Source of the DNA: Dacryopinax spathularia
Lineage: Eukaryota; Basidiomycota; Dacrymycetes; Dacrymycetales; Dacrymycetaceae
NCBI GenBank assembly: GCA_037974965.1
Contig: JBBPFI010000011.1
Span: 372,001-436,000 of the forward strand
Direction of reading: 5' to 3'
Length of the DNA stretch: 64,000 bases
In this document: positions 1-64,000 of the stretch, one piece after another
Position numbering within the stretch: the first letter of the stretch is position 1
How the letters are laid out: every line of letters begins with the position of its first letter
Translations under genes and position numbers: made by a program
The notes under the pieces: model-generated
What the model was told of the DNA's origin: nothing
Databases searched by the model: none
Seen by the model: the letters and a program-made list of their open reading frames with translations, nothing else

Positions 1-1
1 T

Positions 2-253
2 GTGGAATCTAACTTGATTCTATGGGTTGACGAGCTGCGCAAGTACCCCGTGTTCACTCGACAGCTTTGCTGTGCACTCTGGGAAGATGAAGAGTTCTCT
101 AGCGGGCCTGAACAGCCCCTCGTCAGATCGATTCTGAAGCTCAGTGAGGCTACAAGGCAGCCGTGCACCAAGTTGCTTGAGCTGCGTGAAGGTGTCAATC
201 GCTTCTATGAAGAACTCGAAGTCTTTATGGGTAACCAGCTGTCACTGGGGTGA
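2..253 (+). CDS. 3' end of an unrecognised protein (partial)
   Basis: An open frame runs in from the left edge of the window and stops at 251-253, giving about 83 C-terminal residues with several Trp, Cys and acidic residues. I do not recognise a family. No in-frame ATG starts the segment, so it is most likely the last exon of a gene that lies mainly outside the window. It could also be a chance frame. Bases 254-550 after it hold no gene I can support. Confidence 0.35.
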   Translation: MESNLILWVDELRKYPVFTRQLCCALWEDEEFSSGPEQPLVRSILKLSEATRQPCTKLLELREGVNRFYEELEVFMGNQLSLG

Positions 254-550
254 CCGTCATGCCTTCGCTCTCGCCTGTTGTCTCGAAAACTCAGCTCGGT
301 CCTCTGTGTCTTTTCTGCTGTCTGTATTTACGACTCCCTCTGAGCTGAGGAACTCCTGAACTGTGTTCTGTATCCACGGTCGATCGAATTTTCTGTTCCC
401 ATTATTGTACAGAGTCAATAAGATGAGGTTTGCTCGACGAGCACGGGTGGTCACAGCAAGGAGACTTTCCCCGCTTGTACTCGCGTTGGGGAGTACTCGG
501 TATCACAGCTTCGTTCTTAGTACGGTAGGCTTTTCGTGATATATCTGCGA

Positions 551-940
551 TCTCGCTATGGTGCGATTTTTCAGTATGGTGGGCGTCTCGCTATGATGCG
601 ATTTTTCAGTATGGTGGGCGTCTCGCTATGATGCGATTTTTCAGTATGGTGGGCGTCTCGCTATGATGCGATTTTTCAGTATGGTGGGCGATCTCGCTAT
701 GGTGCGATTTTTCAGTATGGTGGGCGATCTCGCTATGGTGCGATTTTTCAGTATGGTGGGCGATCTCGCTATGGTGCGATTTTTCAGTATGGTGGGCGAT
801 CTCGCTATGGTGCGATTTTTCAGTATGGTGGGCGTCTCGCTATGGTGCGATTTTTCAGTATGGTGGGCGATCTCGCTATGGTGCGATTTTTCAGTATGGT
901 GGGCATCTCGCTATGGTGCGACTTTTCAGTATGGTGGGCT
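551..940. repeat. 35/36-bp minisatellite, about 11 copies
   Basis: Units starting TCTCGCTATG begin at 551, 586, 621, 656, 692, 728, 764, 800, 835, 871 and 906. The length alternates between 35 and 36 bp because of GGCG versus GGCGA before TCTCG. Copies differ by only a few bases (GATGCG versus GGTGCG; the last has GCGACTTTT), so the array is young or homogenised. Read on the minus strand, each unit contains AAATCGCACCAT, close to the AAATCGGACAAT core of the arrays at 18.7, 42.5 and 51.3 kb. An open frame through the array is a by-product of the repeat. Confidence 0.95.
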
Positions 941-1102
941 CATTCGGACGTATGAGGAGCAGGATGGGCCAAATTGATTTTCAGTTTGATACGATATAGA
1001 GATTTGAGGGAGAGGCAAGGAGCAAGGTGACTTGAATAATGATGGGTACGCCAGGATATTTCCTAACCCATCATATCAACGACCAGTGGCTGACTGCACT
1101 GC

Positions 1103-1346
1103 CGGACGTCCGATTGTCAGGGTAGTATTCGACTTTGCAGACGAACGGACGTCCGTACTTCAAGTGTATCCTCCGGACGTCCGTACTTTAAGTGTAGCCT
1201 CCGGACGTCCGGTCAAATGGTTGTATCGCTCGGACGTCCGGTCGAGGGAGGGAAGGGGGTTGCTGTCCGGAAGTCCGAACGACGGGTGCACCCTGGGATG
1301 TGTCTGCCGGACGTCCGTTTGAATGGGTGCACCCAACGGACGTCCG
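1103..1346. promoter_or_regulatory. Cluster of eight CGGACGTCCG palindromes
   Basis: The perfect 10-bp palindrome CGGACGTCCG occurs at 1103, 1146, 1174, 1202, 1231, 1308 and 1337, with a one-base variant (CGGAAGTCCG) at 1268. Spacing is 28-43 bp, several times 28-29 bp. Some copies share flanks (GTACTT-AAGTGTA), so part of the cluster arose by duplication of about 28-bp units. CGG-N4-CCG has the form of a site for a dimeric zinc-cluster factor. The cluster lies 560-800 bp upstream of the esterase start; a role in its control is inference. The rest of 941-1906 shows no gene. Confidence 0.7.
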
Positions 1347-1906
1347 TTTGCAAGGTGGGTTGTTGCACCGCATCATTAGCTTCCGTTCAGCTTCCGCCCA
1401 CCCACCCGCCTAGTCCCCAAACCGGCACGGTCTCCAAAAGTCAGCCGAGCTCACCATCCGTCATCTTTCTCGCTGACGGCGGTCACGTGTTTTCAGCCAA
1501 GTACGCGTCGACTCTTGCAGCAACCACGCCTTGACCACGTTAACACACCTTCACTCTCCTGTATTCTGCATGAATATCGAGCAAGGCGACGACCTTCTCT
1601 TTTCTGTGCATTCAGTTTCCATATTGGGCTATCCGGACCTCCACATACCGCGCTGGCCGAAAAATGCTTCTCTCGCACACCCCGCACGCTGGATAGTTGT
1701 GCCGCCTTCTCGCCTTCATTCGCTAGCTCGCTCTAATCCTCGTTTCATACATTTCATTCCCGACAATGCTCCTGGAACGTTTTGAGATGATACTTGACAG
1801 CGAGAGCGCACGTTCCGCTATGAAGCCGGCGGTTTGATCTCTATAAATGCTTTGGGGTCAAACTGCACGTCCAAGCAAGGCAGCCTGAGACCGCCTGGAT
1901 CTCAAG

Positions 1907-3759
1907 ATGGCCGTTCTCTCCCTGCTGGTGCTTGCCTCTGCTCTGCTGCAAACTGTCGTGGCTGTCAACCCGCTCGTCGATCTGGGATACTCGAAGTACC
2001 TTGGGACGGCGCAGAGCAATGGCGTGACTTCGTGGTGGGGCATGCGGTTCGCTGCTCCTCCCCTGGGGAACCTGCGTTTCCGTGCTCCCCAGGCGCCGCT
2101 GTACAACGGAGCTATCCAGAAGGCTGACACCGTACGCGCTGCTTTTACATATCGTTTTCAATACTGAAGTATATCAGCATGGACCCCTCTGCCTCGCAAC
2201 CGGCGGCTCCCCAACAGACAACACGACCTCCGAAGACTGTCTCTTCATCGACGTCTACGCTCCATCAAACGCGACCGCCCAATCCAAGCTCCCCGTATTC
2301 TTCTGGATCCAAGGCGGCGGGTTCAACGCCAACTCGAACGCCAACTATCGCGGGGACGGGATGATCATGGCTTCGGGGTACGATATGGTCGTTGTGAACT
2401 TTAATTATCGCGTGAGCTTGTATGGGTTCTTAGCGAGTCGGGAGGTGGTCGCGGATGGGAATACGAATGTGGGGCTGTTGGACCAGAGGTTTGCGATGGA
2501 GTGGGTGCAGAAGTATATCAGTGCTGTCAGTACACCTTATTACTGTGGACGTCCTGTGCTGATGCTGGAACAGTTCGGCGGCGACCCGAACCACGTCACT
2601 ATCGGCGGCTGTAGTGCCGGAGGCGCCTCTGTTACTTTCCAGCTCACGGCCTACGGAGGAAGGAACGACAACCTCTTCCATGCCGCCGCCGCCGAGTCCG
2701 CAAGCGTATTCACCATCCTGACCGTCGAGCAATCCCAATATCAATACGACGCGCTCGTCGCCCGCGTCGGGTGCAGCAGTGCCGCCGACACACTCGCATG
2801 CTTGAGATCGATCAACGCCACTACGCTGCAGGCGAATAACTATAATATCCCCTATCCTGGCTTGGGACCGAACGCGAGCGCGCCGCTCTTCATGTACGAC
2901 GCGGTTATCGACGGCGATTTCGTACAGGACTTTTCGCAGCGGCAGTTTGCGGAGGGCAAGTTCGTCCAAGTTCCCGTCATCTACGGGTGAGCCATCAATC
3001 CCTCCAAGCCTTCCGGGCGTCACTAATGCAGAGTATGCGGAAAAAGGGACGACACGAACGGCGGCACGAACTTCGCACCCCAGAACACGTCCTCCTACAC
3101 CGAGATGGACCAATTCCTGATCGACAACTACCCAACCATGACCCCCGACCAGATAACGACGATCAACTATCTCTATCCGGAGGATATGGAGTTCTTCAAT
3201 GGTACGGGCGCGTTCTGGCGTACGGCTAGTAATGCGTATGGGGAGATTGCGTATTTGTGCCCGGGGATGTATGTCAGTACGGCGTATGCTACGTATAGCA
3301 CGAGGGGGAGCTGGAATTATCGGTGCGTCCCATTCGTCCTTCTGTTCTCTGCTACTTTTCACCGCGTTGAGTGAGGGAGGTATTGACATGACTGGGGACA
3401 GGTACAACGTCCAAGACCCAACCCAAATGGCAGAAGGCTACGGCGTCCCGCACACAGTCGAAACCGCCGCCATCTGGGGTCCGTCCTACGTCTCCGGAAC
3501 CCCTCCAGCCTCCTACTGGCCAAACGGCACCAACGCCGCCGCCGTCCCGCTGATGCAAGGCTACTGGACAAGCTTCATCCGTTCCTACAGCCCCAACACG
3601 TACCGACTCCCCGGCAGCCCCGTGTGGCAGGAATGGGTGCCGAGTGTGCAGGAGAGGATCATGTTGCAGACCAATGCGACGGGGATGGAGGTGGTCGATG
3701 TGGGGGAGCAGGCGAGGTGCGCGTATATCGCGGCGAATAGCGTGTTTTGGGAGCAGTAG
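1907..3759 (+). CDS. Secreted type-B carboxylesterase/lipase
   Basis: Exons 1907-2131, 2178-2525, 2574-2986, 3032-3322 and 3402-3759 give 544 aa. All four introns are 45-79 bp with GT..AG ends and keep frame. Residues 1-20 form a signal peptide. GMRFAAPPLGNLRF, SEDCLFIDVYAP, FFWIQGGGF, FNYRVSLYGF and FGGDPNHVTIGG follow in the order usual for the alpha/beta-hydrolase carboxylesterase family. The nucleophile elbow reads GCSAG (catalytic Ser at residue 205, codon 2613-2615) instead of the common GESAG. The Glu-to-Cys change flanks the nucleophile and does not remove it. GVPHTVE near the C-terminus probably holds the catalytic His. It should hydrolyse esters outside the cell; the substrate is not predictable. 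Length is normal for the family. Confidence 0.93.
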
Positions 3760-4307
3760 GTGGAGGGGTGGAGTTGGGTTCAGACCAATACAATCTGCCG
3801 TTCAAGGTCGGTCAGGCCGACGAGGCTCGGGCGTTATAGTCGCTTGATAGCCTGATATCACATCGCGCTCTGATACTCGTTTTGCTTGTGACCAACAAGT
3901 TGTTGACGACTATCAGCTCTGGACTAGGAGAGGAGGTCCTCGTGCGACTCGAGGTGCAAATACTTTTCCCGAGTCTCGATCAACCGTCAGTAGTCGCGAG
4001 CTATCAATCGTTTGGACATCCGATTCCCGATCGGATTCACGTCGACTTCCGCTCCCTGGTATATTGCCGGAGTTCCATACGTAGATCATCGTTTTATTGT
4101 CTGGTTTGACCATGTCTGTCTGGCCAGGACGAGAGGCATATAAGTCCGCCCTCAGGCGTCAAGTTGAACCCACGCTTCATCTGCAACTCATCACGCCCAC
4201 AGAGCGCAGGCCGCTCGCTCCCACTACCTTCATACCCCAATACACGCTCGATTCCCCCGCTGGTCCGGGTCCAACCTTCCTACACAATCACTGTTCAGTA
4301 GTCAACA
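3760..4307. other. Intergenic space, esterase to small secreted protein
   Basis: No convincing coding frame on either strand. It contains the 3' end of the esterase transcript and the promoter of the gene at 4308. A pyrimidine-rich stretch precedes the ATG from about 4240, as is common for fungal starts. Nothing else seen. Confidence 0.5.
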
Positions 4308-4637
4308 ATGCGCAGCGTGGCCTTCCTTTTCCTCGCTCTGTTTGCCTTCCTCAGTCTCGCAGCCGGCCTAAGCTGCGGCAACCAAGGCCTGCTCAAGAAG
4401 CCCAAACCGCCGCGTATCGGTCTCGGGTACGTCCACCTTCCCCCTCGTCCACTCCGGGCGACTGATGTTGGCTTCATGGTATGTAGGTGCGACCCCTCGC
4501 GCTCTAAAGGCTTTCGCTCATCACATGAATGTCCCGGGCGGAACTACCTGTGCGTGGTTGGGGGCGTGGCGACGTGCTATGAGGGCAAGGCGAATGTGAA
4601 GAGGTTGGATGCTGAGGGCGGGGAATGTTTTCTGTGA
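4308..4637 (+). CDS. Small secreted six-cysteine protein
   Basis: Exons 4308-4426 and 4487-4637, separated by a 60-bp intron (GTACGT...ATGTAG) that is a multiple of three, so the frame also reads through it. Spliced, the protein has 89 aa: a signal peptide of about 20 residues (hydrophobic FLFLALFAFLSLAAG) and a mature part of about 69 residues with six Cys, an even number suited to three disulphides. Reading through the intron would add two more Cys. There is no recognisable domain; it resembles fungal effector-like secreted peptides in size and composition only. Role unknown. Confidence 0.7.
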   Translation: MRSVAFLFLALFAFLSLAAGLSCGNQGLLKKPKPPRIGLGYVHLPPRPLRATDVGFMVCRCDPSRSKGFRSSHECPGRNYLCVVGGVATCYEGKANVKRLDAEGGECFL

Positions 4638-5269
4638 ACGTGGGAACCAGTGTTACATTACAGCGGGTGCATGAGAGGGTGGGGAACCGGAGGTCGATGA
4701 GTGTTTATTGGGCCGCATGTCTACTGGTGTTGTTGATTTCTACAGTGGCCCACCCCAGTGCAGACAGCGTTGGAAGAGGACAGTGTATCAGACAATAGAC
4801 ACCGGCCCGCCGGCCCAGTGCAGTCCTCTCCATCTTCTCATCAGGCGCTCAGACTTTCTGACCACTTGAAAGAATATACGTCCTCCATCAATCGCCAGCT
4901 CGTTGAAAGCCCAAACCTTCGTGTAAGAAAACACCAGAATCGGTCCAAGCTTTCGATCAACGATCGACCAGATGTGCAAGTGCTATTTCCAGCATGCCAG
5001 ATGCCGAGAATCCTTAGCGGAACCAGATTTCGGCACCTGCATCAGTCACGATTCGGATGACGTCTGACGATGTCCGGATGCTCCTTTTACACACACATCG
5101 AACCCATCTGAACATCGGCAAATGCAGAGGATGGACAAACGCTCTAGAACGACAGCGAGGGCGGACGATGCAGGCAAATGGGGCTTTATATAGCATTGAG
5201 GGCGAGGGCGTCCGGCTCGCCCTTTTCTGCTGCTACCCCTGCGCATACACTTGGCCACATCGTTAGAGG
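4638..5269. other. Intergenic space upstream of the MFS exporter
   Basis: About 630 bp with no supported gene. Short frames here lack coding character. It should include the terminator of the small secreted protein and the promoter of the transporter at 5270. A TATA-like TTTATATAG lies at about 5185-5193. Confidence 0.45.
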
Positions 5270-7239
5270 ATGAGACGCCTCTCCTCGCGCCAGCAACCGC
5301 CTACTAGCTTGCCCGCACCGGCACCGGCACCGGCACCGACATCAGCACCAGCACCTGAGCCAGTGCCAGCACCGTTAAGACGAGTCCTGACGGACCATAT
5401 AGACGCCTGCCACCTCCCAGACGAAGATGACCGTCATTTCCCCCCTTCAGGATACACCAGTCCCCTAGCAGGTCCAAGCACGCCAGAACAAGAAGACCCG
5501 AGAGCGAGCGGAGACCGGACGTTGGTGGACGTTACTCTCCGGGAGGGCGATGCTGAGCGAGGAGCTGGGCTGAGTCGACGGCGGGAAGAGGTGGGAGGTG
5601 AGAGTGCTGGAGGGAGCGGGGAGAAGGAGAAGGAGAAGAGGAGCGTGCCGCCTGAAGAGAGGGACTGGCCGGACGATATCGTCACTTTCGACTCTAAGAC
5701 CGACCCTGCAAACCCAAAGAATGTACGTCCGAGCCAGTCTCCATGATAAAACGGTGCAAGACTCACATATCTGCTAGTGGTCCCTCCGCCGCAAGGGCCT
5801 CACAACAATGCTCTTCGGCCTGACAACAATGTGCAGCACCTTCGCCTCCTCCGTCTTCTCCCCCTCCGTATCCTACATCGCCGCCGACTACGGCACATCA
5901 ACCGAAGTCGCCCTGCTCGGGATCTCACTCTTCATCGCCGGGTACATACCCGGTCCCGTCATATGGGCTCCAGTCTCCGAAGTCTACGGCCGGGTCATCT
6001 CCGTCCTTTTACCGATGTTCGTCTTTATATGCCTGACGGCGGGGACGGCCACAGCAGAGAACTTGCAGACGATCATGATTACGAGGTTCTTTGCGGGTGT
6101 GATGGCTAGCTCGCCTGTCGCTACTGTGGGCGGAGGGCTGGCGGACATGTTTGAGCAGAAGGAGAGGGGGACCGCGGTGGTTTTTTATTCGTTGGCGGTC
6201 GTGGCGGGTCCGACGTTGGGGCCGATCATTGGGGGTGCGGTTAGTGAGAGTTATCTGGGGTGGAGGTGGACGATGTACCTCACCGTCATTCTTACCAGCG
6301 CGGTCGTACGTCCCTTTCCCCCCTTCTCGATCAGATCATACACTCACGCAGACGCATATAGCTGACAGCCGACCTCTTCTTCCTTAAAGAGACGTTTGCG
6401 CCTGTTCTGCTTACTAGAAAGGCGCGAAGGTTGAGGCTGAAGACGGGCCGATGGGCGCTGCATAGCAGGCAGGAGATGCAAGACTTTACGTTGCAGATGT
6501 TCTTGCAGAAGAATTTGGTTCGGCCGTTGCAGATGTTGGCTTTTGAGCCTATGTGCATGTGCGTCCCACTTACGTGCTTCCATGAACTGAGTTCTTACTG
6601 ACTGCGGGGGATAGGCTGATCACCTTGTATAATTCGTTTGCGTACGGGATCTTGTACCTCCTGTTCGCCGCCGTCCCCATAATCTATGAACAACGACGCG
6701 GCTGGTCCACGCTCGTCGGTTCCCTCCCCTTCCTCGCCGTGATGCTCGGCACCCTGCTCGCCGCCACAATCAACATCCTCTACTCGCAACGCGTCTTCGC
6801 CCCCTACGTCGAGAAACACGGCCGTGCCCCTCCCGAACGGCGCCTCCCACCAATGATGCTCGGCAGCATCACATTCCCCATCGGCTTCTTCCTCCTCGGG
6901 TGGACATCTTCCCCCTCCATCCACTGGCTTCCCTCCGTCCTAGGGCTAGTATTCATAGGAATGTCGTTCCTCCTCATATTCCAATCCGGGATCAACTACC
7001 TCATCGACGCCTACACGCGCTACTCCGCATCGGCAGTAGCGGCAAACACGTTCCTAAGGAGCATATTTGCGGCTGCGCTCCCTCTGGTGGCGGAACCGCT
7101 GTTTGGGAGGTTGGGGGTCGAGTGGGCGTGTACGTTGCTTGGGGGGGTGGCGTGCGTGTTGGCGGGGGTGCCGTTTGTGTTTTGGGGGGTGGGGGAGAGG
7201 GTGAGGGGGTGGAGTAGGTTGATGAATGAGGGGCAGTGA
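5270..7239 (+). CDS. MFS multidrug/polyamine exporter, DHA1 type
   Basis: Exons 5270-5722, 5778-6305, 6362-6558 and 6615-7239 encode 600 aa. The first ~140 residues are a polar cytoplasmic tail with a Pro-Ala repeat (from CCGGCA/CCAGCA triplets at 5310-5365). DPANPKNWS, which starts the membrane part in many drug:H+ antiporter-1 proteins, bridges intron 1. About twelve membrane segments follow. The second cytoplasmic-loop signature GPVIWAPVSEVYGR and GPIIGGAVSESYLGWRW are typical of the TPO/FLR1-like DHA1 branch. A charged central loop (KETFAPVLLTRKARRLR) separates the halves. Likely a plasma-membrane proton antiporter for toxic compounds or polyamines; substrate unknown. Confidence 0.9.
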
Positions 7240-8438
7240 ACGACTCACTGGCTTCTGTGCAATCAATGTACTGTATACTAGACAAGATATCGCAAGTGGC
7301 AAGTTAATCGATAATCTCCACAACACACTCTATCAACTCTATCAACAAGAGCAATCGACCTAACTACTTCGAGTTCCCGGAAAACACTCCCATCTGTGCT
7401 CCTAGGCACTCGCTGACCAACCCGTCCAGTCCTCGGCACGTCCGGCACGTTCCGGCAAACCCGATCAGACGCGTCGCACCCTTTCGTTCCAAACCCCCCA
7501 AAAAAACCCGCCGCCCGCGCCCGAAATGAAATGAAGAAACACGTAAATACACAGCCACGAACGCGTTTTCATTCCTCCGGTTCCTTTGCCCAGAAAAGGG
7601 GGTGAGACGTTTGCGCCACGATTTCTCCCCAGAAGTTTGGAAGAAATCCGGGTTCTCAGGGATAACTGGTTACTAAAGGGGAGGGGAGGGGAAGCAAGGA
7701 CGGGTTGTTGCTTGCTTTGTTGTTGTTGTCCTTCTCCACGAGTCCAGTGCTGTGCTCTTTCACCGCTTCTCTCCTCGGCTTATACCGCGATCACCAGCCC
7801 TTGTTCAAGCCGACCAGCTCGCATTCGGAGCAGGGCTGTGCTCACTCCCCTCCTCGCTCAGTCAGTCACAGTACTGTGCGCTGTTACACCGGCTTGGACG
7901 GCTTGCATCAGACGGTCGACACTGCACCCACTCCCAACCGTACGAGTGTACGCTGTACACCGATCAGCACGCATCGTACGCATCGTACGCAGTCGGACTG
8001 TGCAATCGGACACCGGCCATCTATCGCCGGCCACGTCAAACCCGCTGCATTCGTACTCAAGTACCCACACACATAGGACGGCAGCACGAAGTCCACTCTT
8101 ACTCTGCTATTCGTATCTCGACCCACAACTTGGCCGTTCCTGCCTGGGGAACGCCTTCGAGCGAGCGATACGCCAGCTTTTAGCGCAGAAGTATCCAGCG
8201 TGCGAAGGAAGTGAGGGGTGCACGAGGTACTCGGGAGAAGACCCTCGCCGCATCGTCGACTTCTACCGAGGTTCTTCAGTGACGAAGGAGTCAAGACAGC
8301 CATACCCTCCAGCAAGTAAAGGGCTTACTGCATTCGGCAGCCGAGCGCTCCACCCTGCCCACAGTCCAGTCCAGTTCGGTCCAAACAACTACAGCTCACC
8401 CTCCCTCTCCCAACACCGGACGACGACGACAACCAACC
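7240..8438. other. Long intergenic space before the membrane protein gene
   Basis: About 1.2 kb. A 376-aa frame starting at 7586 runs through it and into the next gene in another frame, but it has low-complexity composition and no domain, so I treat it as non-coding. Short direct repeats (CATCGTACG twice near 7973-7988) occur. C-rich tracts lead up to the ATG at 8439. No RNA gene recognised. Confidence 0.4.
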
Positions 8439-11400
8439 ATGTTCGCCCCCCCCCTCCTCCTCAGCATCCTCCCCCTCCTCGCCCTCCTTCCCCCCTCACT
8501 CGCCCAAACCTCTACACCCTCCCTCACCCTCTCCACACCCCAAAGCACAGCATGCGGCAACACAACTTTCACATGGACCTATTCAGGCTTAACGGACATG
8601 CAAGTCCTCTACACTCCCTTGAACCTCACCGTCCTTCCTGCCTCGGACCTGGCGAGTGTGGGGGGTGGGGGGCTGCAGAGTCAGGCGTCTGGCGCGAGCA
8701 GTGCGAGCGGGAGTAGTTTGAGTGGGACTGGGACGAGCAGTACGACGAGTAGTGGGACGAGCAAGAGCGCGCAGGTGGAGACGATCACCAATTTTGTCGC
8801 TACGCCGACTGTGTTGTCCGTCGGGAATATCTTGATTACCGAGACGGTCGAGGTACCAGTGGTGACCGCCGTAACGCGTACGTCCCCCTCCCTTCCTCCA
8901 AATACACTAACTAATAACCACACAGTCGGCGTCCGCTCTCCTCCCCGCCTTCGTGCGCTCTCCAAAAGGGATACCAACTCGACCACAAGCATATCGAGTC
9001 TATCCATCACCGCGCCCTTAAACGCCAAATCCGCCTCGATAGACCTCACCCCACTCCCAGCAGGCTCATACATCCTCCTCGCCCAATCCCTCTCTACCCA
9101 ACCCTCCCTCAGCAGCCAAACGACCCCCTTCTCCATCTCAGACGCGTGCGACCCCTCCTCCCCCTCCTCGGGCTCGGACAGCAGCACGACAACGGAGAGA
9201 AAGGGCTTCACTGTAGGGGATTTGATTGGGGTTGTCATTGGGTCGGTGGCGTTCATTAGCGCTGCCATTGCGTTGGGCGTGTATCTCTGGAGGAGGAGGA
9301 GGGCGCAGAGAAGACGGGCGCCGAGTGCGGAGTTTAGGAATAGCGCTTCCCTTGCATCCGCTTCTGGCGCCGCAGGAGGTGGTGGTGTGGAAGGCTGGAG
9401 AGCGTCGAGGGAGAATATGGGCAAGGGGGAGAGGTACTACGAGAAAGACGTCCCGCTCTCACCGATGGGGGGGATGAAAGCCAAAGAGTACGAGCGGGAG
9501 AGGAAAGAGAGAGAGGAGAGAGAAGGATACTTCTCCCCCCCTCCACCGCCCTTCTCGCCTCCTACTGCGGCGGCTGGGCCTTTCGCTGCTGCACAGGAAC
9601 TGGGCATGGACGGAGAAGGGGAAGGGGAAGAAGACGTCCCCACCCTGCCCTACCTCTCCCGTTCTCGCTCTCAGCGCACCACTCGCACCACCCACTCCGC
9701 AAGAGCGGAAGGAGACCCATTCGCCAACCCCCCTTCAATACCGCAAACCCCTCGTGCTCGCTCTCGGACGAACTCGTCGGGAGGCACAAGAGGCCAGCCA
9801 GGGGAGCGGGAAGGGGAGATGAAGCAGTGGGACTCCTCCCCCTCCTCGCTGGGGGGACACATGGAGCCTGTTGAGCATGCTGCGGAGTTTGATCGTCCCG
9901 GACATGTCAGTGGCCTTCCTGCGGTCGGCCTGGGTGTGGGAGTGGGCATGGGTGCAGGAGCAGGGAGTCATCCGCCCAGCGCGTTCAGACCGACGTTCTC
10001 GCCCCCGCCGATGGCGCATCCTTTTAACCCTTATCCGACGTATGACGACGACGACTCGCTAGAGGCCCAACCTCAGCCTGAGCCTCAGCACGCGCGTAGG
10101 CTGGGTGATGAGGAACAGGGATACGGCTTTGGATACGGGTACGGCTATCCCACCAACAACCTCCCCACTTCCCCGCTCTCGCCCGGCCCGGCTCTCCCCT
10201 CTGTCCCGCGGAACTCGCGCGCTCTACCTCTCTCCCCTACCTCACCGACTACTCCCATTTCTCAAGCTGGTGAAAGTGGAAGACCAGCAGGCGCCGCCGC
10301 CCCCACAGCTGGGCGGCGTCACGCCCTCAGCGCCCTCCTAGCGCAAGAGGAAGACTGGAGTCGGTATATGCCTTCCTTTTTTGAGGCGAGCTCGGAGGCG
10401 GGGAGTTTGCGGGGAAGTGTGCAGGCTGTGGGCGCGGGCGCGGGTGTAGGGGAGCGGGGTTCGGCGGCTCACTCGCGTCAGCCTAGCGAAGCCCAGCCTC
10501 CGCCCCAGGTGCCCGTGGGGCCGAGGAGGAGTAAAGAGCATCAAAGGCAAGGGAGCGAGGATTCCTTCCGCACGTTCGGACGTCCTCTGAGTACGAGGAT
10601 GAGCGGCGCATCTGTCCCTGCTCCTGCCTCTACCGGCACGGGCACTGGAAATGTACGCGGTCCCCGACCTCCTTCTCTCCAACCGCATGAACACACCCGC
10701 TCTGTCTCGGACACCCTCCGCGCCGCCCAACCTGGCCAGCCCGAACAGCCAAGGAGCGCACCCCCCATGCCGAGTAGCATGACCCGCCAGCCCAGCACGC
10801 GCCGCAGTGCCGAGAGCTCCCCCGGTGCGGGAGGGCGAACGAGCTCGGATACGACTGCTTCTAATGCTGGGAATGGGCAGGGAGCGGGCCTGACGAAAAG
10901 TGTGTCGTTGACGAGGACGGTATCGCGCAAGCCAGTGCCGGTTTATAGGCCCGAGTCGTTCCTCCCCAACCAGGAGCAGCAGCAGCAGCCGCAGTCCGCA
11001 CCCGCTGAGGCTACACGTTTTGCCCACCCAGCACCAGCACCAGCACCAGCACCAGCACCTGCCCAAGCGGTGGATAGCAGCGACAAGTCCGTCGACTCCC
11101 GCCCGTCGCTCGAAGCGCCTTACCTCCCGCAAGTCCCGCCCCAATCCCCCTTCTACAGCACACACGACCATGACTCCTCCTCTTCCCTCCCCCTCCCGCG
11201 CGCCAGCTCCGACTCGCACGGCCAGCAGCAAACCTCCCGTACCGGCGGCGGCGGTGGAACGGCGCCGTCGAGGAAATCGAGCGTGAGCATTTCGGGCCTT
11301 GACCCGGCGCTGCTTGAGTTCTTGCCCCAGCTGGCGATGGGGAGCGCGAGGACGACGCATGTCTTGGTGCCGGATATGCCGGTTGGGTATCAAGAGGATC

Positions 11401-11447
11401 AGAATAATGGGAACGTGAAGGGGAAAGGGAAGGAAAGGGCGCAGTGA
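8439..11447 (+). CDS. Single-pass membrane protein with long disordered cytoplasmic tail
   Basis: Exons 8439-8877 and 8926-11447 (48-bp intron, GTACGT donor, CTAAT branch, CACAG acceptor; a multiple of three, so the frame is also open unspliced). Product 986 aa. Signal peptide 1-22, a Ser/Thr-rich extracellular part, one membrane helix at about 245-268 (GVVIGSVAFISAAIALGVYLW) followed by an Arg stop-transfer cluster, then about 700 disordered residues rich in Pro, Ser, Gly and Gln with a Pro-Ala repeat near 855. This layout is common in basidiomycete surface proteins that resemble wall-stress sensors or adhesion proteins, but I recognise no named domain. Function unknown. Confidence 0.75.
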   Translation: MFAPPLLLSILPLLALLPPSLAQTSTPSLTLSTPQSTACGNTTFTWTYSGLTDMQVLYTPLNLTVLPASDLASVGGGGLQSQASGASSASGSSLSGTGTSSTTSSGTSKSAQVETITNFVATPTVLSVGNILITETVEVPVVTAVTRTSPSLPPNTLTNNHTVGVRSPPRLRALSKRDTNSTTSISSLSITAPLNAKSASIDLTPLPAGSYILLAQSLSTQPSLSSQTTPFSISDACDPSSPSSGSDSSTTTERKGFTVGDLIGVVIGSVAFISAAIALGVYLWRRRRAQRRRAPSAEFRNSASLASASGAAGGGGVEGWRASRENMGKGERYYEKDVPLSPMGGMKAKEYERERKEREEREGYFSPPPPPFSPPTAAAGPFAAAQELGMDGEGEGEEDVPTLPYLSRSRSQRTTRTTHSARAEGDPFANPPSIPQTPRARSRTNSSGGTRGQPGEREGEMKQWDSSPSSLGGHMEPVEHAAEFDRPGHVSGLPAVGLGVGVGMGAGAGSHPPSAFRPTFSPPPMAHPFNPYPTYDDDDSLEAQPQPEPQHARRLGDEEQGYGFGYGYGYPTNNLPTSPLSPGPALPSVPRNSRALPLSPTSPTTPISQAGESGRPAGAAAPTAGRRHALSALLAQEEDWSRYMPSFFEASSEAGSLRGSVQAVGAGAGVGERGSAAHSRQPSEAQPPPQVPVGPRRSKEHQRQGSEDSFRTFGRPLSTRMSGASVPAPASTGTGTGNVRGPRPPSLQPHEHTRSVSDTLRAAQPGQPEQPRSAPPMPSSMTRQPSTRRSAESSPGAGGRTSSDTTASNAGNGQGAGLTKSVSLTRTVSRKPVPVYRPESFLPNQEQQQQPQSAPAEATRFAHPAPAPAPAPAPAQAVDSSDKSVDSRPSLEAPYLPQVPPQSPFYSTHDHDSSSSLPLPRASSDSHGQQQTSRTGGGGGTAPSRKSSVSISGLDPALLEFLPQLAMGSARTTHVLVPDMPVGYQEDQNNGNVKGKGKERAQ

Positions 11448-11925
11448 TTGAGCCTAGAATTTCTGGCCCTGCAAGACGGCGGGTTGAGGTTGCTTGACTA
11501 AACTTCGTTTCTTGTTTCCGTCTGTTTTCTTGCTGTTTTCTTGTTACCGCATACCTTCTTGGGCTAATTTTGGGCCTGTTCTTGCCTTCGAGTCTTCCCA
11601 GACTGTTGTTGTCTTACATATTGGCTGAGACACATATACCCCCGTTTCTTTATTCTTATCTCTTGCATTTCGTTCATCTTGCTCTCATCTTCGCCAACTC
11701 TATTCGGGTCGAACCCTTCATAACATTTCTGAGCGCACCGCGTGCGCCTTCTTGCATTTCGCATTTGCTTTGTTACATCGCTTCCCCCGCCACGCAAGGC
11801 ATTTTTTGGTAGTAAATTGAGCAGTGTTGTAAAACGTCACTAAAGGTGACAGACAAAAATGCCATAAAACCTTCGCTGTACATAGTTATCGCTCAAAGGC
11901 GTCTATATTTTGGCCGTCCCCACTC

Positions 11926-11957
<32 letters not shown>

Positions 11958-11986
11958 CTGCCGCACGCTCGGACATCGCCGAAGTA
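11448..11986. other. Convergent intergenic space with a 30-C homopolymer
   Basis: 3' ends of the membrane protein gene (plus) and crtYB (minus) face each other here. 11929-11958 is an uninterrupted run of 30 C. It begins 28 bp beyond the crtYB stop codon, so it would be an oligo-G tract in the crtYB 3' UTR. The rest is T-rich with no gene. Confidence 0.8.
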
Positions 11987-14771
11987 CTACGACCCCAACG
12001 TCGGCACTCCCACTCTCCTCGCCCTCCTCCCGCTGCCCCACCAACCCCACCCCGGCCCCCAAAGCACAAGCCCCACAACCCCAACCTTCACAAGCATACT
12101 CCACTTGCCCTTCCTCGAGAACCAGCCAGAGCGCATAAGGACGCCCATGGCCATATAAGCCGCTACGGCCGCCCTCGCACCGACTTTACTCTCGCTCGGT
12201 AAGTAGTCGAGGGCAGGGGCAGAACGGGCGAAGTAGGCAAAGGCGAGTTTTAGCAGTTTGGGGCGGAAGATGGCGATCGCTTCCTCCGGGCGGGCTAGGA
12301 TGCCGCCGGGGGTTGTGAGGTCCTGTACGGAGGCGCTCGAGGAGGGGAGGGAGATGGAGGGGGATAAGGAGGACCATGAAGAGGGTATGTAGCTCCTTCC
12401 CATCTCTGCGTCCGTCACTATATCCCGCGCGATGTTCACGAGCTGGAGTGCGACGCCCATGTCGCTCGCCGAGTCCAGGACCCATTGATCCACTCCTTCC
12501 TTCTGCTGGGCGCCGGTCGTGAAGGGTGAGGAAGGTGAGGTGGGCGTGTCGGAGGAAGCAGCCCGCATCAGATGAGTGCACGCTACACCGACCGACCCGG
12601 CTACGCGGCGACAGTACAGGATCAGGTCGTCTTCCGTCTCGATCGGTGCCCTCGGGTCCTTCTGCGGCTTCTGGCCATTCGCCCGCTTCTCTGCTTGGTC
12701 TTGAGGCGAGGAGTTGCTGGAGGAAAGAGGGGAAGGGGGAGGGAAAGCCAAAGCGTCAAACTCGTACCCCTTTAACAAATCGTATACCGGTTCCGGAGGC
12801 AGATAGGGCGTCAGAAGACGGAAGAGCGAGAACGCAGGTCGAAGCTTCTGGGGCAAACTTTCGATCAGGGCTTCCAGCTCCTCGCGGCGAGAAGAGTCGG
12901 TGATGGCGTATTTGGGCCTGGGAGGTGTGGAGGACGGGTTTGGGGAGGGCCAGCAGTCGGCGTAGCCGCTGTCGTGTGATGGGAGGAGGGGGACTCCTTG
13001 CCCGTCGTCTTCCTCTCCTTGCTCATGGACGCTTTCCACCTTCTTCCCGTCGACTAGATGGGAGTGGCCGTTCCCGTTCGCCTTCCCATTCCGGGGCTCA
13101 ATCTCGTTCTCCCGCCCCTGGGTTTTCGACTCGGAGACGGAGACGGGTGTGTACTCATATCCCGGATAACACATCCCCAAAAACCGCTCGATCGTCCTCA
13201 CGCTCTCCTTCGCTTCTTGCTCGGTTTTGGCGTCGTCCACCAGGTCGTCCGTGACCCTGCAGAAGGCATAGCTATAACGCAACACATTAGCTTCCAGCTC
13301 CAAAGCTCCGAACCACCGCACGGTTGTAGGACAATGCATGACCGCATCGGTGGGGATGGACGGGGAGGAACGAGACGGCTAGGCGGGGAGACGGGGAAGG
13401 GAAGGGAAGGGACGTACTACGAGAGCAACAACAACCGACACCTCTCCCCAAAAACGCTCGAAGCCAACGAAAAACTCTTACTGTGCTTCCTCAGCGTCCG
13501 CGCCGCCTCCCCCAGCTCCCGCACCGTCGTCCCCGGATACCGCTCCCCCGAAAGGGTAACCGCCTTATACAGGCAGACGATCGTACGCAGTGGATGAGCG
13601 AGCGGGTCTGCGGGGATTTGAGAGGCTGGGGAGGGGGATAGCGAGGTTGAGAGAGAGTAGACGTCGGCTAGGGCGAAGGCGTGCGAGAAGGCGATGCTTC
13701 CGAGGGTTAGGAGGCTGTTGCTGATTAGGAAGAAGAGGGCTTCCCTACGTCAGCCTTTCGGTCAGTTTCTGTCCTTCTTGTTCTCTCTCCGAACAGAGAA
13801 GGGAAAGCGAAAGCGAAGGTGAGAGTGAAAGCAGAAGAAGGAGTAGGAGTAGAAGTGAAGTGGAAGGGGAAGGGACGCACTCAAACTCCAACCCCCTCCA
13901 GACCTCCCAGCCCAACTTCGTCCCACCCCCAATAGCCCATACGCCCCTCCTCAGAGCATACGTATCCACGCCCCACAAATACGCCGTCGTCAACACAACC
14001 GGCAGAACACTCCCCGTCAAGGGCAAACGCATCGCATGCGGACCAGCGATATACCACAGCCCCGCCAGCACAGGGCAAGCCCAGACTAGTATGAGGCCTA
14101 GGTAGGTGGCGCGCCCAGATTGGAGGAAGAGGAGGGCGCCGAGCACGGAGAGCGTGAGGAGGAGGGCTGAGCCGAGAACGCCTCGCCTGGGGGTGGGAGG
14201 GAGATGGGAGGCGTGAGGGGTGGACTTGTTGAGGAGGGCGTAGAGCTGGGTTGTGAGGTATGTTTGGATTACGAAGAAGGCGATCTGCGCTCTTTGTCAG
14301 CTTCCGCTGGCAGCTCCTTCAAAAGGATTGCACGAAGACAGGACGAGACGGAAGGCGGAAAACAGAGAAGTAGGAAAGCAGGAAAGCAGCAGAGCAGGGA
14401 GGAAGCTAAGGATGCCTGGAAAGCGGGATGACGGGGACGCACCTCCTCAACAGGAATATCCCACAACGTCCCCCACACCACCCCCTCCGGGTACGTCCAC
14501 ACCCCCGTCCGAATCAGATAACTATCCCACGGAATAGTAGCAACGACCGCAATAACCGCCAGCAAGATAAACCGGAAAGTATCTCGTTTCTGGAGGAGAG
14601 GGCGGTGGATGAGGAAAAGGAGAAGACAGGGCGGTAGCGTATACCGCAGATGTCTGTCTCGGGGTCAGCCACTTGCCAACTGCAAGGGAGGAGGAGGGGA
14701 GGGAGGAGAGGGGGAGGGGCGTACATCTCGAGATAGGTCGGCATCCGCTCGCTCACTTCTGTACTAGCCAT
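11987..14771 (-). CDS. crtYB: Bifunctional phytoene synthase/lycopene cyclase
   Basis: Exons (minus) 14771-14725, 14653-14443, 14284-13881, 13744-13418 and 13271-11987; 757 aa. The N-terminal third is the membrane-bound lycopene cyclase: YLEIHLRYTLPP, IPWDSYLIRTGVWTYP, DIPVEEIAFFVIQT and LEFEEALFFLISN form the paired EE(A/I)xFF repeats of the fungal/archaeal type. The remainder is the soluble phytoene synthase: KHSKSFSLASSVF, YAFCRVTDDLVDD (first Asp-rich motif), GMGVALQLVNIARD-like sequence with IVTDAEMGRSYIP (second). It condenses two GGPP to phytoene and cyclises lycopene ends. Introns of 136-158 bp are longer than elsewhere. The donor at 13417 is chosen because it gives the usual spacing to YAFCR; 13420 is an alternative. 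The start at MASTEVSERMPTYLE matches family N-termini. Confidence 0.95.
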
Positions 14772-15342
14772 CGTCCCTGCCTGTAGGGAGGGGAGAGACG
14801 CGTATATCCGCACTGAGAGAGGGGGAGAGACGCGTATATGCGCTTGGAATGAACGCTCGACCTCAGACACCGATGATGGCGTACTGTACAAAAGGGAGGG
14901 ATAGGTCGATCTTATACTCCCTCCCTCCCTTCGAGGAGGGAGACGAAATCGCTCAAAGACGTGATCCTTCCTCTCTCAGCCCTGTGCGCGATCGAACCAG
15001 TACTGTGCGGGCAACCCTCCTTCCCAATAGACCCAGCCCGAGGTAAGCAGAGAGCAAAGAGCAGAACGCAGAACGTGCATTCCGTGGCATACACGTAAAC
15101 CCCCCCTTGCCTCGGCGCACGCTCTACATTGAACGACGAAATGTCAGCGGTGAGGAGCGCGATCTGCGGCTCTGGACATGCCGCGTTCTGGACGAAGCTG
15201 GACAAGCGGGATCGCCGGGGCTTGTGGGCTGATGCGGGGATCGGCGATCCCCAGCGCCTAACACGTCAGAACTTGGCGGGTTCTTTTGGCTGTTTTGGGA
15301 AGGAGGGATGATTGTGGCTGTGTTGAGATGATGGTGACGACG
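14772..15342. other. crtYB promoter region
   Basis: No coding frame supported. The segment is the proximal upstream region of crtYB and holds several GATC-containing sites (GCGCGATCGAAC near 14986, GCGCGATCTGC near 15158, GGGATCGCC near 15209, and the palindromic site listed at 15238). Bases 15334-15342 (GTGACGACG) are the left copy of the target duplication of the adjacent MITE. Confidence 0.5.
15238..15253. promoter_or_regulatory. Shared 16-mer upstream of crtYB
   Basis: GGATCGGCGATCCCCA at 15238-15253, 467 bp upstream of the crtYB start. The core GATCG-G-CGATC is an inverted repeat with a one-base centre. The same 16 bases occur at 57112-57127, 241 bp upstream of crtI. Paired GATC-type half-sites are known targets of the White-Collar GATA-type photoreceptor complex in fungi. 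Calling this a light-response element is inference. Confidence 0.45.
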
Positions 15343-16183
15343 GAGAACATACAGGATTGGGGCGAATCGGCCAAACGCCACCGGCCAAAACACGGGATCT
15401 TTTTTTTGGCCGGTGGCAGTGCCGGAGGTATACTAAGAGCGTGGCGCGCGCCGCGCTCTTGCAAGCATCAGGGCCCAGCAGGATTGAGCACCGCGCCCCG
15501 TGAGGCCCGCAGCGCGCGCCGCGCCCGCAGCGTCCGCAAGTTAGTAGAACAGCCAAGGGTATCTTAACATCTATTTGCAGTATGTTGTAGTATGGTGATA
15601 GCAGTTTCATCAGATTACTTTTTCTGTGTGTATTTAGTATTTATACTAGAACAAATACATATCATTAGAGTTTGTTTCTTATAGCAACACACAATTAAAT
15701 ATATTTCCAGGTATCGGAAATGTGTATAGCAAGTGCAACATGTAGTACATTTTTGTATAACAGACATGAATGCAGAGAGCAAATAGACCTAGATCTAAGC
15801 AATGCATGACATATGTTACAAGAACAAAAGTACAGAGGAAAGAGTGCAAGTGTCTGGGGGCATGGGGCCATAAGCACAGAAAAAAATACCTAATGTGTAC
15901 CCATACGCTGCGCACACTGCGGGCGCTGCGCGCACCATGAGCATAGAATGCGCAGCATACATGATACTTAGATGGACCCATTGTGTGTGGCACGCGCTGC
16001 GCGCCTGACGGGCGCTCCGCACCTCTCTCTTCAGTTTTTGGGGGTTCTTTTCATGTGGCGCATAATCTACTTCCACACTGCCACCGGCCAGGAAAATGCT
16101 TCCAGCAGTGCCACCGGCCAAAAAGCAGATCCCGAACTTTGGCCGGTGGCGTTTGGCCGATTCGCCCCAACCCTGTATGTACT
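15343..16183. mobile_element. MITE-like element with ~80-bp inverted ends
   Basis: The ends at about 15347 (ACATACAGGATTGGGG...) and 16180 (...CCCCAACCCTGTATGT) are inverted copies that align for about 80 bp at close to 88% identity; the first 40 differ at one base. The motif GGCCGGTGGC recurs inside each end in inverted form. GTGACGACG flanks both sides (15334-15342 and 16184-16192), giving a 9-bp target duplication; three or four unpaired bases lie between it and the matched repeat. The core is AT-rich and carries no transposase. A 9-bp duplication with long inverted ends suits a non-autonomous Mutator-like element; hAT (8 bp) is the alternative. It separates crtYB from its divergent neighbour. 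Confidence 0.85.
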
Positions 16184-16315
16184 GTGACGACGAGGCAGAA
16201 GCATTCCAGGGTCTCCCCTTTCTCCCCTTTCTCCTGCTCCTGCTGCTGATTGTCGTCTCCCTCAGTCTATTCTCGCACAATACCACCACGACAGCCTTAT
16301 ACCCCGCACCTCAAA

Positions 16316-17617
16316 ATGCCCCTAGCAGCCTCCCTCCCAGACCTCAAACCCTACCTCAACCTCCTCCTCCTCTTCCTCCCCCTCCTCATAACCCACTCCC
16401 GCCGCGTCCTCCACACCCTGCGCCACCCCTCCCCCCGCGCACCCTCACCCCCGCTCTCTCCCCGAACTCGCCAGCTCTGGGCCGCCCTCATTGGGCTGCA
16501 TACAGTGCAGCAGCTCGTCCAGCTAACAGTCTGGAAACCGCCGAATATCTTTAGAAGTCTGCATGCGCCTATCTCCGCGCCTGTGGGGACGCTGCAGACT
16601 ATTTTGCGCTTGGCGCCTGGGAGCGTTTCCCCCGCCGTGGCGACGCCGAAAATATTGAGGGCTTTGCAGTCGCTGCCTATTCGAGAGGCGTATGTGCGAT
16701 ATGGGCATAACGCGGTTGCGGGGTGCGAGTACTGCACGAAGTTGGGGGACTACGAGCTGTTCGCTTTTTCGTCGAGGCTGGTGGTGTATGTCCTGGAGGT
16801 TGGGTGGGGGATGTTATTGCTTGCTGGATGGACAAGACGACAACAATGGAGAGCGTGGATGATAGCGGCGATAGCGGCTATGGGAGTGGGTGAGACGTGG
16901 GCGTTGAGGGCAGTGGAGGTAGACGTCGATTCCGGCAAAGGGATAATGGTGCGTCCTCCTTCCTCCGTCCCTCCTTCCTCCTTCCCTTGCTCGCCTTCCG
17001 TTCTCTCCTTCCTTTCTCGATAAGAAAGATTGGAGGATTGGAGCTGACTGATGGGGTAGTGGCACGACACCCTCCACCTAACCCGACACACCATTTTCCT
17101 CCTGCTCATCCTCCTTATCCCGCTCTTGCCCCCTTCGGCGCCAGCTCAGCCCAGCGCGCCACTGCTACTACTACCTCAATTGCAAGCACTTGCACAAAGA
17201 CTGTCGTTCCTCCGAATCCAGAGGCGGGCGATCCCGCTCTCTCCCGAGCTTCGGCAAGCAGTTGTACGGGGGTGGGAAAAGGAGGCGAGAGGGAGGACTG
17301 CTGCGTGGGGTGATGAGGGATTGAGAGAGAGGGCGAAGGAGCTGGGGATGGACTTGCCGCCGCCGCCTGAGGAGCTGGACAGTGAGGCGGACGATGAGAG
17401 CGAAGGGGGGAGGAAGGGGAAGGGGGAAGCGTGGGAACGCGCCAGAGAGGCTGTAGGCCGGGTATGGGAGATGGTGGGCTTGCCTCGGGTTGAGCATGCT
17501 CAGTTTGAGACTGCTGGAGGGCGAGGAGCAGGAGCAGGAGCAGGAGCAGGGGTGGGGGTTAAGGTGCAGAATGGAATGGCAGCGGGGGGAGCGGAGGGGA
17601 TGAGACGGCGGAGATAG
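16316..17617 (+). CDS. Conserved fungal multi-pass membrane protein, function unknown
   Basis: Exons 16316-16948 and 17060-17617 (111-bp intron, GTGCGT donor, CTGAC branch); 396 aa. The first in-frame ATG is 16316. Hydrophobic segments at about 13-24, 165-185 and 190-206, plus one just after the intron (TIFLLLILLIPLLPP), suggest at least four membrane passes. REAYVRYGHNAVAGCEYC is the most conserved-looking stretch, with a CxxC pair. The C-terminal ~170 residues are hydrophilic and low in complexity (Gly-Ala repeat at 17525-17555). It lies head to head with crtYB across the MITE; a link to carotenoids is not shown. Confidence 0.8.
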
Positions 17618-18129
17618 ACTTCTGAACCGCGCTGCCCGAGGGAGGAGGGAAGTGAAGGAGGTGTAGATTATATTGATGTTTAATGGAGGACGGAACATAT
17701 ATCTAGATCTTTCAGGTCCGGTGTTGGTGTTTGGTATTGCGAAAGCAGCTCGACTCCCTGCAGGAGTGAGAAGAATCGGCATTCAGGAGCGGCGGAGTTC
17801 CGCAAAGTAGGGTCAGAAGAAGCGCGACTATACATATAACTATTATCAGTAGGTTCTCGGCCATCTGATAGCCTCTCTCAATTTAATGATATCGATCTTA
17901 CGTAATATCAGTCCATCACCCTCCCCATCTATTCAAACCAATTGCAACACAACAACCAAGCAAACTGTTCACTGCACGCCAAACAAACACGCGTGTACAG
18001 CTGTCGACCAAGTTCAACTATACATACACAAAACGCGTCACAACCACGCGCAACGGACGTAATGAGTATTAATCCCACGCCTTCAGACGCCTTCCCCCTT
18101 CTTCGCTTCCCAGGCGCGTTCCCAGGCGC
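17618..18129. other. Host flank left of the giant element
   Basis: 3' flank of the membrane protein gene, about 500 bp, AT-richer than the gene. No gene or RNA recognised. It ends in a short direct repeat (TCCCAGGCGC at about 18108 and 18120-18129); the second copy contains the left target duplication of the giant element. Confidence 0.5.
18123..18129. repeat. Left 7-bp target-site duplication (CAGGCGC)
   Basis: CAGGCGC abuts the left inverted repeat at 18130 and occurs again in the same orientation at 57074-57080 abutting the right one. Confidence 0.8.
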
Positions 18130-18163
18130 TATGAGGTGATATATGGGACAAAAAGGGTCCCAA
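18130..18163. repeat. Left terminal inverted repeat of the giant element
   Basis: TATGAGGTGATATATGGGAC and the following AAAA match the inverse of 57050-57073 with one mismatch; GTCCC at 18157-18161 matches again after a small gap. Beyond this the two ends diverge. Confidence 0.85.
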
Positions 18164-18704
18164 GCACTCCTGTAGTCGAGCAGCACTCGTGTAGTCATCG
18201 CTGCACACTCCGTGTGACCCCGAAACTTCCGGGCCATTCCCTGCGCTCCGTGGACACGCGACAGGCACCCTCCCGTGGCTTCCACAAGCAACTCGGATGT
18301 ATGTCCCTCATTCCCGTCGACGGTGCTTCCTGAGAGAGTTTGGCTAAAGCCAGCTCTGTCATGCTGAACATGGCACTCTCCCTGCATTCCCGTTCACTCG
18401 CAGGTAACTGCTGTTCCAGCACTCCGGAAGCTAATAGGAAGCTCCCGGAAAGTCGGTCCGAAAGAAGCTGCTCGGCAAGACCGGCCACTGAATCTCATGA
18501 CATGCATGTGGAAGCAGATATGAGACTCTGCTAGCGCGGAAATCAGGAAGGAAGCCGGGCCTCAATCCATAATAACGCAGCAGAATAGCTCCATATGAAT
18601 TCTAGGGGAACATGTCGAACACTCAACCAGAGTAAAACCGGAGAATAGGTGAAAATAGAAACACGAACAAGCAATTAAGATAAGGTTTGAAATTAGACCA
18701 TTTG

Positions 18705-19690
18705 TGAAAAATCAAACATTCTCTGAAAGCGCAGCAAACTGAGAAATCGAACAACGGTGAGAATCGGCCCTTCCCACAAAATCAACACTCCGAAAAATCA
18801 GACAATCTTTGAAAGTGGTGTAATCCGTAAAATTAGAGTCTCTCTGTCCGTGCAACCCAGACCGTACGAAAATCAGACAATTTGTGCAAGCAGGGCAATG
18901 CCAACAATCGCACAGTCCCAAGAAATCGGGGAATCTGTGAGAGCCGGGCAGTCCGACAATCAGACAATCCTGTGACAGTCGGGCAATCGAGAAATCAGAC
19001 AATCCCAAGAAATCGGACAATCTGTGAGAGCCGGGCAGTCCGACAATCAGACAATCCTGTGACAGTCGGGCAATCGAGAAATCAGACAATCCCAAGAAAT
19101 CGGACAATCTGTGAGAGCCGGGCAGTCCAACAATTAGACAATCCTGTGACAGTCGGGCAATCGAGAAATCAGACAATCCCAAGAAATCGGACAATCTGTG
19201 AGAGCCGGGCAGTCCGACAATCAGACAATCCTGTGACAGTCGGGCAATCGAGAAATCAGACAATCCCAAGAAATCGGACAATCTGTGAGAGCCGGGCAGT
19301 CCGACAATCAGACAATCCTGTGACAGTCGGGCAATCGAGAAATCAGACAATCCCAAGAAATCGGACAATCTGTGAGAGCCGGGCAGTCCGACAATCAGAC
19401 AATCCTGTGACAGTCGGGCAATCGAGAAATCAGACAATCCCAAGAAATCGGACAATCTGTGAGAGCCGGGCAGTCCAACAATTAGACAATCCTGTGACAG
19501 TTGGGCAATCGAGAAATCGGGCAATCCCAAGAAATCGGGCAATCTGTGAGACTCAAGCAATATGCGAAACCAGAGAACGATAAGATTCGATCAATACCGA
19601 ATCGGAGACATGGGGCGGGATGGACTTTCCGAAGAATCATGGAATATGACAATCATACAATCTATGGAATTCGACAATCCCGCGTAGATA
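18705..19690. repeat. 87-bp satellite array built from an AAATCGGACAAT core
   Basis: The central part (18948-19560) has about seven copies of an 87-bp unit; CAGACAATCCTGTGAC-type marks recur at 18961, 19048, 19135, 19222, 19309, 19396 and 19483. Each unit is itself a run of 13-17-bp pieces around AAATCAGACAATC/AAATCGGACAATC. The flanks (18705-18947 and 19561-19690) contain single degenerate copies, so the centre is homogenised and the edges decay, as in a satellite. Because 87 is a multiple of three, long frames (about 280 aa minus, 230 aa plus) stay open; I do not regard them as genes. The stretch 18164-18704 holds no gene. Confidence 0.95.
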
Positions 19691-19875
19691 TATGTGACGA
19701 TCTGGCTGTTCAGAAGTCAAGTGTATCGAGTCTCACTGATCTCGTCTAACGAAAATGCACACAAAGGGTATATTCCACCGAATCTACAGTGTTGAGGTGT
19801 CTGTGCCAGGGAACCGCACAGTCCAGCAGAGCGCGCCAAACTTGCCAAACGTCAGCTGCTGCCTTCGTCTCCCGA

Positions 19876-22000
19876 TCACAATCCTCCAGGCATCAACCCA
19901 GAGGGCCCAAAATACTGCCTGATTTGGTGCATGACCGGCTTGATTCGGGAGGTATTTGCCTTGGATATGATGAGAGATTCGGGCGCGCCTGCGCACGCGA
20001 GAGCTCGTCCAGCCCGGGTGCGTCCGAGTGCGTACGCCACCACGGCAGTGATCATCAGCTTCTTGCGGCTGTGTTGTGTGCGATTTTCCGGTTCATCCCA
20101 TCGGTGGGCCTGAGTGCAATACCACTCCCGCTGGACCTCCCAAAAGCCTTCGAGGAAATTCAACCAGTTTTTGTGATTCCTATAGGTCCGCAAAGCGCCC
20201 AGACATCCGTACCGTTTCTCGCCGAACCACGCTGCCAAGTGTTCCCCCGTAATGACACCATCCCAGCCTTCAGCTTCCGGAACGACACAGAAGTCGTTTA
20301 CGGTGGCTTGAGGCATGGATAACAATCCAGCGGCTTCGTAAAAGTAGTCCGTTCGAGCAACGAACCATGCTACACCAGGACCGGCTGGGAAGCCTCGATC
20401 ACCGACATGTCCGCTCAAAGCCTCAAGAATATGGGGGCATTTGCGGTCTATGTATGCCGCAATCGCTCGGAAGGTAGATTCGGATCGCACAGATCTGGAA
20501 ATTTCGCCGTTTGGCCGACGCGGCTGCCTGCTCGTCCGCTGCCTGCGACGGGCCCCACTAGGAGTGGGGGTTGAGGGTACGATAACCCCATTTTCACGAA
20601 CACCCTCCGTCTCTTCCGTGTGATGATTTGGGACGGGTTGAGGGGTCTGAGTCGGTCGCGCAGGCTCGCTGAAGTCGTCCGCGTTTGCGTGGTCGGGGCT
20701 CATCGGGGATGAGGATCGATCAGAGTCGGTGAGCTCCTCGTCCTGCCATGGATTGTTGCTTCTTGTAACGGCCACCAAATAGAGGATATAGACTGGATGT
20801 TGACTAAGGAGTCGATGAGGCATCTTGCCAGCAAGGACTCTTTGAAGAAAGTTGCCCGTCCTGAAGTCCGCACGATCCATCGGTTGCAGATGTTCGTTCC
20901 CACTACTGTGTCGGTTGAGAATGTTCCAGAGCGTGCCGAGATGCACATAGCCCGGCTTTGTATACCATGTGTCGTGTTCGTCATCCTGATCACATGGCAC
21001 ACGGGTGGTGGCAACGCTGTAAGCGCCATACCTCGGAGCAAGGAATTGTTGAAATTGGTGCTGCGGCCCAGAAGGCTTATTTTCGAACAAACGTGGGAGA
21101 AGGGCGGCCGCTGGTGCATTATCTGGGATACCTTCCTTGAGTATCATTGCCCGCCCGTGGGCCTTTCCCTTCTTCGCTTGGTTTTCGAACACGATTAATA
21201 CGGCGGTACAATACTTTGCTAGGGGTAATCAGTGCAGTGACGTGTGTGAATTGGCAGTATCATACCATGGGTAGTCTCCTCGGTCCCAGACATCGAGCGG
21301 TCGCAATGAGGGCTACTGAAAGGCGCAGGCGGGATTGTCGGTCCTGCGAGAGAGGCGACGTATCTTATGGGCGTTCGTGATTCCTGAATTTCATCTCGCG
21401 ATGAAGTAGGGTCTCGGACTGGAGCTAGAGCCGACTGCAGCCTGGATGTGGCATGCGAGTCGTCTTCGAATGATGGCGCCGGCTGGTGATCAAGCCCTTC
21501 GCGATGTCCAACTGATTCAAAGGCTGCGGTCGTGCTGTTACGAGCTGGATGAGTAACGCTAGCGGAGGGTGACCATGGACTACGCACCGAGTGAGGAAGC
21601 TTGCTTGACCCAGGTCCAATGCATGGTACATTCCCACATCTCTGCCGTTCTCCCTTCTCATTCCATCCCCGGGCGCGTTGCCAGAAGAGTCGGAGGTCAT
21701 GTTAACAGATTCGGATTGCATAGCATCGGCAGTAATCGCGTTTTCGCAGGTGTTGTCAGATTGGGATGACCCCATTTGTGGGCGCTGATCGACTTGGGAC
21801 GGGCTTGTATGTATTACTGAAGATACTCGACCGAGCGTATTTGAGGGGACACCAGTCGAACTATCCCGTGTTCCAGCCGCACGTCGCTGCCGCCTATCAC
21901 GTCGGAGTAGTCTCGGTTCTACAGGATATTGACTAGCAAGGTCCGGCACGCCGCCGATGATTGTAGCGGCACGGCTCCTTGTAAGGTATGGGGTTGCCAT
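19876..22000 (-). CDS. Gene K: unrecognised protein of the giant element
   Basis: Exons (minus) 22000-21630, 21579-21266 and 21218-19876, introns 50 and 47 bp, 675 aa. The start at MATPYLTRSRAATIIGG is the first ATG in the exon 1 frame that avoids a proline- and serine-rich leader; an upstream exon is possible (an open frame reaches 22284). Residues 1-230 are disordered. A globular segment follows from KYCTAVLIVFENQAKKGKAH to YLVAV, then an acidic linker with an RRRQRTSRQPRR nuclear-localisation-like cluster, and a C-terminal globular domain rich in Trp and aromatic residues (EGFWEVQREWYCTQAHRW). No family recognised. It is the leftmost gene and is divergent from JA. Confidence 0.65.
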
Positions 22001-22429
22001 TGAATCAGGAGACCAGCGGATGGATCGAGTGACGGAGAGGAGAGGGCTGAGAGCGGGTCTCCGGCAACCACAAGCAGACGGTGAAACTGTCTTCGTTTCC
22101 AATCGGAGAGTAAGGGAGCGATCGGATTCGACTTTGAGAATAGATTGAGGAGACGATGTGTGCGAGGAGATGGTTGTTTCGAAGGGTGATATTTGGCAGT
22201 GATTCTCTGGATAAGTTGATCAACGCGTGCAGACGTTTGGGGACCCTGCAACGTGAGCGCCTCGCCACCGTCAATTTCCATCACTGGTCAACCAAACAGG
22301 CATCTAATTTCTTCCAGTTTCCCAGAAATTGCATGTCGCTTCTGGGTGGTTATAGTGCTTTGACCGGCAAAAGGGGGAGGGCAAGGTTCTGTATGAAGCG
22401 ATGTATCAAATATGTGCTCATCATGACGG

Positions 22430-22439
22430 CGTCATGACG
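22430..22439. promoter_or_regulatory. CGTCATGACG palindrome between K and JA
   Basis: Exact copy with a half-overlapping ATCATGACGG just upstream (from 22420), in the 600-bp divergent space between the K start (22000) and the JA start (22607). No gene is seen in 22001-22606. Confidence 0.6.
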
Positions 22440-22606
22440 GCTGCGGTGGCCGAAGGCCACACCGAGCCCACGTGACTCATAACCTCTTGCGGCAGCGTTG
22501 AAAGTGACCTCTACTTTCCACTTGCAATCAAAGATCCACTTGCAATCGAAGAAGATTGGCATTCAAGCAACACAAAACTTGTCTCTACCACAACTCTTTG
22601 TGCGCT

Positions 22607-23816
22607 ATGCCTGGTAAGGTCAAGCGACGTTCATTCAACAAACTTGGGAGGGGTCGGTGAACTCGTGTTGCTTGTTGGACAACACTCAATGCTAAGCTTC
22701 TACGCAGTCGGTGCATCCGATGTCCGCCCGCAAGATCCTGCTTCGCGTTCCAACAAGCCTGTCATGGCCAATGCTGTGCCTCATCCGCTCTCCTTTCCCT
22801 TCGAGGACGCCCAGGAACCTTTGCCCTGGGCAGAAGAATTCTATGCCGAATGGTTGCGCCTTGGGCCGCCGCGCGTTGATCTCGTCCTACTGTATCACGC
22901 TCGTTCGTGTCTGGCTCGCCTTCGCGAGCGTGCCTTGCCATCGGTGCCTTTGGATGCTATTTCAGTGGAGCGTTTCGTGTGCCATCCCGCGATCCGCCCT
23001 ACATTGGCCATGGCAATGACCGATCTCCTAGCTGTTGCGCCTGCTGCACCAGAAGATGACTTACTTAGGCCGCTCTTGGAAGGCATGTTCGACCCGTCTA
23101 TCTCGCGAGATATGCCAAGCCCCCTCGAGCTTCACCCGACGGGGACTGCGGATGTCCCTATTACGCGCTCAGGCATGGGACGTTGCGGTTTTCGTGCACC
23201 CTTGCCCCTCGAAGGCTTCGCGGAGTCCTGGCCGCGTTCAAACGACGAGCCGGTCGGTCGAACTTATGTCATGCTGGCTGGGAGCGCCGTAACCATCAAC
23301 GGCCATGGCAGACTAGCGCCGACCGCCTTGGTGCCTGCCGACATGATGGATAGCAAGGACAACCGTGCGCTAGTCGTGACGTTTCCGAACACGCCGTTCA
23401 ACGAGACGCTCATGCCCGTACCACAAGACCAGAGTCGGTCATGGTGGGCTCATGGCGTCCTGCACGATGTACAGGACTTGCGCTACCTGCGAATTGACGG
23501 TCGCGGATCACCCGGATGCATCATCGATCCCGGGTGGTGGGTCGTCATTTTCGCCTGCAAGCCGACAAGCTTCGTCTTGTACGACTTTGTAGCACGCTCT
23601 CCAGCATCTGAGGATGCAGCGCTGGCTCGAGTGCGAAAAGATTATGCGGTAGCACTAAGTCCATCCCTTGCGCTGAGGCACCGTAGCGCGATATTGCAAA
23701 ATTTGAAACGGTCATTGCAGGCATGGATCAATTGTACCGGGAAGCATGGGTGGGCGATGCAAGCGTTAGAACTGGTGGCAGCTGGGCGCTCGATACCGAG
23801 CTCTGTGCATGCTTAG
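22607..23816 (+). CDS. JA: short JmjC-like family protein
   Basis: Exons 22607-22613 and 22708-23816 (94-bp phase-1 intron, GTAAGG...ACGCAG), 371 aa. The 7-nt first exon (ATG CCT G) is inferred from the identical layout in JB and JC; ATG 22689 is a fallback start. The protein aligns along its length with the C-terminal halves of JB and JC: RPTLAMAMTDLL, VPITRSGMGRCGF, LVVTFPNTPFNETLM, and DLRYLRIDGRGSPGCIIDPG where JC has ...ASAFILPPGWFHCALT. The latter resembles the second metal-ligand strand of JmjC/cupin dioxygenases, but JA lacks the His, so catalysis is doubtful. The N-terminal domain of JB and JC is absent. Confidence 0.7.
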
Positions 23817-24063
23817 CCCTCTGTATTAGTCGGACATGTCCGCAGTAGCCGTGCTTATGAATGGGTAGCAGCGTTGGTGATCGTTTATTATGTAAGATGA
23901 GAGCCCGTGAAAGCAGTGCACTGTACAGTGCAGTCAGGAAGAACTGGAAAGGATTCACAAGGGCAACAACATCCCTCAGGATCTTTCTCTCTATTGCAGC
24001 CATTTCGTGCAGCCTTTACTGTACCTCCTGAGGGAGCAGTCTCTTTGCCCCCCTGTAGATAAC

Positions 24064-24090
24064 CGTCATGACGGTCTGCGTGTCATGACA
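24064..24090. promoter_or_regulatory. CGTCATGACG plus TGTCATGACA pair upstream of JB
   Basis: CGTCATGACG at 24064-24073 and TGTCATGACA at 24081-24090, in the space between the end of JA (23816) and the start of JB (24464). The same pair, similarly spaced, lies at 32273/32295 upstream of JC. No gene is seen in 23817-24463. Confidence 0.65.
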
Positions 24091-24463
24091 CATACGACAC
24101 TAGGGTCGGCTGCGAGAATGTGTCGATTTCTTGGGGGCCTTTCTATCCACACCCCCGCTACTTGGCGCACCCCCCCCTTTTTTTGCAGTTCTTTGCTTAA
24201 GTATAGCTATGCGCCATGCTCAAAGTTGGAGCCTACTTATCAGCAGGCGGCTCGAGCTGCTGCCATGTATAGAACGACCCTGTCAAATTCGACGCGAACC
24301 GGTGAACCCTTGAAGAAACCTTACTCGCGGCTTTTGGCGTTCCACTGTCTTTTCTCTCCGCCAACCTAACGTTCGCCCGATTCGCTCCACCTCTTATCAT
24401 CATTGACCTTTCCACTATCTGCACGCTGCTGTTACAACTTTGCAATAACAGAACGTCGGGAAG

Positions 24464-26909
24464 ATGTCATGTGAGCGTGTCGGAAGAGGTGGAGGTCGTG
24501 ACGCGGCTGGTCCTTACCTAGGATCTAGTCCGACGAGAGGCTCGTGAGTTCTACTTCGGGAAAAGCAAGGAGACGGCTACGTATCATGTATGGACCTGGC
24601 GACCGAAAGGAAGGAAGCAACAAGAACCATCACCACCAAGCAAAAACGAGGGGAAAGTCGGAGACCTAGCGACAACGGCACAGCAAACCTGGCCGGTATG
24701 GGTTCGCCAGTCCGAACAGTGGGAAACAGTCACCCGCGAGCAACTTAACGGAGGACGACCTTTGTGCAAGCATCCCCTTCACCCTACACTGAGCCTCTGG
24801 CGCATTCCGGGGCAGGACCCCATGCTATTTTGGCACTCTCATGGGGGCATGAAGAACAAGCTCTCGACGGGTCACGTCACAATCCCTGACGACCTTGAGC
24901 AAGACGCGCCAACAGGTCCGCAACCTTTCATCACGTTGATTCTCGGCTGACTGTTATCTGTCATAACAGAGGATTCGAGCTTACAACGACCTGGATCCCT
25001 AAAGATCAGGTCTGGCCAGAAGAAGAGGAAGAGGGCCGTGAAAGACGCGGCATCGGACGCGGAAGGGGACGCAGATGTGCCGAAGGAAGTGGGGCGTGCG
25101 TGAGATTTCCTTTCATCATCACTTCAGCCAGCTGATTACGCTACATACAGTCCCTGGCAATGGAAACGACGTAGTTAGGGGCAGTGGGAAGCGCGCACGC
25201 AAGCGGAGCAATGAGGCAGATGAGGCTACCACGTCGGCGGAGGAGCTCGAAAAGTCGTCTAAATTGCAGGGCAAGGCGACGCCGTCGGTGTCCAGTATGT
25301 GCTGGTACTAGACTGACCGCATCAAACCGTCTGATTCTGGCTGTGGCTGCATAGATCCGCAGAGGGAAGAAGTGCGGGAAGGCAAGAAGAAAATGTTGAC
25401 GGCAGTGGAAGCACTGCCGAGCCTGCCGGTTCTCGAAGGCTATGCAAATGCTGTTGAGATGCCACGGTCGATACCATGTGAGTTGGATCACATGCTCATG
25501 CTTTCACTTACTGACAATTTGGGGTAGATCATGCCTTGTGTCCGGACCGCGATAATCGCGCCGGTGAGTCAAGCAGCAAATCCCACACCGCCTCCGTCGT
25601 TAGCGCTACCGCCTCTCCCCTGTCTTGCTTGACCGTGCAATTGAAGACGCTCGTGACGGCTGCAGGGAATACTTGGCTCCTCGACATTTGGGATGATTGG
25701 AAAAGCTGCGGGAGTGTGCAGACCGAAGCCGGTCGCCTCGGCTATACGCTGCTGAAGGCCGCCATGAGAAGGCCAGCGCCTATACCTCCCCTGCGAACGT
25801 ACGCGAGGAGAGCCTTCTACGAACCGAAGGGAACCCGGGCCTGTCGCCCTACTTTCGCTATGGTCCTACACGACCTGTGTGGAGCTTCTTCGGAAGTCAT
25901 GACTATCTCCACAGACGCGCTCGATGTGAATCCCATGTCGAAGGAGGAAGTCCTTGCCTCGATTCTCTACCATAATCGTGGACACGATAGCAAGACCTCG
26001 ATTAGGATGGTCGCAGCTACCGACATCCCCGCCCGTCTGGAGGGTATAGGCCAGGCTCTCGTGGCAGAGCGCCTTCCAAGAAATCAAGAAAATCGACTGC
26101 CAGTCGTTAGCGACATCTCACCTGGTGGTCACTGTGTCGATTTCAGCTCACGGTTTGAGTTTCTCGCCACCGCATACATTCCCACGGATATGCCGCATGC
26201 GGATGGGACGTATCAGCTCGTCTTCTTGGCACCCCCAACCCCGACCAACCTTGATCTGCTGTTCAGCACAACAGGGGCATCATACAACGGCCTCCATCAC
26301 TCGGAAAAGCGCATGATGGAACTAGAAGCTCTCCATTACGTACTTCTAAAGGGACGAGACTGCTCAGCCTTCATCATTCCGCCCGGATGGACTTCAAGTG
26401 TCATGACACTTCGGCTCTCAGCAGGAAGCAAGTATCGCGTGGTGGCTCCAGAGTACAGCAAGCACACCGAACATATCATGTCGGTGGCTATGGACTTTCT
26501 CAATGACATTCCCCACGGACCAGACTTCAACCGGCTTCGAAACGCCCTGGAAAGAGACATCCTCATATGGAGGGAAAGACTCAAACATGATCAAGACGAA
26601 AAAGACAATTGGGCCATCCGGCTGTACAACGGCCTTGCGGCCATGTTAAAATGCCGGACACCTTCCCATACTGAGGCCATCTATCCGGGAGGAGGTACCC
26701 GACACCAGGCGATGGTCAGGGGTCATTTAGGAGGCATCGAGGATATTGAGGTCTGTCTTGACATCGTTAGAGAAGACGAGATGGATGCGCCAGTGAACGA
26801 GCACGGCGAGACAAGTGAAGATCGGAGAACTGCGATAACGGGCTCTGAGCCGCCTCCCAACCCTACGGACCTGAATCACTCCGTAACTACATGGTCCTTG
26901 CCGATTTGA
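24464..26909 (+). CDS. JB: two-domain JmjC-like family protein
   Basis: Exons 24464-24470, 24529-24915, 24970-25095, 25151-25294, 25355-25477 and 25528-26909; 722 aa. Exon 1 is only 7 nt (ATG TCA T) and all five introns (50-60 bp) are phase 1. Residues ~5-130 form an N-terminal domain shared with JC: EFYFGKSKETATYHVW, KVGDL, WPVWVRQSEQWETV, GGRPLCKHPLHPTLSLW and MLFWHSHGGMKNKL. A linker follows with two basic nuclear-localisation-like clusters (KKRKRAVK, KRARKR). The C-terminal domain has LHYVLLKGRDCSAFIIPPGW, JmjC/cupin-like, but the position of the expected His reads TSSV. The best guess is a chromatin-associated protein that is probably not an active oxygenase. A TGTCATGACA falls inside its coding sequence (26399). 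Confidence 0.75.
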
Positions 26910-27281
26910 AATGTATGAGCTGATATAACATATCAGGATGCGGTAAACCGGTTCAGAGCAGCCGTAGTTCCGAGCAAGCCTCTGCATGCGATTGGGGAGG
27001 AAGCAGGTGCACCGAATGAGTGGCAGGAAGACGTAAATAAGCAAGACACCCAGTATCTCGGAAGCGGTTCCTCACCCCTCCTTACACCGTCTCCAACGTC
27101 GAGGACGGATGAGATGAGACTATAACTAAGATTGCTGGGCGCGCCGAACTGCTATGGTTAAGATGTTATATCGACAGGATAGTGTTAAATTCGAATGTAT
27201 TGCGCACTCCCAACCCTCCCAGTACTCAGGCCACTAGTCTCGGCACTCCCGACACTCTCAGCAACAGAAGCCCATGAATGC

Positions 27282-27291
27282 CGTCATGACA
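27282..27291. promoter_or_regulatory. CGTCATGACA in the JB/gene A convergent space
   Basis: One-base variant of the element palindrome, followed by CATG, between the end of JB (26909) and the end of gene A (27451). The rest of 26910-27450 has no gene. Confidence 0.45.
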
Positions 27292-27450
27292 CATGTTCTC
27301 TGAGGGTAATCTCTAAAGATGGCTGACACTAAACTCCACACGCCGCACTCGTCTTTGTACGTAGCAAAGTCCGTCAATGTAAGAGGTCGAGCGTCTGAGG
27401 GTTGCAAGTAACAGACGCTAGCTGTGGGCGGCGTGATCAACAATGCATTA

Positions 27451-29950
27451 TCAAAGGACTTCCTTTACATGAAATCTAGGCTGTTTGAAACGGTCTTCAC
27501 CCATCATGTTAAGAATTTCCTCCTCATCCAGCGTCTGTATGAAGTTACTGAACTGGTTAGATATCCCTCCTGTTTCTCCCGCTTCGATGGAGTGGTTGGG
27601 CGAGCTTTGGTGAGTCTCGTCGCCCCTATCATCCCTCATGATAGACTCGTAGAGCGCAGTCGCCATGACGTACATTGTGGGATTCTTCATCCCAAACAAT
27701 ACTGTATTGAACGCGAGACCGTGAGTCCCGTCCGTGTTGAAGATCAGCTTATCGCCAAAGTTTGCCGAAAACGAGCAGTGTGCGCAAGACTTCTTTGCAC
27801 ACACAGCGAGAGGCAGCACGCTCTACTTAAGATCAGCTTAGAAGCTAGGTCGTAGGAGAGGATGCGCACCTCCAGTGCTTTCACAAGAGCGGGCATCTTA
27901 CTAACAAGCGCGTAAAGTGCACAGCGATTGTCCAGGTGCTTGCAGTTCGACGGGTCCTTACAGGAAGGCTTCTCACGACTCTGCACGTGCCGGATGAGCC
28001 CCATGAGAATAGATTCGCAGTGAAGATGGACACGATAGCCGACGCTCTTCGCTTGGTCCTGGAAATACTCGTATTGTGTTTGCGAGAATGGCATCCCGCG
28101 GCCTTCCGGAGGATGAATCAGCTTGTCGAGCCACTTCTTGGCCGTCCTATGCTCCTCGTCCTTCATCACCCAGTTGGGGAGGTGGTAGGGCGTGATACTG
28201 TATATAGTTGGCTCCCAGGGCTTCTCATTTTCAGGCTTGAAGAGTTGCCGGCACGTGAGCGGGGCGAAGTAAATAGCTGAAAGGTTGAATAGCAACGATT
28301 TGAGGACACCGGCGACATCGGTCACTGTTTCGTCTTCAGCGGCGATTTCCTTCGCTGACTGAAGATCTTCAATAAGATCTTCATCATCGTCAGCTTTGAA
28401 AAAGGAGGGAGATGGACTCCATGTTCTTTCCCCTTTGATATCCACCTCAGGGGCACCGCTGGGGCGGCCCTTAAGGTCGGCCGACGGATTGACTCCGCGC
28501 ACTTGTCTAATGGTAAGTCGATGTTGCACGCAAGACCAGACTACTTACCTAAGATACCAGCCAATCCGTATGAAGATTGTCCCAACAAGGCGCGCAATAT
28601 ATCGGGTAAACGACGGCCATGAGATGGATCGGGCAGTGGCGCCGTAAAGAAGGAGGAGAGAGCCTCCATGTAGCCACAGAGATGAGTAAGTGCCAATTCG
28701 AAATTGTGCCTAAGGAGGACACGCTCCTGAACATCATGGTGGAAGATGCGCTTGTTGGTGGCATGGATGCCGTTTAAGAGCCATGCAAGTAGGGCCGCCC
28801 AAACGCGGGAATTACGTGGAGTAAGATGGACATAGTTTGGCCTCGTTTCCGACCAGAGCTCTTTCCAGGCTATGCGGGTACCGCGGAAGAGAGTTCCGGC
28901 AACGCGTGGCTTGTTTTCCAGTGTCTTGATCAGCGTTGCCATGGCGGGATAACCTGTCATGTCGACGACGAGCTCTTCCTGTGTTTCGAATGTGACGAAG
29001 GAACTGTCCGTTTCCGAAGGAGGCGGACTCAGAGCGTAGTTCTTGAGGATGTCCACAAATGTGGTCTTGAGAAACAATCGATCAACGGATTCTACCCGAT
29101 CATTGATTTTCTTGGTGAGATTTCGGTAAAGGTACCGGCGGAGTTCGCTAGGTGCACTCGAGCGCTCAGACGCGATTTGTGCTTGGTAACAGGGCAAGAG
29201 CTTACTGCATCTGCACGTCCGGGGCCTGCACAAGGGAAAGCCACTGCTTGGTGTGAATGGCGGCACTGGAAGCGCGTCCTTCACGCAAACTAACGCCATC
29301 AGATATCAGCGGGCGCCGCGGTGAACCGGAGGAATCACTTACTCATTACGGATCTTGTAAAGGAGTTCTCGGCGTTCGTCAAGGGTGAGCATCTGCACAG
29401 ACTGAACGATCCAGTTACTTTTTGCCTGGCTCAATCGGGTTTGGACAGAGTTGCGAGCAATGAGCAAAGTCTTGCCGGGTTTGCTGGTAGTTACCTGAGG
29501 CGGATCGAGTTTGTAATGTCGCATGAGCTGACGGAGGGTAAGACTCCTCTCGTCAGGGAGCTTGGAAGGAGGAGCCCGGACTGCTGGGGGATCCTCCGCG
29601 CCGGCAATGGCAATGGCAGGTATACCGCTTGTCTCGTCTGAAGTGGTGCCCCACCATAACGACAGACTCAATGCCTTCATTCCGCGTACGAGGAAGTTGT
29701 TGTCACTGCGGTCTGAAAATGTGCTTTCCGTGACTTGGGCATGGGTTTTGCCAACCACACCCCAGGTTATACTCATAAGGAAGGCGAGATAGTCCGGTTT
29801 CGCGTGCCAGTTTGGGAAATCGGTCTGGATAGAGCTTCTTCCCACGTCCGCAGCATCCTTCCCTTCAGGGGCTTGCAAAGGAGTCCGGTCCCCGCGCAGC
29901 TGCGCTGCAGATGTCGAGGAGGATATTGGAGTAGAGGGCCGATCCGTCAT
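27451..29950 (-). CDS. Gene A: Cys-rich family protein, paralogue of gene B
   Basis: Model exons (minus) 29950-29343, 29243-28545, 28506-27870 and 27822-27451, 771 aa; the frame closes throughout. The first two joins are the less certain (99-bp and 38-bp introns). It aligns with gene B: RRYLYRNLTKKINDRVESVD against RIATFVLWNNLSIIHHSIEV, a helical middle, then SCKDPSNCKHLDNRCALY against CPGKCRHPDERCVLY, and a final exon with SCAHCSF against CAICRW. The two Cys/His clusters look like structural zinc sites. An acidic patch (FFKADDDEDLIEDLQ) lies mid-protein. I do not recognise a named family; role unknown. Confidence 0.65.
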
Positions 29951-30130
29951 CGCGATAGGAGGGACAAGACGAGGCAATCAATCCGTAGGGAGGGGGAACG
30001 CGGCCGTCTAGAGGAAGGTCGGTCACGGTGGGATGGTTATTGTCCCAAGCACACGTGTTACACTCATGTCTCTCCGCACAGCCTCCAAGACACGTGTTGA
30101 AGACATCATTTAGAAAGAGTCACGTCTGTA

Positions 30131-31988
30131 TCATACACTGCGAGTACGGAATGCCCTCTCGACCCACTCAAGATCCTGCTCGCCCATCTCTCGAAGTCTC
30201 CCCCATGACCATGACGCCATATTAAGCTGACGGATGATGCTTTGACGGTTCGACCCCTCGGGAAGGTCGTTCAATATATCCAGAATCCATTCCACACATT
30301 GTTGCGCTCCCTTAGCATGCCGGCGTACCGCATATGGAAAGCCGGTGTATGCGGAAGTCCGCATTGTGAGTGCGCAATGAAACCATCCAGGCGGCAGGAT
30401 AAACGCAGAGGCATCAACGCCCATGTGAAGCACGTAATGGAGGTCCTCAAGCTCTCGAATCATGTATACAGTCCATTCTGGTGCCGGTGAACCAGTAAAG
30501 AGAAGGGGATTGAGCAGACGCAGGTTATTAGGCGTTGGTGGGGCAAGGAGCCAGAGCGTATGAAGTGGGCGTCGATTCCGCGCCTGAATTGGAATCACTG
30601 TGGAGGGCATGCAGTTGAAGTTGAAGTCCATGGGATACACAGTTCCCGGAAGCAGTAGGGAGCTGGTGCCGGAGCACCGCGCGCGTGCGTCGGGATAGCA
30701 GTGCTTCGAGCCATCGAGCTCGCTTCTTGGAACGAGAAATCTGGTCGCTCCTATGCCGTTTTCCGTCCACGGGATATCGACCGTGCTGACCATTTGCACT
30801 CGACAATCGGGAGTATACTGTCTACCGTGGTACAGCCATGACGTAACGATGGACTCCTTTTGCCAGGTCGTGGATTCCATCGTATCCGAGATTAGGACAG
30901 GTAAGGGAGAGGCTGCTCCCAGGACGTCGCGAATCACGAGAAGAAAAGGTGGCCCGAGTTCCCCTTGCGCGAGGTAGTCTATTTCGGGCAAGCCGGGTAA
31001 AGTTTTGATGGGAGCCGCTCTCTTCATCGCAGCCAGCAGTATCTCACAACCCACCACAGCAGTCACGTTGTTCCGACTTCCAGAAAGTTCGACCCAGTCC
31101 TTCCAGATGCTCGCGAGGAAACCATTCCCGTGAGTGAGAGCGAAATCGACATTGCTAGCGCCTACATGACACCACTGAGGGGGGTGGTCCAAAGATAACG
31201 GGAGGACTGACCGCGTGCAAGGATGGCCTGCAACGACGTTAATGGCTCTTCATCAAACTCCTGAAAGGCAATATCAGATATGCTCGCTGTGAGTGCAGCA
31301 TCTCCAATCCTTGCGCGGTCGACTTCGTGCACCATATCTGGCTCGGTCACTGTGATAAGCATTCGAGAGAAGACCCCACTTGGGACCTCACCCTTCCGTA
31401 ACCGCTGGCTCTGTTCTTTCGCGGTCTGACTGGATGTACCAGGAGCGCTGTGAGCTCTCGAACTGTTACTGGGTGCGTCGACAACAGGACGTCCCGTCGT
31501 CGCGATAGCCGGTGCGTCCCTATAATTTACTAGGGAGAAGGCACAAACGAATCAGCTATGTCTTCCAGATGCCATGTCACTATAAGAACTTTCCCCTACC
31601 TCGTTCGCTTTCATCTGCACCATATAGCCTTTTCTTCATTATCTCATGAGAGCTCCAGAATAGTTCTTCCTCTGCACCCTCATACTCCCACAATGAGACT
31701 GCGTCGTACGCCGGGTGCCTCTGGCAATGGCGTCCGCCATTGGTAGCCGTCACAAGCCTCCATCCATCGTCATGTTTAACCCAAAGCTTGCCCTGCCCAT
31801 CACACAGGTCACCAACACAACCGACGTCCGATGCGGGAGGAGCGGGTTCGTTCTCCCTAGCGAGCCAAACGACGTAAGACACCTGTCGTTCCAGCGGGCC
31901 CACTTTGAAATACTGTCGGAGTCTTCTGTCTGTCGTAAGTGATGCTTAGCGTTTTTCTACTGAGAAGGTTCTTACGCTTACAAGGCAT
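30131..31988 (-). CDS. JC: two-domain JmjC-like family protein
   Basis: Exons (minus) 31988-31982, 31929-31600, 31529-31212 and 31161-30131; introns 52, 70 and 50 bp, all phase 1; 561 aa. Exon 1 is 7 nt (ATG CCT T), as in JA and JB. The N-terminal domain (to ~115) matches JB: RQYFKVGPLERQVSYVVW, CVGDL, KLWVKHDDGWRLV, GGRHCQRHPAYDAVSLW and LFWSSHEIMKKRL. A Ser/Thr/Gln-rich linker follows. In the C-terminal domain LHYVLHMGVDASAFILPPGW is followed by FHCALT, so this copy keeps a His where JmjC enzymes bind iron. A clear HxD partner is not seen. Of the three paralogues this is the most likely to bind metal. It is inverted relative to JA and JB. Confidence 0.75.
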
Positions 31989-32272
31989 TTTCACTGGGGA
32001 CTGAATGGCCAGGTGGAGTGCGGTGACCAAGAGCTAACGACGGGGTACGGCTTGCGACGCGGACCCGCGTTCATTATTACTGCCGTTCCCGCTGCTCTCT
32101 TGCCAAACGTGCCGATTCTAGGTCTTGACACGGGCACGAATTAACCTTAACCGTCACCCCTGTCCCTTGCTTGAGATGTAGCTAATACTTAATGCATGAA
32201 TCCACCGCACAACTCAAGGGAGAAGCGACGAACAGATCAAGCAATCGGGACACAGATTTCATTGACTGAGGC

Positions 32273-32304
32273 CGTCATGACGGTACCCTTTACCTGTCAT
32301 GACA
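32273..32304. promoter_or_regulatory. CGTCATGACG plus TGTCATGACA pair upstream of JC
   Basis: CGTCATGACG 32273-32282 and TGTCATGACA 32295-32304, about 285 bp upstream of the JC start and between it and the integrase stop. Same pairing as at 24064/24081. The remainder of 31989-32590 holds no gene. Confidence 0.65.
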
Positions 32305-32590
32305 CATGTCCGTCCGTACCCAGCATCTCTCTTCGAATGAGGAGGTGGAGTTATAGAAGATGGGTGGATACAATATAGCTACGGTCCCCATATTAATTTC
32401 CCTGAAGGATGCGCGTCAAGACGAGGAGAGCATGCGGACGGCGAGTTGGGGGAGTGTCATGAAGGGCAGACCAAGCGTATGAGGTACTAGATTGTAAGGG
32501 CGACCACTTGAGTACTGCTTTCCACTAGTTATACGAATATAACTCACTGCGAAGGAAGGTGCTACGAGCCACCGCCACCCACTATCTGCT

Positions 32591-34108
32591 TCAGGCAACG
32601 CGAAGCTCCGGGCGGAGCAGAAATGAGCGACATAGGGACAATGCGCGTCGCCAACGTTCTGTGAGAGCGACTACATCTGCCGGAACAGCAAAATATCCCT
32701 CCAAACCTGTCATGAGTTGCTGGAGTTGTGCGAGAGTTAATGGACAGTTCGGGGGCGGGCTGTTTACTTCGTTGAGGTTTTCAGGCTGTCCATCTCCTCC
32801 CGCTGCAAGGCCATGCCCAAACCCATCGTTAGGCGCTCCAATCAAAGGATCGTTTGCATTCTGTAGGTATTCGACGGCGAATGCTTCAGGATTGCGAAAA
32901 TAACTGTCATCGTCTCGCGTTAAGAGGTCAATTCCCCTCGCACCAAGTCGAATGCAGCCGTTAAGAAAGAGTTCCGCAGGCCGCTGATTCCGGTCTGCTA
33001 GAGTGAGTGTGTGGTAATTCCACTCGTTTTGGAAACTGATGGCATCATCGTTCATGTCCTGTTTGTATAACCAATGTAGAAGCCATCTGTGCTCGTTATT
33101 CAACGCATTCAAGCCATGGTGGCGTTCCAGAGATTGGAACAAGTTCTGCCACTTGCGACCGAAGGAGTTCGTAACGTCTACCCACAATCGCTCGATACGC
33201 GTGTTATGCACTGAAGGTCCCCAGAGGTATGAGCCACGGTTTCGACCACGATGTTCGACCATCCAAGCAGCGACCTTGACGTTCTCACCCCCATGATCTC
33301 CTCGCACGCGCGATGGAATTCCGTAATCCTCTTGGCTGTCGAGGAAGAGCTGGAACATAGCCTCCGCTGTGTTGTTGTCTTGCACCCGAATTCCCACGAC
33401 GCAGCGCGAATAGCCATCGATGAAGCAGTGAATGTAAAGACCATAGTGCACGCATCGATGATTCCCGTCGTGGTGCCATACGCTGTTAGGGCCTGCCACC
33501 GCATAGGGACGGCGGAGTATGCGGCGACGCTGGAATGGGCGCGGAGCAGGGTCGACTCGCATCAGTGATCGGCTCAATTCTCTGAGAGGCACTTCATGGC
33601 CAAGAGCGACGAGATGACCATCAAGAAGCCGCCGTCCATTCTCCGGGAATCGAGTCCGCCATCGTCGCACGAGATCGTCTAAATCCTCGTCGCGCAGGAT
33701 TGACCGCTTCTTCTGACGACCAATCCATCGTCTATGGACGGACGTCCTGTTGACCATCTCTTCAACATAGAGAGGTGCACCAGGCTGAACAATGCCGGAT
33801 TGCAGTGCGCGCCGTTGCACAGTTCGCCTTGAAACCTGCAAGAGGGAAGCGACTGACGTCTTGCTCGTGTTACGGCAGAGCTGCCTAAGGACGTTCTCAT
33901 CTATAACCACTTTGGGCCTCCCCCGGGCGCGGCCTGTCGACAGCGTGACGACCTGGGGAACCAGTCTTGGGAGATTGTCCGGCACGCGGAGTATGGCCTC
34001 GTCGAGTGAAGTTTGCATGTCCGCTAAACCCCTCATCACGCTGGCCGCGTCCGCCGGCTGGAATAGGTGCTCCAGCTGGATATCATAGATAAGCGGATCG
34101 GCTGGCAT
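32591..34108 (-). CDS. DDE integrase (retroviral-type catalytic core)
   Basis: An uninterrupted frame of 505 aa from ATG 34108; it looks whole. Residues ~80-105 (TSVASLLQVSRRTVQRRAL) are a helix-turn-helix that probably binds DNA. The catalytic core starts near 205: SVWHHDGNHR (Asp 214), RVRGDHGGENVKVA (Asp 271) and VHNTRIERLWVD (Glu 306), a DD-34-E arrangement of the rve/integrase fold. The family is widespread as intron-poor standalone genes in basidiomycetes and some animals. There is no reverse transcriptase, gag or protease nearby. It is the only recombinase-type enzyme within the giant element and therefore the prime candidate for moving it. An upstream frame (34313-34149) could be an extra 5' exon. 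Confidence 0.88.
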   Translation of the reverse strand: MPADPLIYDIQLEHLFQPADAASVMRGLADMQTSLDEAILRVPDNLPRLVPQVVTLSTGRARGRPKVVIDENVLRQLCRNTSKTSVASLLQVSRRTVQRRALQSGIVQPGAPLYVEEMVNRTSVHRRWIGRQKKRSILRDEDLDDLVRRWRTRFPENGRRLLDGHLVALGHEVPLRELSRSLMRVDPAPRPFQRRRILRRPYAVAGPNSVWHHDGNHRCVHYGLYIHCFIDGYSRCVVGIRVQDNNTAEAMFQLFLDSQEDYGIPSRVRGDHGGENVKVAAWMVEHRGRNRGSYLWGPSVHNTRIERLWVDVTNSFGRKWQNLFQSLERHHGLNALNNEHRWLLHWLYKQDMNDDAISFQNEWNYHTLTLADRNQRPAELFLNGCIRLGARGIDLLTRDDDSYFRNPEAFAVEYLQNANDPLIGAPNDGFGHGLAAGGDGQPENLNEVNSPPPNCPLTLAQLQQLMTGLEGYFAVPADVVALTERWRRALSLCRSFLLRPELRVA

Positions 34109-34521
34109 GATTACAGCGCGACAGACGTACAGCTTGGAAGCTTCGCCAGAACGTTGTCACCTCTAAGCGTGTAGCCGTCAGTCGCTCTCGATTTCCTACG
34201 TCCATCCTAACGCTCGATAACACGGACTCGACCAAGGCTTCGTATTTCTCGCCAACTGTCGTGGCAGCAAGGTCCGGATTACCCTGAAGAGCCGGTACAT
34301 TGAACCTTGACATTTAGCAGCGAGTGACGGTATGGCGGTTCGGAATGAGAGAAACTGACAATATCCATTCGCGGCTCGCGCGAATGCAGGATGGGTCCCC
34401 CTACGGAAGCAATGATTCATCGAGTCCATATCATTCGTCACCGTACCCTTTGTGCCTCTTCATCATATGCACAACCGCCTGTGACCGGGATGGCGCTGCG
34501 AAAACAGCGGGCCAAACTACA

Positions 34522-35919
34522 TCAAGACAGGTGCTCGTAAACTATGTCCCAAACTCGACGAGCATCTCCCTCGCAATCATGCCAGTCCCTGTTTCCCGGC
34601 ATGGAGCGTAACAACTCCTCCACGGTTTTCTTGAACTCTTCCACGCCCATTTCGTTATCGCAAATCCAATCGTCAATCTTCCGAAGCTCGTGGTCGTTAA
34701 ATCCGAACTCGGCAACAAGTTGTACTTGGAGGTCCCGATCACATGTCATGACGCGGACGAAACGGCAGCGGTCCAGTTGAGCTTCCGTTTCTAGCCACTT
34801 CACGGCGGACTCCTTGTCCTTGAAGCCTCTGAAAACTGCGTCAGGGCACGAGCGCACCCAGCGATGGATGTCCGACCTGATTTGGCTCGTCAGAGCGTGG
34901 CTCCGCCCTTAATAAGTTTACTGACCATAGAGCGTGCACGACTCCCACCACGAGTCCCCGCGAGATGGAGTAGTACTTCTCGGACTTCGATGTCGATGTG
35001 ATACCTTCGTCCATCCTCACCCAATCCACCCAAACCTCTCTTGAAACAACCTCCAAAGTCCGCCTGTACGTGTCTTTACTAGTGACCCGCTTCGAAACCG
35101 AAGTTGATGCGGCCGGAGTAGCGTTGGAAAGACGAGGATCTGCAGCTGATCCGGCCTCCACCCTCGGCGTACTGCTGGAAGGCCTAGATGGACGCGGTGG
35201 CTCGCACGTATCACTCGATGAGCGGACTGATTCGGGCCGTCCTCCCAATATCGGTCGGTCGGAGAGCAGGAGGGGCTTTGCCTTAGAGCACCGTGCCTTC
35301 TTGTAGTACACATCTAGAAGCTGGCATGTGCCATGCTGAAGCTCCGCCATTGCAGCATCCATATATTCTTTCCCCAGTCAGTAGGAAACGAGATGCACGT
35401 TCGTGACTTGCATACCATCATCGTCCGACGTCATTATCAAGTGCTCAAGCCTCCGTCTCAACGCCTCCACTTTCTCTCGTCTCGAGGAAATGGCTCTTGC
35501 CATATGCTCGAGATGACACGCATATCGCTCCATCATCGCATATGGCGCGCCTTCCCCTTCTGGGACGTTGTTGGCAGCTGTCGCAGACCACATCACATAA
35601 GGGTGAATATCAGAGGGATGATCGTCGTGCCCCATTAGCATGCATACGTCCAAACCAAGCCCAGGGAGCTGGTGCAGTGCATTTGTCGCTTCAGCACGGG
35701 CGTACATGAATGAAGAGCTGATTCACTCACACATCGAGCTACTCTCACGCACACTTCCTTCATCCCGGTAGCCCCAAAGCTGGCCACTACTTCCTTTAGG
35801 TATCGATCCAATGGGCCATATACATCCTCAGCTTCCATGTCGTCGAAGGCCTCGTCGACTTCCATCCTGTTCAGCGTTTCATCGTCGTCCACGAAGTTGC
35901 TAGGGCCGGCTACATCCAT
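34522..35919 (-). CDS. Gene F: protein with RNase H1 N-terminal (viroplasmin-like) domain
   Basis: Exons (minus) 35919-35731, 35668-35416, 35367-34926 and 34876-34522, 412 aa; phases 0, 1 and 2 all close. The domain spans intron 3: KSEKYYSISRGLVVGVVHAL, then WSDIHRWVRSCPDAVFRGFK and ESAVKWLE, matching the YY.V..G...G.Y..W......V.G.PGA.FK.F...E.A pattern of the RNase H1 N-terminal RNA:DNA-hybrid-binding domain. No RNase H catalytic core follows; the C-terminal ~80 residues are charged. The N-terminal half is disordered and helical. It may bind nucleic acid hybrids. The domain is common in basidiomycete orphan genes. Confidence 0.8.
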
Positions 35920-36426
35920 TTTCTTTTAGGCGAGACTGGGAGAATGATGGATGTGTGCGAAGTAGTAGCGGAGCGCGTATAAAGTGAAGATGAAACGTGA
36001 CTTGCAGAGCAGAGTACAACGTCGAGTGAGACCTTACGATGACTCAAGCCCTTCCATGGACCCTAAGCGACGCGACGAGCGCCTGTGCCTCTACACGACG
36101 CTGCCATCTCTGATTAGCCCACTTCGCATTCTTCCTTGCATCAACCCTTCCACTCATAAAAATGCCATCCTACCGCAGCAAGCTACGATATTGGAGTGAG
36201 ATGGACCTATGGACTCATTTCGGAGTCCACTGCTCGCTGACCACTTGATGTAACTTTCAAAGAGCATCTCGAGCCAGCGGATTCATCGAACAACCTGGCG
36301 TCCTCGTCAGCTACTCACGAGCACTCTCCCTCGGTATATTCATCCTTTACTGAGAGCTGGGAACTTTAATAACGACATTGTCAGGTTCGCAATAGGGTGC
36401 ATGCGCCTCAGGGGCTCAGGAACGCT

Positions 36427-37966
36427 ATGCCAGGTCACTATCGACGTGGCGAGTCCGGTATGGCTTGCGTTATTGAAGGCAAATACAGGCCCTTCTCATG
36501 GCAGATCGGGTGGACGCACGCAGTATGGAACGAGGACTCGTACCAAGGCCGGTGAGTGCGTTTCATCCCCAAGAGAGCGCATATTCTCAGTTCTTTCGAC
36601 GATTTAGACTCCGCGCCTTACCTATATGCGCTCACCAGGCATGGCGAACGCCACCATGGCTTGGAGGATATCAAGCCCGAGGATATCAAACCTGAGGATA
36701 CCAAGCCCGAACCTATCAAGTCGGAGGCCGACGTTAAGCCGGAGCAGATTAAGGTGGAGGACATCGACTTCGGAAACTCAAGGAGGCAGGAGAGCGCTGC
36801 GAAGAGGCCTGTTGTGGACGCCACTGCCGGTCCGCATTTCTTTTGGATGCTCCGGGGTGGTCCTGAACGCGTGCATTTCCATGAGTAGGATCATCGCGGG
36901 AGAGAAGCATCGGCTGGAGAACTCGTGTCGAACAGATAGCACCGATAAGGGGTGAGCGCCTTCGGTTCGCACTGACCTCGTACCTCAGCGAAATGTAATG
37001 TTCCATAGGAACCGACATGGCGCAGAAGAAATTGCCCTGGGATGCGCTTTCCACTTGGTATCAGCAGCCTATGGAGGGATTTCTATATGGAACCGCAGGT
37101 AACGTACAACTCCCTCTGGCCTGTGCGAAGCTTGCTCAGGTTAGTCCTCCTTAGGTGGCAGCAATATCGCTCTTGATTTGCGCCGTAACGTACGCCCTCC
37201 AGCTAACGCGACCTTGGACACTATTGTCCCTCGCCCCACACCAGGATCCATCGGACTAGCACCACTGCCTAACTATCGTCTTGTGCCTCCCCTCACGCCG
37301 TCTCAGGTCACGAGAGTGCTGTGTGGAGGAGACCCGCACGCGGTGAAGGAGGAAAATGAGACACTTGGTCCTCCTGGAGGTTCTGGTGAGCTCCTGGTCT
37401 CTTTCTGTCCAATCCGTCCCATCTTGAGCTAATCTGATCCAAAGGATATTCCGAAAGGAACGTCAATCCAGACGTCTTCGAAGGTGCCAACTTGCTTGGT
37501 CATCAGCAAGAGTTTCAGAGAGCAGCTGACGGAAAGGCATTTGAACGTTCTAGGCCCAGCACGTTCCAAAAGCGGTGGCGAACAGCCATCGCTTTTCACA
37601 GTGCCCCGCCACCCTCGCACAGTCTCGGTGAAAACGTCTTTTGTACCGCCTTTGTTCATTACTCTAATTGCCTTGTCAGAGCCACTCGATCTTCATCAAT
37701 CTCACTGTGAGCGAGGTGCTCTCAATGATTGTCTATGTAGCGAACGACGACTCCTGGCAACGCACGGGCAAAGTTGGGGAATGGAGCGCCTTCGCTGAAA
37801 AGGTAGACTACTGTTCAGGACGAAGAGCGATTGCTCATTCTCCTCCCTCCAGATGGGCGGAAATCGGCCGGCTTCGTGGTGGGAAGACGCATTTATGGAG
37901 TACAATGAAGCTGTCGTGGATGGTGCAGAGTACCACAGGCGTCTCCTGGACCATAGTACCCATTAA
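36427..37966 (+). CDS. Gene E: unrecognised multi-exon protein
   Basis: Coding segments on the plus strand from ATG 36427 to TAA 37964-37966. Exon 1 (36427-36551) carries FSWQIGWTHAVWNEDSYQG. Exon 2 (from 36591) has an IKPED/IKSE/IKVED repeat of six acidic-basic units at about 36660-36770. Later segments include LPWDALSTWYQQPMEGFLYG (about 37020-37100), ALDLRRNVRPPANATLDTIV (about 37165-37385) and the end from GYSERNVNPDVFEGANLLG (37442 onward). Introns at 37101-37156 and 37800-37850 are clear; those between 36880 and 37020 are not. No domain recognised. Convergent with gene B. 35920-36426 is the shared upstream region of F and E and has no gene I can support. Confidence 0.5.
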
Positions 37967-38119
37967 CGTGCATGTTCCTTTTCTCTCACACGGAATGACT
38001 GCTCCTATCCTTTTATCCCGTAGAACCGTGTACATACTCTTGTCTGGTTCTCGCCTGTTCAATGTCATCTTCAGTCTCGTATTTCTGTCGGCTTGTTCGA
38101 CATATACAGTCAATCTGTA

Positions 38120-38212
38120 CGTCATGACGCCACTAGTACGCATCCGCATTTTCGTCATGACGGTAGTTGCGCCCCATTATGTCATGAAGATCTGCCCCAT
38201 CACGTCATGACG
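38120..38212. promoter_or_regulatory. Three CGTCATGACG palindromes between E and B
   Basis: Exact copies at 38120-38129, 38153-38162 and 38203-38212, with a partial one (TGTCATGAAG) at 38180. They fill the 393-bp convergent space between the stops of gene E (37966) and gene B (38360). A position between two 3' ends argues against a simple promoter role. Confidence 0.7.
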
Positions 38213-38359
38213 GCTGAAGGTCGGAGCGCCAGTTCCACATCATTTCCAAACGGTCTCTCCAATGCAGTCCTTCCATTACAGTCCTTCCATTACAGTCCAC
38301 AATACATCCTTCCACAGCCAGTCATTCTGGATTGTATCCGCTCCTGTACAACGCCTCAT

Positions 38360-40498
38360 TCACCTGCTATACGGACGCCGCCGAATCACGTATTCACATG
38401 TTCTTTCGAGCATAGCCAACAGTTCTTGTTTGTCAGGGTCGGTAAGTCCGAATGGTTGACAAGGATATAGCTTGCCAAGATGATGACAAGTCTCTGGTCG
38501 AGGGAGCGGCATGCTCAACCAGCGGCAGATTGCACATGGCTGGTTTGAGCTGGCTGCTGAGCGAAAGGCGCCCTACAACTCGATGAGCTTGGGGCTGTAT
38601 ATTTGTTTTGGTCAAATCGGAGGGATTCCTCACCTGAACGGCTTTCAAGGATATCTTATCGTTTAAGAGTTTTCTATAAAGTACGCATCTCTCATCGGGA
38701 TGGCGGCACTTGCCGGGGCACAGGCCTGTAGCTGGCCCCAAGGTGTGAATCGATCGCCACACAGCTTCCGGATGCAATCCGTCTTCGTTCTCTTCGGTGA
38801 CCCATCGAAGTAAACGATTCTGTAATTGTGTGACCTCAAATCCACCGAGACCAGCCTTCTGGGCCATCCGTCTGAGGACGTCCATGGTGTCGCCCACAAA
38901 CATAGGTGACCGCCGATGCATTGGGCTCTCACCCGATATCAGTATATAGCGCAGGCCATTCGCTCGTATCTCCGGTGGTATGATTCGCCAGGCCCTCGCA
39001 ATCCGTCGGCTCGCTTCGATTGGGAAAGTGAGTTCCTTGATATGATCCCACAGACGGCCTGCGCTGTTTGCCGCATTGTGTTCTGGGCTTTGTTAGTTGA
39101 CCGCTCCGTTGTCCACTAGTGCCCACTTACGAAGATTTTGGCTCAAAAAGTCGCGTAGGCCTATCGCGTTGTTATTCAACAGCTCTTCGGCCACTGGGAA
39201 GTGCTCCACAGGATAAGGGAACTCTGCCTGCAAGCTATATGCGCAGTCCGCAAGAATTTCCAGGAAACCACGCAGAAGGCCAAAGGCATGTCGGACAGCG
39301 CGGATGACGTCAGGATCGTTAGATTTGTAGGGCGTCCGGATGGAGCAATCCAGGTTGACATGCGTATGTAGAGCTGCCGCATTCTTATGAATAGCAACAA
39401 GGATGGTGTATAACATAAAGGCCCATTGCTTGAAGGTTTGCGGACCGAACAGACCAAAGCTCATTTCTTTCTCGTTCACCAGAAGACTTTGCCATGCATG
39501 CATCGCATCCTGGTCGTTCCTTTTCAGTGCCAGCCTTTTCTGCAGACCAATATATGCTTGTACGTGTTCACCGAGGGCGACCTTGCGGTTCGGAAGAAGA
39601 ATTCGTCGTGAAGCAGCGCTTTGTATCCACTCCAGCAGTAGGCTGTCGATGGGGAGGCGATAACTGCTGTTGACAACCTCGATCGAGTGGTGTATGATGG
39701 AGAGATTGTTCCACAAGACAAAGGTGGCAATACGCCTACGAGGGTGTGACGAGGGCGGGCAACGAGAAGTCTGCGGGTTCTTACCAAGTCCAATCATTCC
39801 ACGAACATCCTCCTTCTACTTCACCGCTCGTAGACGGGGCGGATCGCAGGAGGTCCATCATCTTGCTCACAAAGTCATGGGAAGAGTTGCAACTGCATGT
39901 CTCAACGCTTCCATAGGGTCAGAGAGGGGAGTTACCTGAGGGCGGCAACGCACCTATAGTCGATTGAGTTTGAGAGTCCTTCCGAGATTGATTCGCTTTG
40001 ATCTGTGCGGGTCACAGTCCAGCGCATGCGAGATCCATCTGAATGTAGACGTGCTCTCTTCCGCTTGGGATCTGGTAAAGCCGTCAACACGAAAGCTCAA
40101 AAGAATTGAGGACCCGTACTACGATGGCCACGTTCAGGATCCCCAGGGCTGCATGCATACAGCCCGGATATCGGTGGTGAGCTGATCTCTACAGCGATGA
40201 GGGCGATGGGCTCGCCTGATAGGAGCGATGCCGTGGCGCATGCCTTGCGGCTGTATCTGTATCCTGCCTGCCATTCCAAAAGCCAAGCCAGGAGCTGTAA
40301 CGGTGAGGGTAGCATGATTTCAGGCCTGGAGAGGCGATGTTTTGCCATTCTCCTGGCGGGTTTCGGCTTCTCGGTGGTATCCACACGGAGTGGACTCGTC
40401 TCGTCAGCTGCAAGGCAGGCCAATATCGACGTCATGGAGAGAACGGTGCGATCGACTTCCTGCGTTGCGATAGACGAACGTCTTGAGCGCTTGGTCAT
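38360..40498 (-). CDS. Gene B: Cys-rich family protein, paralogue of gene A
   Basis: Exons (minus) 40498-40120, 40071-39954, 39907-39785, 39735-39131, 39058-38634 and 38572-38360; introns 46-72 bp, all phases close; 620 aa. The N-terminus is basic; the second exon has PKRKRARLHSDGSRMRW (nuclear-localisation-like). VETCSCNSS and EGGCSWNDW add Cys. The long middle is helical and aligns with gene A. CPGKCRHPDERCVLY and the last exon, with CAICRWLSMPLPRPETCHH and LYPC, form putative zinc clusters. It is shorter than gene A, mostly in the N-terminal half. Function unknown; two diverged copies in one element suggest a role for the element itself. Confidence 0.7.
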
Positions 40499-41142
40499 AC
40501 TTGCTGGAGTCTGCTATATAGCGGGAACCCAGGAGATGAGGGCAAGAAAGAGGCTTTTACCGCATCCCCTTTGGGGTAGGCGACATGTAGCACTGAAGAA
40601 CGGTTCTTGTCCCTGGCCAGCGAATCGATGTTTACTCTGCATCATCCGCCGCGTGGTCCTGCGCCACGGAGTCTGTTTACGATTCCTTTGCCGACACTGC
40701 CACAGAAGAGGTGAACCCGAAGCGGAGGATCGGCCTAGGCACTCTCCGCACTCTCCACATTCCCCACATTCCCCACATTCCCATATTTCCCAGAACACTT
40801 CCACTCATCTGGATCCATCATCGATCCCTAAACGATGATGGACTCCTTTCTACCTCCCTAGCAATCAGCTGCTTCGTGCAGGAGAGATCGAGGCGAACTG
40901 TCACATCCTCTGCGGGAAAAAGACACGGCATCGACACTGTCTTAACAGGCCGACACATCTACTTGGGTGCGTAGATGATCACATCTTATTACTCCCACGA
41001 GAAGTCTGGCTTTACACCCAGGGTCATCGAGCTCCAGTCCGACCCGTCGAACTCCATACTGCTCATGATCTAGCTACCCTAAACTGAAAGTACGGTCCAT
41101 CTTCCAATCCTCTAACATCTCCCGGCTTCCTGGACGAGTAAT
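40499..41142. other. Upstream region of gene B
   Basis: About 640 bp. It holds a microsatellite-like run of roughly 10-bp CCCCACATTC units at about 40740-40790. No supported gene. Confidence 0.5.
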
Positions 41143-41811
41143 TCACGCGCCAGTCGGCGTAGGGCAGAGCTTAGCGAGCGCACTCGCAGTCGCGTTCGCT
41201 GCCGACCACCCAACGCTCGCAGCGGCCAGCTCGGAGGCCTGCGTCGCAATGGCAGCATTCGCACTCTTGAGGTTCAAAGCTACATTTTTATCAGCTATTG
41301 TGGGAGGTTAGAGCGGACACTACGCGCACCCAGGAACGTAACAGCAACGGCAAGGGCGAGGAACATGATCGTTGCGCCCGTAAGATAGCTGTCACCATGA
41401 GTCGGGTCCGCGAACGAGCGCTGGACCTTTTGCATGGTTGCCACCCAGAGCTTGGTTGTTGTATTGACGATGAAGCCGACAGGAACAACAATCACCCAGG
41501 CCAATCCAGAGGCGAGATCGCTCAGACGAAGGGGATCCGCTGAGTTGTCGCCATTCTGTGCTTGCTCCCTCGTCGAGATGTCGCTCGGAATATCATGATT
41601 GGCATCGTGGAGCGGAATCTAAAGCGAGAGAGTCAGACTTATGCGCTGCGAATCCAGGGATACGGACCTGATCAGGCATCATGAGCTTCACGTCGGTAGA
41701 GGTGTTGTTGATCGGGAACTCTGAATGGTATTGAGGAGGATCGTGGTTCGGGCTGAGAGAGTCGGAGGTCGCGCCGGTCGCGAGCGGGAGCAAATGCGAT
41801 TCGGCGGCCAT
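41143..41811 (-). CDS. Gene N: small membrane protein
   Basis: Exons (minus) 41811-41668, 41618-41330 and 41279-41143 (introns 49 and 50 bp), 189 aa. Residues 1-85 are polar. GLAWVIVVPVGFIVNTTT and ATIMFLALAVAVTFLG are two hydrophobic segments separated by a charged loop; the third exon is Ala/Ser-rich. No signal peptide. No family recognised. It is the only clear membrane protein in the giant element. Confidence 0.65.
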
Positions 41812-42509
41812 AACGGAAGCATATGCGGGTGCATCTTCTGACGCGAGTGGGACTCTCCCCTCGCCGTTGCATCCCTCTTCAGCGTCTGCAAGCGTCCAAA
41901 GCAGCTAGGAACGAAGTCAATCCATCGGTCTATATGGACGTGAAAAGGCCGGAGCGCTTGCCAGTTCAGAATCAGGGCAACCTAAGCAGGGTGCGGCGGT
42001 ACCTCCGGGGCTTTGGCGGGCCACGGACATGGTGCGGGAGGATACCGCGCCCGTGCTGGGACGGGCCCAGCGTAAAGCCGAGTCCGAACGTGCCACTCCT
42101 CTCAAGCTCTCAAGATCTACATCGACCTGAAAAAACGATTGAGCCATAGCATGCCTGTATTTGAGTTAATGGAAGGAGGGGACGATGTGCACGTCACGCA
42201 CTGTAGCACGAATCGGACGGAGAGCTCGCTGAGCAGATTGCTCCACGCGTAAACCTCCTACTCCTCAAAGGGGGCTTCAGCTGGTATTGCAGATAAATAA
42301 GAGGCCAAGGGGAGGAAAAGTACAAAGTATGGTCGTCGATAGTCGCGAGGACTTGGTCGTAACAGGTTGATAGTCCAAGATGGTTGAGAGCAAGTTGCAA
42401 ACGTTCGTTGCTTCTGTGCCAAACCCAGCATGTAACCCCGGATCCAGACCCGGTAGTACACGTGATTTACAAATGAGCCAATAGGAAAGACCAGATGTGC
42501 CTCCCATAC

Positions 42510-42519
42510 CGTCATGACG
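42510..42519. promoter_or_regulatory. CGTCATGACG palindrome next to the 42.5-kb array
   Basis: Exact copy directly left of the AAATCGGACA array and about 700 bp upstream of gene N. The rest of 41812-42535 has no supported gene. Confidence 0.6.
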
Positions 42520-42537
42520 ATTAAGCTTCTCCTCTTG

Positions 42538-42795
42538 GATAATCCCAAGAAATCGGACAATCCCAAGAAATCGGACATTTTTGAGAAATCGGACAATCTC
42601 AGGAAATCAGACAATCCCGAAAATCGGACATTTTTGAGAAATCAGACAATCCCAGGAAATCAGACAGTGCGGAGAAATCAGACAATCCCAGGAAATCAGA
42701 CAATCCTGAGAAATCAGACAATGTCAAGAAATCAAACATTCGGGAGCCATTGGACAAACTTTTTACGCCCCACTCTCTCAAGAAATCGGACAACA
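42538..42795. repeat. Array of ~15-bp AAATC(A/G)GACA units
   Basis: Roughly 14 irregular units of 13-17 bp, each carrying AAATCGGACA or AAATCAGACA followed by ATCCC, TTTTTG or similar (for example 42549, 42564, 42586, 42603). The core is the same as in the 18.7-kb satellite, but here there is no 87-bp higher-order unit. It lies just beyond the 3' end of gene L. Confidence 0.9.
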
Positions 42796-42898
42796 CGTGC
42801 AGCGCGACCCATGATGCCATAAAATTGTCCACTGCTATTCTATCCGTAGTTGCTACAATACAGGATTGCGAAAGCAGCCTATCCATTCGCGCCGTTCG

Positions 42899-45846
42899 TT
42901 ATCGGCGAGGGATTGGCTTGCATTTTGGCGGCGGGTCCTGCAATTGCAAGACATCTTGTAGACGGGACAGGAGTTCTTCCCGAGGCAACCGCTTCTTACG
43001 CGGAGTCTTCGGCTCAGGGCTTGCATACGCTTTTGGAGGAACTAGATAAGCTGTTAGATTACAGGTATGGAACAAGCTGTATTCCATAAACTCACTGTCC
43101 CGACAGTGATTGTTGCGAAAATAGCAAGTTGCCTGGCGGCTGTAGCACGGCCCACATGCGTGACCCCAGTCGAACCAGCAATACTGGAACCATAGGCACT
43201 GGGTCATAGTCTTGTCGTGCGCTTGTTGACACGTCTGGCATCGATATATCCCATGCGCTACCTACGCAAACTAGCATCAGCCTTTCTACCTCACTGCGAG
43301 AGCGGAGAGAGAGCTGACAAGTTGGGAATAACCATCCTCCCACTCAATCTTCACGAAGCCAACTTCTTGCACTCTAGCTGCGACCAACTCGGAAGCCGCA
43401 ACAGGCATTGGATGGATTTGGTGCTCTCCAAGCCAGTCGACAGGCATAATAGCTGACCAAGGGGGCAGAACGTCGTCCTTGTGGATTCTTTTAAGCTTCA
43501 GAAGGTGCCAACCGCCGTATACACCAGCCTGATAGAAGTGTTCGTGATCTCGGCGTGGATCTTGCATTACGGCCCACTTCTCCAGCGCCGTGGGAACTTC
43601 GTACAGTACGTCTGCTGCCGTGTCAACAGTTTTCCTCGGCTTGCGGCCGGCTCTCTTCTTTGGAGCTTGCGGAGCGGACAACGTGACCCGGCGAGCACGG
43701 GTGGCCTTTCTGACCTGTCGCTGTTCTCGTGGCGACTTTCTATCACCACCGTCCGAGTCTTGCCCGGCTGATAGAGTGCTATTGTGGTCGTCTGCATCTC
43801 GCATCTCCACGTCAGGCGACTCGGTGACCGTATGGTGTGGGGCGTCATAGGAGGATGCATCTTCCATAGGATGGTCGCCTGAACCATCATCGTTCCTCCA
43901 ACTGGGGACGTCATGCCGGACAATGGAAGAGAGGCCCAAAGTCGAGGGCGATGTGTCGAGTTGCAGTTGCTGTAGAGTAGCCACCATTTGCGCCAGTTGA
44001 AGCTCGATTGCGTGCTCCTCCTCCTGCTTCAGAGCCCTACCTCGTTCTGCCCTCTGAATACGCCAATCGTATGGGAGCAAAGCACGATAAGGCATATGTT
44101 TCGATGGAGCTGAAGGCGCCGAACGCAGTCTGTACCACACTGCCATGGCTTTCTCGCGGAGGCCGAGTTTAGCGTCGTCGAGAGTGCCATCCTCGAAGCA
44201 GGTCAGAAAGATACCCTGGACGCCTTTTAACTCAAACCAATCAATCTCAACGGGACACGCACCAATTGGGTTGCACATCTCGCCATAACTTGGCCGTCCT
44301 TCGCACTTTCCGCTCCGTCTAGATCCTGTAGGCTGGCATCAAATCGACGTTCCCATTCGATATCGCTCATCATGCTGCGAGGTAGCCCCCGCAGGCCCCC
44401 TATATCCCGGCAGTGGATAACACACCGGTTTGGTAGATGCAGCAGAGGTAAAAGTTCAGCGGGGATCGGAACGTGGAAGCCGTCAACCTTGTCCAGAAGA
44501 TCGTTCACATCATCGAGGAATTGCGTCAGCATCACGATGATGGCCGGCGGAGGCGTGATCCGCAGGACAAAACACAGCAAAAGGTAAGACGTCTGTGCCA
44601 TGTTGTGAATGCGAGGAACATCAAAGGACAAGGGTGCTCTTACCCATACATGACACTCGGAGTCCAGATACCATTTAACCGCTCTTGGATCCACTATCTT
44701 CCATCTTCCTTTATTTGAAATAGTCGCTCGCAAGTCTTGCCCAAAGAGAGAGACGAGATGCGCATGCCAGATGTCCTGCTGAGCTCGATTTTCGCTTGTC
44801 CAACTGGGGTCCGTCATATCGTCCACCTGAAGCTCTTTCACTTGTCTCCACAAGTGCGGCACGCCCCCTAAAGCAAACGACCGCAGAGTTGGATGGACGA
44901 AACTACGGCCCAATATTGTCCTGTCGAGGCTTGTGGTGAACCGCCATGTCAAGCTTGCCGAGTATAACAGATGTTGCAGAAGCTGGCAGCGCAGCTTCCC
45001 TGCCTGTTCAACAATTTTCAGCTTCCTGGCCGACTTCTCAGCCAGTTCCTACTTGCGCACACAACTCATGAGTAGAACACCAAGGGGCAGGGGAATGGAA
45101 ACCGTACCCAGATACGGCCTGCATTATCCATGAAGAGAAGCGCGTCAGCCTCGGTGCACGCATCAATCGAAGGACACTCTCCAAGCATTGCGAGAATGGA
45201 CTGCCAGAGGTCAGCATGCAAGAGCCTGAGCCTTTCAGTCCAAGATATCGCTCGACCTTCCAGGGCGTCGGCAGACACGCTACAAAGCTCCAAAGAGCCG
45301 AGACTATCTCCGATCTCTAGTCCTTCCGTCAGGATAGCATAGGTACCGTCTGGCCAGTGCGATACGATCTCATAGCGCGCGGACCATGCAGCGTGATCAA
45401 AGGGCAAAAGCTCCAGAAGCAAGGCCCGTTGATCGTAGTCCAGCACATATTCGCCTCGCTTGTGGAGAAGGTTTGCGCAACATAATGCGCCGTCGATAAT
45501 GGGATATAAGGATTGGACTGCGTCGTCTCGGAGGCCCAGATAGAAATAGAAGGTGATGTAGACGTTCTCATCCCTTGTATCAGTGTCGAAGACTAAATGA
45601 GGGAGCGACACGACTCACCGCGATAGCTGTCCAGACTGTGTAACACTTTCTCAAGTCCTTTGCGTTGAGTGCACCCACTGAGTTGACTACCTGAGAGTCG
45701 CGTATAGTCGGCACGCCTTTCATTTCACATATTGCTACGTGGGCACGAGCCATGATGTCTGGCATGACTGATCGGGCGGTCGCCTGGATGTCGTCCTTGC
45801 TGCGATCGTCTGAGTCCACGGGTCGAAGACAGATATCCTTCGGCAT
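42899..45846 (-). CDS. Gene L: large unrecognised protein with Cys-rich C-terminus
   Basis: Coding blocks on the minus strand from ATG 45846 (MPKDICLRPVDSDDRSKDD): 45846-45619, about 45590-45068, about 44950-44290, 44278-43290 and about 43260-42899. Exact joins are uncertain. The first blocks are globular. The fourth carries KQEEEHAIELQLAQMVATLQ (coiled-coil-like), an acidic segment, a basic AT-hook-like stretch (APKKRAGRKPRK) and an EKWAVMQ...GGWHLLKLK segment. The last block has CQTC, then CLWFQYCWFDWGHACGPC and ATCYF, a probable zinc-binding cluster of the C..C...C.W....W...C..C....C type seen in fungal orphan DNA-binding-like proteins. The full product would be roughly 850-900 aa. Function unknown. 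Confidence 0.5.
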
Positions 45847-46182
45847 CGTTTAGGACCCCCTGAGTCATACAGAGATATTCCGGCGGCGCTTCTCTAAAGA
45901 CTTCTGCAACAGAGATAGGACGAATAGGACTGAGTTGTTATCGAGAAGGTGCCTATTACATACAGTGAGTGTAGTGCAATAACCAACGAGTGCCAACTAG
46001 GGTCGTTCGGCTCGCCACCCTAAAATATCCTGCCCCCTGAATGATCATGGCGAGGAAGGTGAACCCAACCATCGCTGTCTCAGCAACCTCCAGCTACACT
46101 GTGTCGACCTCTCTTATACTCAACTACTGGACGAAACCTGTCAATCTCGACAATACAGAAATCCGTACTCACTCGCAAGTCG
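45847..46182. other. Divergent promoter between L and P
   Basis: 336 bp between the start codons of gene L (minus) and gene P (plus). No exact CGTCATGACG site. Nothing else seen. Confidence 0.5.
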
Positions 46183-48393
46183 ATGCCTGATCCAACTTCA
46201 ACCCATCTTTCCTCAGCTATACGCCGGCCGCCGGCTCTCGAACGCGTTCGCGCTATGCAACGTAAATGTGCCGAGGCAAAGAACGACATAACATTCACCG
46301 ACCTCCTGATCCGGTATACGCGACTATCCCTATCCCCGTCTTTCCCACAAGAGGAGTCAAAACCATCTATCTCCAGGCCTCTGGTCCCTTCCACTCACGT
46401 TTCTTCGGATACATCGTCGGCTGAAGATGGAGCATCCGACGAGGATATAGTATCTCCGCTAGACTCAGCTTCATCGCCGTCCGACTGGGAAGTCGAGGGA
46501 GTCGATAAAGATGAACGATTGGGAGCAGCGGGCGTATCCACGGTTGCGGGCAATGAATCGCTACCTCAGCCGTCGTCTCGATTACCCTCCGACACCCCCT
46601 CGCCGTCTCCCCTGTGGCGACAGAGAAGACACTCGCACTCTTCAGAGCGGCACGCGTTCCATGATCAGCATGATGAACATCAGAACGTGGCTCCTTATGA
46701 TACAGCGCTCCCCGATGGCCCATCTTCGATTTACCCAGAGATGGCCGACTTGGATGGCTATATGCCACCTCCCACCCCTGCGCTCGGAACTCCTCCAAGG
46801 TCTCGAAGCACGACATATGCGGTGGATACAGCTACCCCTGCCGTCGTACTTCGAGGCCGCATGTCCGCAGGAATGCAATCGCACCATGGCGAGTCCTTTT
46901 CCCCTACAGCTCAACACGACATCCCGAGGTCGCCCTTCGCCCAATGGCGCGAGCGGCTCGTCGCCCCCTCTACATCTACAATGCCCGCCTTACTGCCGCT
47001 CGAACACGACTTCCCAGATAACGACAATCTTCCTACATATCCTCAGAGGCCTCAGCATAGCGTGGGCCTACCCGTCGTCCTCTCTACAATGTCTGGCTCA
47101 GTACGCCTCGAACATGCGTCCCGACACAATAACGATCTTCCTACGTACCCTCAGACGCCTCAGCATAGCGCACGTGTACCCCATACGTACAAGCGGTCTG
47201 AAGTTAGCGGACCCCTTAGTCCGTCGTTCGGGGAGTCTGCAGTGCCTCGGGATACGAGAGTTTCCTGCAGCTCGCCGGCCATACAACCGCCGTCTAGCAT
47301 GACAACGCCCCACGAGCGATCTCCGGAGGACGCAGGCTTCGCGGAGGGACAGATGAAGGACGAGCAGGAGATCGATATGGAGGAGGGCAGCGATCGAGGG
47401 CTTGAGAAGAGGCCGATTAAGATCGAGGACGACGCGACTGCACAGTCAGCCAGCCAGGGGGCCGATACACGTCATGACGCTTTCCCTCAGGTCATCTCCG
47501 GTTTCTTGACTGAAGCTCGCGAACCGCTTCGTCCGTCCTTGGGAGGGTCTCCAATGCCACCGTATATGAGGGTTTCCCGCAGCTCGCCGGCCATACAACC
47601 GCCGTCTAGCATGACAACGCCCCACGAGCGACCTCCGGAGGACGCAGGCTTGGCGGAGGGACAGACGGAGGACGAGCAAGAGATCGATATGGAGGAGGAC
47701 AGCGATCGAGGGCTTGAGAAGAGGCCGATTAAGATCGAGGACGAGGCGAACTCACAAACAGCCAGCCAAGGGGATAGTACCCGTCATGACACTTCTCCTC
47801 GGTCCAGGTCCGGCATGCTCATCCCCGGCACACCCGAGCAGCGTCGACTTCCACCGATGACACGTTCGCGTGATAGCGGTCACAACCTTACACCAGTTTC
47901 AGGTGTCATCCCCTCACTCGGGGCGGTACATAACTCGCCGTCAGCCAGGTCAACACTTGGGATGCCGGCGGCCGAAGCGAGAGCTACCGCTGCTCAGCCG
48001 GGCTTCAAGGTGGTCGGTCCCGTGCAGCATACGTCGCTCGCAGTTGGATCCCAGTCCGCTCTATGCTATGGCGGTGGGCCTCCTCCCCCTATGGTACAAA
48101 TGCCTGCTGTCGCCGAGGAGCTGGTTCCGGATTCTTCACGGATGTTCGAAGTTGGGCAGAGCGCAACGACGTCGAGCGAGTCAGAAAGCTTGGACGGTTT
48201 CTCGCCGCGAGCCGGCCGGAACATCTCCCTGCGCTCACCAGTGCTTCCTCCATCTCAGCCTCAGACGCCCCAATACTATTCAGACTGGCCTCCTCCCCCT
48301 GCTGTGGATACGCCACCTCCTGCAGAGGACGACTTGGCCGATCTTTTGCAGCTCTTTCAGATCACTCCCAGGGGAACTCCCGTAACGGATTGA
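46183..48393 (+). CDS. Gene P: disordered protein with an internal duplication, before the helicase
   Basis: One frame of 736 aa, rich in Pro, Ser and acidic residues. ERVRAMQRKCAEAKNDITFT near the N-terminus is the only ordered-looking part. A segment of roughly 85 residues is duplicated (about 47245-47480 and 47570-47790: AIQPPSSMTTPHER, DEQEIDMEE, LEKRPIKIED). IKIEDD and IKIEDE resemble SUMO-attachment sites. PQYYSDWPPPPAVD near the end recurs in the helicase leader as PRYYSVWPPPPAVD. The frame stops just before the helicase frame and is in the same phase, so this could be the leader of the helicase or a separate gene; I leave that open. Confidence 0.5.
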   Translation: MPDPTSTHLSSAIRRPPALERVRAMQRKCAEAKNDITFTDLLIRYTRLSLSPSFPQEESKPSISRPLVPSTHVSSDTSSAEDGASDEDIVSPLDSASSPSDWEVEGVDKDERLGAAGVSTVAGNESLPQPSSRLPSDTPSPSPLWRQRRHSHSSERHAFHDQHDEHQNVAPYDTALPDGPSSIYPEMADLDGYMPPPTPALGTPPRSRSTTYAVDTATPAVVLRGRMSAGMQSHHGESFSPTAQHDIPRSPFAQWRERLVAPSTSTMPALLPLEHDFPDNDNLPTYPQRPQHSVGLPVVLSTMSGSVRLEHASRHNNDLPTYPQTPQHSARVPHTYKRSEVSGPLSPSFGESAVPRDTRVSCSSPAIQPPSSMTTPHERSPEDAGFAEGQMKDEQEIDMEEGSDRGLEKRPIKIEDDATAQSASQGADTRHDAFPQVISGFLTEAREPLRPSLGGSPMPPYMRVSRSSPAIQPPSSMTTPHERPPEDAGLAEGQTEDEQEIDMEEDSDRGLEKRPIKIEDEANSQTASQGDSTRHDTSPRSRSGMLIPGTPEQRRLPPMTRSRDSGHNLTPVSGVIPSLGAVHNSPSARSTLGMPAAEARATAAQPGFKVVGPVQHTSLAVGSQSALCYGGGPPPPMVQMPAVAEELVPDSSRMFEVGQSATTSSESESLDGFSPRAGRNISLRSPVLPPSQPQTPQYYSDWPPPPAVDTPPPAEDDLADLLQLFQITPRGTPVTD

Positions 48394-51244
48394 GGAGACC
48401 CGTTCAACTTCAGTGACTTCGGTGTACCGTCCGCGCACGGCCAACCCGCATCTCTCAGAACGCCTTCGCCACCCCTCCTGTCGGATCCGCAGGCTCCTCG
48501 CTACTATTCCGTTTGGCCTCCGCCGCCCGCAGTCGACGGTCCACTCCTGACAGAGGAGCATTTGGGGCTTCTCGAACAGATACTGGATGTCTCGCCACTA
48601 GCAAGCCCCTCTCGTGTTCGAGGCAATATTCCCCCCTCGCAGCGATCTAGAGTCGATTCTAACCCCTCAAGTGAGAGAGAAGTCGCCGCTCAGGGGCGAC
48701 CTGCACTCGTCACAGACCAGGGGGCTATTCTGTCATCTGCAAGCAGTGTGGCGCAGAGCTCCGGAAACGAACTTCATAATACCGTTCAAAATACCGACAC
48801 CTCGGAATTTGCAGCCTCGTTGGGGGATGATGAAAGGGTGCAGAGCGCTCAATTTGACGCCCTGAGAAGCAACATGGCTGGTGAAACGCACAGCAGGATG
48901 GAGAATGATCCGCTCACCTCAAATCTGTCAAAAAGAGCAGCTCAGGGCTCATTCCAGCCTCCTATCAGGAATAAACCTATTGAGCGACCCACCTTCAAGC
49001 CGGGTGAATCGACAGGCTCGCAGAAAGGCAGCGGGGACGATGCCGGTGGGACGGACACCGCGAAGAACAACTTGCCTGTCAATAAAACTGTACCGGCCGA
49101 CCCCAAACCACATCTCAAGGCCCGCGCAAAGCACGGATCGACTAAGCCGCTGGATGCACGGCGGAACTTGGCCGATCCAACACTCCAGAATCCAAACGAA
49201 GCTCCTCAACCAGTGCGTGGGTCTCGCCCACCCGCGAGTCTACCGCCACCACCGGCAAAACAACCATACTTAGAGCGAGCGCCTTCCATGAAGTTGAGAA
49301 TGCTCCTGGAAGCGTACGCGAAAAGCTCCTCCCGCACGGCCAAGCATGCACGTCTTGGGCATTATGATGCCACCGAGAATGTACAGCTCAACGAGAAACA
49401 AGCGCAGGCGTTAAAGCTGGTTTTGGCAGGTCGGAGCCTGTTTCTAACCGGCTCAGCTGGTGAGTCAACGATCCAGAACAATCTCACCAAGCACTTTATT
49501 AACTGGCATGCAGGCACTGGCAAGTCTCACACGCTGATGTGTATGATCAAAGCCATGAAGCAAAAGTTCCTAGGTCAACATCACGTGGCGGTGACAGCGT
49601 CGACTGGCATCGCCGCACTGGGTATTGGAGGCCGGACCTTACACTGGTGGGCGGGAATGGGGATGGGAAGAGACAGCGTCAAAGCTCGCATCGCGAAGAT
49701 CAAGGTGTGGGGCGGGCCCCTGGTGGAAAGGATCAAAGAAGTTCGCGTCCTATTTATAGATGAAAGTGGGTGCCTTGAAGCCTTCCGTATGATGTTTTCT
49801 CATTCATTCCCTATAGTTGGTATGATCAGCGACGAAACTTTCGATCGAGCAGAAGCCATAGTGCGCGAAATTCGGGAAGTTCCAGCACCATGGGGTGGCA
49901 TCCAGGTCAGCAGAGTTTCCCAGGATATCAGGTTCGATCTCATGCCTGCCGTAGCTTGTTCTTTGCGGGGACTTCTTCCAACTACCTCCGATCCCAAGAC
50001 GCAAAGGAGACCCAGTCTTCTATGCGTTTCAAGCCAAGACATGGCATTCTATCATAAAGACCTATGTGGAACTCACTCAGGTGGTCCGTCAGCGGGATGC
50101 AGGTAAAGTCGCTCACTGCTCAATATGTCCTGTCCCGCTGAGAATGCCGACTCAGCGTTTGTTGCAATGCTGAATGAGATCAGGGTGGGGCAATTGTCTA
50201 AAGAGACGATAGAAGCGCTTCGGAAACGGCGAGAACGACACGACCAGAGAAATGACCCCGTACTTCTGTTGGTGTTAGTGCTTGCTGATGCCACTACACT
50301 CCGCTGACTGCAGTAGGTTTTCCAAGCGGAAAGATGTCACCGCGTCTAACGAAATGAGATTGTTGCGACTGGAGCGAACCATCTTCCAATACCAAGCCAT
50401 CGATTTCGGAAATAGGGAAGAACTCGCTCGAGAGGAGAAGGAAGGCAACATTGCACCCGCCCGGGTCCGCCTCTCTCGAGGAGCGCGGGTGCTTTTGACC
50501 CGGAACTCAACAACAAACCCACTCCTGGTCAATGGTAGCCGCGGTGTTGTGCTTGGCTTCCTTACCCAAGACGAGTGGGACTTAGCTCAACAGCGAAGAT
50601 ACCCCGAACACACCCATGAAGACGATTACGAGGATCACGAGATAGTGAATCTGGTAAAGGCTGCCTCTGAGGAAAGCGATGATGACCCAAATGATGTGAT
50701 GAAGAGAACGCGTGAAGCGGCGCGGAGGAAGGCTAAGCTCCTGCCCGTCATCCGATGGGCCACCCCTGCTGGATTTCTCATTGATCTCCTCGGGTATGAT
50801 TGTGACAGAGTGTATGGGTCCAACGGCGCTCTTTTTGCAGAACGACATCAAGTGAGCTCCTTACACATGCTGATGTGCCACAAATGTTTCATGCTGACGC
50901 ATTTCTAAAGTTGCACATACTAGGGGCCTGGGCCTTCACAATCCATCGTTGTCAGGGCCAGACACTGGACTTCGCTGAGGTCGACCTTGAGGGCGCGTGG
51001 GAAGAAGGTAGGCTTCTGGTGAACAATATCAGAATTCCTCTTACGCCGCTTACCTAGGTATGGGTTACACTTCCGTCACGAGGGTACGCACCCTCGAAGG
51101 GCTGTCATTGAGGGGATGGGATGCCAAGTCGGTCGGTACACGTCGTTCCTTCTTATCTGCCGTGCTAATTTCTTGCAGTTCAAAGCGAATGATTCCGTGA
51201 AGAGGTTCTATGGTTGGATGGAGAGTAGGTGTCAAGGGACGTGA
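48394..51244 (+). CDS. PIF1-type 5'-3' DNA helicase
   Basis: Coding up to 49459, then exons 49514-49765, 49817-49905, 49955-50102, 50156 to about 50267, 50314-50851, 50911-51007, 51058-51131 and 51179-51244. After a disordered leader of about 300 residues come LNEKQAQALKLVLAGRSLF, GSAGTGKSHT (Walker A, split by an intron), TASTGIAALGIGGRTLHWW, VLFIDEIGMI (Walker B), LCGDFFQLPP, ELTQVVRQRD, NEIRVGQLS, NGSRGVVLGF, AWAFTIHRCQGQTLD and VTRVRTLEGL, the PIF1/RRM3 motifs in order. It would unwind DNA during replication or integration of the element. There is no Rep/HUH nuclease domain, so it is not a Helitron protein. The start and the donor near 50268 are uncertain. Confidence 0.8.
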
Positions 51245-51309
51245 GCTGCAGCATGTGTTCCCATACTCTGTAGCCTTATTCGGTTGGGTGTGAAAATGTC
51301 AGATGTTTC

Positions 51310-51802
51310 AGCTTCGCATGAATCGGACAAATACCGCAGGCGCGAAGGCCTCTCATCCGAGCAAGAGGCTTACCGGTCTTCGTCGGCTGCCTGGCCGACT
51401 ACTTTTGTCTGATTCTGTGGAATGTCTGATTTTGCGAAATGTCTGATTTTGCAACCTCGCATGAATCGGACAATACCGCAAGCGCGAAGGCCTCTCATCC
51501 GAGCAACAGGCTTACTTACCGGTCTTCGTCGGCTGCCTGGCCGACTACTTTTGTCTGATTCTGTGGAATGTCTGATTTTGCGAAATGTCTGATTTTGCAA
51601 CCTCGCATGAATCGGACAATACCGCAAGCGCGAAGGCCTCTCATCCGAGCAAGAGGCTTACCGGTCTTCGTCGGCTGCCTGGCCGACTACTTTTGTCTGA
51701 TTCTGTGGAATGTCTGATTTTGCGAAATGTCTGATTTTGCAACCTCGCATGAATCGGACAATACCGCAAGCGCGCAGGCCTCTCATCCGAGCAAGAGGCT
51801 TA
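51310..51802. repeat. ~142-bp tandem repeat containing TGTCTGATTT cores
   Basis: About 3.5 copies; the mark GCGCGAAGGC (or GCGCGCAGGC) recurs at about 51340, 51482, 51629 and 51770. Each unit contains GAATCGGACAATACCG on the plus strand and TGTCTGATTTTG twice, which is the inverse of AAATCAGACA. Cores therefore occur in both orientations within one unit, unlike the other two arrays. It begins about 65 bp beyond the helicase stop. 51803-52051 holds no supported gene. Confidence 0.92.
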
Positions 51803-52051
51803 CGCTGCACCCGAATTAATCTTGGTCGGCTGCCTTGCAGACTGTCATAGTGCAACTGTCCAGAAATGTTGGATGATGTCCAACGACACGAGTAACTCTC
51901 ATGGTTAGAACAGGAAGGCCACTGAATTCTCCCGATCGTGTCGCACAAGCTAATTCAATGGTGAATCGAAGTATTCTCATTAGGGGTGTGGAAGGATATA
52001 TATTATGGATAACATAGGGTAAATTGTCGATGTCTAAGGGGAGAAACAAAC

Positions 52052-55000
52052 TCAGTAGGCATTGAAATCCGTCGTGGCCTGCGCAAGTAAAGTAGCCATG
52101 AAGACGCGGTCAAACTCAGCACCGTCATCAGCAGCCACCGCCAGATTGTGAAGTGTGGATCCATAATGTAACGTGAAGGTAGCGAAACACACGCGCGCCT
52201 CCATCATTGTGCATTCAGAGTGGATCTTCTCGCCTCTCATTCTTCCAGAAGGTTGAAGGTTAGGCCTAATGGAGACCTGATGATATTGCAACATGAGTAT
52301 CCTAACCCGTATCGCATTGCTAGTCACTCACGGAAATGACAGCTGCTCCAGGCGAGTTTTCAACTCCATGACAGACAGTGTTGAATGCCTGACAGCGTAT
52401 GTGAGGTCGAGTGAATGGGGAGTGCGGATCATGCATCTCTGGAAGGATCCCCCGAGTGGCGTAGATTTCACGAAGGACGTCTGAGCCTGGACTATCAAGC
52501 AGAGCGGGGAGACCTTCGCGAGACAGACACCGGATGATGCTGTCCTTCAGATCCGTCCACACTAATTCTGGTACATCAGGATCACGTGTGTCCCAGCGGA
52601 TCCGTTCAGCGATGTAGGTGTTCGGATCCAGGGTTGTATCCGTCCACACTGTGTAGATAAAGGTGGGGAAGTCAATGAAGGCTCGGTTGATAAAGTACTG
52701 AAGTAGTTAGTTTGGTTGTACTTTCGGCCGAATGCGAAGGCCTTACGTCATTCAGTCGAGGGAAGAACTCGAAGCCCTTGGAGAAAGACTTCATCTGTTC
52801 AAAATCAAGCGGGCAGCCAGGGTGGCCGAAGAGAAAGAAATTGAACAAACGGCCACGGATAACAGCATGCTCCGCGCGGCTCATTCTGAAGTCGAGCATA
52901 TTGTCTGAGATGTGCGAAGGGATATCCTATACCCAAGTTAATACGTTGCAATGGATGGCAAGACTATGGTCTGCGACGCACCACATCGATAGCCTCCAAG
53001 TAAGGTCGGAACGAATCCATTGTTCGAAGAGCAACTTTCTGTCGCTGGCGGACCGTTGGGTTCTTCACGTGGGAAGCCACCATTCCATCCCAGGAAGCGA
53101 GCCAGTTCGCTGCCTGCGGTGCAAACGTGCGGATGAAGGACAAGGAGCGGCAGTTTTCGAGGGCGGCTGCTTTGTCACGGGAAGCGGCTACATACACAAG
53201 GAATGGGGAAAGGTTAAATGGTGGTGTTCCAGAGAATAGAATCCACAGGGCAGCCAGCATGCCGATGCCCCGCCAGAAAACGTCGTCGTGATGCTTGTTC
53301 GAGGCAGATGGGCAAAACCCAACGAATTGATCAATGGTCTTCGAGTGTGACGCAGGACGGATAGCCAGATATTGCTGAAGCATGCGAAACAGTGTGACAC
53401 GCGCGGGACCGTTCCCGGATGTAATGACAGAGCGGGTGATAGGGGCAAGTCTGCTAGTGTCATCAGCCGAGCTAATAACCATCTATAAGGCACGCACATG
53501 TCTACTCGAAAATGCTCAGGCGTGAGGCGACATAGCCATTCGGATAACATCTTCTTGGAAGTAGAATTTTCTCGTGGCTCTCCACCAGGTAGATCTGGCG
53601 ATCGGTATGTGACGCGCAGTGCCTTGTAGAGCTGCTGCGCCAGGTCAGTGCCGAGAGCCTCGAAGGCCGCCTCCGTATCTGTGCGGGACTGCCCAGGGGG
53701 TATCGCTGCTGAAAACGTGTAGTTCAGAGGGGGAGGGGGAGCCTCCATGAGAGTGCGAGCCCGCGTCAACCATTGCACCACTGAGAGGCGATATGAAGGG
53801 GTTCCTAAGGAAGCCGGTCGCCAGGCTAATTCTGTTAATGCATGTTCCCCAGGGGGATGTGTATGGAGCACTTACTATCCTCCGACCCGCAATCTGTGAA
53901 GCTGTCACTTTCTCCTTCAGAATGTGGATCAACTGTAAAACCGCCAAACTCCTCATCCGACCTTGACGGTGAGCTTAGCGCAGACAGATCGATGAAGTCC
54001 CGCCTCCCGGGGGACGAGAAGAGCAGTAAAGGTGAAGGTGTACCATGAGAGTGTATTTCTATCGGCCGCTCACGGGCCCCAAGGGGGGGTGAAACCCGTG
54101 GAGTGGCTCGTTGAGCATGCCTCGTTGTAGTCGCAGGACTAATTCCTGCAGGACGCGGTTGGGGGGCGAGTGTCGAAGTCGGCGTGGAAGTCAAACTGGG
54201 ACGTGGCTGAGGAATGTTGACTTGCGGGGTTCGCGGCTGCGATGGAGTAGAGACCGGAAGGGCGTTCCCTATGGGAGGGGTCATTGGTACGGTATTATTG
54301 GGTTGTTCTACTCAAGGATGTTAAACGGATGGCCGCGAGAGAGAGTAGCAAAGTTGGTTGGCTTACGAGCCGCGATTGAGGGAACTCCGAACTCTCGCAG
54401 ACTTCTGAGCTCCGCCTCCAGAACAGCACGGACACTTGGTAAGCTGGTCGAGCTGTCATCTGAAGGTGTAGAATCCTCGGGTGGATCTGGCGGTTGCACA
54501 AGATCCCGATCATGAGAGGGGGAAAGCCGCGGCCGAACAACACTCCTGCGGTGTGAGGAGGGGGGACTAGGACTCTGTGTAATAAGATTCAGTGGAAGTC
54601 ACCTCAGTTCAGAGAAAGCAGCCGACATCACTTAACCGCCGACGTTGGGGAACGATGACACCGTGACTCGAGGCAGGGAGAGACATGGCGGGCGGGACGA
54701 CACACGTTGCACTTCCTAAGCAACTATCATCGGGATGGCCGTAAAGAGGATTACAGTGCGACAACCGGTGAAGCGCGACTCGGACAAAGCATTGGTGCAG
54801 ACCAGGCCCTCGATTCAAGGTAGCAGCCAGCGGCCCCGGAATGATTCCATGACGCGGAACTGCATACGCAAATGAGCTTCGCACTGATGGGAGAGCAAAT
54901 TAACAAACCGACGAAGACGAGAAACTGCCGTCGTGCTCCTGTGTTGCCGGGGCGGAACCAATTGGAGTAAATCCGTTTGAGCTGAGGTTGGAGAGGAGTT

Positions 55001-56307
55001 TGAGGATCAATTCCCTGCGGGGCATACGCCCCGGGTATATTATTCTGGCGAGGACCAGGTCGGACGAAATCGAATAAACGGGAATCATACCCAGCTAAGA
55101 CGGCGCCAGGTTGAGCAGGAGGGGGAAAGGTGAGATCGTGCCTAGCCAAGCGGGATCGGATGTCGACGTCGAAGTGATCCCAGTTGCTAGTACGCGGATC
55201 AAGATCAAATACATGCAAAAGGCCAAGAGGCTCAAAACGTTCACACAGCATAGTGAGACCGTCCGTACCAAGACCTGAATATGGTTGTGGTCCTTGCGCA
55301 TCTCGCAAAGGAAATATGGGCTCGACCCCACCAAGCTAGGGAGTAGTCAGCATCCCTTCAAAACAACTGATATATACGACGCACCGGACAAGGTAAGACC
55401 ACAACACAGAATAGGTTGCGACGGGACATCCCAATCGCACTCGTGACCATTGTGCCTGCGCCTTGCGTTTCGCCAGCGACTACGTGTATGCCAGATTGCT
55501 GACCGTCAGGTTGAACGACATTGCCAAAGCCCACGGAGGTACTGCTCGCCGCCATAGATGATCTGTTGCGACGCCGACGTGATCCACTAATTGGTGGGTG
55601 TCGCGCGGAGGCAGCCATCCGACTGTCATTTGCATTGGAGAGCTCGGTGCCTTCCAGGCGCTGAGCGAAGGTGACGGGCTGGAGTGGAATGCCATGGAGA
55701 CGGCGTAGCAGTGGTGCTGGTCGGAATGAAGGCTGTACCACCGCGGGCCGGCAATGCGCAACCTGCCTCGTACTGGAGTCGCCCGCTGCATCCTGCACGC
55801 CGCCTGGGTCTCCACATGTAGACGTCAAAACGTCCACCCTGTGTGACCCGGGACTGCTTCCATGATTAGGCACACGGGGACGACATGTCTGAAGGACATG
55901 GGAAGCAACAGGTGATAAAGGGCCGCAACTGTGAAGGATGTACGCCATCCGACATGTCGTTCCGTCACTTCGTATGTTCTGGCACTCGGTATGTTCGGCC
56001 GACCACGTCAGCGACAGCTGAAAGGTCGTTAGCAAAGAGCATGATAGAGTGAAGGCAGCTGGCGTACGTTAAAAAAGTATTTGCAGCCAGTGGCCGGACA
56101 TGCAAGCCGAAGTGGAAGCGGGAAGTGGTGCCGGTTCAGTGGACATCCGCATCGACAAACGGTAGTAGGAAGAAAGTCGTCCGGTTCGGGATATGTCTGT
56201 GAAGTGTGAGAGCAAGCCGATTCAAATGTAAGATGACGCACGAAGTATGTGAAACGAGAGCATAGGCAATCCAGACATTGAAGAGGGCCTCTGGGTGAAA
56301 ACGTCAT
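52052..56307 (-). CDS. Gene M: large protein with N-terminal Cys clusters and HECT-like C-terminus (tentative)
   Basis: Coding blocks on the minus strand: about 56260-56060 (TVCRCGCPLNRHHF and LACPATGCKYFF, zinc-like), about 56010-55480 (further Cys and basic residues), about 55300-54920 (GLLHVFDLDPRTSNWDHFDV), 54515-54305 and 54284-53835 (disordered, Ser/Pro-rich), about 53850-53490, 53470-52985, 52920-52750, 52680-52330 and 52270-52052. The last five blocks (FWRGIGMLAALWILFSG, DFEQMKSFSKGFEFFPRLND, then HIRCQAFNTV near the end) have the order and spacing reminiscent of a HECT ubiquitin-ligase lobe, but the catalytic pattern is not clear. It may be one gene of about 1,200 aa or two. Joins not fixed. 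Confidence 0.4.
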
Positions 56308-56312
56308 GACGC
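56303..56312. promoter_or_regulatory. CGTCATGACG palindrome at the 5' side of gene M
   Basis: Rightmost exact copy in the element, at or just upstream of the first recognisable M exon. 56313-57039 up to the right end contains short open frames only; I cannot support a gene there. Confidence 0.5.
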
Positions 56313-57039
56313 AAGGCGATGCTCAATTGGTTGAGGTGCTTCGGGTAATGGGTGGATAGGAACTGATTGGAAGAGCCAATAGTAATCGATAAGGGATAAA
56401 CAGTAACGAATGGTGCAGCCAAACTGGGGAACGAGCGGAAGGATGGAATGAGTAACGCGAAAAAGGCGAGCAGCTGTCGACGAACTCTTTCCAGACCGAA
56501 GGAGAAGAGCAAATGCGCCGAACAACGACGTGGAAAAGATCGCTCCGCTCCGTCCAATATGTCCTTCCAAAAGTCCACGATCAATCCTGTTTTTAGCGAA
56601 AGGGGGAGCTTCCGGTCAAGTGATGGAAAGCCGGTTGATCCGCACTCGGCAGAAGCCGATCAAAGATGATCTGCTCGTGAATGATGGCCTGGCCGAGTTC
56701 ATCCAGGGTGAAGCCCAAGTGCGCGCCATCTTGCAAGCTACTGGAGAAATGGGACCAGACTTGGGAAGAACGCGAGCGAGTGCAGGGGGAATGGGGACGG
56801 GTTGACGATCTGAGGTGACCGTACCAGTACAGGCTTGTCAGGCAGAATGGAAGGGAGTGCTCAGGGAAGCAGTATACACCAAGGTACGTCATTCGGGTGG
56901 GGAGGTTCAGGGAGTGGAGGGGGCGTGTACCCCGGCGGACGCGAATGCACGCGGAAGGGATTTATTGCTCCCGGAGTACAGTGAATGCTCGGAGAATGGG
57001 GGGGCGGACGAGCGCGTGTGGTACAGGTTCTCAGGGCTA

Positions 57040-57073
57040 GGGACGGGTATTTTGTCCCATAAATCACCTCATA
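57040..57073. repeat. Right terminal inverted repeat of the giant element
   Basis: 57050-57073 read on the minus strand gives TATGAGGTGATTTATGGGAC and AAAA, matching 18130-18153 with one mismatch. GGGAC at 57040-57044 corresponds to the inner GTCCC of the left end. Confidence 0.85.
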
Positions 57074-57080
57074 CAGGCGC
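57074..57080. repeat. Right 7-bp target-site duplication (CAGGCGC)
   Basis: Same 7 bases and orientation as 18123-18129; directly abuts the right inverted repeat. Host sequence resumes here, 288 bp before the crtI start codon. Confidence 0.8.
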
Positions 57081-57111
57081 GCGAGACCGATCGGGCCCTG
57101 CCTGAGCGCAA

Positions 57112-57127
57112 GGATCGGCGATCCCCA
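57112..57127. promoter_or_regulatory. Shared 16-mer upstream of crtI
   Basis: GGATCGGCGATCCCCA, identical to 15238-15253 upstream of crtYB. It lies 39 bp outside the right end of the giant element, so it stayed with crtI. Further GATC sites nearby are CCGATCGGG (57088) and GCGATCCCCAC (57158). Confidence 0.45.
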
Positions 57128-57367
57128 CGTCCCCTCATTCTTTCACCTTCAGATCTGGGCAGTCGCGATCCCCACCAGGACAAGCTCGTCGATTCTGACT
57201 TTTGGGTATGTGCATACCAAGCTGGTCAGGCACGCGTGAGCCAGACAAAGATGGGTGCATATATGCATCGTTTTTCTCTGGGCATCCTTCCCCTCCTGCT
57301 CGCTCCCCGCCCTCCTCCTCCCGTCCTCCCCTCGTAGAGAAACAAAAGAGCTTGCCAACCTTGAACG

Positions 57368-59713
57368 ATGAAGCCCACCGACACCCGTGGCACCCACAAG
57401 CCTCGCGCGATCATAGTTGGCGCTGGGGTTGGAGGGTGCGCGACTGCTGCTCGGCTTGCTAGGGCGGGGTTTGAGGTGCTCGTGTTGGAGAAGAATGGGT
57501 ATACGGGTGGGAGGTGTTCGTTAGTCTTTGATGGGGAATACGTGCGTCTTTCTTTTCTCTCTTACTTGTCTCCTCCTTCGCCTGCTCTCTCGCCTAGCTC
57601 CCTAGCTGGCTTCGGCCGAGGAGGGGTGACGTCGGTGGCAGGGAGAGAGGTCGAGGTATATTGTTGAGGACTTGTGGCTGATGAGAGAGACAGAGATTCG
57701 ACCGCGGCCCTTCACTTCTCCTCCTGCCCCATTTCTTCCACACGACCTTCCGTGACCTGGGCACCTCGCTAGAAGCCGAGGGCGTGACGCTCCTCAAGTG
57801 CGAGCCGAACTATGTCGTGCATTATGCCGATGGCGAGCGGGTGGAGCTGAGCACGGACTTGACGAGGATGAAAGAGGAGGTCGAGAAGTGGGAAGGGAAG
57901 GAGGGGTTCGAGAGGTTCGTACTTCCCTCCTTATCAGTCTTCCTAGCACCTGCGCGTGCTGGCCTGCGAGCTGGAACGTTAGGGATGGGAGTTGAGAGCG
58001 GGGCTGACGCATACATCCAGGTATTTGGGCTTTCTGGCCGAGGCGCATAGACATTACGAGCTCTCGGTGAAACATGTTCTCAACTTGAACTTCACCTCCC
58101 TGCTGTCGATGTGTCGGCCCGCGTTCCTGCGTACGGTATTCCAGATGCATCCCTTTCACACTATCGTGAGTCCTTCGCCTTGGCCCGAAAGGGAAGGTAG
58201 ACTGATGATCGGGGCAGTACGACCGTGCCCGCAAGTATTTTGCGACTGAGCGGCTCCGTCGGCTGTTCACGTTCGCTTCGATGTACATGGGTGTACGTCC
58301 CTCCTCCTGTTTGACTGAAGCTAGAGCTAAGCAGGACGACAGATGAGCCCCTTCGAAGCCCCCGGCACCTACTCCCTCCTCCAATACACCGAGCTAGCCG
58401 AAGGGATCTGGTACCCCATCGGCGGGTTCCACCGGGTCGTCGAAGCGCTCGTCAGCGTCGCCGAGCGGCACGGTGCGAAATTCCGGCTCTCCACGCCCGT
58501 AGCCCGCGTCATCCTCTCCCGTGACGGCACCCGCGCAACAGGGGTGGTCACTTCCTCCGGGGAAGAGTTGCGCGCGGACGTAGTGGTGATCAACGCCGAC
58601 CTTGTCTGGGCGTATCAGAACCTCCTGCCCTCTACGCCCTACACGACGAAATTGGCGACCAGGAAGGCCTCGTGTAGCAGCATAAGCTTTTACTGGTCTC
58701 TAGACCGCAAGGCCGACAAACTGCAGACGCACAACGTCTTCCTCGCTGACGACTTTAAGGAGTCGTTCGACGAGATATTCAAGGACAACACACTGCCTAG
58801 CGAACCGTCGTTCTATATCCACGTGCCCTCGCGGCTCGATTCCACCGCCGCACCGGAGGGGAAAGACGGGCTGGTCGTGCTAGTCCCGACGGGGCACATT
58901 ATCGAGCCCCCAACCACTAAACGCAAATCTCTCTTGGGTGTGGTGAAAGGTCTGCTGGACATCTCCAACGGCACGTGGAAGGAGGAAGAACAGGACTTTG
59001 ACGAGATGGTGGACCGTGCTCGGACGGAGGTCCAGAGGAGGTTGAAGGCGCTGGATCCGAGTATGGAAGAGTTTGAGAAATGGATCATGAATGAGCAGAT
59101 TAGCACTCCTCTTACTTGTACGTCCCTCCCTCCCCCCTCCCTCGCCCACTCTGCCTCCCTCCCTCTTTACCTCGCTCGAGCAAGCTCGGTCACTGACGAA
59201 ACCGTTGTGGCAATAGGGAGGGAGATGTACAACCTCGACCGCGGTGCCATCCTCGGCATAGCACACGACTTCTTCAACGTCCTCTCCTTCCGTCCCCGCA
59301 CAAAACACTCCTCAATCAAAGGGTGCTTTTTCGTCGGCGCGAGCACTCACCCCGGCACTGGAGTGCCCATAGTCCTCGCAGGGGCTAAGCTCACCGCTAC
59401 CCAGATATTGGAGGATATGGGCTTGAGTGTTCCTTGGGCGCCGGAGATCACGAGCAAGGGGAAGAGGACGAAGAACGGTTTTGACGTACCGCAGAAGCTG
59501 AAGGGTCGGTGGGACGTTATGGATGTCCTCCAGCTGTTTTCGCTCGTGCTGTTCGCGGTCCTGGCGTTTCAGTACGTCGCTGGGCTGGACCATGTGCAGG
59601 AGGCGACCCAATGGGCGAGGACCTATTATCCCCATGCTCTCGTTGGAGCGGAGAAGGAGAACGGGACGGTGCTGGATCGTTTGGTGGCGGGCGTTTTCAC
59701 TACTAGGGCTTAG
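57368..59713 (+). CDS. crtI: Phytoene desaturase
   Basis: Exons 57368-57541, 57694-57914, 58021-58165, 58218-58292, 58343-59117 and 59217-59713; introns 152, 106, 52, 50 and 99 bp; 628 aa. The N-terminal FAD-binding motif is AIIVGAGVGGCATAARLARA followed by GYTGGRCS. RFDRGPSLLLLP, YMGMSPFEAPGTYSLLQYTE, GIWYPIGGFHRVVEAL and PLTWREMYNLDRGA are CrtI landmarks, and GASTHPGTGVPIVLAGAK is the C-terminal FAD motif. A membrane anchor (LFSLVLFAVLAFQYVAGLD) lies near residue 575. It desaturates phytoene stepwise to lycopene or 3,4-didehydrolycopene. The product of crtYB is its substrate. The giant element now ends 295 bp before its start codon. Confidence 0.96.
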
Positions 59714-59897
59714 GGATATCGGGCATGCATTAGAACGTGCGATTAGAATTGTACATATGATGAGAATGACGATTTGCGATGCACACCACTCCCCCAACAC
59801 CCAGTCCTCGATGATTGTTCTTCAAATCCCTCCTGCCTGCAAGGCTCACACCTCTCGCCCACTGGCCACACACATGGGACACTAGGAGCACCCGCTC
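59714..59897. other. Convergent 3' space, crtI and snurportin
   Basis: 184 bp between two stop codons facing each other. No gene. Confidence 0.6.
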
Positions 59898-61450
59898 TTA
59901 GCCCTCCTCCATCGTAACCTCATACCCATTAGCCACCCCCGCCTGTGCCGCCCTAGCCCTCAACAGCCTATCAGACGCGTCAACCAACTCCCTCGCATGT
60001 CTTATCCGGACACACCTCTCAAACACGTCCAGTCTGCTCTCTGCTTCCCCTTCCAGAGGGGCGTTCGGCACCCAGCACGCTAGGGGGGTGGGGCCGCTCT
60101 GGTACGTGGCGGCTTTGAGGTAGAGGAGGAGGCCGTCGCTTGCGCAGTGGGTTTCTCTTGGTCCTTGGAGTTGTCCTTGGGTGGGGAAGGTGCCGAATGG
60201 TGTTGTTGTTGTTGGGGAAGTAGTGGTGGTGGAGGAGGAGGAGCCGGGGAGAGCACGGCCGTACTCGTCGACAGGCATCGTATCCCTCACCGCCCCCGGA
60301 CTCGGCAGCGGCGCAAGGAGGGGGATCATCCGTCCCACCTTCGCGGGCGGCAACACATTCATCAACAACACCGCCGGCGTCAGCGGGGGCGGGAAGAACG
60401 GGACAGGCTGCAAGATATAAGGCTGCTTGAACGGCGGCTGTGTTGGCGGTGGCATGAGCGGTAATTCGGCGCAGCGTTGCGCGAGGAACCAGAATCTGAA
60501 CTCTGCTTCGCAGGTCGAGAGATCTTGTGAGCGCCAGCGCATTACGTCTAACACGTGCAGGAGACCCGTGTCTTGCCATTTGGAGTCGAGGATACAGTCG
60601 AGGATCGTGTCTGGCGGGAGGGGGGAGGGGTAGCGGAGGAAGAGGTGGCCGGAGAGTCGGGAATGGAGGGCTGTTACCACTGCTCTTTCTGTCAGCCTCT
60701 ACCCAACACACCACAGCAGCAGAGGAAGTAAGGGGAAAGAAGTAGAGACGCACCAGCACCGTTATCCAAAGCATACGTGACGGCCATACACCTCTTCCCG
60801 ACCGGTACAGGCGCCAGAGCGACCCACCCGGTCTCCAGATCCTCGGGCAAGCCATCCTCCCCCATAACGACTTCCGCCTGCACGCCGCCCATCCCGTTAC
60901 TCCCCTCCAACACGACCTCCCGATCCACCTCCATCCTCGGTGCTCCACTGCCGCCCAGCTCGAGGATCTCGGCGTACATGAGCCTGTTCGCCCATCTCAG
61001 CTCCGATTTCCGCGGTTTGGGCTGTCTCTTCGGCCCGAAGGGCGAGTGGGTATGAGTGGGGGAAGTGGCGAGCGCGGAAGAGTCGGGGAAGAAGACTCCT
61101 GAGGAGGAAGAGCCGCCAGGGGGTGAGAAAGGCGGGTCGGTAGAGGGGAAGAACTGGACTGGGCTCGAGGGAGAGGGCGGGGAACCGTCCGAGTCGGGTG
61201 TGAGAGGTGCTAGGGCAGCGAAATAGGTCTGTTGACGAGCTTGGGCAATCAGTTTCTCGCGTCGCTGTGGATGCCATTCATCAGGTTTACTGACTCTGGC
61301 TGGCGCTGATACTTGGAGGAGAGGGGGACGTACCTTCTGCTGCTGCTCGAGCGCTGCGAGCCTCCGTGCTTCCTGCACGTCGCCAGGCCGTGCAAGCGGG
61401 GGGAGCTTGAAGCTCGCCCTCCGGTTATTCGGGTCTTTGTGGCTGCTCAT
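59898..61450 (-). CDS. Snurportin-1-like m3G-cap import adaptor
   Basis: Exons (minus) 61450-60754 and 60679-59898 (74-bp intron), 492 aa. Residues 1-75 are rich in Arg and Lys (NNRRASFKLPPL, QRREKLIAQARQ), the place of the importin-beta-binding region. The cap-binding core runs from about 210: TGWVALAPVPVGKRCMAVTY, then SGHLFLRYPSPLPPDTILDC, LLHVLDVMRWRSQDLS and CEAEFRFWFLAQR, in the snurportin order (VGKR, ILDCI, YYVLDVMCW, CETEFR). It would carry assembled U snRNPs into the nucleus. An intron at 61333 (GTACGT) was considered and rejected because no acceptor keeps frame. A Ser/Thr-rich insertion near residue 390 is unusual. Host housekeeping gene. Confidence 0.85.
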
Positions 61451-61870
61451 CCTCCGACCTTGGTTCTCTTCTCACAGCACTTCGAAGACCAGATATTGCT
61501 ATAGTTCAGCTAAGGAGTATGTAGTATGGTCGTTGAGAGTAGAGTACGGTAGCCGCCTTATGTCCTTGGCTGGACCGTGAGGCGGGACCTTTAATCACGG
61601 GCTCTGCGGAGATGCGGAGACGGAGATGCGGAGATACGCCGAGCAGAAGATGGGAGGCTGGTGAGGCTGGCATGAGAGTCTTGGCGGCGGATCCCTGATC
61701 GCTGGCATGATGCTGGCAGCTGGGCGCTACAGTAAGGTAGCAGGAAGGTCAAATAATAAACAGATTGGTAGCAATAGTTTTTCTCATTAGCAAGATATGT
61801 ACCGATTCCCAGTATTACCCGTCCGCCCGCGCATACACGAACGAAGCTCTTCCGCATTCTTCCCAACTTC
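61451..61870. other. Intergenic space, snurportin to permease
   Basis: Upstream region of the snurportin gene and 3' region of the permease. CGGAGATGCGGAGA-type short direct repeats occur at about 61605-61635. No gene. Confidence 0.5.
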
Positions 61871-63989
61871 TCACCAAATATACCTAAAAGCCGGATGATC
61901 ATCCCCCAGCTCCATAACCTGATGCGGCTGCAACCCCTCCAGCCCAAACCTTTTCAACAGCACCGGGTCGCCCGCCCTAAGCGGCGAGCACTCGCTCCCG
62001 TCCGGGCTGGGCACGCCCCATTTCGCGTCCCTAGCTTTGTTCGCACGGTAATTGTGGATCGAGATGATCGCGGCGCAGATGATGGCCATTGCGCTGAATG
62101 CGAGGGCTATCGCGTGACCTTCTATGTAGCGGGGGCCGGTGGAGGCGGGGTAGACGTTCGAGGCGACGAGGCCGCCGGAGTTGCCGATTGTGAAGAAGAA
62201 ACCCATGGCCGCGGCGCGTTTGTACTGTAAACTCCGGAATCAGCACATCTTGCTCAAAGCCGAAGCGAACAAAATGGCGTGGAATGGTTGAAGAAAGCGA
62301 GGACGTACAGTAGGCCCAACATTATTCCCAATAAACGTGATACAGCTCGCAATACACGGCGAGTCCCCCGCAACAGCCAAGAACAGCGCGAAATACTTGA
62401 CGCCAATGCTCACATCGCACAACAGGATGATATAAGCCACAATGACGATCGTCATCCAGACGATTATGAATGGCCCGCGGACGAGGACGCGGTCCGAGTA
62501 ATAGGCTGTGAGGAGGGTGGTGAGGAAGCCGACGACGTACGGCGGGATCGTCATTAGCTGCATATGCGCATGTATGCGTCAGATTGTGTGCATATAAGGT
62601 GGGGGAAAGGGCTCACGTTGGCGTTAGCATTGGAGAAGCCGAGACCGGTGATGATTGCTGGTGTGAACAAGGCGAGCGAGTAGAAGGGCTCCGCGATACC
62701 GATGTACATCCTACCGTCTTGGATCAGTTTTCCTCTCAGATTGTGGAGTAAAAAAATCGCGACCCACAAAGCATACACGTAAGTCTTCCAATCCGTAAAC
62801 GCGTCCTTCACCTGCTTCCACGAAAACATAAGCTGCGCATTGGTGACTCCCTGGCTGCTGCTAAGCCTATGCAACCATCTCGCCCGATCATGCGGCGAGA
62901 GAAGCTTAGAGTCGTCCGGGAAATCCTGGACGAGCCAGAAAGCGGGTACGGCGCATATGAATGTGAGCAGGCCTTCGAGGATGAAGATCCATGCCCAGCC
63001 GCCTTTCCCGCCTATGCCGTCCATGTGCCTTATGCCGAAAGCGAGGAGTCCTCCCCATGCACCAGCGAGGGTTGCGCCCGCGAAGAAGATCGAGATGCGC
63101 ATACTACCAACAAAGGTCATCAGTACTCGCTCAACCTCGCTGGTAGAAAGGACGGCACAAAAACGCACTTTTGCTCCTCGCGCGTATACCACGTCGTTAG
63201 CATGTAGTTGATCCCCGGGAACAAACCCCCCTCTGCAAGACCCAAGAAGAACCTCGCCGCCTCCAAACCCGCCGCGTTGTGGACAAGGCCCATACAGACC
63301 ATGATGATGCTCCAGCAGATCATGATCAGGAAGATCCATCGGTGGGGCTGGAGCCGCTTGAGCAGGAGGTTGGAGGGCACTTCGACTGCTACGTATGATC
63401 TGTGCGCATATATGCTGTTACTTTAGGGTATATGGACGCAGGGGGGATGGGGGCGTACACGAAGAAAACGGAGAGGGCGATCGCGTACTCGTTCCCCACC
63501 AAGTGGAGATCCGTGTTCAGGCCTGCTGTGGCCGCCTGGCCGATATTGACGCGATCTACGCGCAACGCACACTTCGATCAGCCTCTCTGCTCGACCTCCA
63601 GCCGAGCGGTACGCACCCAAGAAACTCAGCAGATAGAGCAACGACACATACGGCACGATAGCCCAGTCGATCTTCCACCTCAGCCGCTTCACCTCCTCGT
63701 CCGTCAACGCCAGCGCGTCCTCATGCACGCCTCTCCCAACAGTGGAAAGGAGGAGCTTGTCATCACCGTGCACAGCGGCCATCATAGCCGTATCGGCTTC
63801 CACATCATATGCCTGCTCGAGCGAGCCGCCTTCCGGCTTCTCATGGTATGAGTCGGCGGCGGTTGCTGTGTCGTTTGCTGGAGCCGATGTTGGTGCATTG
63901 GTTGTAGGGGCAGAGGTGGGTGCGGCGGAGGACTGGACAGTGTGTGGTGCAAGGCCCGTTTCGGGCACTGCAGCGGGAGGAGCGGCCAT
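61871..63989 (-). CDS. MFS permease, allantoate/nicotinate (DAL5/TNA1) type
   Basis: Exons (minus) 63989-63617, 63555-63459, 63399-63169, 63103-62768, 62710-62617, 62557-62309 and 62224-61871; introns 57-84 bp; 577 aa. The tail to ~95 is Ala/Pro/Thr-rich. LLYLLSFL-DRVNIGQA crosses intron 1, as in the anion:cation symporter family. VSYVAVEVPSNLLLKRL, FFLGLAEGGLFPGINYMLT and AGAWGGLLAFGI are typical of fungal allantoate-permease homologues. GIAEPFYSLALFTPAI opens the second half. The intron 62711-62767 is a multiple of three and was accepted because removing it restores family spacing (YAL-MYIGIAEP). It probably takes up an organic anion with protons; substrate not predictable. The start lies 11 bp from the window edge. 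Confidence 0.9.
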
Positions 63990-64000
63990 CCTTTCTTGCT

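Follow-up and report, generated by a model that had tools for sequence, protein, structure and literature searches.

The window analysed here (64,000 nucleotides; C11:372001-436000 of the 29.2-Mb, 24-contig genome assembly of Dacryopinax spathularia) contains a 39-kb element that is most likely a giant DNA transposon with recent mobility; published descriptions place it in the IS3EU-like group (IS3EU/GingerRoot). Judging from the sequences, it is very likely a real and recently mobile giant transposon; its IS3EU-like membership, assessed against those descriptions, is likely. All conclusions are limited to this one assembly.

Ends, base composition and repeats

Bases 18130-18153 and the inverse of bases 57050-57073 are identical at 23 of 24 positions, and the heptamer CAGGCGC lies flush outside both. 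The terminal features, read from the sequence, are as follows:

18123..18129: left target site duplication, CAGGCGC (7 bp)
18130..18153, plus strand: left terminal inverted repeat (TIR), TATGAGGTGATATATGGGACAAAA
57050..57073, minus strand: right terminal inverted repeat
57074..57080: right target site duplication, CAGGCGC (7 bp)

The 24-mer end, with up to three mismatches allowed, occurs at exactly two places in the window (expected number 0.00, from 100 shuffles). The inverted ends and abutting heptamers described in the initial annotation are present, and the GC content is, as was also stated there, lower inside the element (53.8%, 38 one-kb bins) than in the flanks (57.7%, 25 bins; Mann-Whitney p 3.5e-6). 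An internal palindrome had been proposed as well; a search for arms of at least 24 bases with a 12-base seed did not reveal one, its hits being confined to the ends and to two weak pairs lying far apart. The predicted satellites proved to be real tandem arrays, distinguished by a repeat search:

18912..19551: 87-bp tandem array, 7.4 copies, 97% matches
42541..42740: 18/54-bp tandem array
47198..47794: tandem array
51294..51803: 142-bp tandem array, 3.6 copies

A second full copy and an older relative

A second full copy of 39.1 kb, in the opposite orientation, was identified at C4:504769-543886. It aligns with the window element end to end, and the match halts no more than 8 bases from the element's ends. 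Both copies start and finish with TATGA..TCATA, i.e. they have TA..TA termini with inverted repeats. Within window positions 21845-57082, compared in four tiles, the copies differ by 10, 33, 23 and 16 substitutions, which amounts to 82 in 35,256 aligned positions (0.23%); this figure omits the left 3.7 kb with the 87-bp array, where alignment pieces are gapped and overlap. In the C4 copy this left part shows greater divergence or gaps (28 substitutions in 2,924 positions and 23 in 1,402 around the array), an observation that we count among the points against our preferred interpretation.

The sequences flanking the C4 copy are unlike those on C11, and it is bordered by its own 7-bp duplication, CGCCCAG. 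That two almost identical copies sit at unrelated sites, each with a duplication of its own, is strong evidence of recent transposition and argues against an assembly join. A third relative, which is older and located on C1, matches the element in pieces (about 68-79%) and retains the right end, with the order of its parts partly inverted; no left end was found in the C1 tiles searched. An element of the gypsy type lies in these tiles as well, and so does a large, separate helicase gene.

Gene content and the transposase

The coding features distinguished within the element are listed below; dN/dS values refer to comparison with the C1 relative.

20036..21171, minus strand: gene A, exon of a gene model
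22689..23816, plus strand: JmjC-like paralogue 3 (20% identity to paralogue 1, E 5.4e-8; ligand positions N, H, A, V)
24849..26909, plus strand: JmjC-like paralogue 2 (31% identity to paralogue 1, E 4.4e-36; ligand positions S, R, Q, S)
27683..29977, minus strand: gene without a Pfam match in the frames scanned
30134..31362, minus strand: JmjC-like paralogue 1 (predicted KDM2/7-type fold, AlphaFold2 and fold search; ligand positions D, N, T, H)
32591..35707, minus strand: gene model of the DDE integrase/transposase
38360..40087, minus strand: conserved coding pieces (dN/dS 0.20, 0.20, 0.52)
40118..42192, minus strand: conserved coding pieces (dN/dS 0.11-0.47)
42923..45846, minus strand: large conserved gene (pieces with dN/dS 0.15-0.31)
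46183..51033, plus strand: PIF1-like helicase (PF05970 in 48394-50103), N-terminal part long and poorly conserved
52037..55948, minus strand: gene B, conserved core protein

A simple model gave 10 gene models inside the element. Several of these probably fuse neighbours or overrun the true end, so that the earlier estimate of about 11 further genes is no more than plausible. In the codon test of the large gene at 42923..45846 one piece was saturated, and another had its best frame on the other strand. Parts of gene A have counterparts in 15-kb elements on C2 and C5, namely 20038-20373 (34-40% identity) and, more weakly, 20995-21141.

The DDE integrase recognised earlier is present: frame 32594-34156 contains PF24764 (E 1.5e-57) and an rve core (E 8.2e-9), and its acidic triad is intact (D230, D287 and E322; 34 residues separate D287 from E322). 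The dN/dS against the C1 relative is 0.11 over 497 codons. A protein search found 575 relatives among 8,000 candidates scored. The 120 of them that were listed come from Agaricomycetes, Rhizophagus, other fungi, animals (corals and mussels among them) and unnamed metagenome proteins, the best-scoring ones (39-42% identity) being from Trametes. The best NCBIfam matches are IS481 (E 2.8e-11, 43.5 bits) and IS3 (E 1.3e-5, 24.6 bits). These scores are far under the curated cut-offs (224 and 160 bits, respectively), so the transposase is related to these families and not a member of them. Five relatives that were scanned likewise gave IS481 first and IS3 second. A sequence search of the PDB with the integrase produced no significant match.

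A genome-wide family with like ends

Searches of the genome with degenerate end patterns yielded 41 and 30 partly overlapping places, compared with 1 and 0 for the reversed control pattern. Facing ends were paired in 26 sets, 21 of which are bordered by perfect duplications of 6, 7 or 8 bp; none of 650 mispaired flank combinations reached 5 bp. The pair count excludes end matches that were unpaired or very weak (C16:519265, C1:2500912, C8:348076, C8:288354, C4:1427577 and the C1 relative's right end). One more member was predicted on C6, where gene B lies about 44 kb from a right end at 1445420. Its left end was found at 1398488, in 1.8 kb read at the predicted place, with 16 of 24 bases alike, and completes an element of 46.9 kb with a 6-bp duplication, CGCTAC.

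In total, 22 of the 27 paired ends have a duplication: 12 of 6 bp, eight of 7 bp and two of 8 bp, the latter length being seen in a short element on C12. The five pairs without one (C8:686671-698987, C4:102761-105246, C5:827560-828006, C11:976931-977443 and C18:687558-688035) are a point against our preferred interpretation. The termini are TATGA..TCATA throughout, with the sole exception of the C5:827560 pair, which has AATGA at one end. Eleven members are large (12.3-46.9 kb), one is 2.5 kb long and 15 are short (435-513 bp). The short derivatives have similar ends and are too small for a transposase; among seven compared, four are inverted repeats over their full length and three at the ends only.

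Each of the 11 TIR-bounded large members contains one integrase locus and one gene B locus, so that other genomic copies of the 24-bp end bound similar core genes, which was a check suggested at the outset. The second full copy, the 27 paired ends and the predicted C6 end thus bear out the original reading of the element as a giant DNA transposon with inverted ends, a target duplication and a DDE integrase.

Gene B

Collapsed by hand, 43 integrase matches correspond to 24 loci in the genome and 41 exon matches of gene B to 15. Besides the 11 bounded members there are four gene B loci, each with an integrase within 42 kb; hence all 15 pair with an integrase. For nine integrase loci no accompanying gene B was detected at the sensitivity of the genome searches, which score best candidates only; the same sensitivity applies to absences of PIF1 in short members.

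Gene B resembles no recognised fold in the searches made, and a by-eye likeness to HECT-type ligases was rejected. Six copies gave no Pfam match at E up to 5, a PDB profile search gave one 27-residue chance match, and none of 13 matches of a genome HECT search (E up to 1) falls at a gene B locus. The AlphaFold2 model of the C-terminal half is unreliable (pLDDT 43). No public homologues were detected at E 1e-3 in a search that requires shared exact words and limits length.

PIF1-like helicase and element size

The predicted PIF1 helicase was confirmed by the PF05970 match, and a Pif1_2B match was found in 50279-50905 (E 0.0012). PIF1-like matches (33 in the genome) occur in all four TIR-bounded giants (38.9, 39.1, 31.6 and 46.9 kb), whereas the seven members of 12-17 kb gave none. 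Those in the C8 and C6 giants show 35 and 38% identity over about 90-110 residues (E about 1e-10), a level low enough to indicate helicases that are old or were separately acquired. With 33 matches in the genome, a random 40-kb stretch would contain one about 1 time in 22, so that a chance match in both the C8 and the C6 giant is unlikely, though not absurd. A match lies between gene B and the integrase on C1, C7 (1518-1549 kb) and C8 (718-748 kb). None was found between the two genes on C14 (328-355 kb), so the helicase may not be universal in large members. Relatives of the 39096-39815 frame adjoin PIF1-like genes elsewhere in the genome. A possible link between helicase and size, suggested by seven members of 12-17 kb without a PIF1 match against four of 32-47 kb with one, is directly testable.

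The element might instead be a passive composite, i.e. an ordinary IS3EU element of about 15 kb swollen by unrelated insertions, with junk as its extra genes. Its core genes are indeed those of the 15-kb members, the gene order in the C1 relative is rearranged and other transposons adjoin that relative. Some parts are weakly constrained, such as the N-terminal part of the PIF1-like protein (dN/dS 0.37-0.65). However, a large part of the additional coding sequence shows constraint relative to C1 (0.07-0.19 for the PIF1 core and 0.11-0.35 for most pieces between 38 and 46 kb, as compared with 0.34-0.52 when the non-coding right tail is treated likewise), and PIF1-like genes recur in every bounded giant. 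We therefore regard such an origin as unlikely.

JmjC-like proteins

Paralogue 1 is predicted to adopt a JmjC fold of the KDM2/7 type, with Foldseek TM-scores of 0.40-0.46 in the best rows; it was the only one folded, and paralogues 2 and 3 are linked to it by sequence. The catalytic positions, which we take to be the Fe(II) ligands HxD..H and a 2-oxoglutarate lysine, were placed via an alignment of nine JmjC-like sequences. The set H/D/K/H is intact in four of these, none of them from the window, and is absent from all three window paralogues. Pfam gave no match to the JmjC-like proteins, a PDB search with the JmjC profile returned nothing significant, and no homologue of paralogue 1 was found in the protein collection at E 1e-3 (shared exact words needed, length limited). 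In a viral fold library the JmjC model gave a single match below 1e-3, to an insect-virus JmjC protein with TM-scores of 0.24 and 0.16, which in our view does not point to a viral origin. Given the missing ligands, the TM-scores of paralogue 1 and the lack of a detected homologue, any role assigned to these proteins is a guess.

Comparison with known elements

IS3EU is an existing superfamily (Repbase) with an IS3/IS481-like DDE transposase (PMC10045372, PMC12730594). In complete IS3EU families the termini are invariably TA..TA and the duplications usually 6 bp long, and GingerRoot resembles them in this (Kojima and Bao 2023, PMC10045372). The TET-carrying IS3EU elements of rusts have 6-bp duplications, the ends TAYGG..CCRTA and an alpha-kinase gene (Kojima 2025, PMC12730594), so accessory genes are known in this group too. 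IS3EU sequences have also been listed in Ganoderma (PMC8955403). The D. spathularia element fits IS3EU by its ends and transposase type and nearly by its duplications, which are 7 bp at both 39-kb copies and 6-8 bp in the family instead of the usual 6 bp. The new class of integrase-driven giant element put forward in the initial annotation, whose comparison omitted IS3EU/GingerRoot, is thus not supported as worded. What goes beyond the IS3EU features found in the available descriptions is the size (39 kb, up to 46.9 kb in the family), the 24-bp ends, gene B, the PIF1 helicase and the JmjC-like proteins. No match to TET/JBP or alpha-kinase was found by Pfam in the element's scanned frames. Neither a giant IS3EU element nor JmjC cargo turned up in the open-access literature searched.

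A truly new superfamily, defined by the integrase plus gene B, duplications of 6-8 bp and a DDE enzyme distantly akin to IS3EU, seems improbable to us. Its proponents could point to the mixed duplication lengths, to gene B without homologues in the searched collection and to the lack of any report of such elements in the open-access literature searched. On the other hand, the TA..TA ends, the mostly 6-7 bp duplications and the IS481/IS3-like transposase match the published IS3EU description, and members of the integrase family occur across mushrooms, Rhizophagus and animals.

An integrated virus or virus-like element of the Polinton/adintovirus kind would share the rve-type integrase, the length of tens of kb, the many unassigned genes and the inverted ends, but is highly improbable: Pfam gave no match to polymerase B, protease, packaging ATPase or capsid in 30 open frames and nine gene-model pieces (though distant homologues, capsid genes included, may have escaped these scans), PHROGs matches in ten frames were to transposases only, the nearest bacterial families of the integrase are IS481/IS3, and it is transposons that are typically accompanied by short non-coding derivatives sharing their ends.

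Cargo-carrying giant transposons of fungi are known chiefly as Starships with tyrosine recombinases. The Starship captain is a tyrosine recombinase at one end, whereas the 39-kb element has a DDE integrase in its interior and no tyrosine recombinase match in the 30 frames and nine pieces that made up the Pfam scans. No KDZ or Plavaka transposase was matched in the frames scanned, the transposase being of the PF24764/rve type. Helitrons encode an HUH Rep fused to a helicase and have neither inverted ends nor a target duplication; both are present here, and the PIF1 protein is accompanied by no Rep match in the frames scanned.

As giant fungal elements with cargo, Starships are nevertheless comparable, and ones of 42-606 kb have been reported in the basidiomycete Tremella fuciformis (PMC13066641). 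Styx of Zymoseptoria, a 7.9-kb IS3EU relative with four ORFs, 6-bp duplications and 36-bp ends (PMC10853768), resembles the element in its IS3EU-related transposase, extra ORFs and recent activity in a fungus; unlike in the 39-kb element, neither a helicase nor a JmjC protein is named in its available description. TET/JBP-carrying fungal transposons (Kyakuja, Zisupton, Plavaka and others; PMC12730594) also encode an oxygenase-fold protein thought to fight silencing, in contrast to the three JmjC-like paralogues with degenerate ligands in one element (one folded, KDM2/7-type). The Helitron-borne deubiquitinases described in PMC9741609 have no bearing on this element.

Possible mechanism and significance

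In an IS3EU-like transposon of this kind, the transposase would bind the ends and cut the element out (or join it in a copying mode), and would integrate it into target DNA with a stagger of 6-8 bp, to be filled in by the host. Gene B is retained in all large members and may serve as an accessory transposition protein, and PIF1 might assist the replication or gap repair of so long an element. Devoid of catalytic ligands, the three JmjC-like proteins could act at host chromatin against silencing, a role comparable to that of the TET/JBP genes of other fungal DNA transposons. We hypothesize, tentatively and with some doubt, that the giants form a self-mobilising IS3EU-like lineage in which the transposase and gene B perform the movement, PIF1 is needed above about 30 kb and pseudo-demethylase JmjC proteins prevent silencing.

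If this is true, fungi would possess, in addition to Starships, a further kind of giant mobile element, one based on a DDE enzyme. A DDE transposon of 39-47 kb that is mobile as a single unit, with two nearly identical copies and clean target duplications, tests the upper size of such elements, and its JmjC-like proteins would indicate anti-silencing at histones rather than at DNA methylation.

Surroundings and internal repeats of the giant transposon

The giant transposon is inserted between two genes, one on each side and about 45 kb apart:
11990-13378, minus strand, squalene/phytoene synthase match (PF00494, E 2.5e-32)
58331-59710, plus strand, amine oxidoreductase match (PF01593, E 1.8e-11)

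Within the transposon, the units of two tandem arrays (18912-19551 and 42541-42740) are related.

Related sequences elsewhere in the genome

Further JmjC-like genes are present outside the giant, at C14:791-796k, C2:1860k, C9:1041k, C7:963k, C7:365k and C2:1748k of the D. spathularia assembly (G000; contig and kb position). Among five genes read elsewhere, the H/D/K/H ligands, placed by alignment, are intact in four (L086, L088, L089 and L090) and not in L087.

Four short elements of 435-471 bases are inverted repeats along their entire length, with 77-82% identity to their own inverse and perfect duplications of 6-7 bp:
C10:928501-928935
C18:711006-711440
C5:827071-827527
C2:2883118-2883588

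C9:747-756k carries a decayed sequence related to the giant's right half. It includes counterparts of the conserved coding frame 39096-39815, of the gene at 43 kb and of PIF1, each with a stop; genome-wide searches scoring the best candidates gave no match there to the integrase or gene B.

In genome searches, four loci lacking an integrase match each showed a relative of the 39096-39815 frame and a PIF1-like match separated by 2-2.4 kb (paired coordinates):
C5:199789/202150
C5:151176/153536
C2:2374419/2376749
C8:150654/148624

These pairs look as if they were a module belonging to another element.
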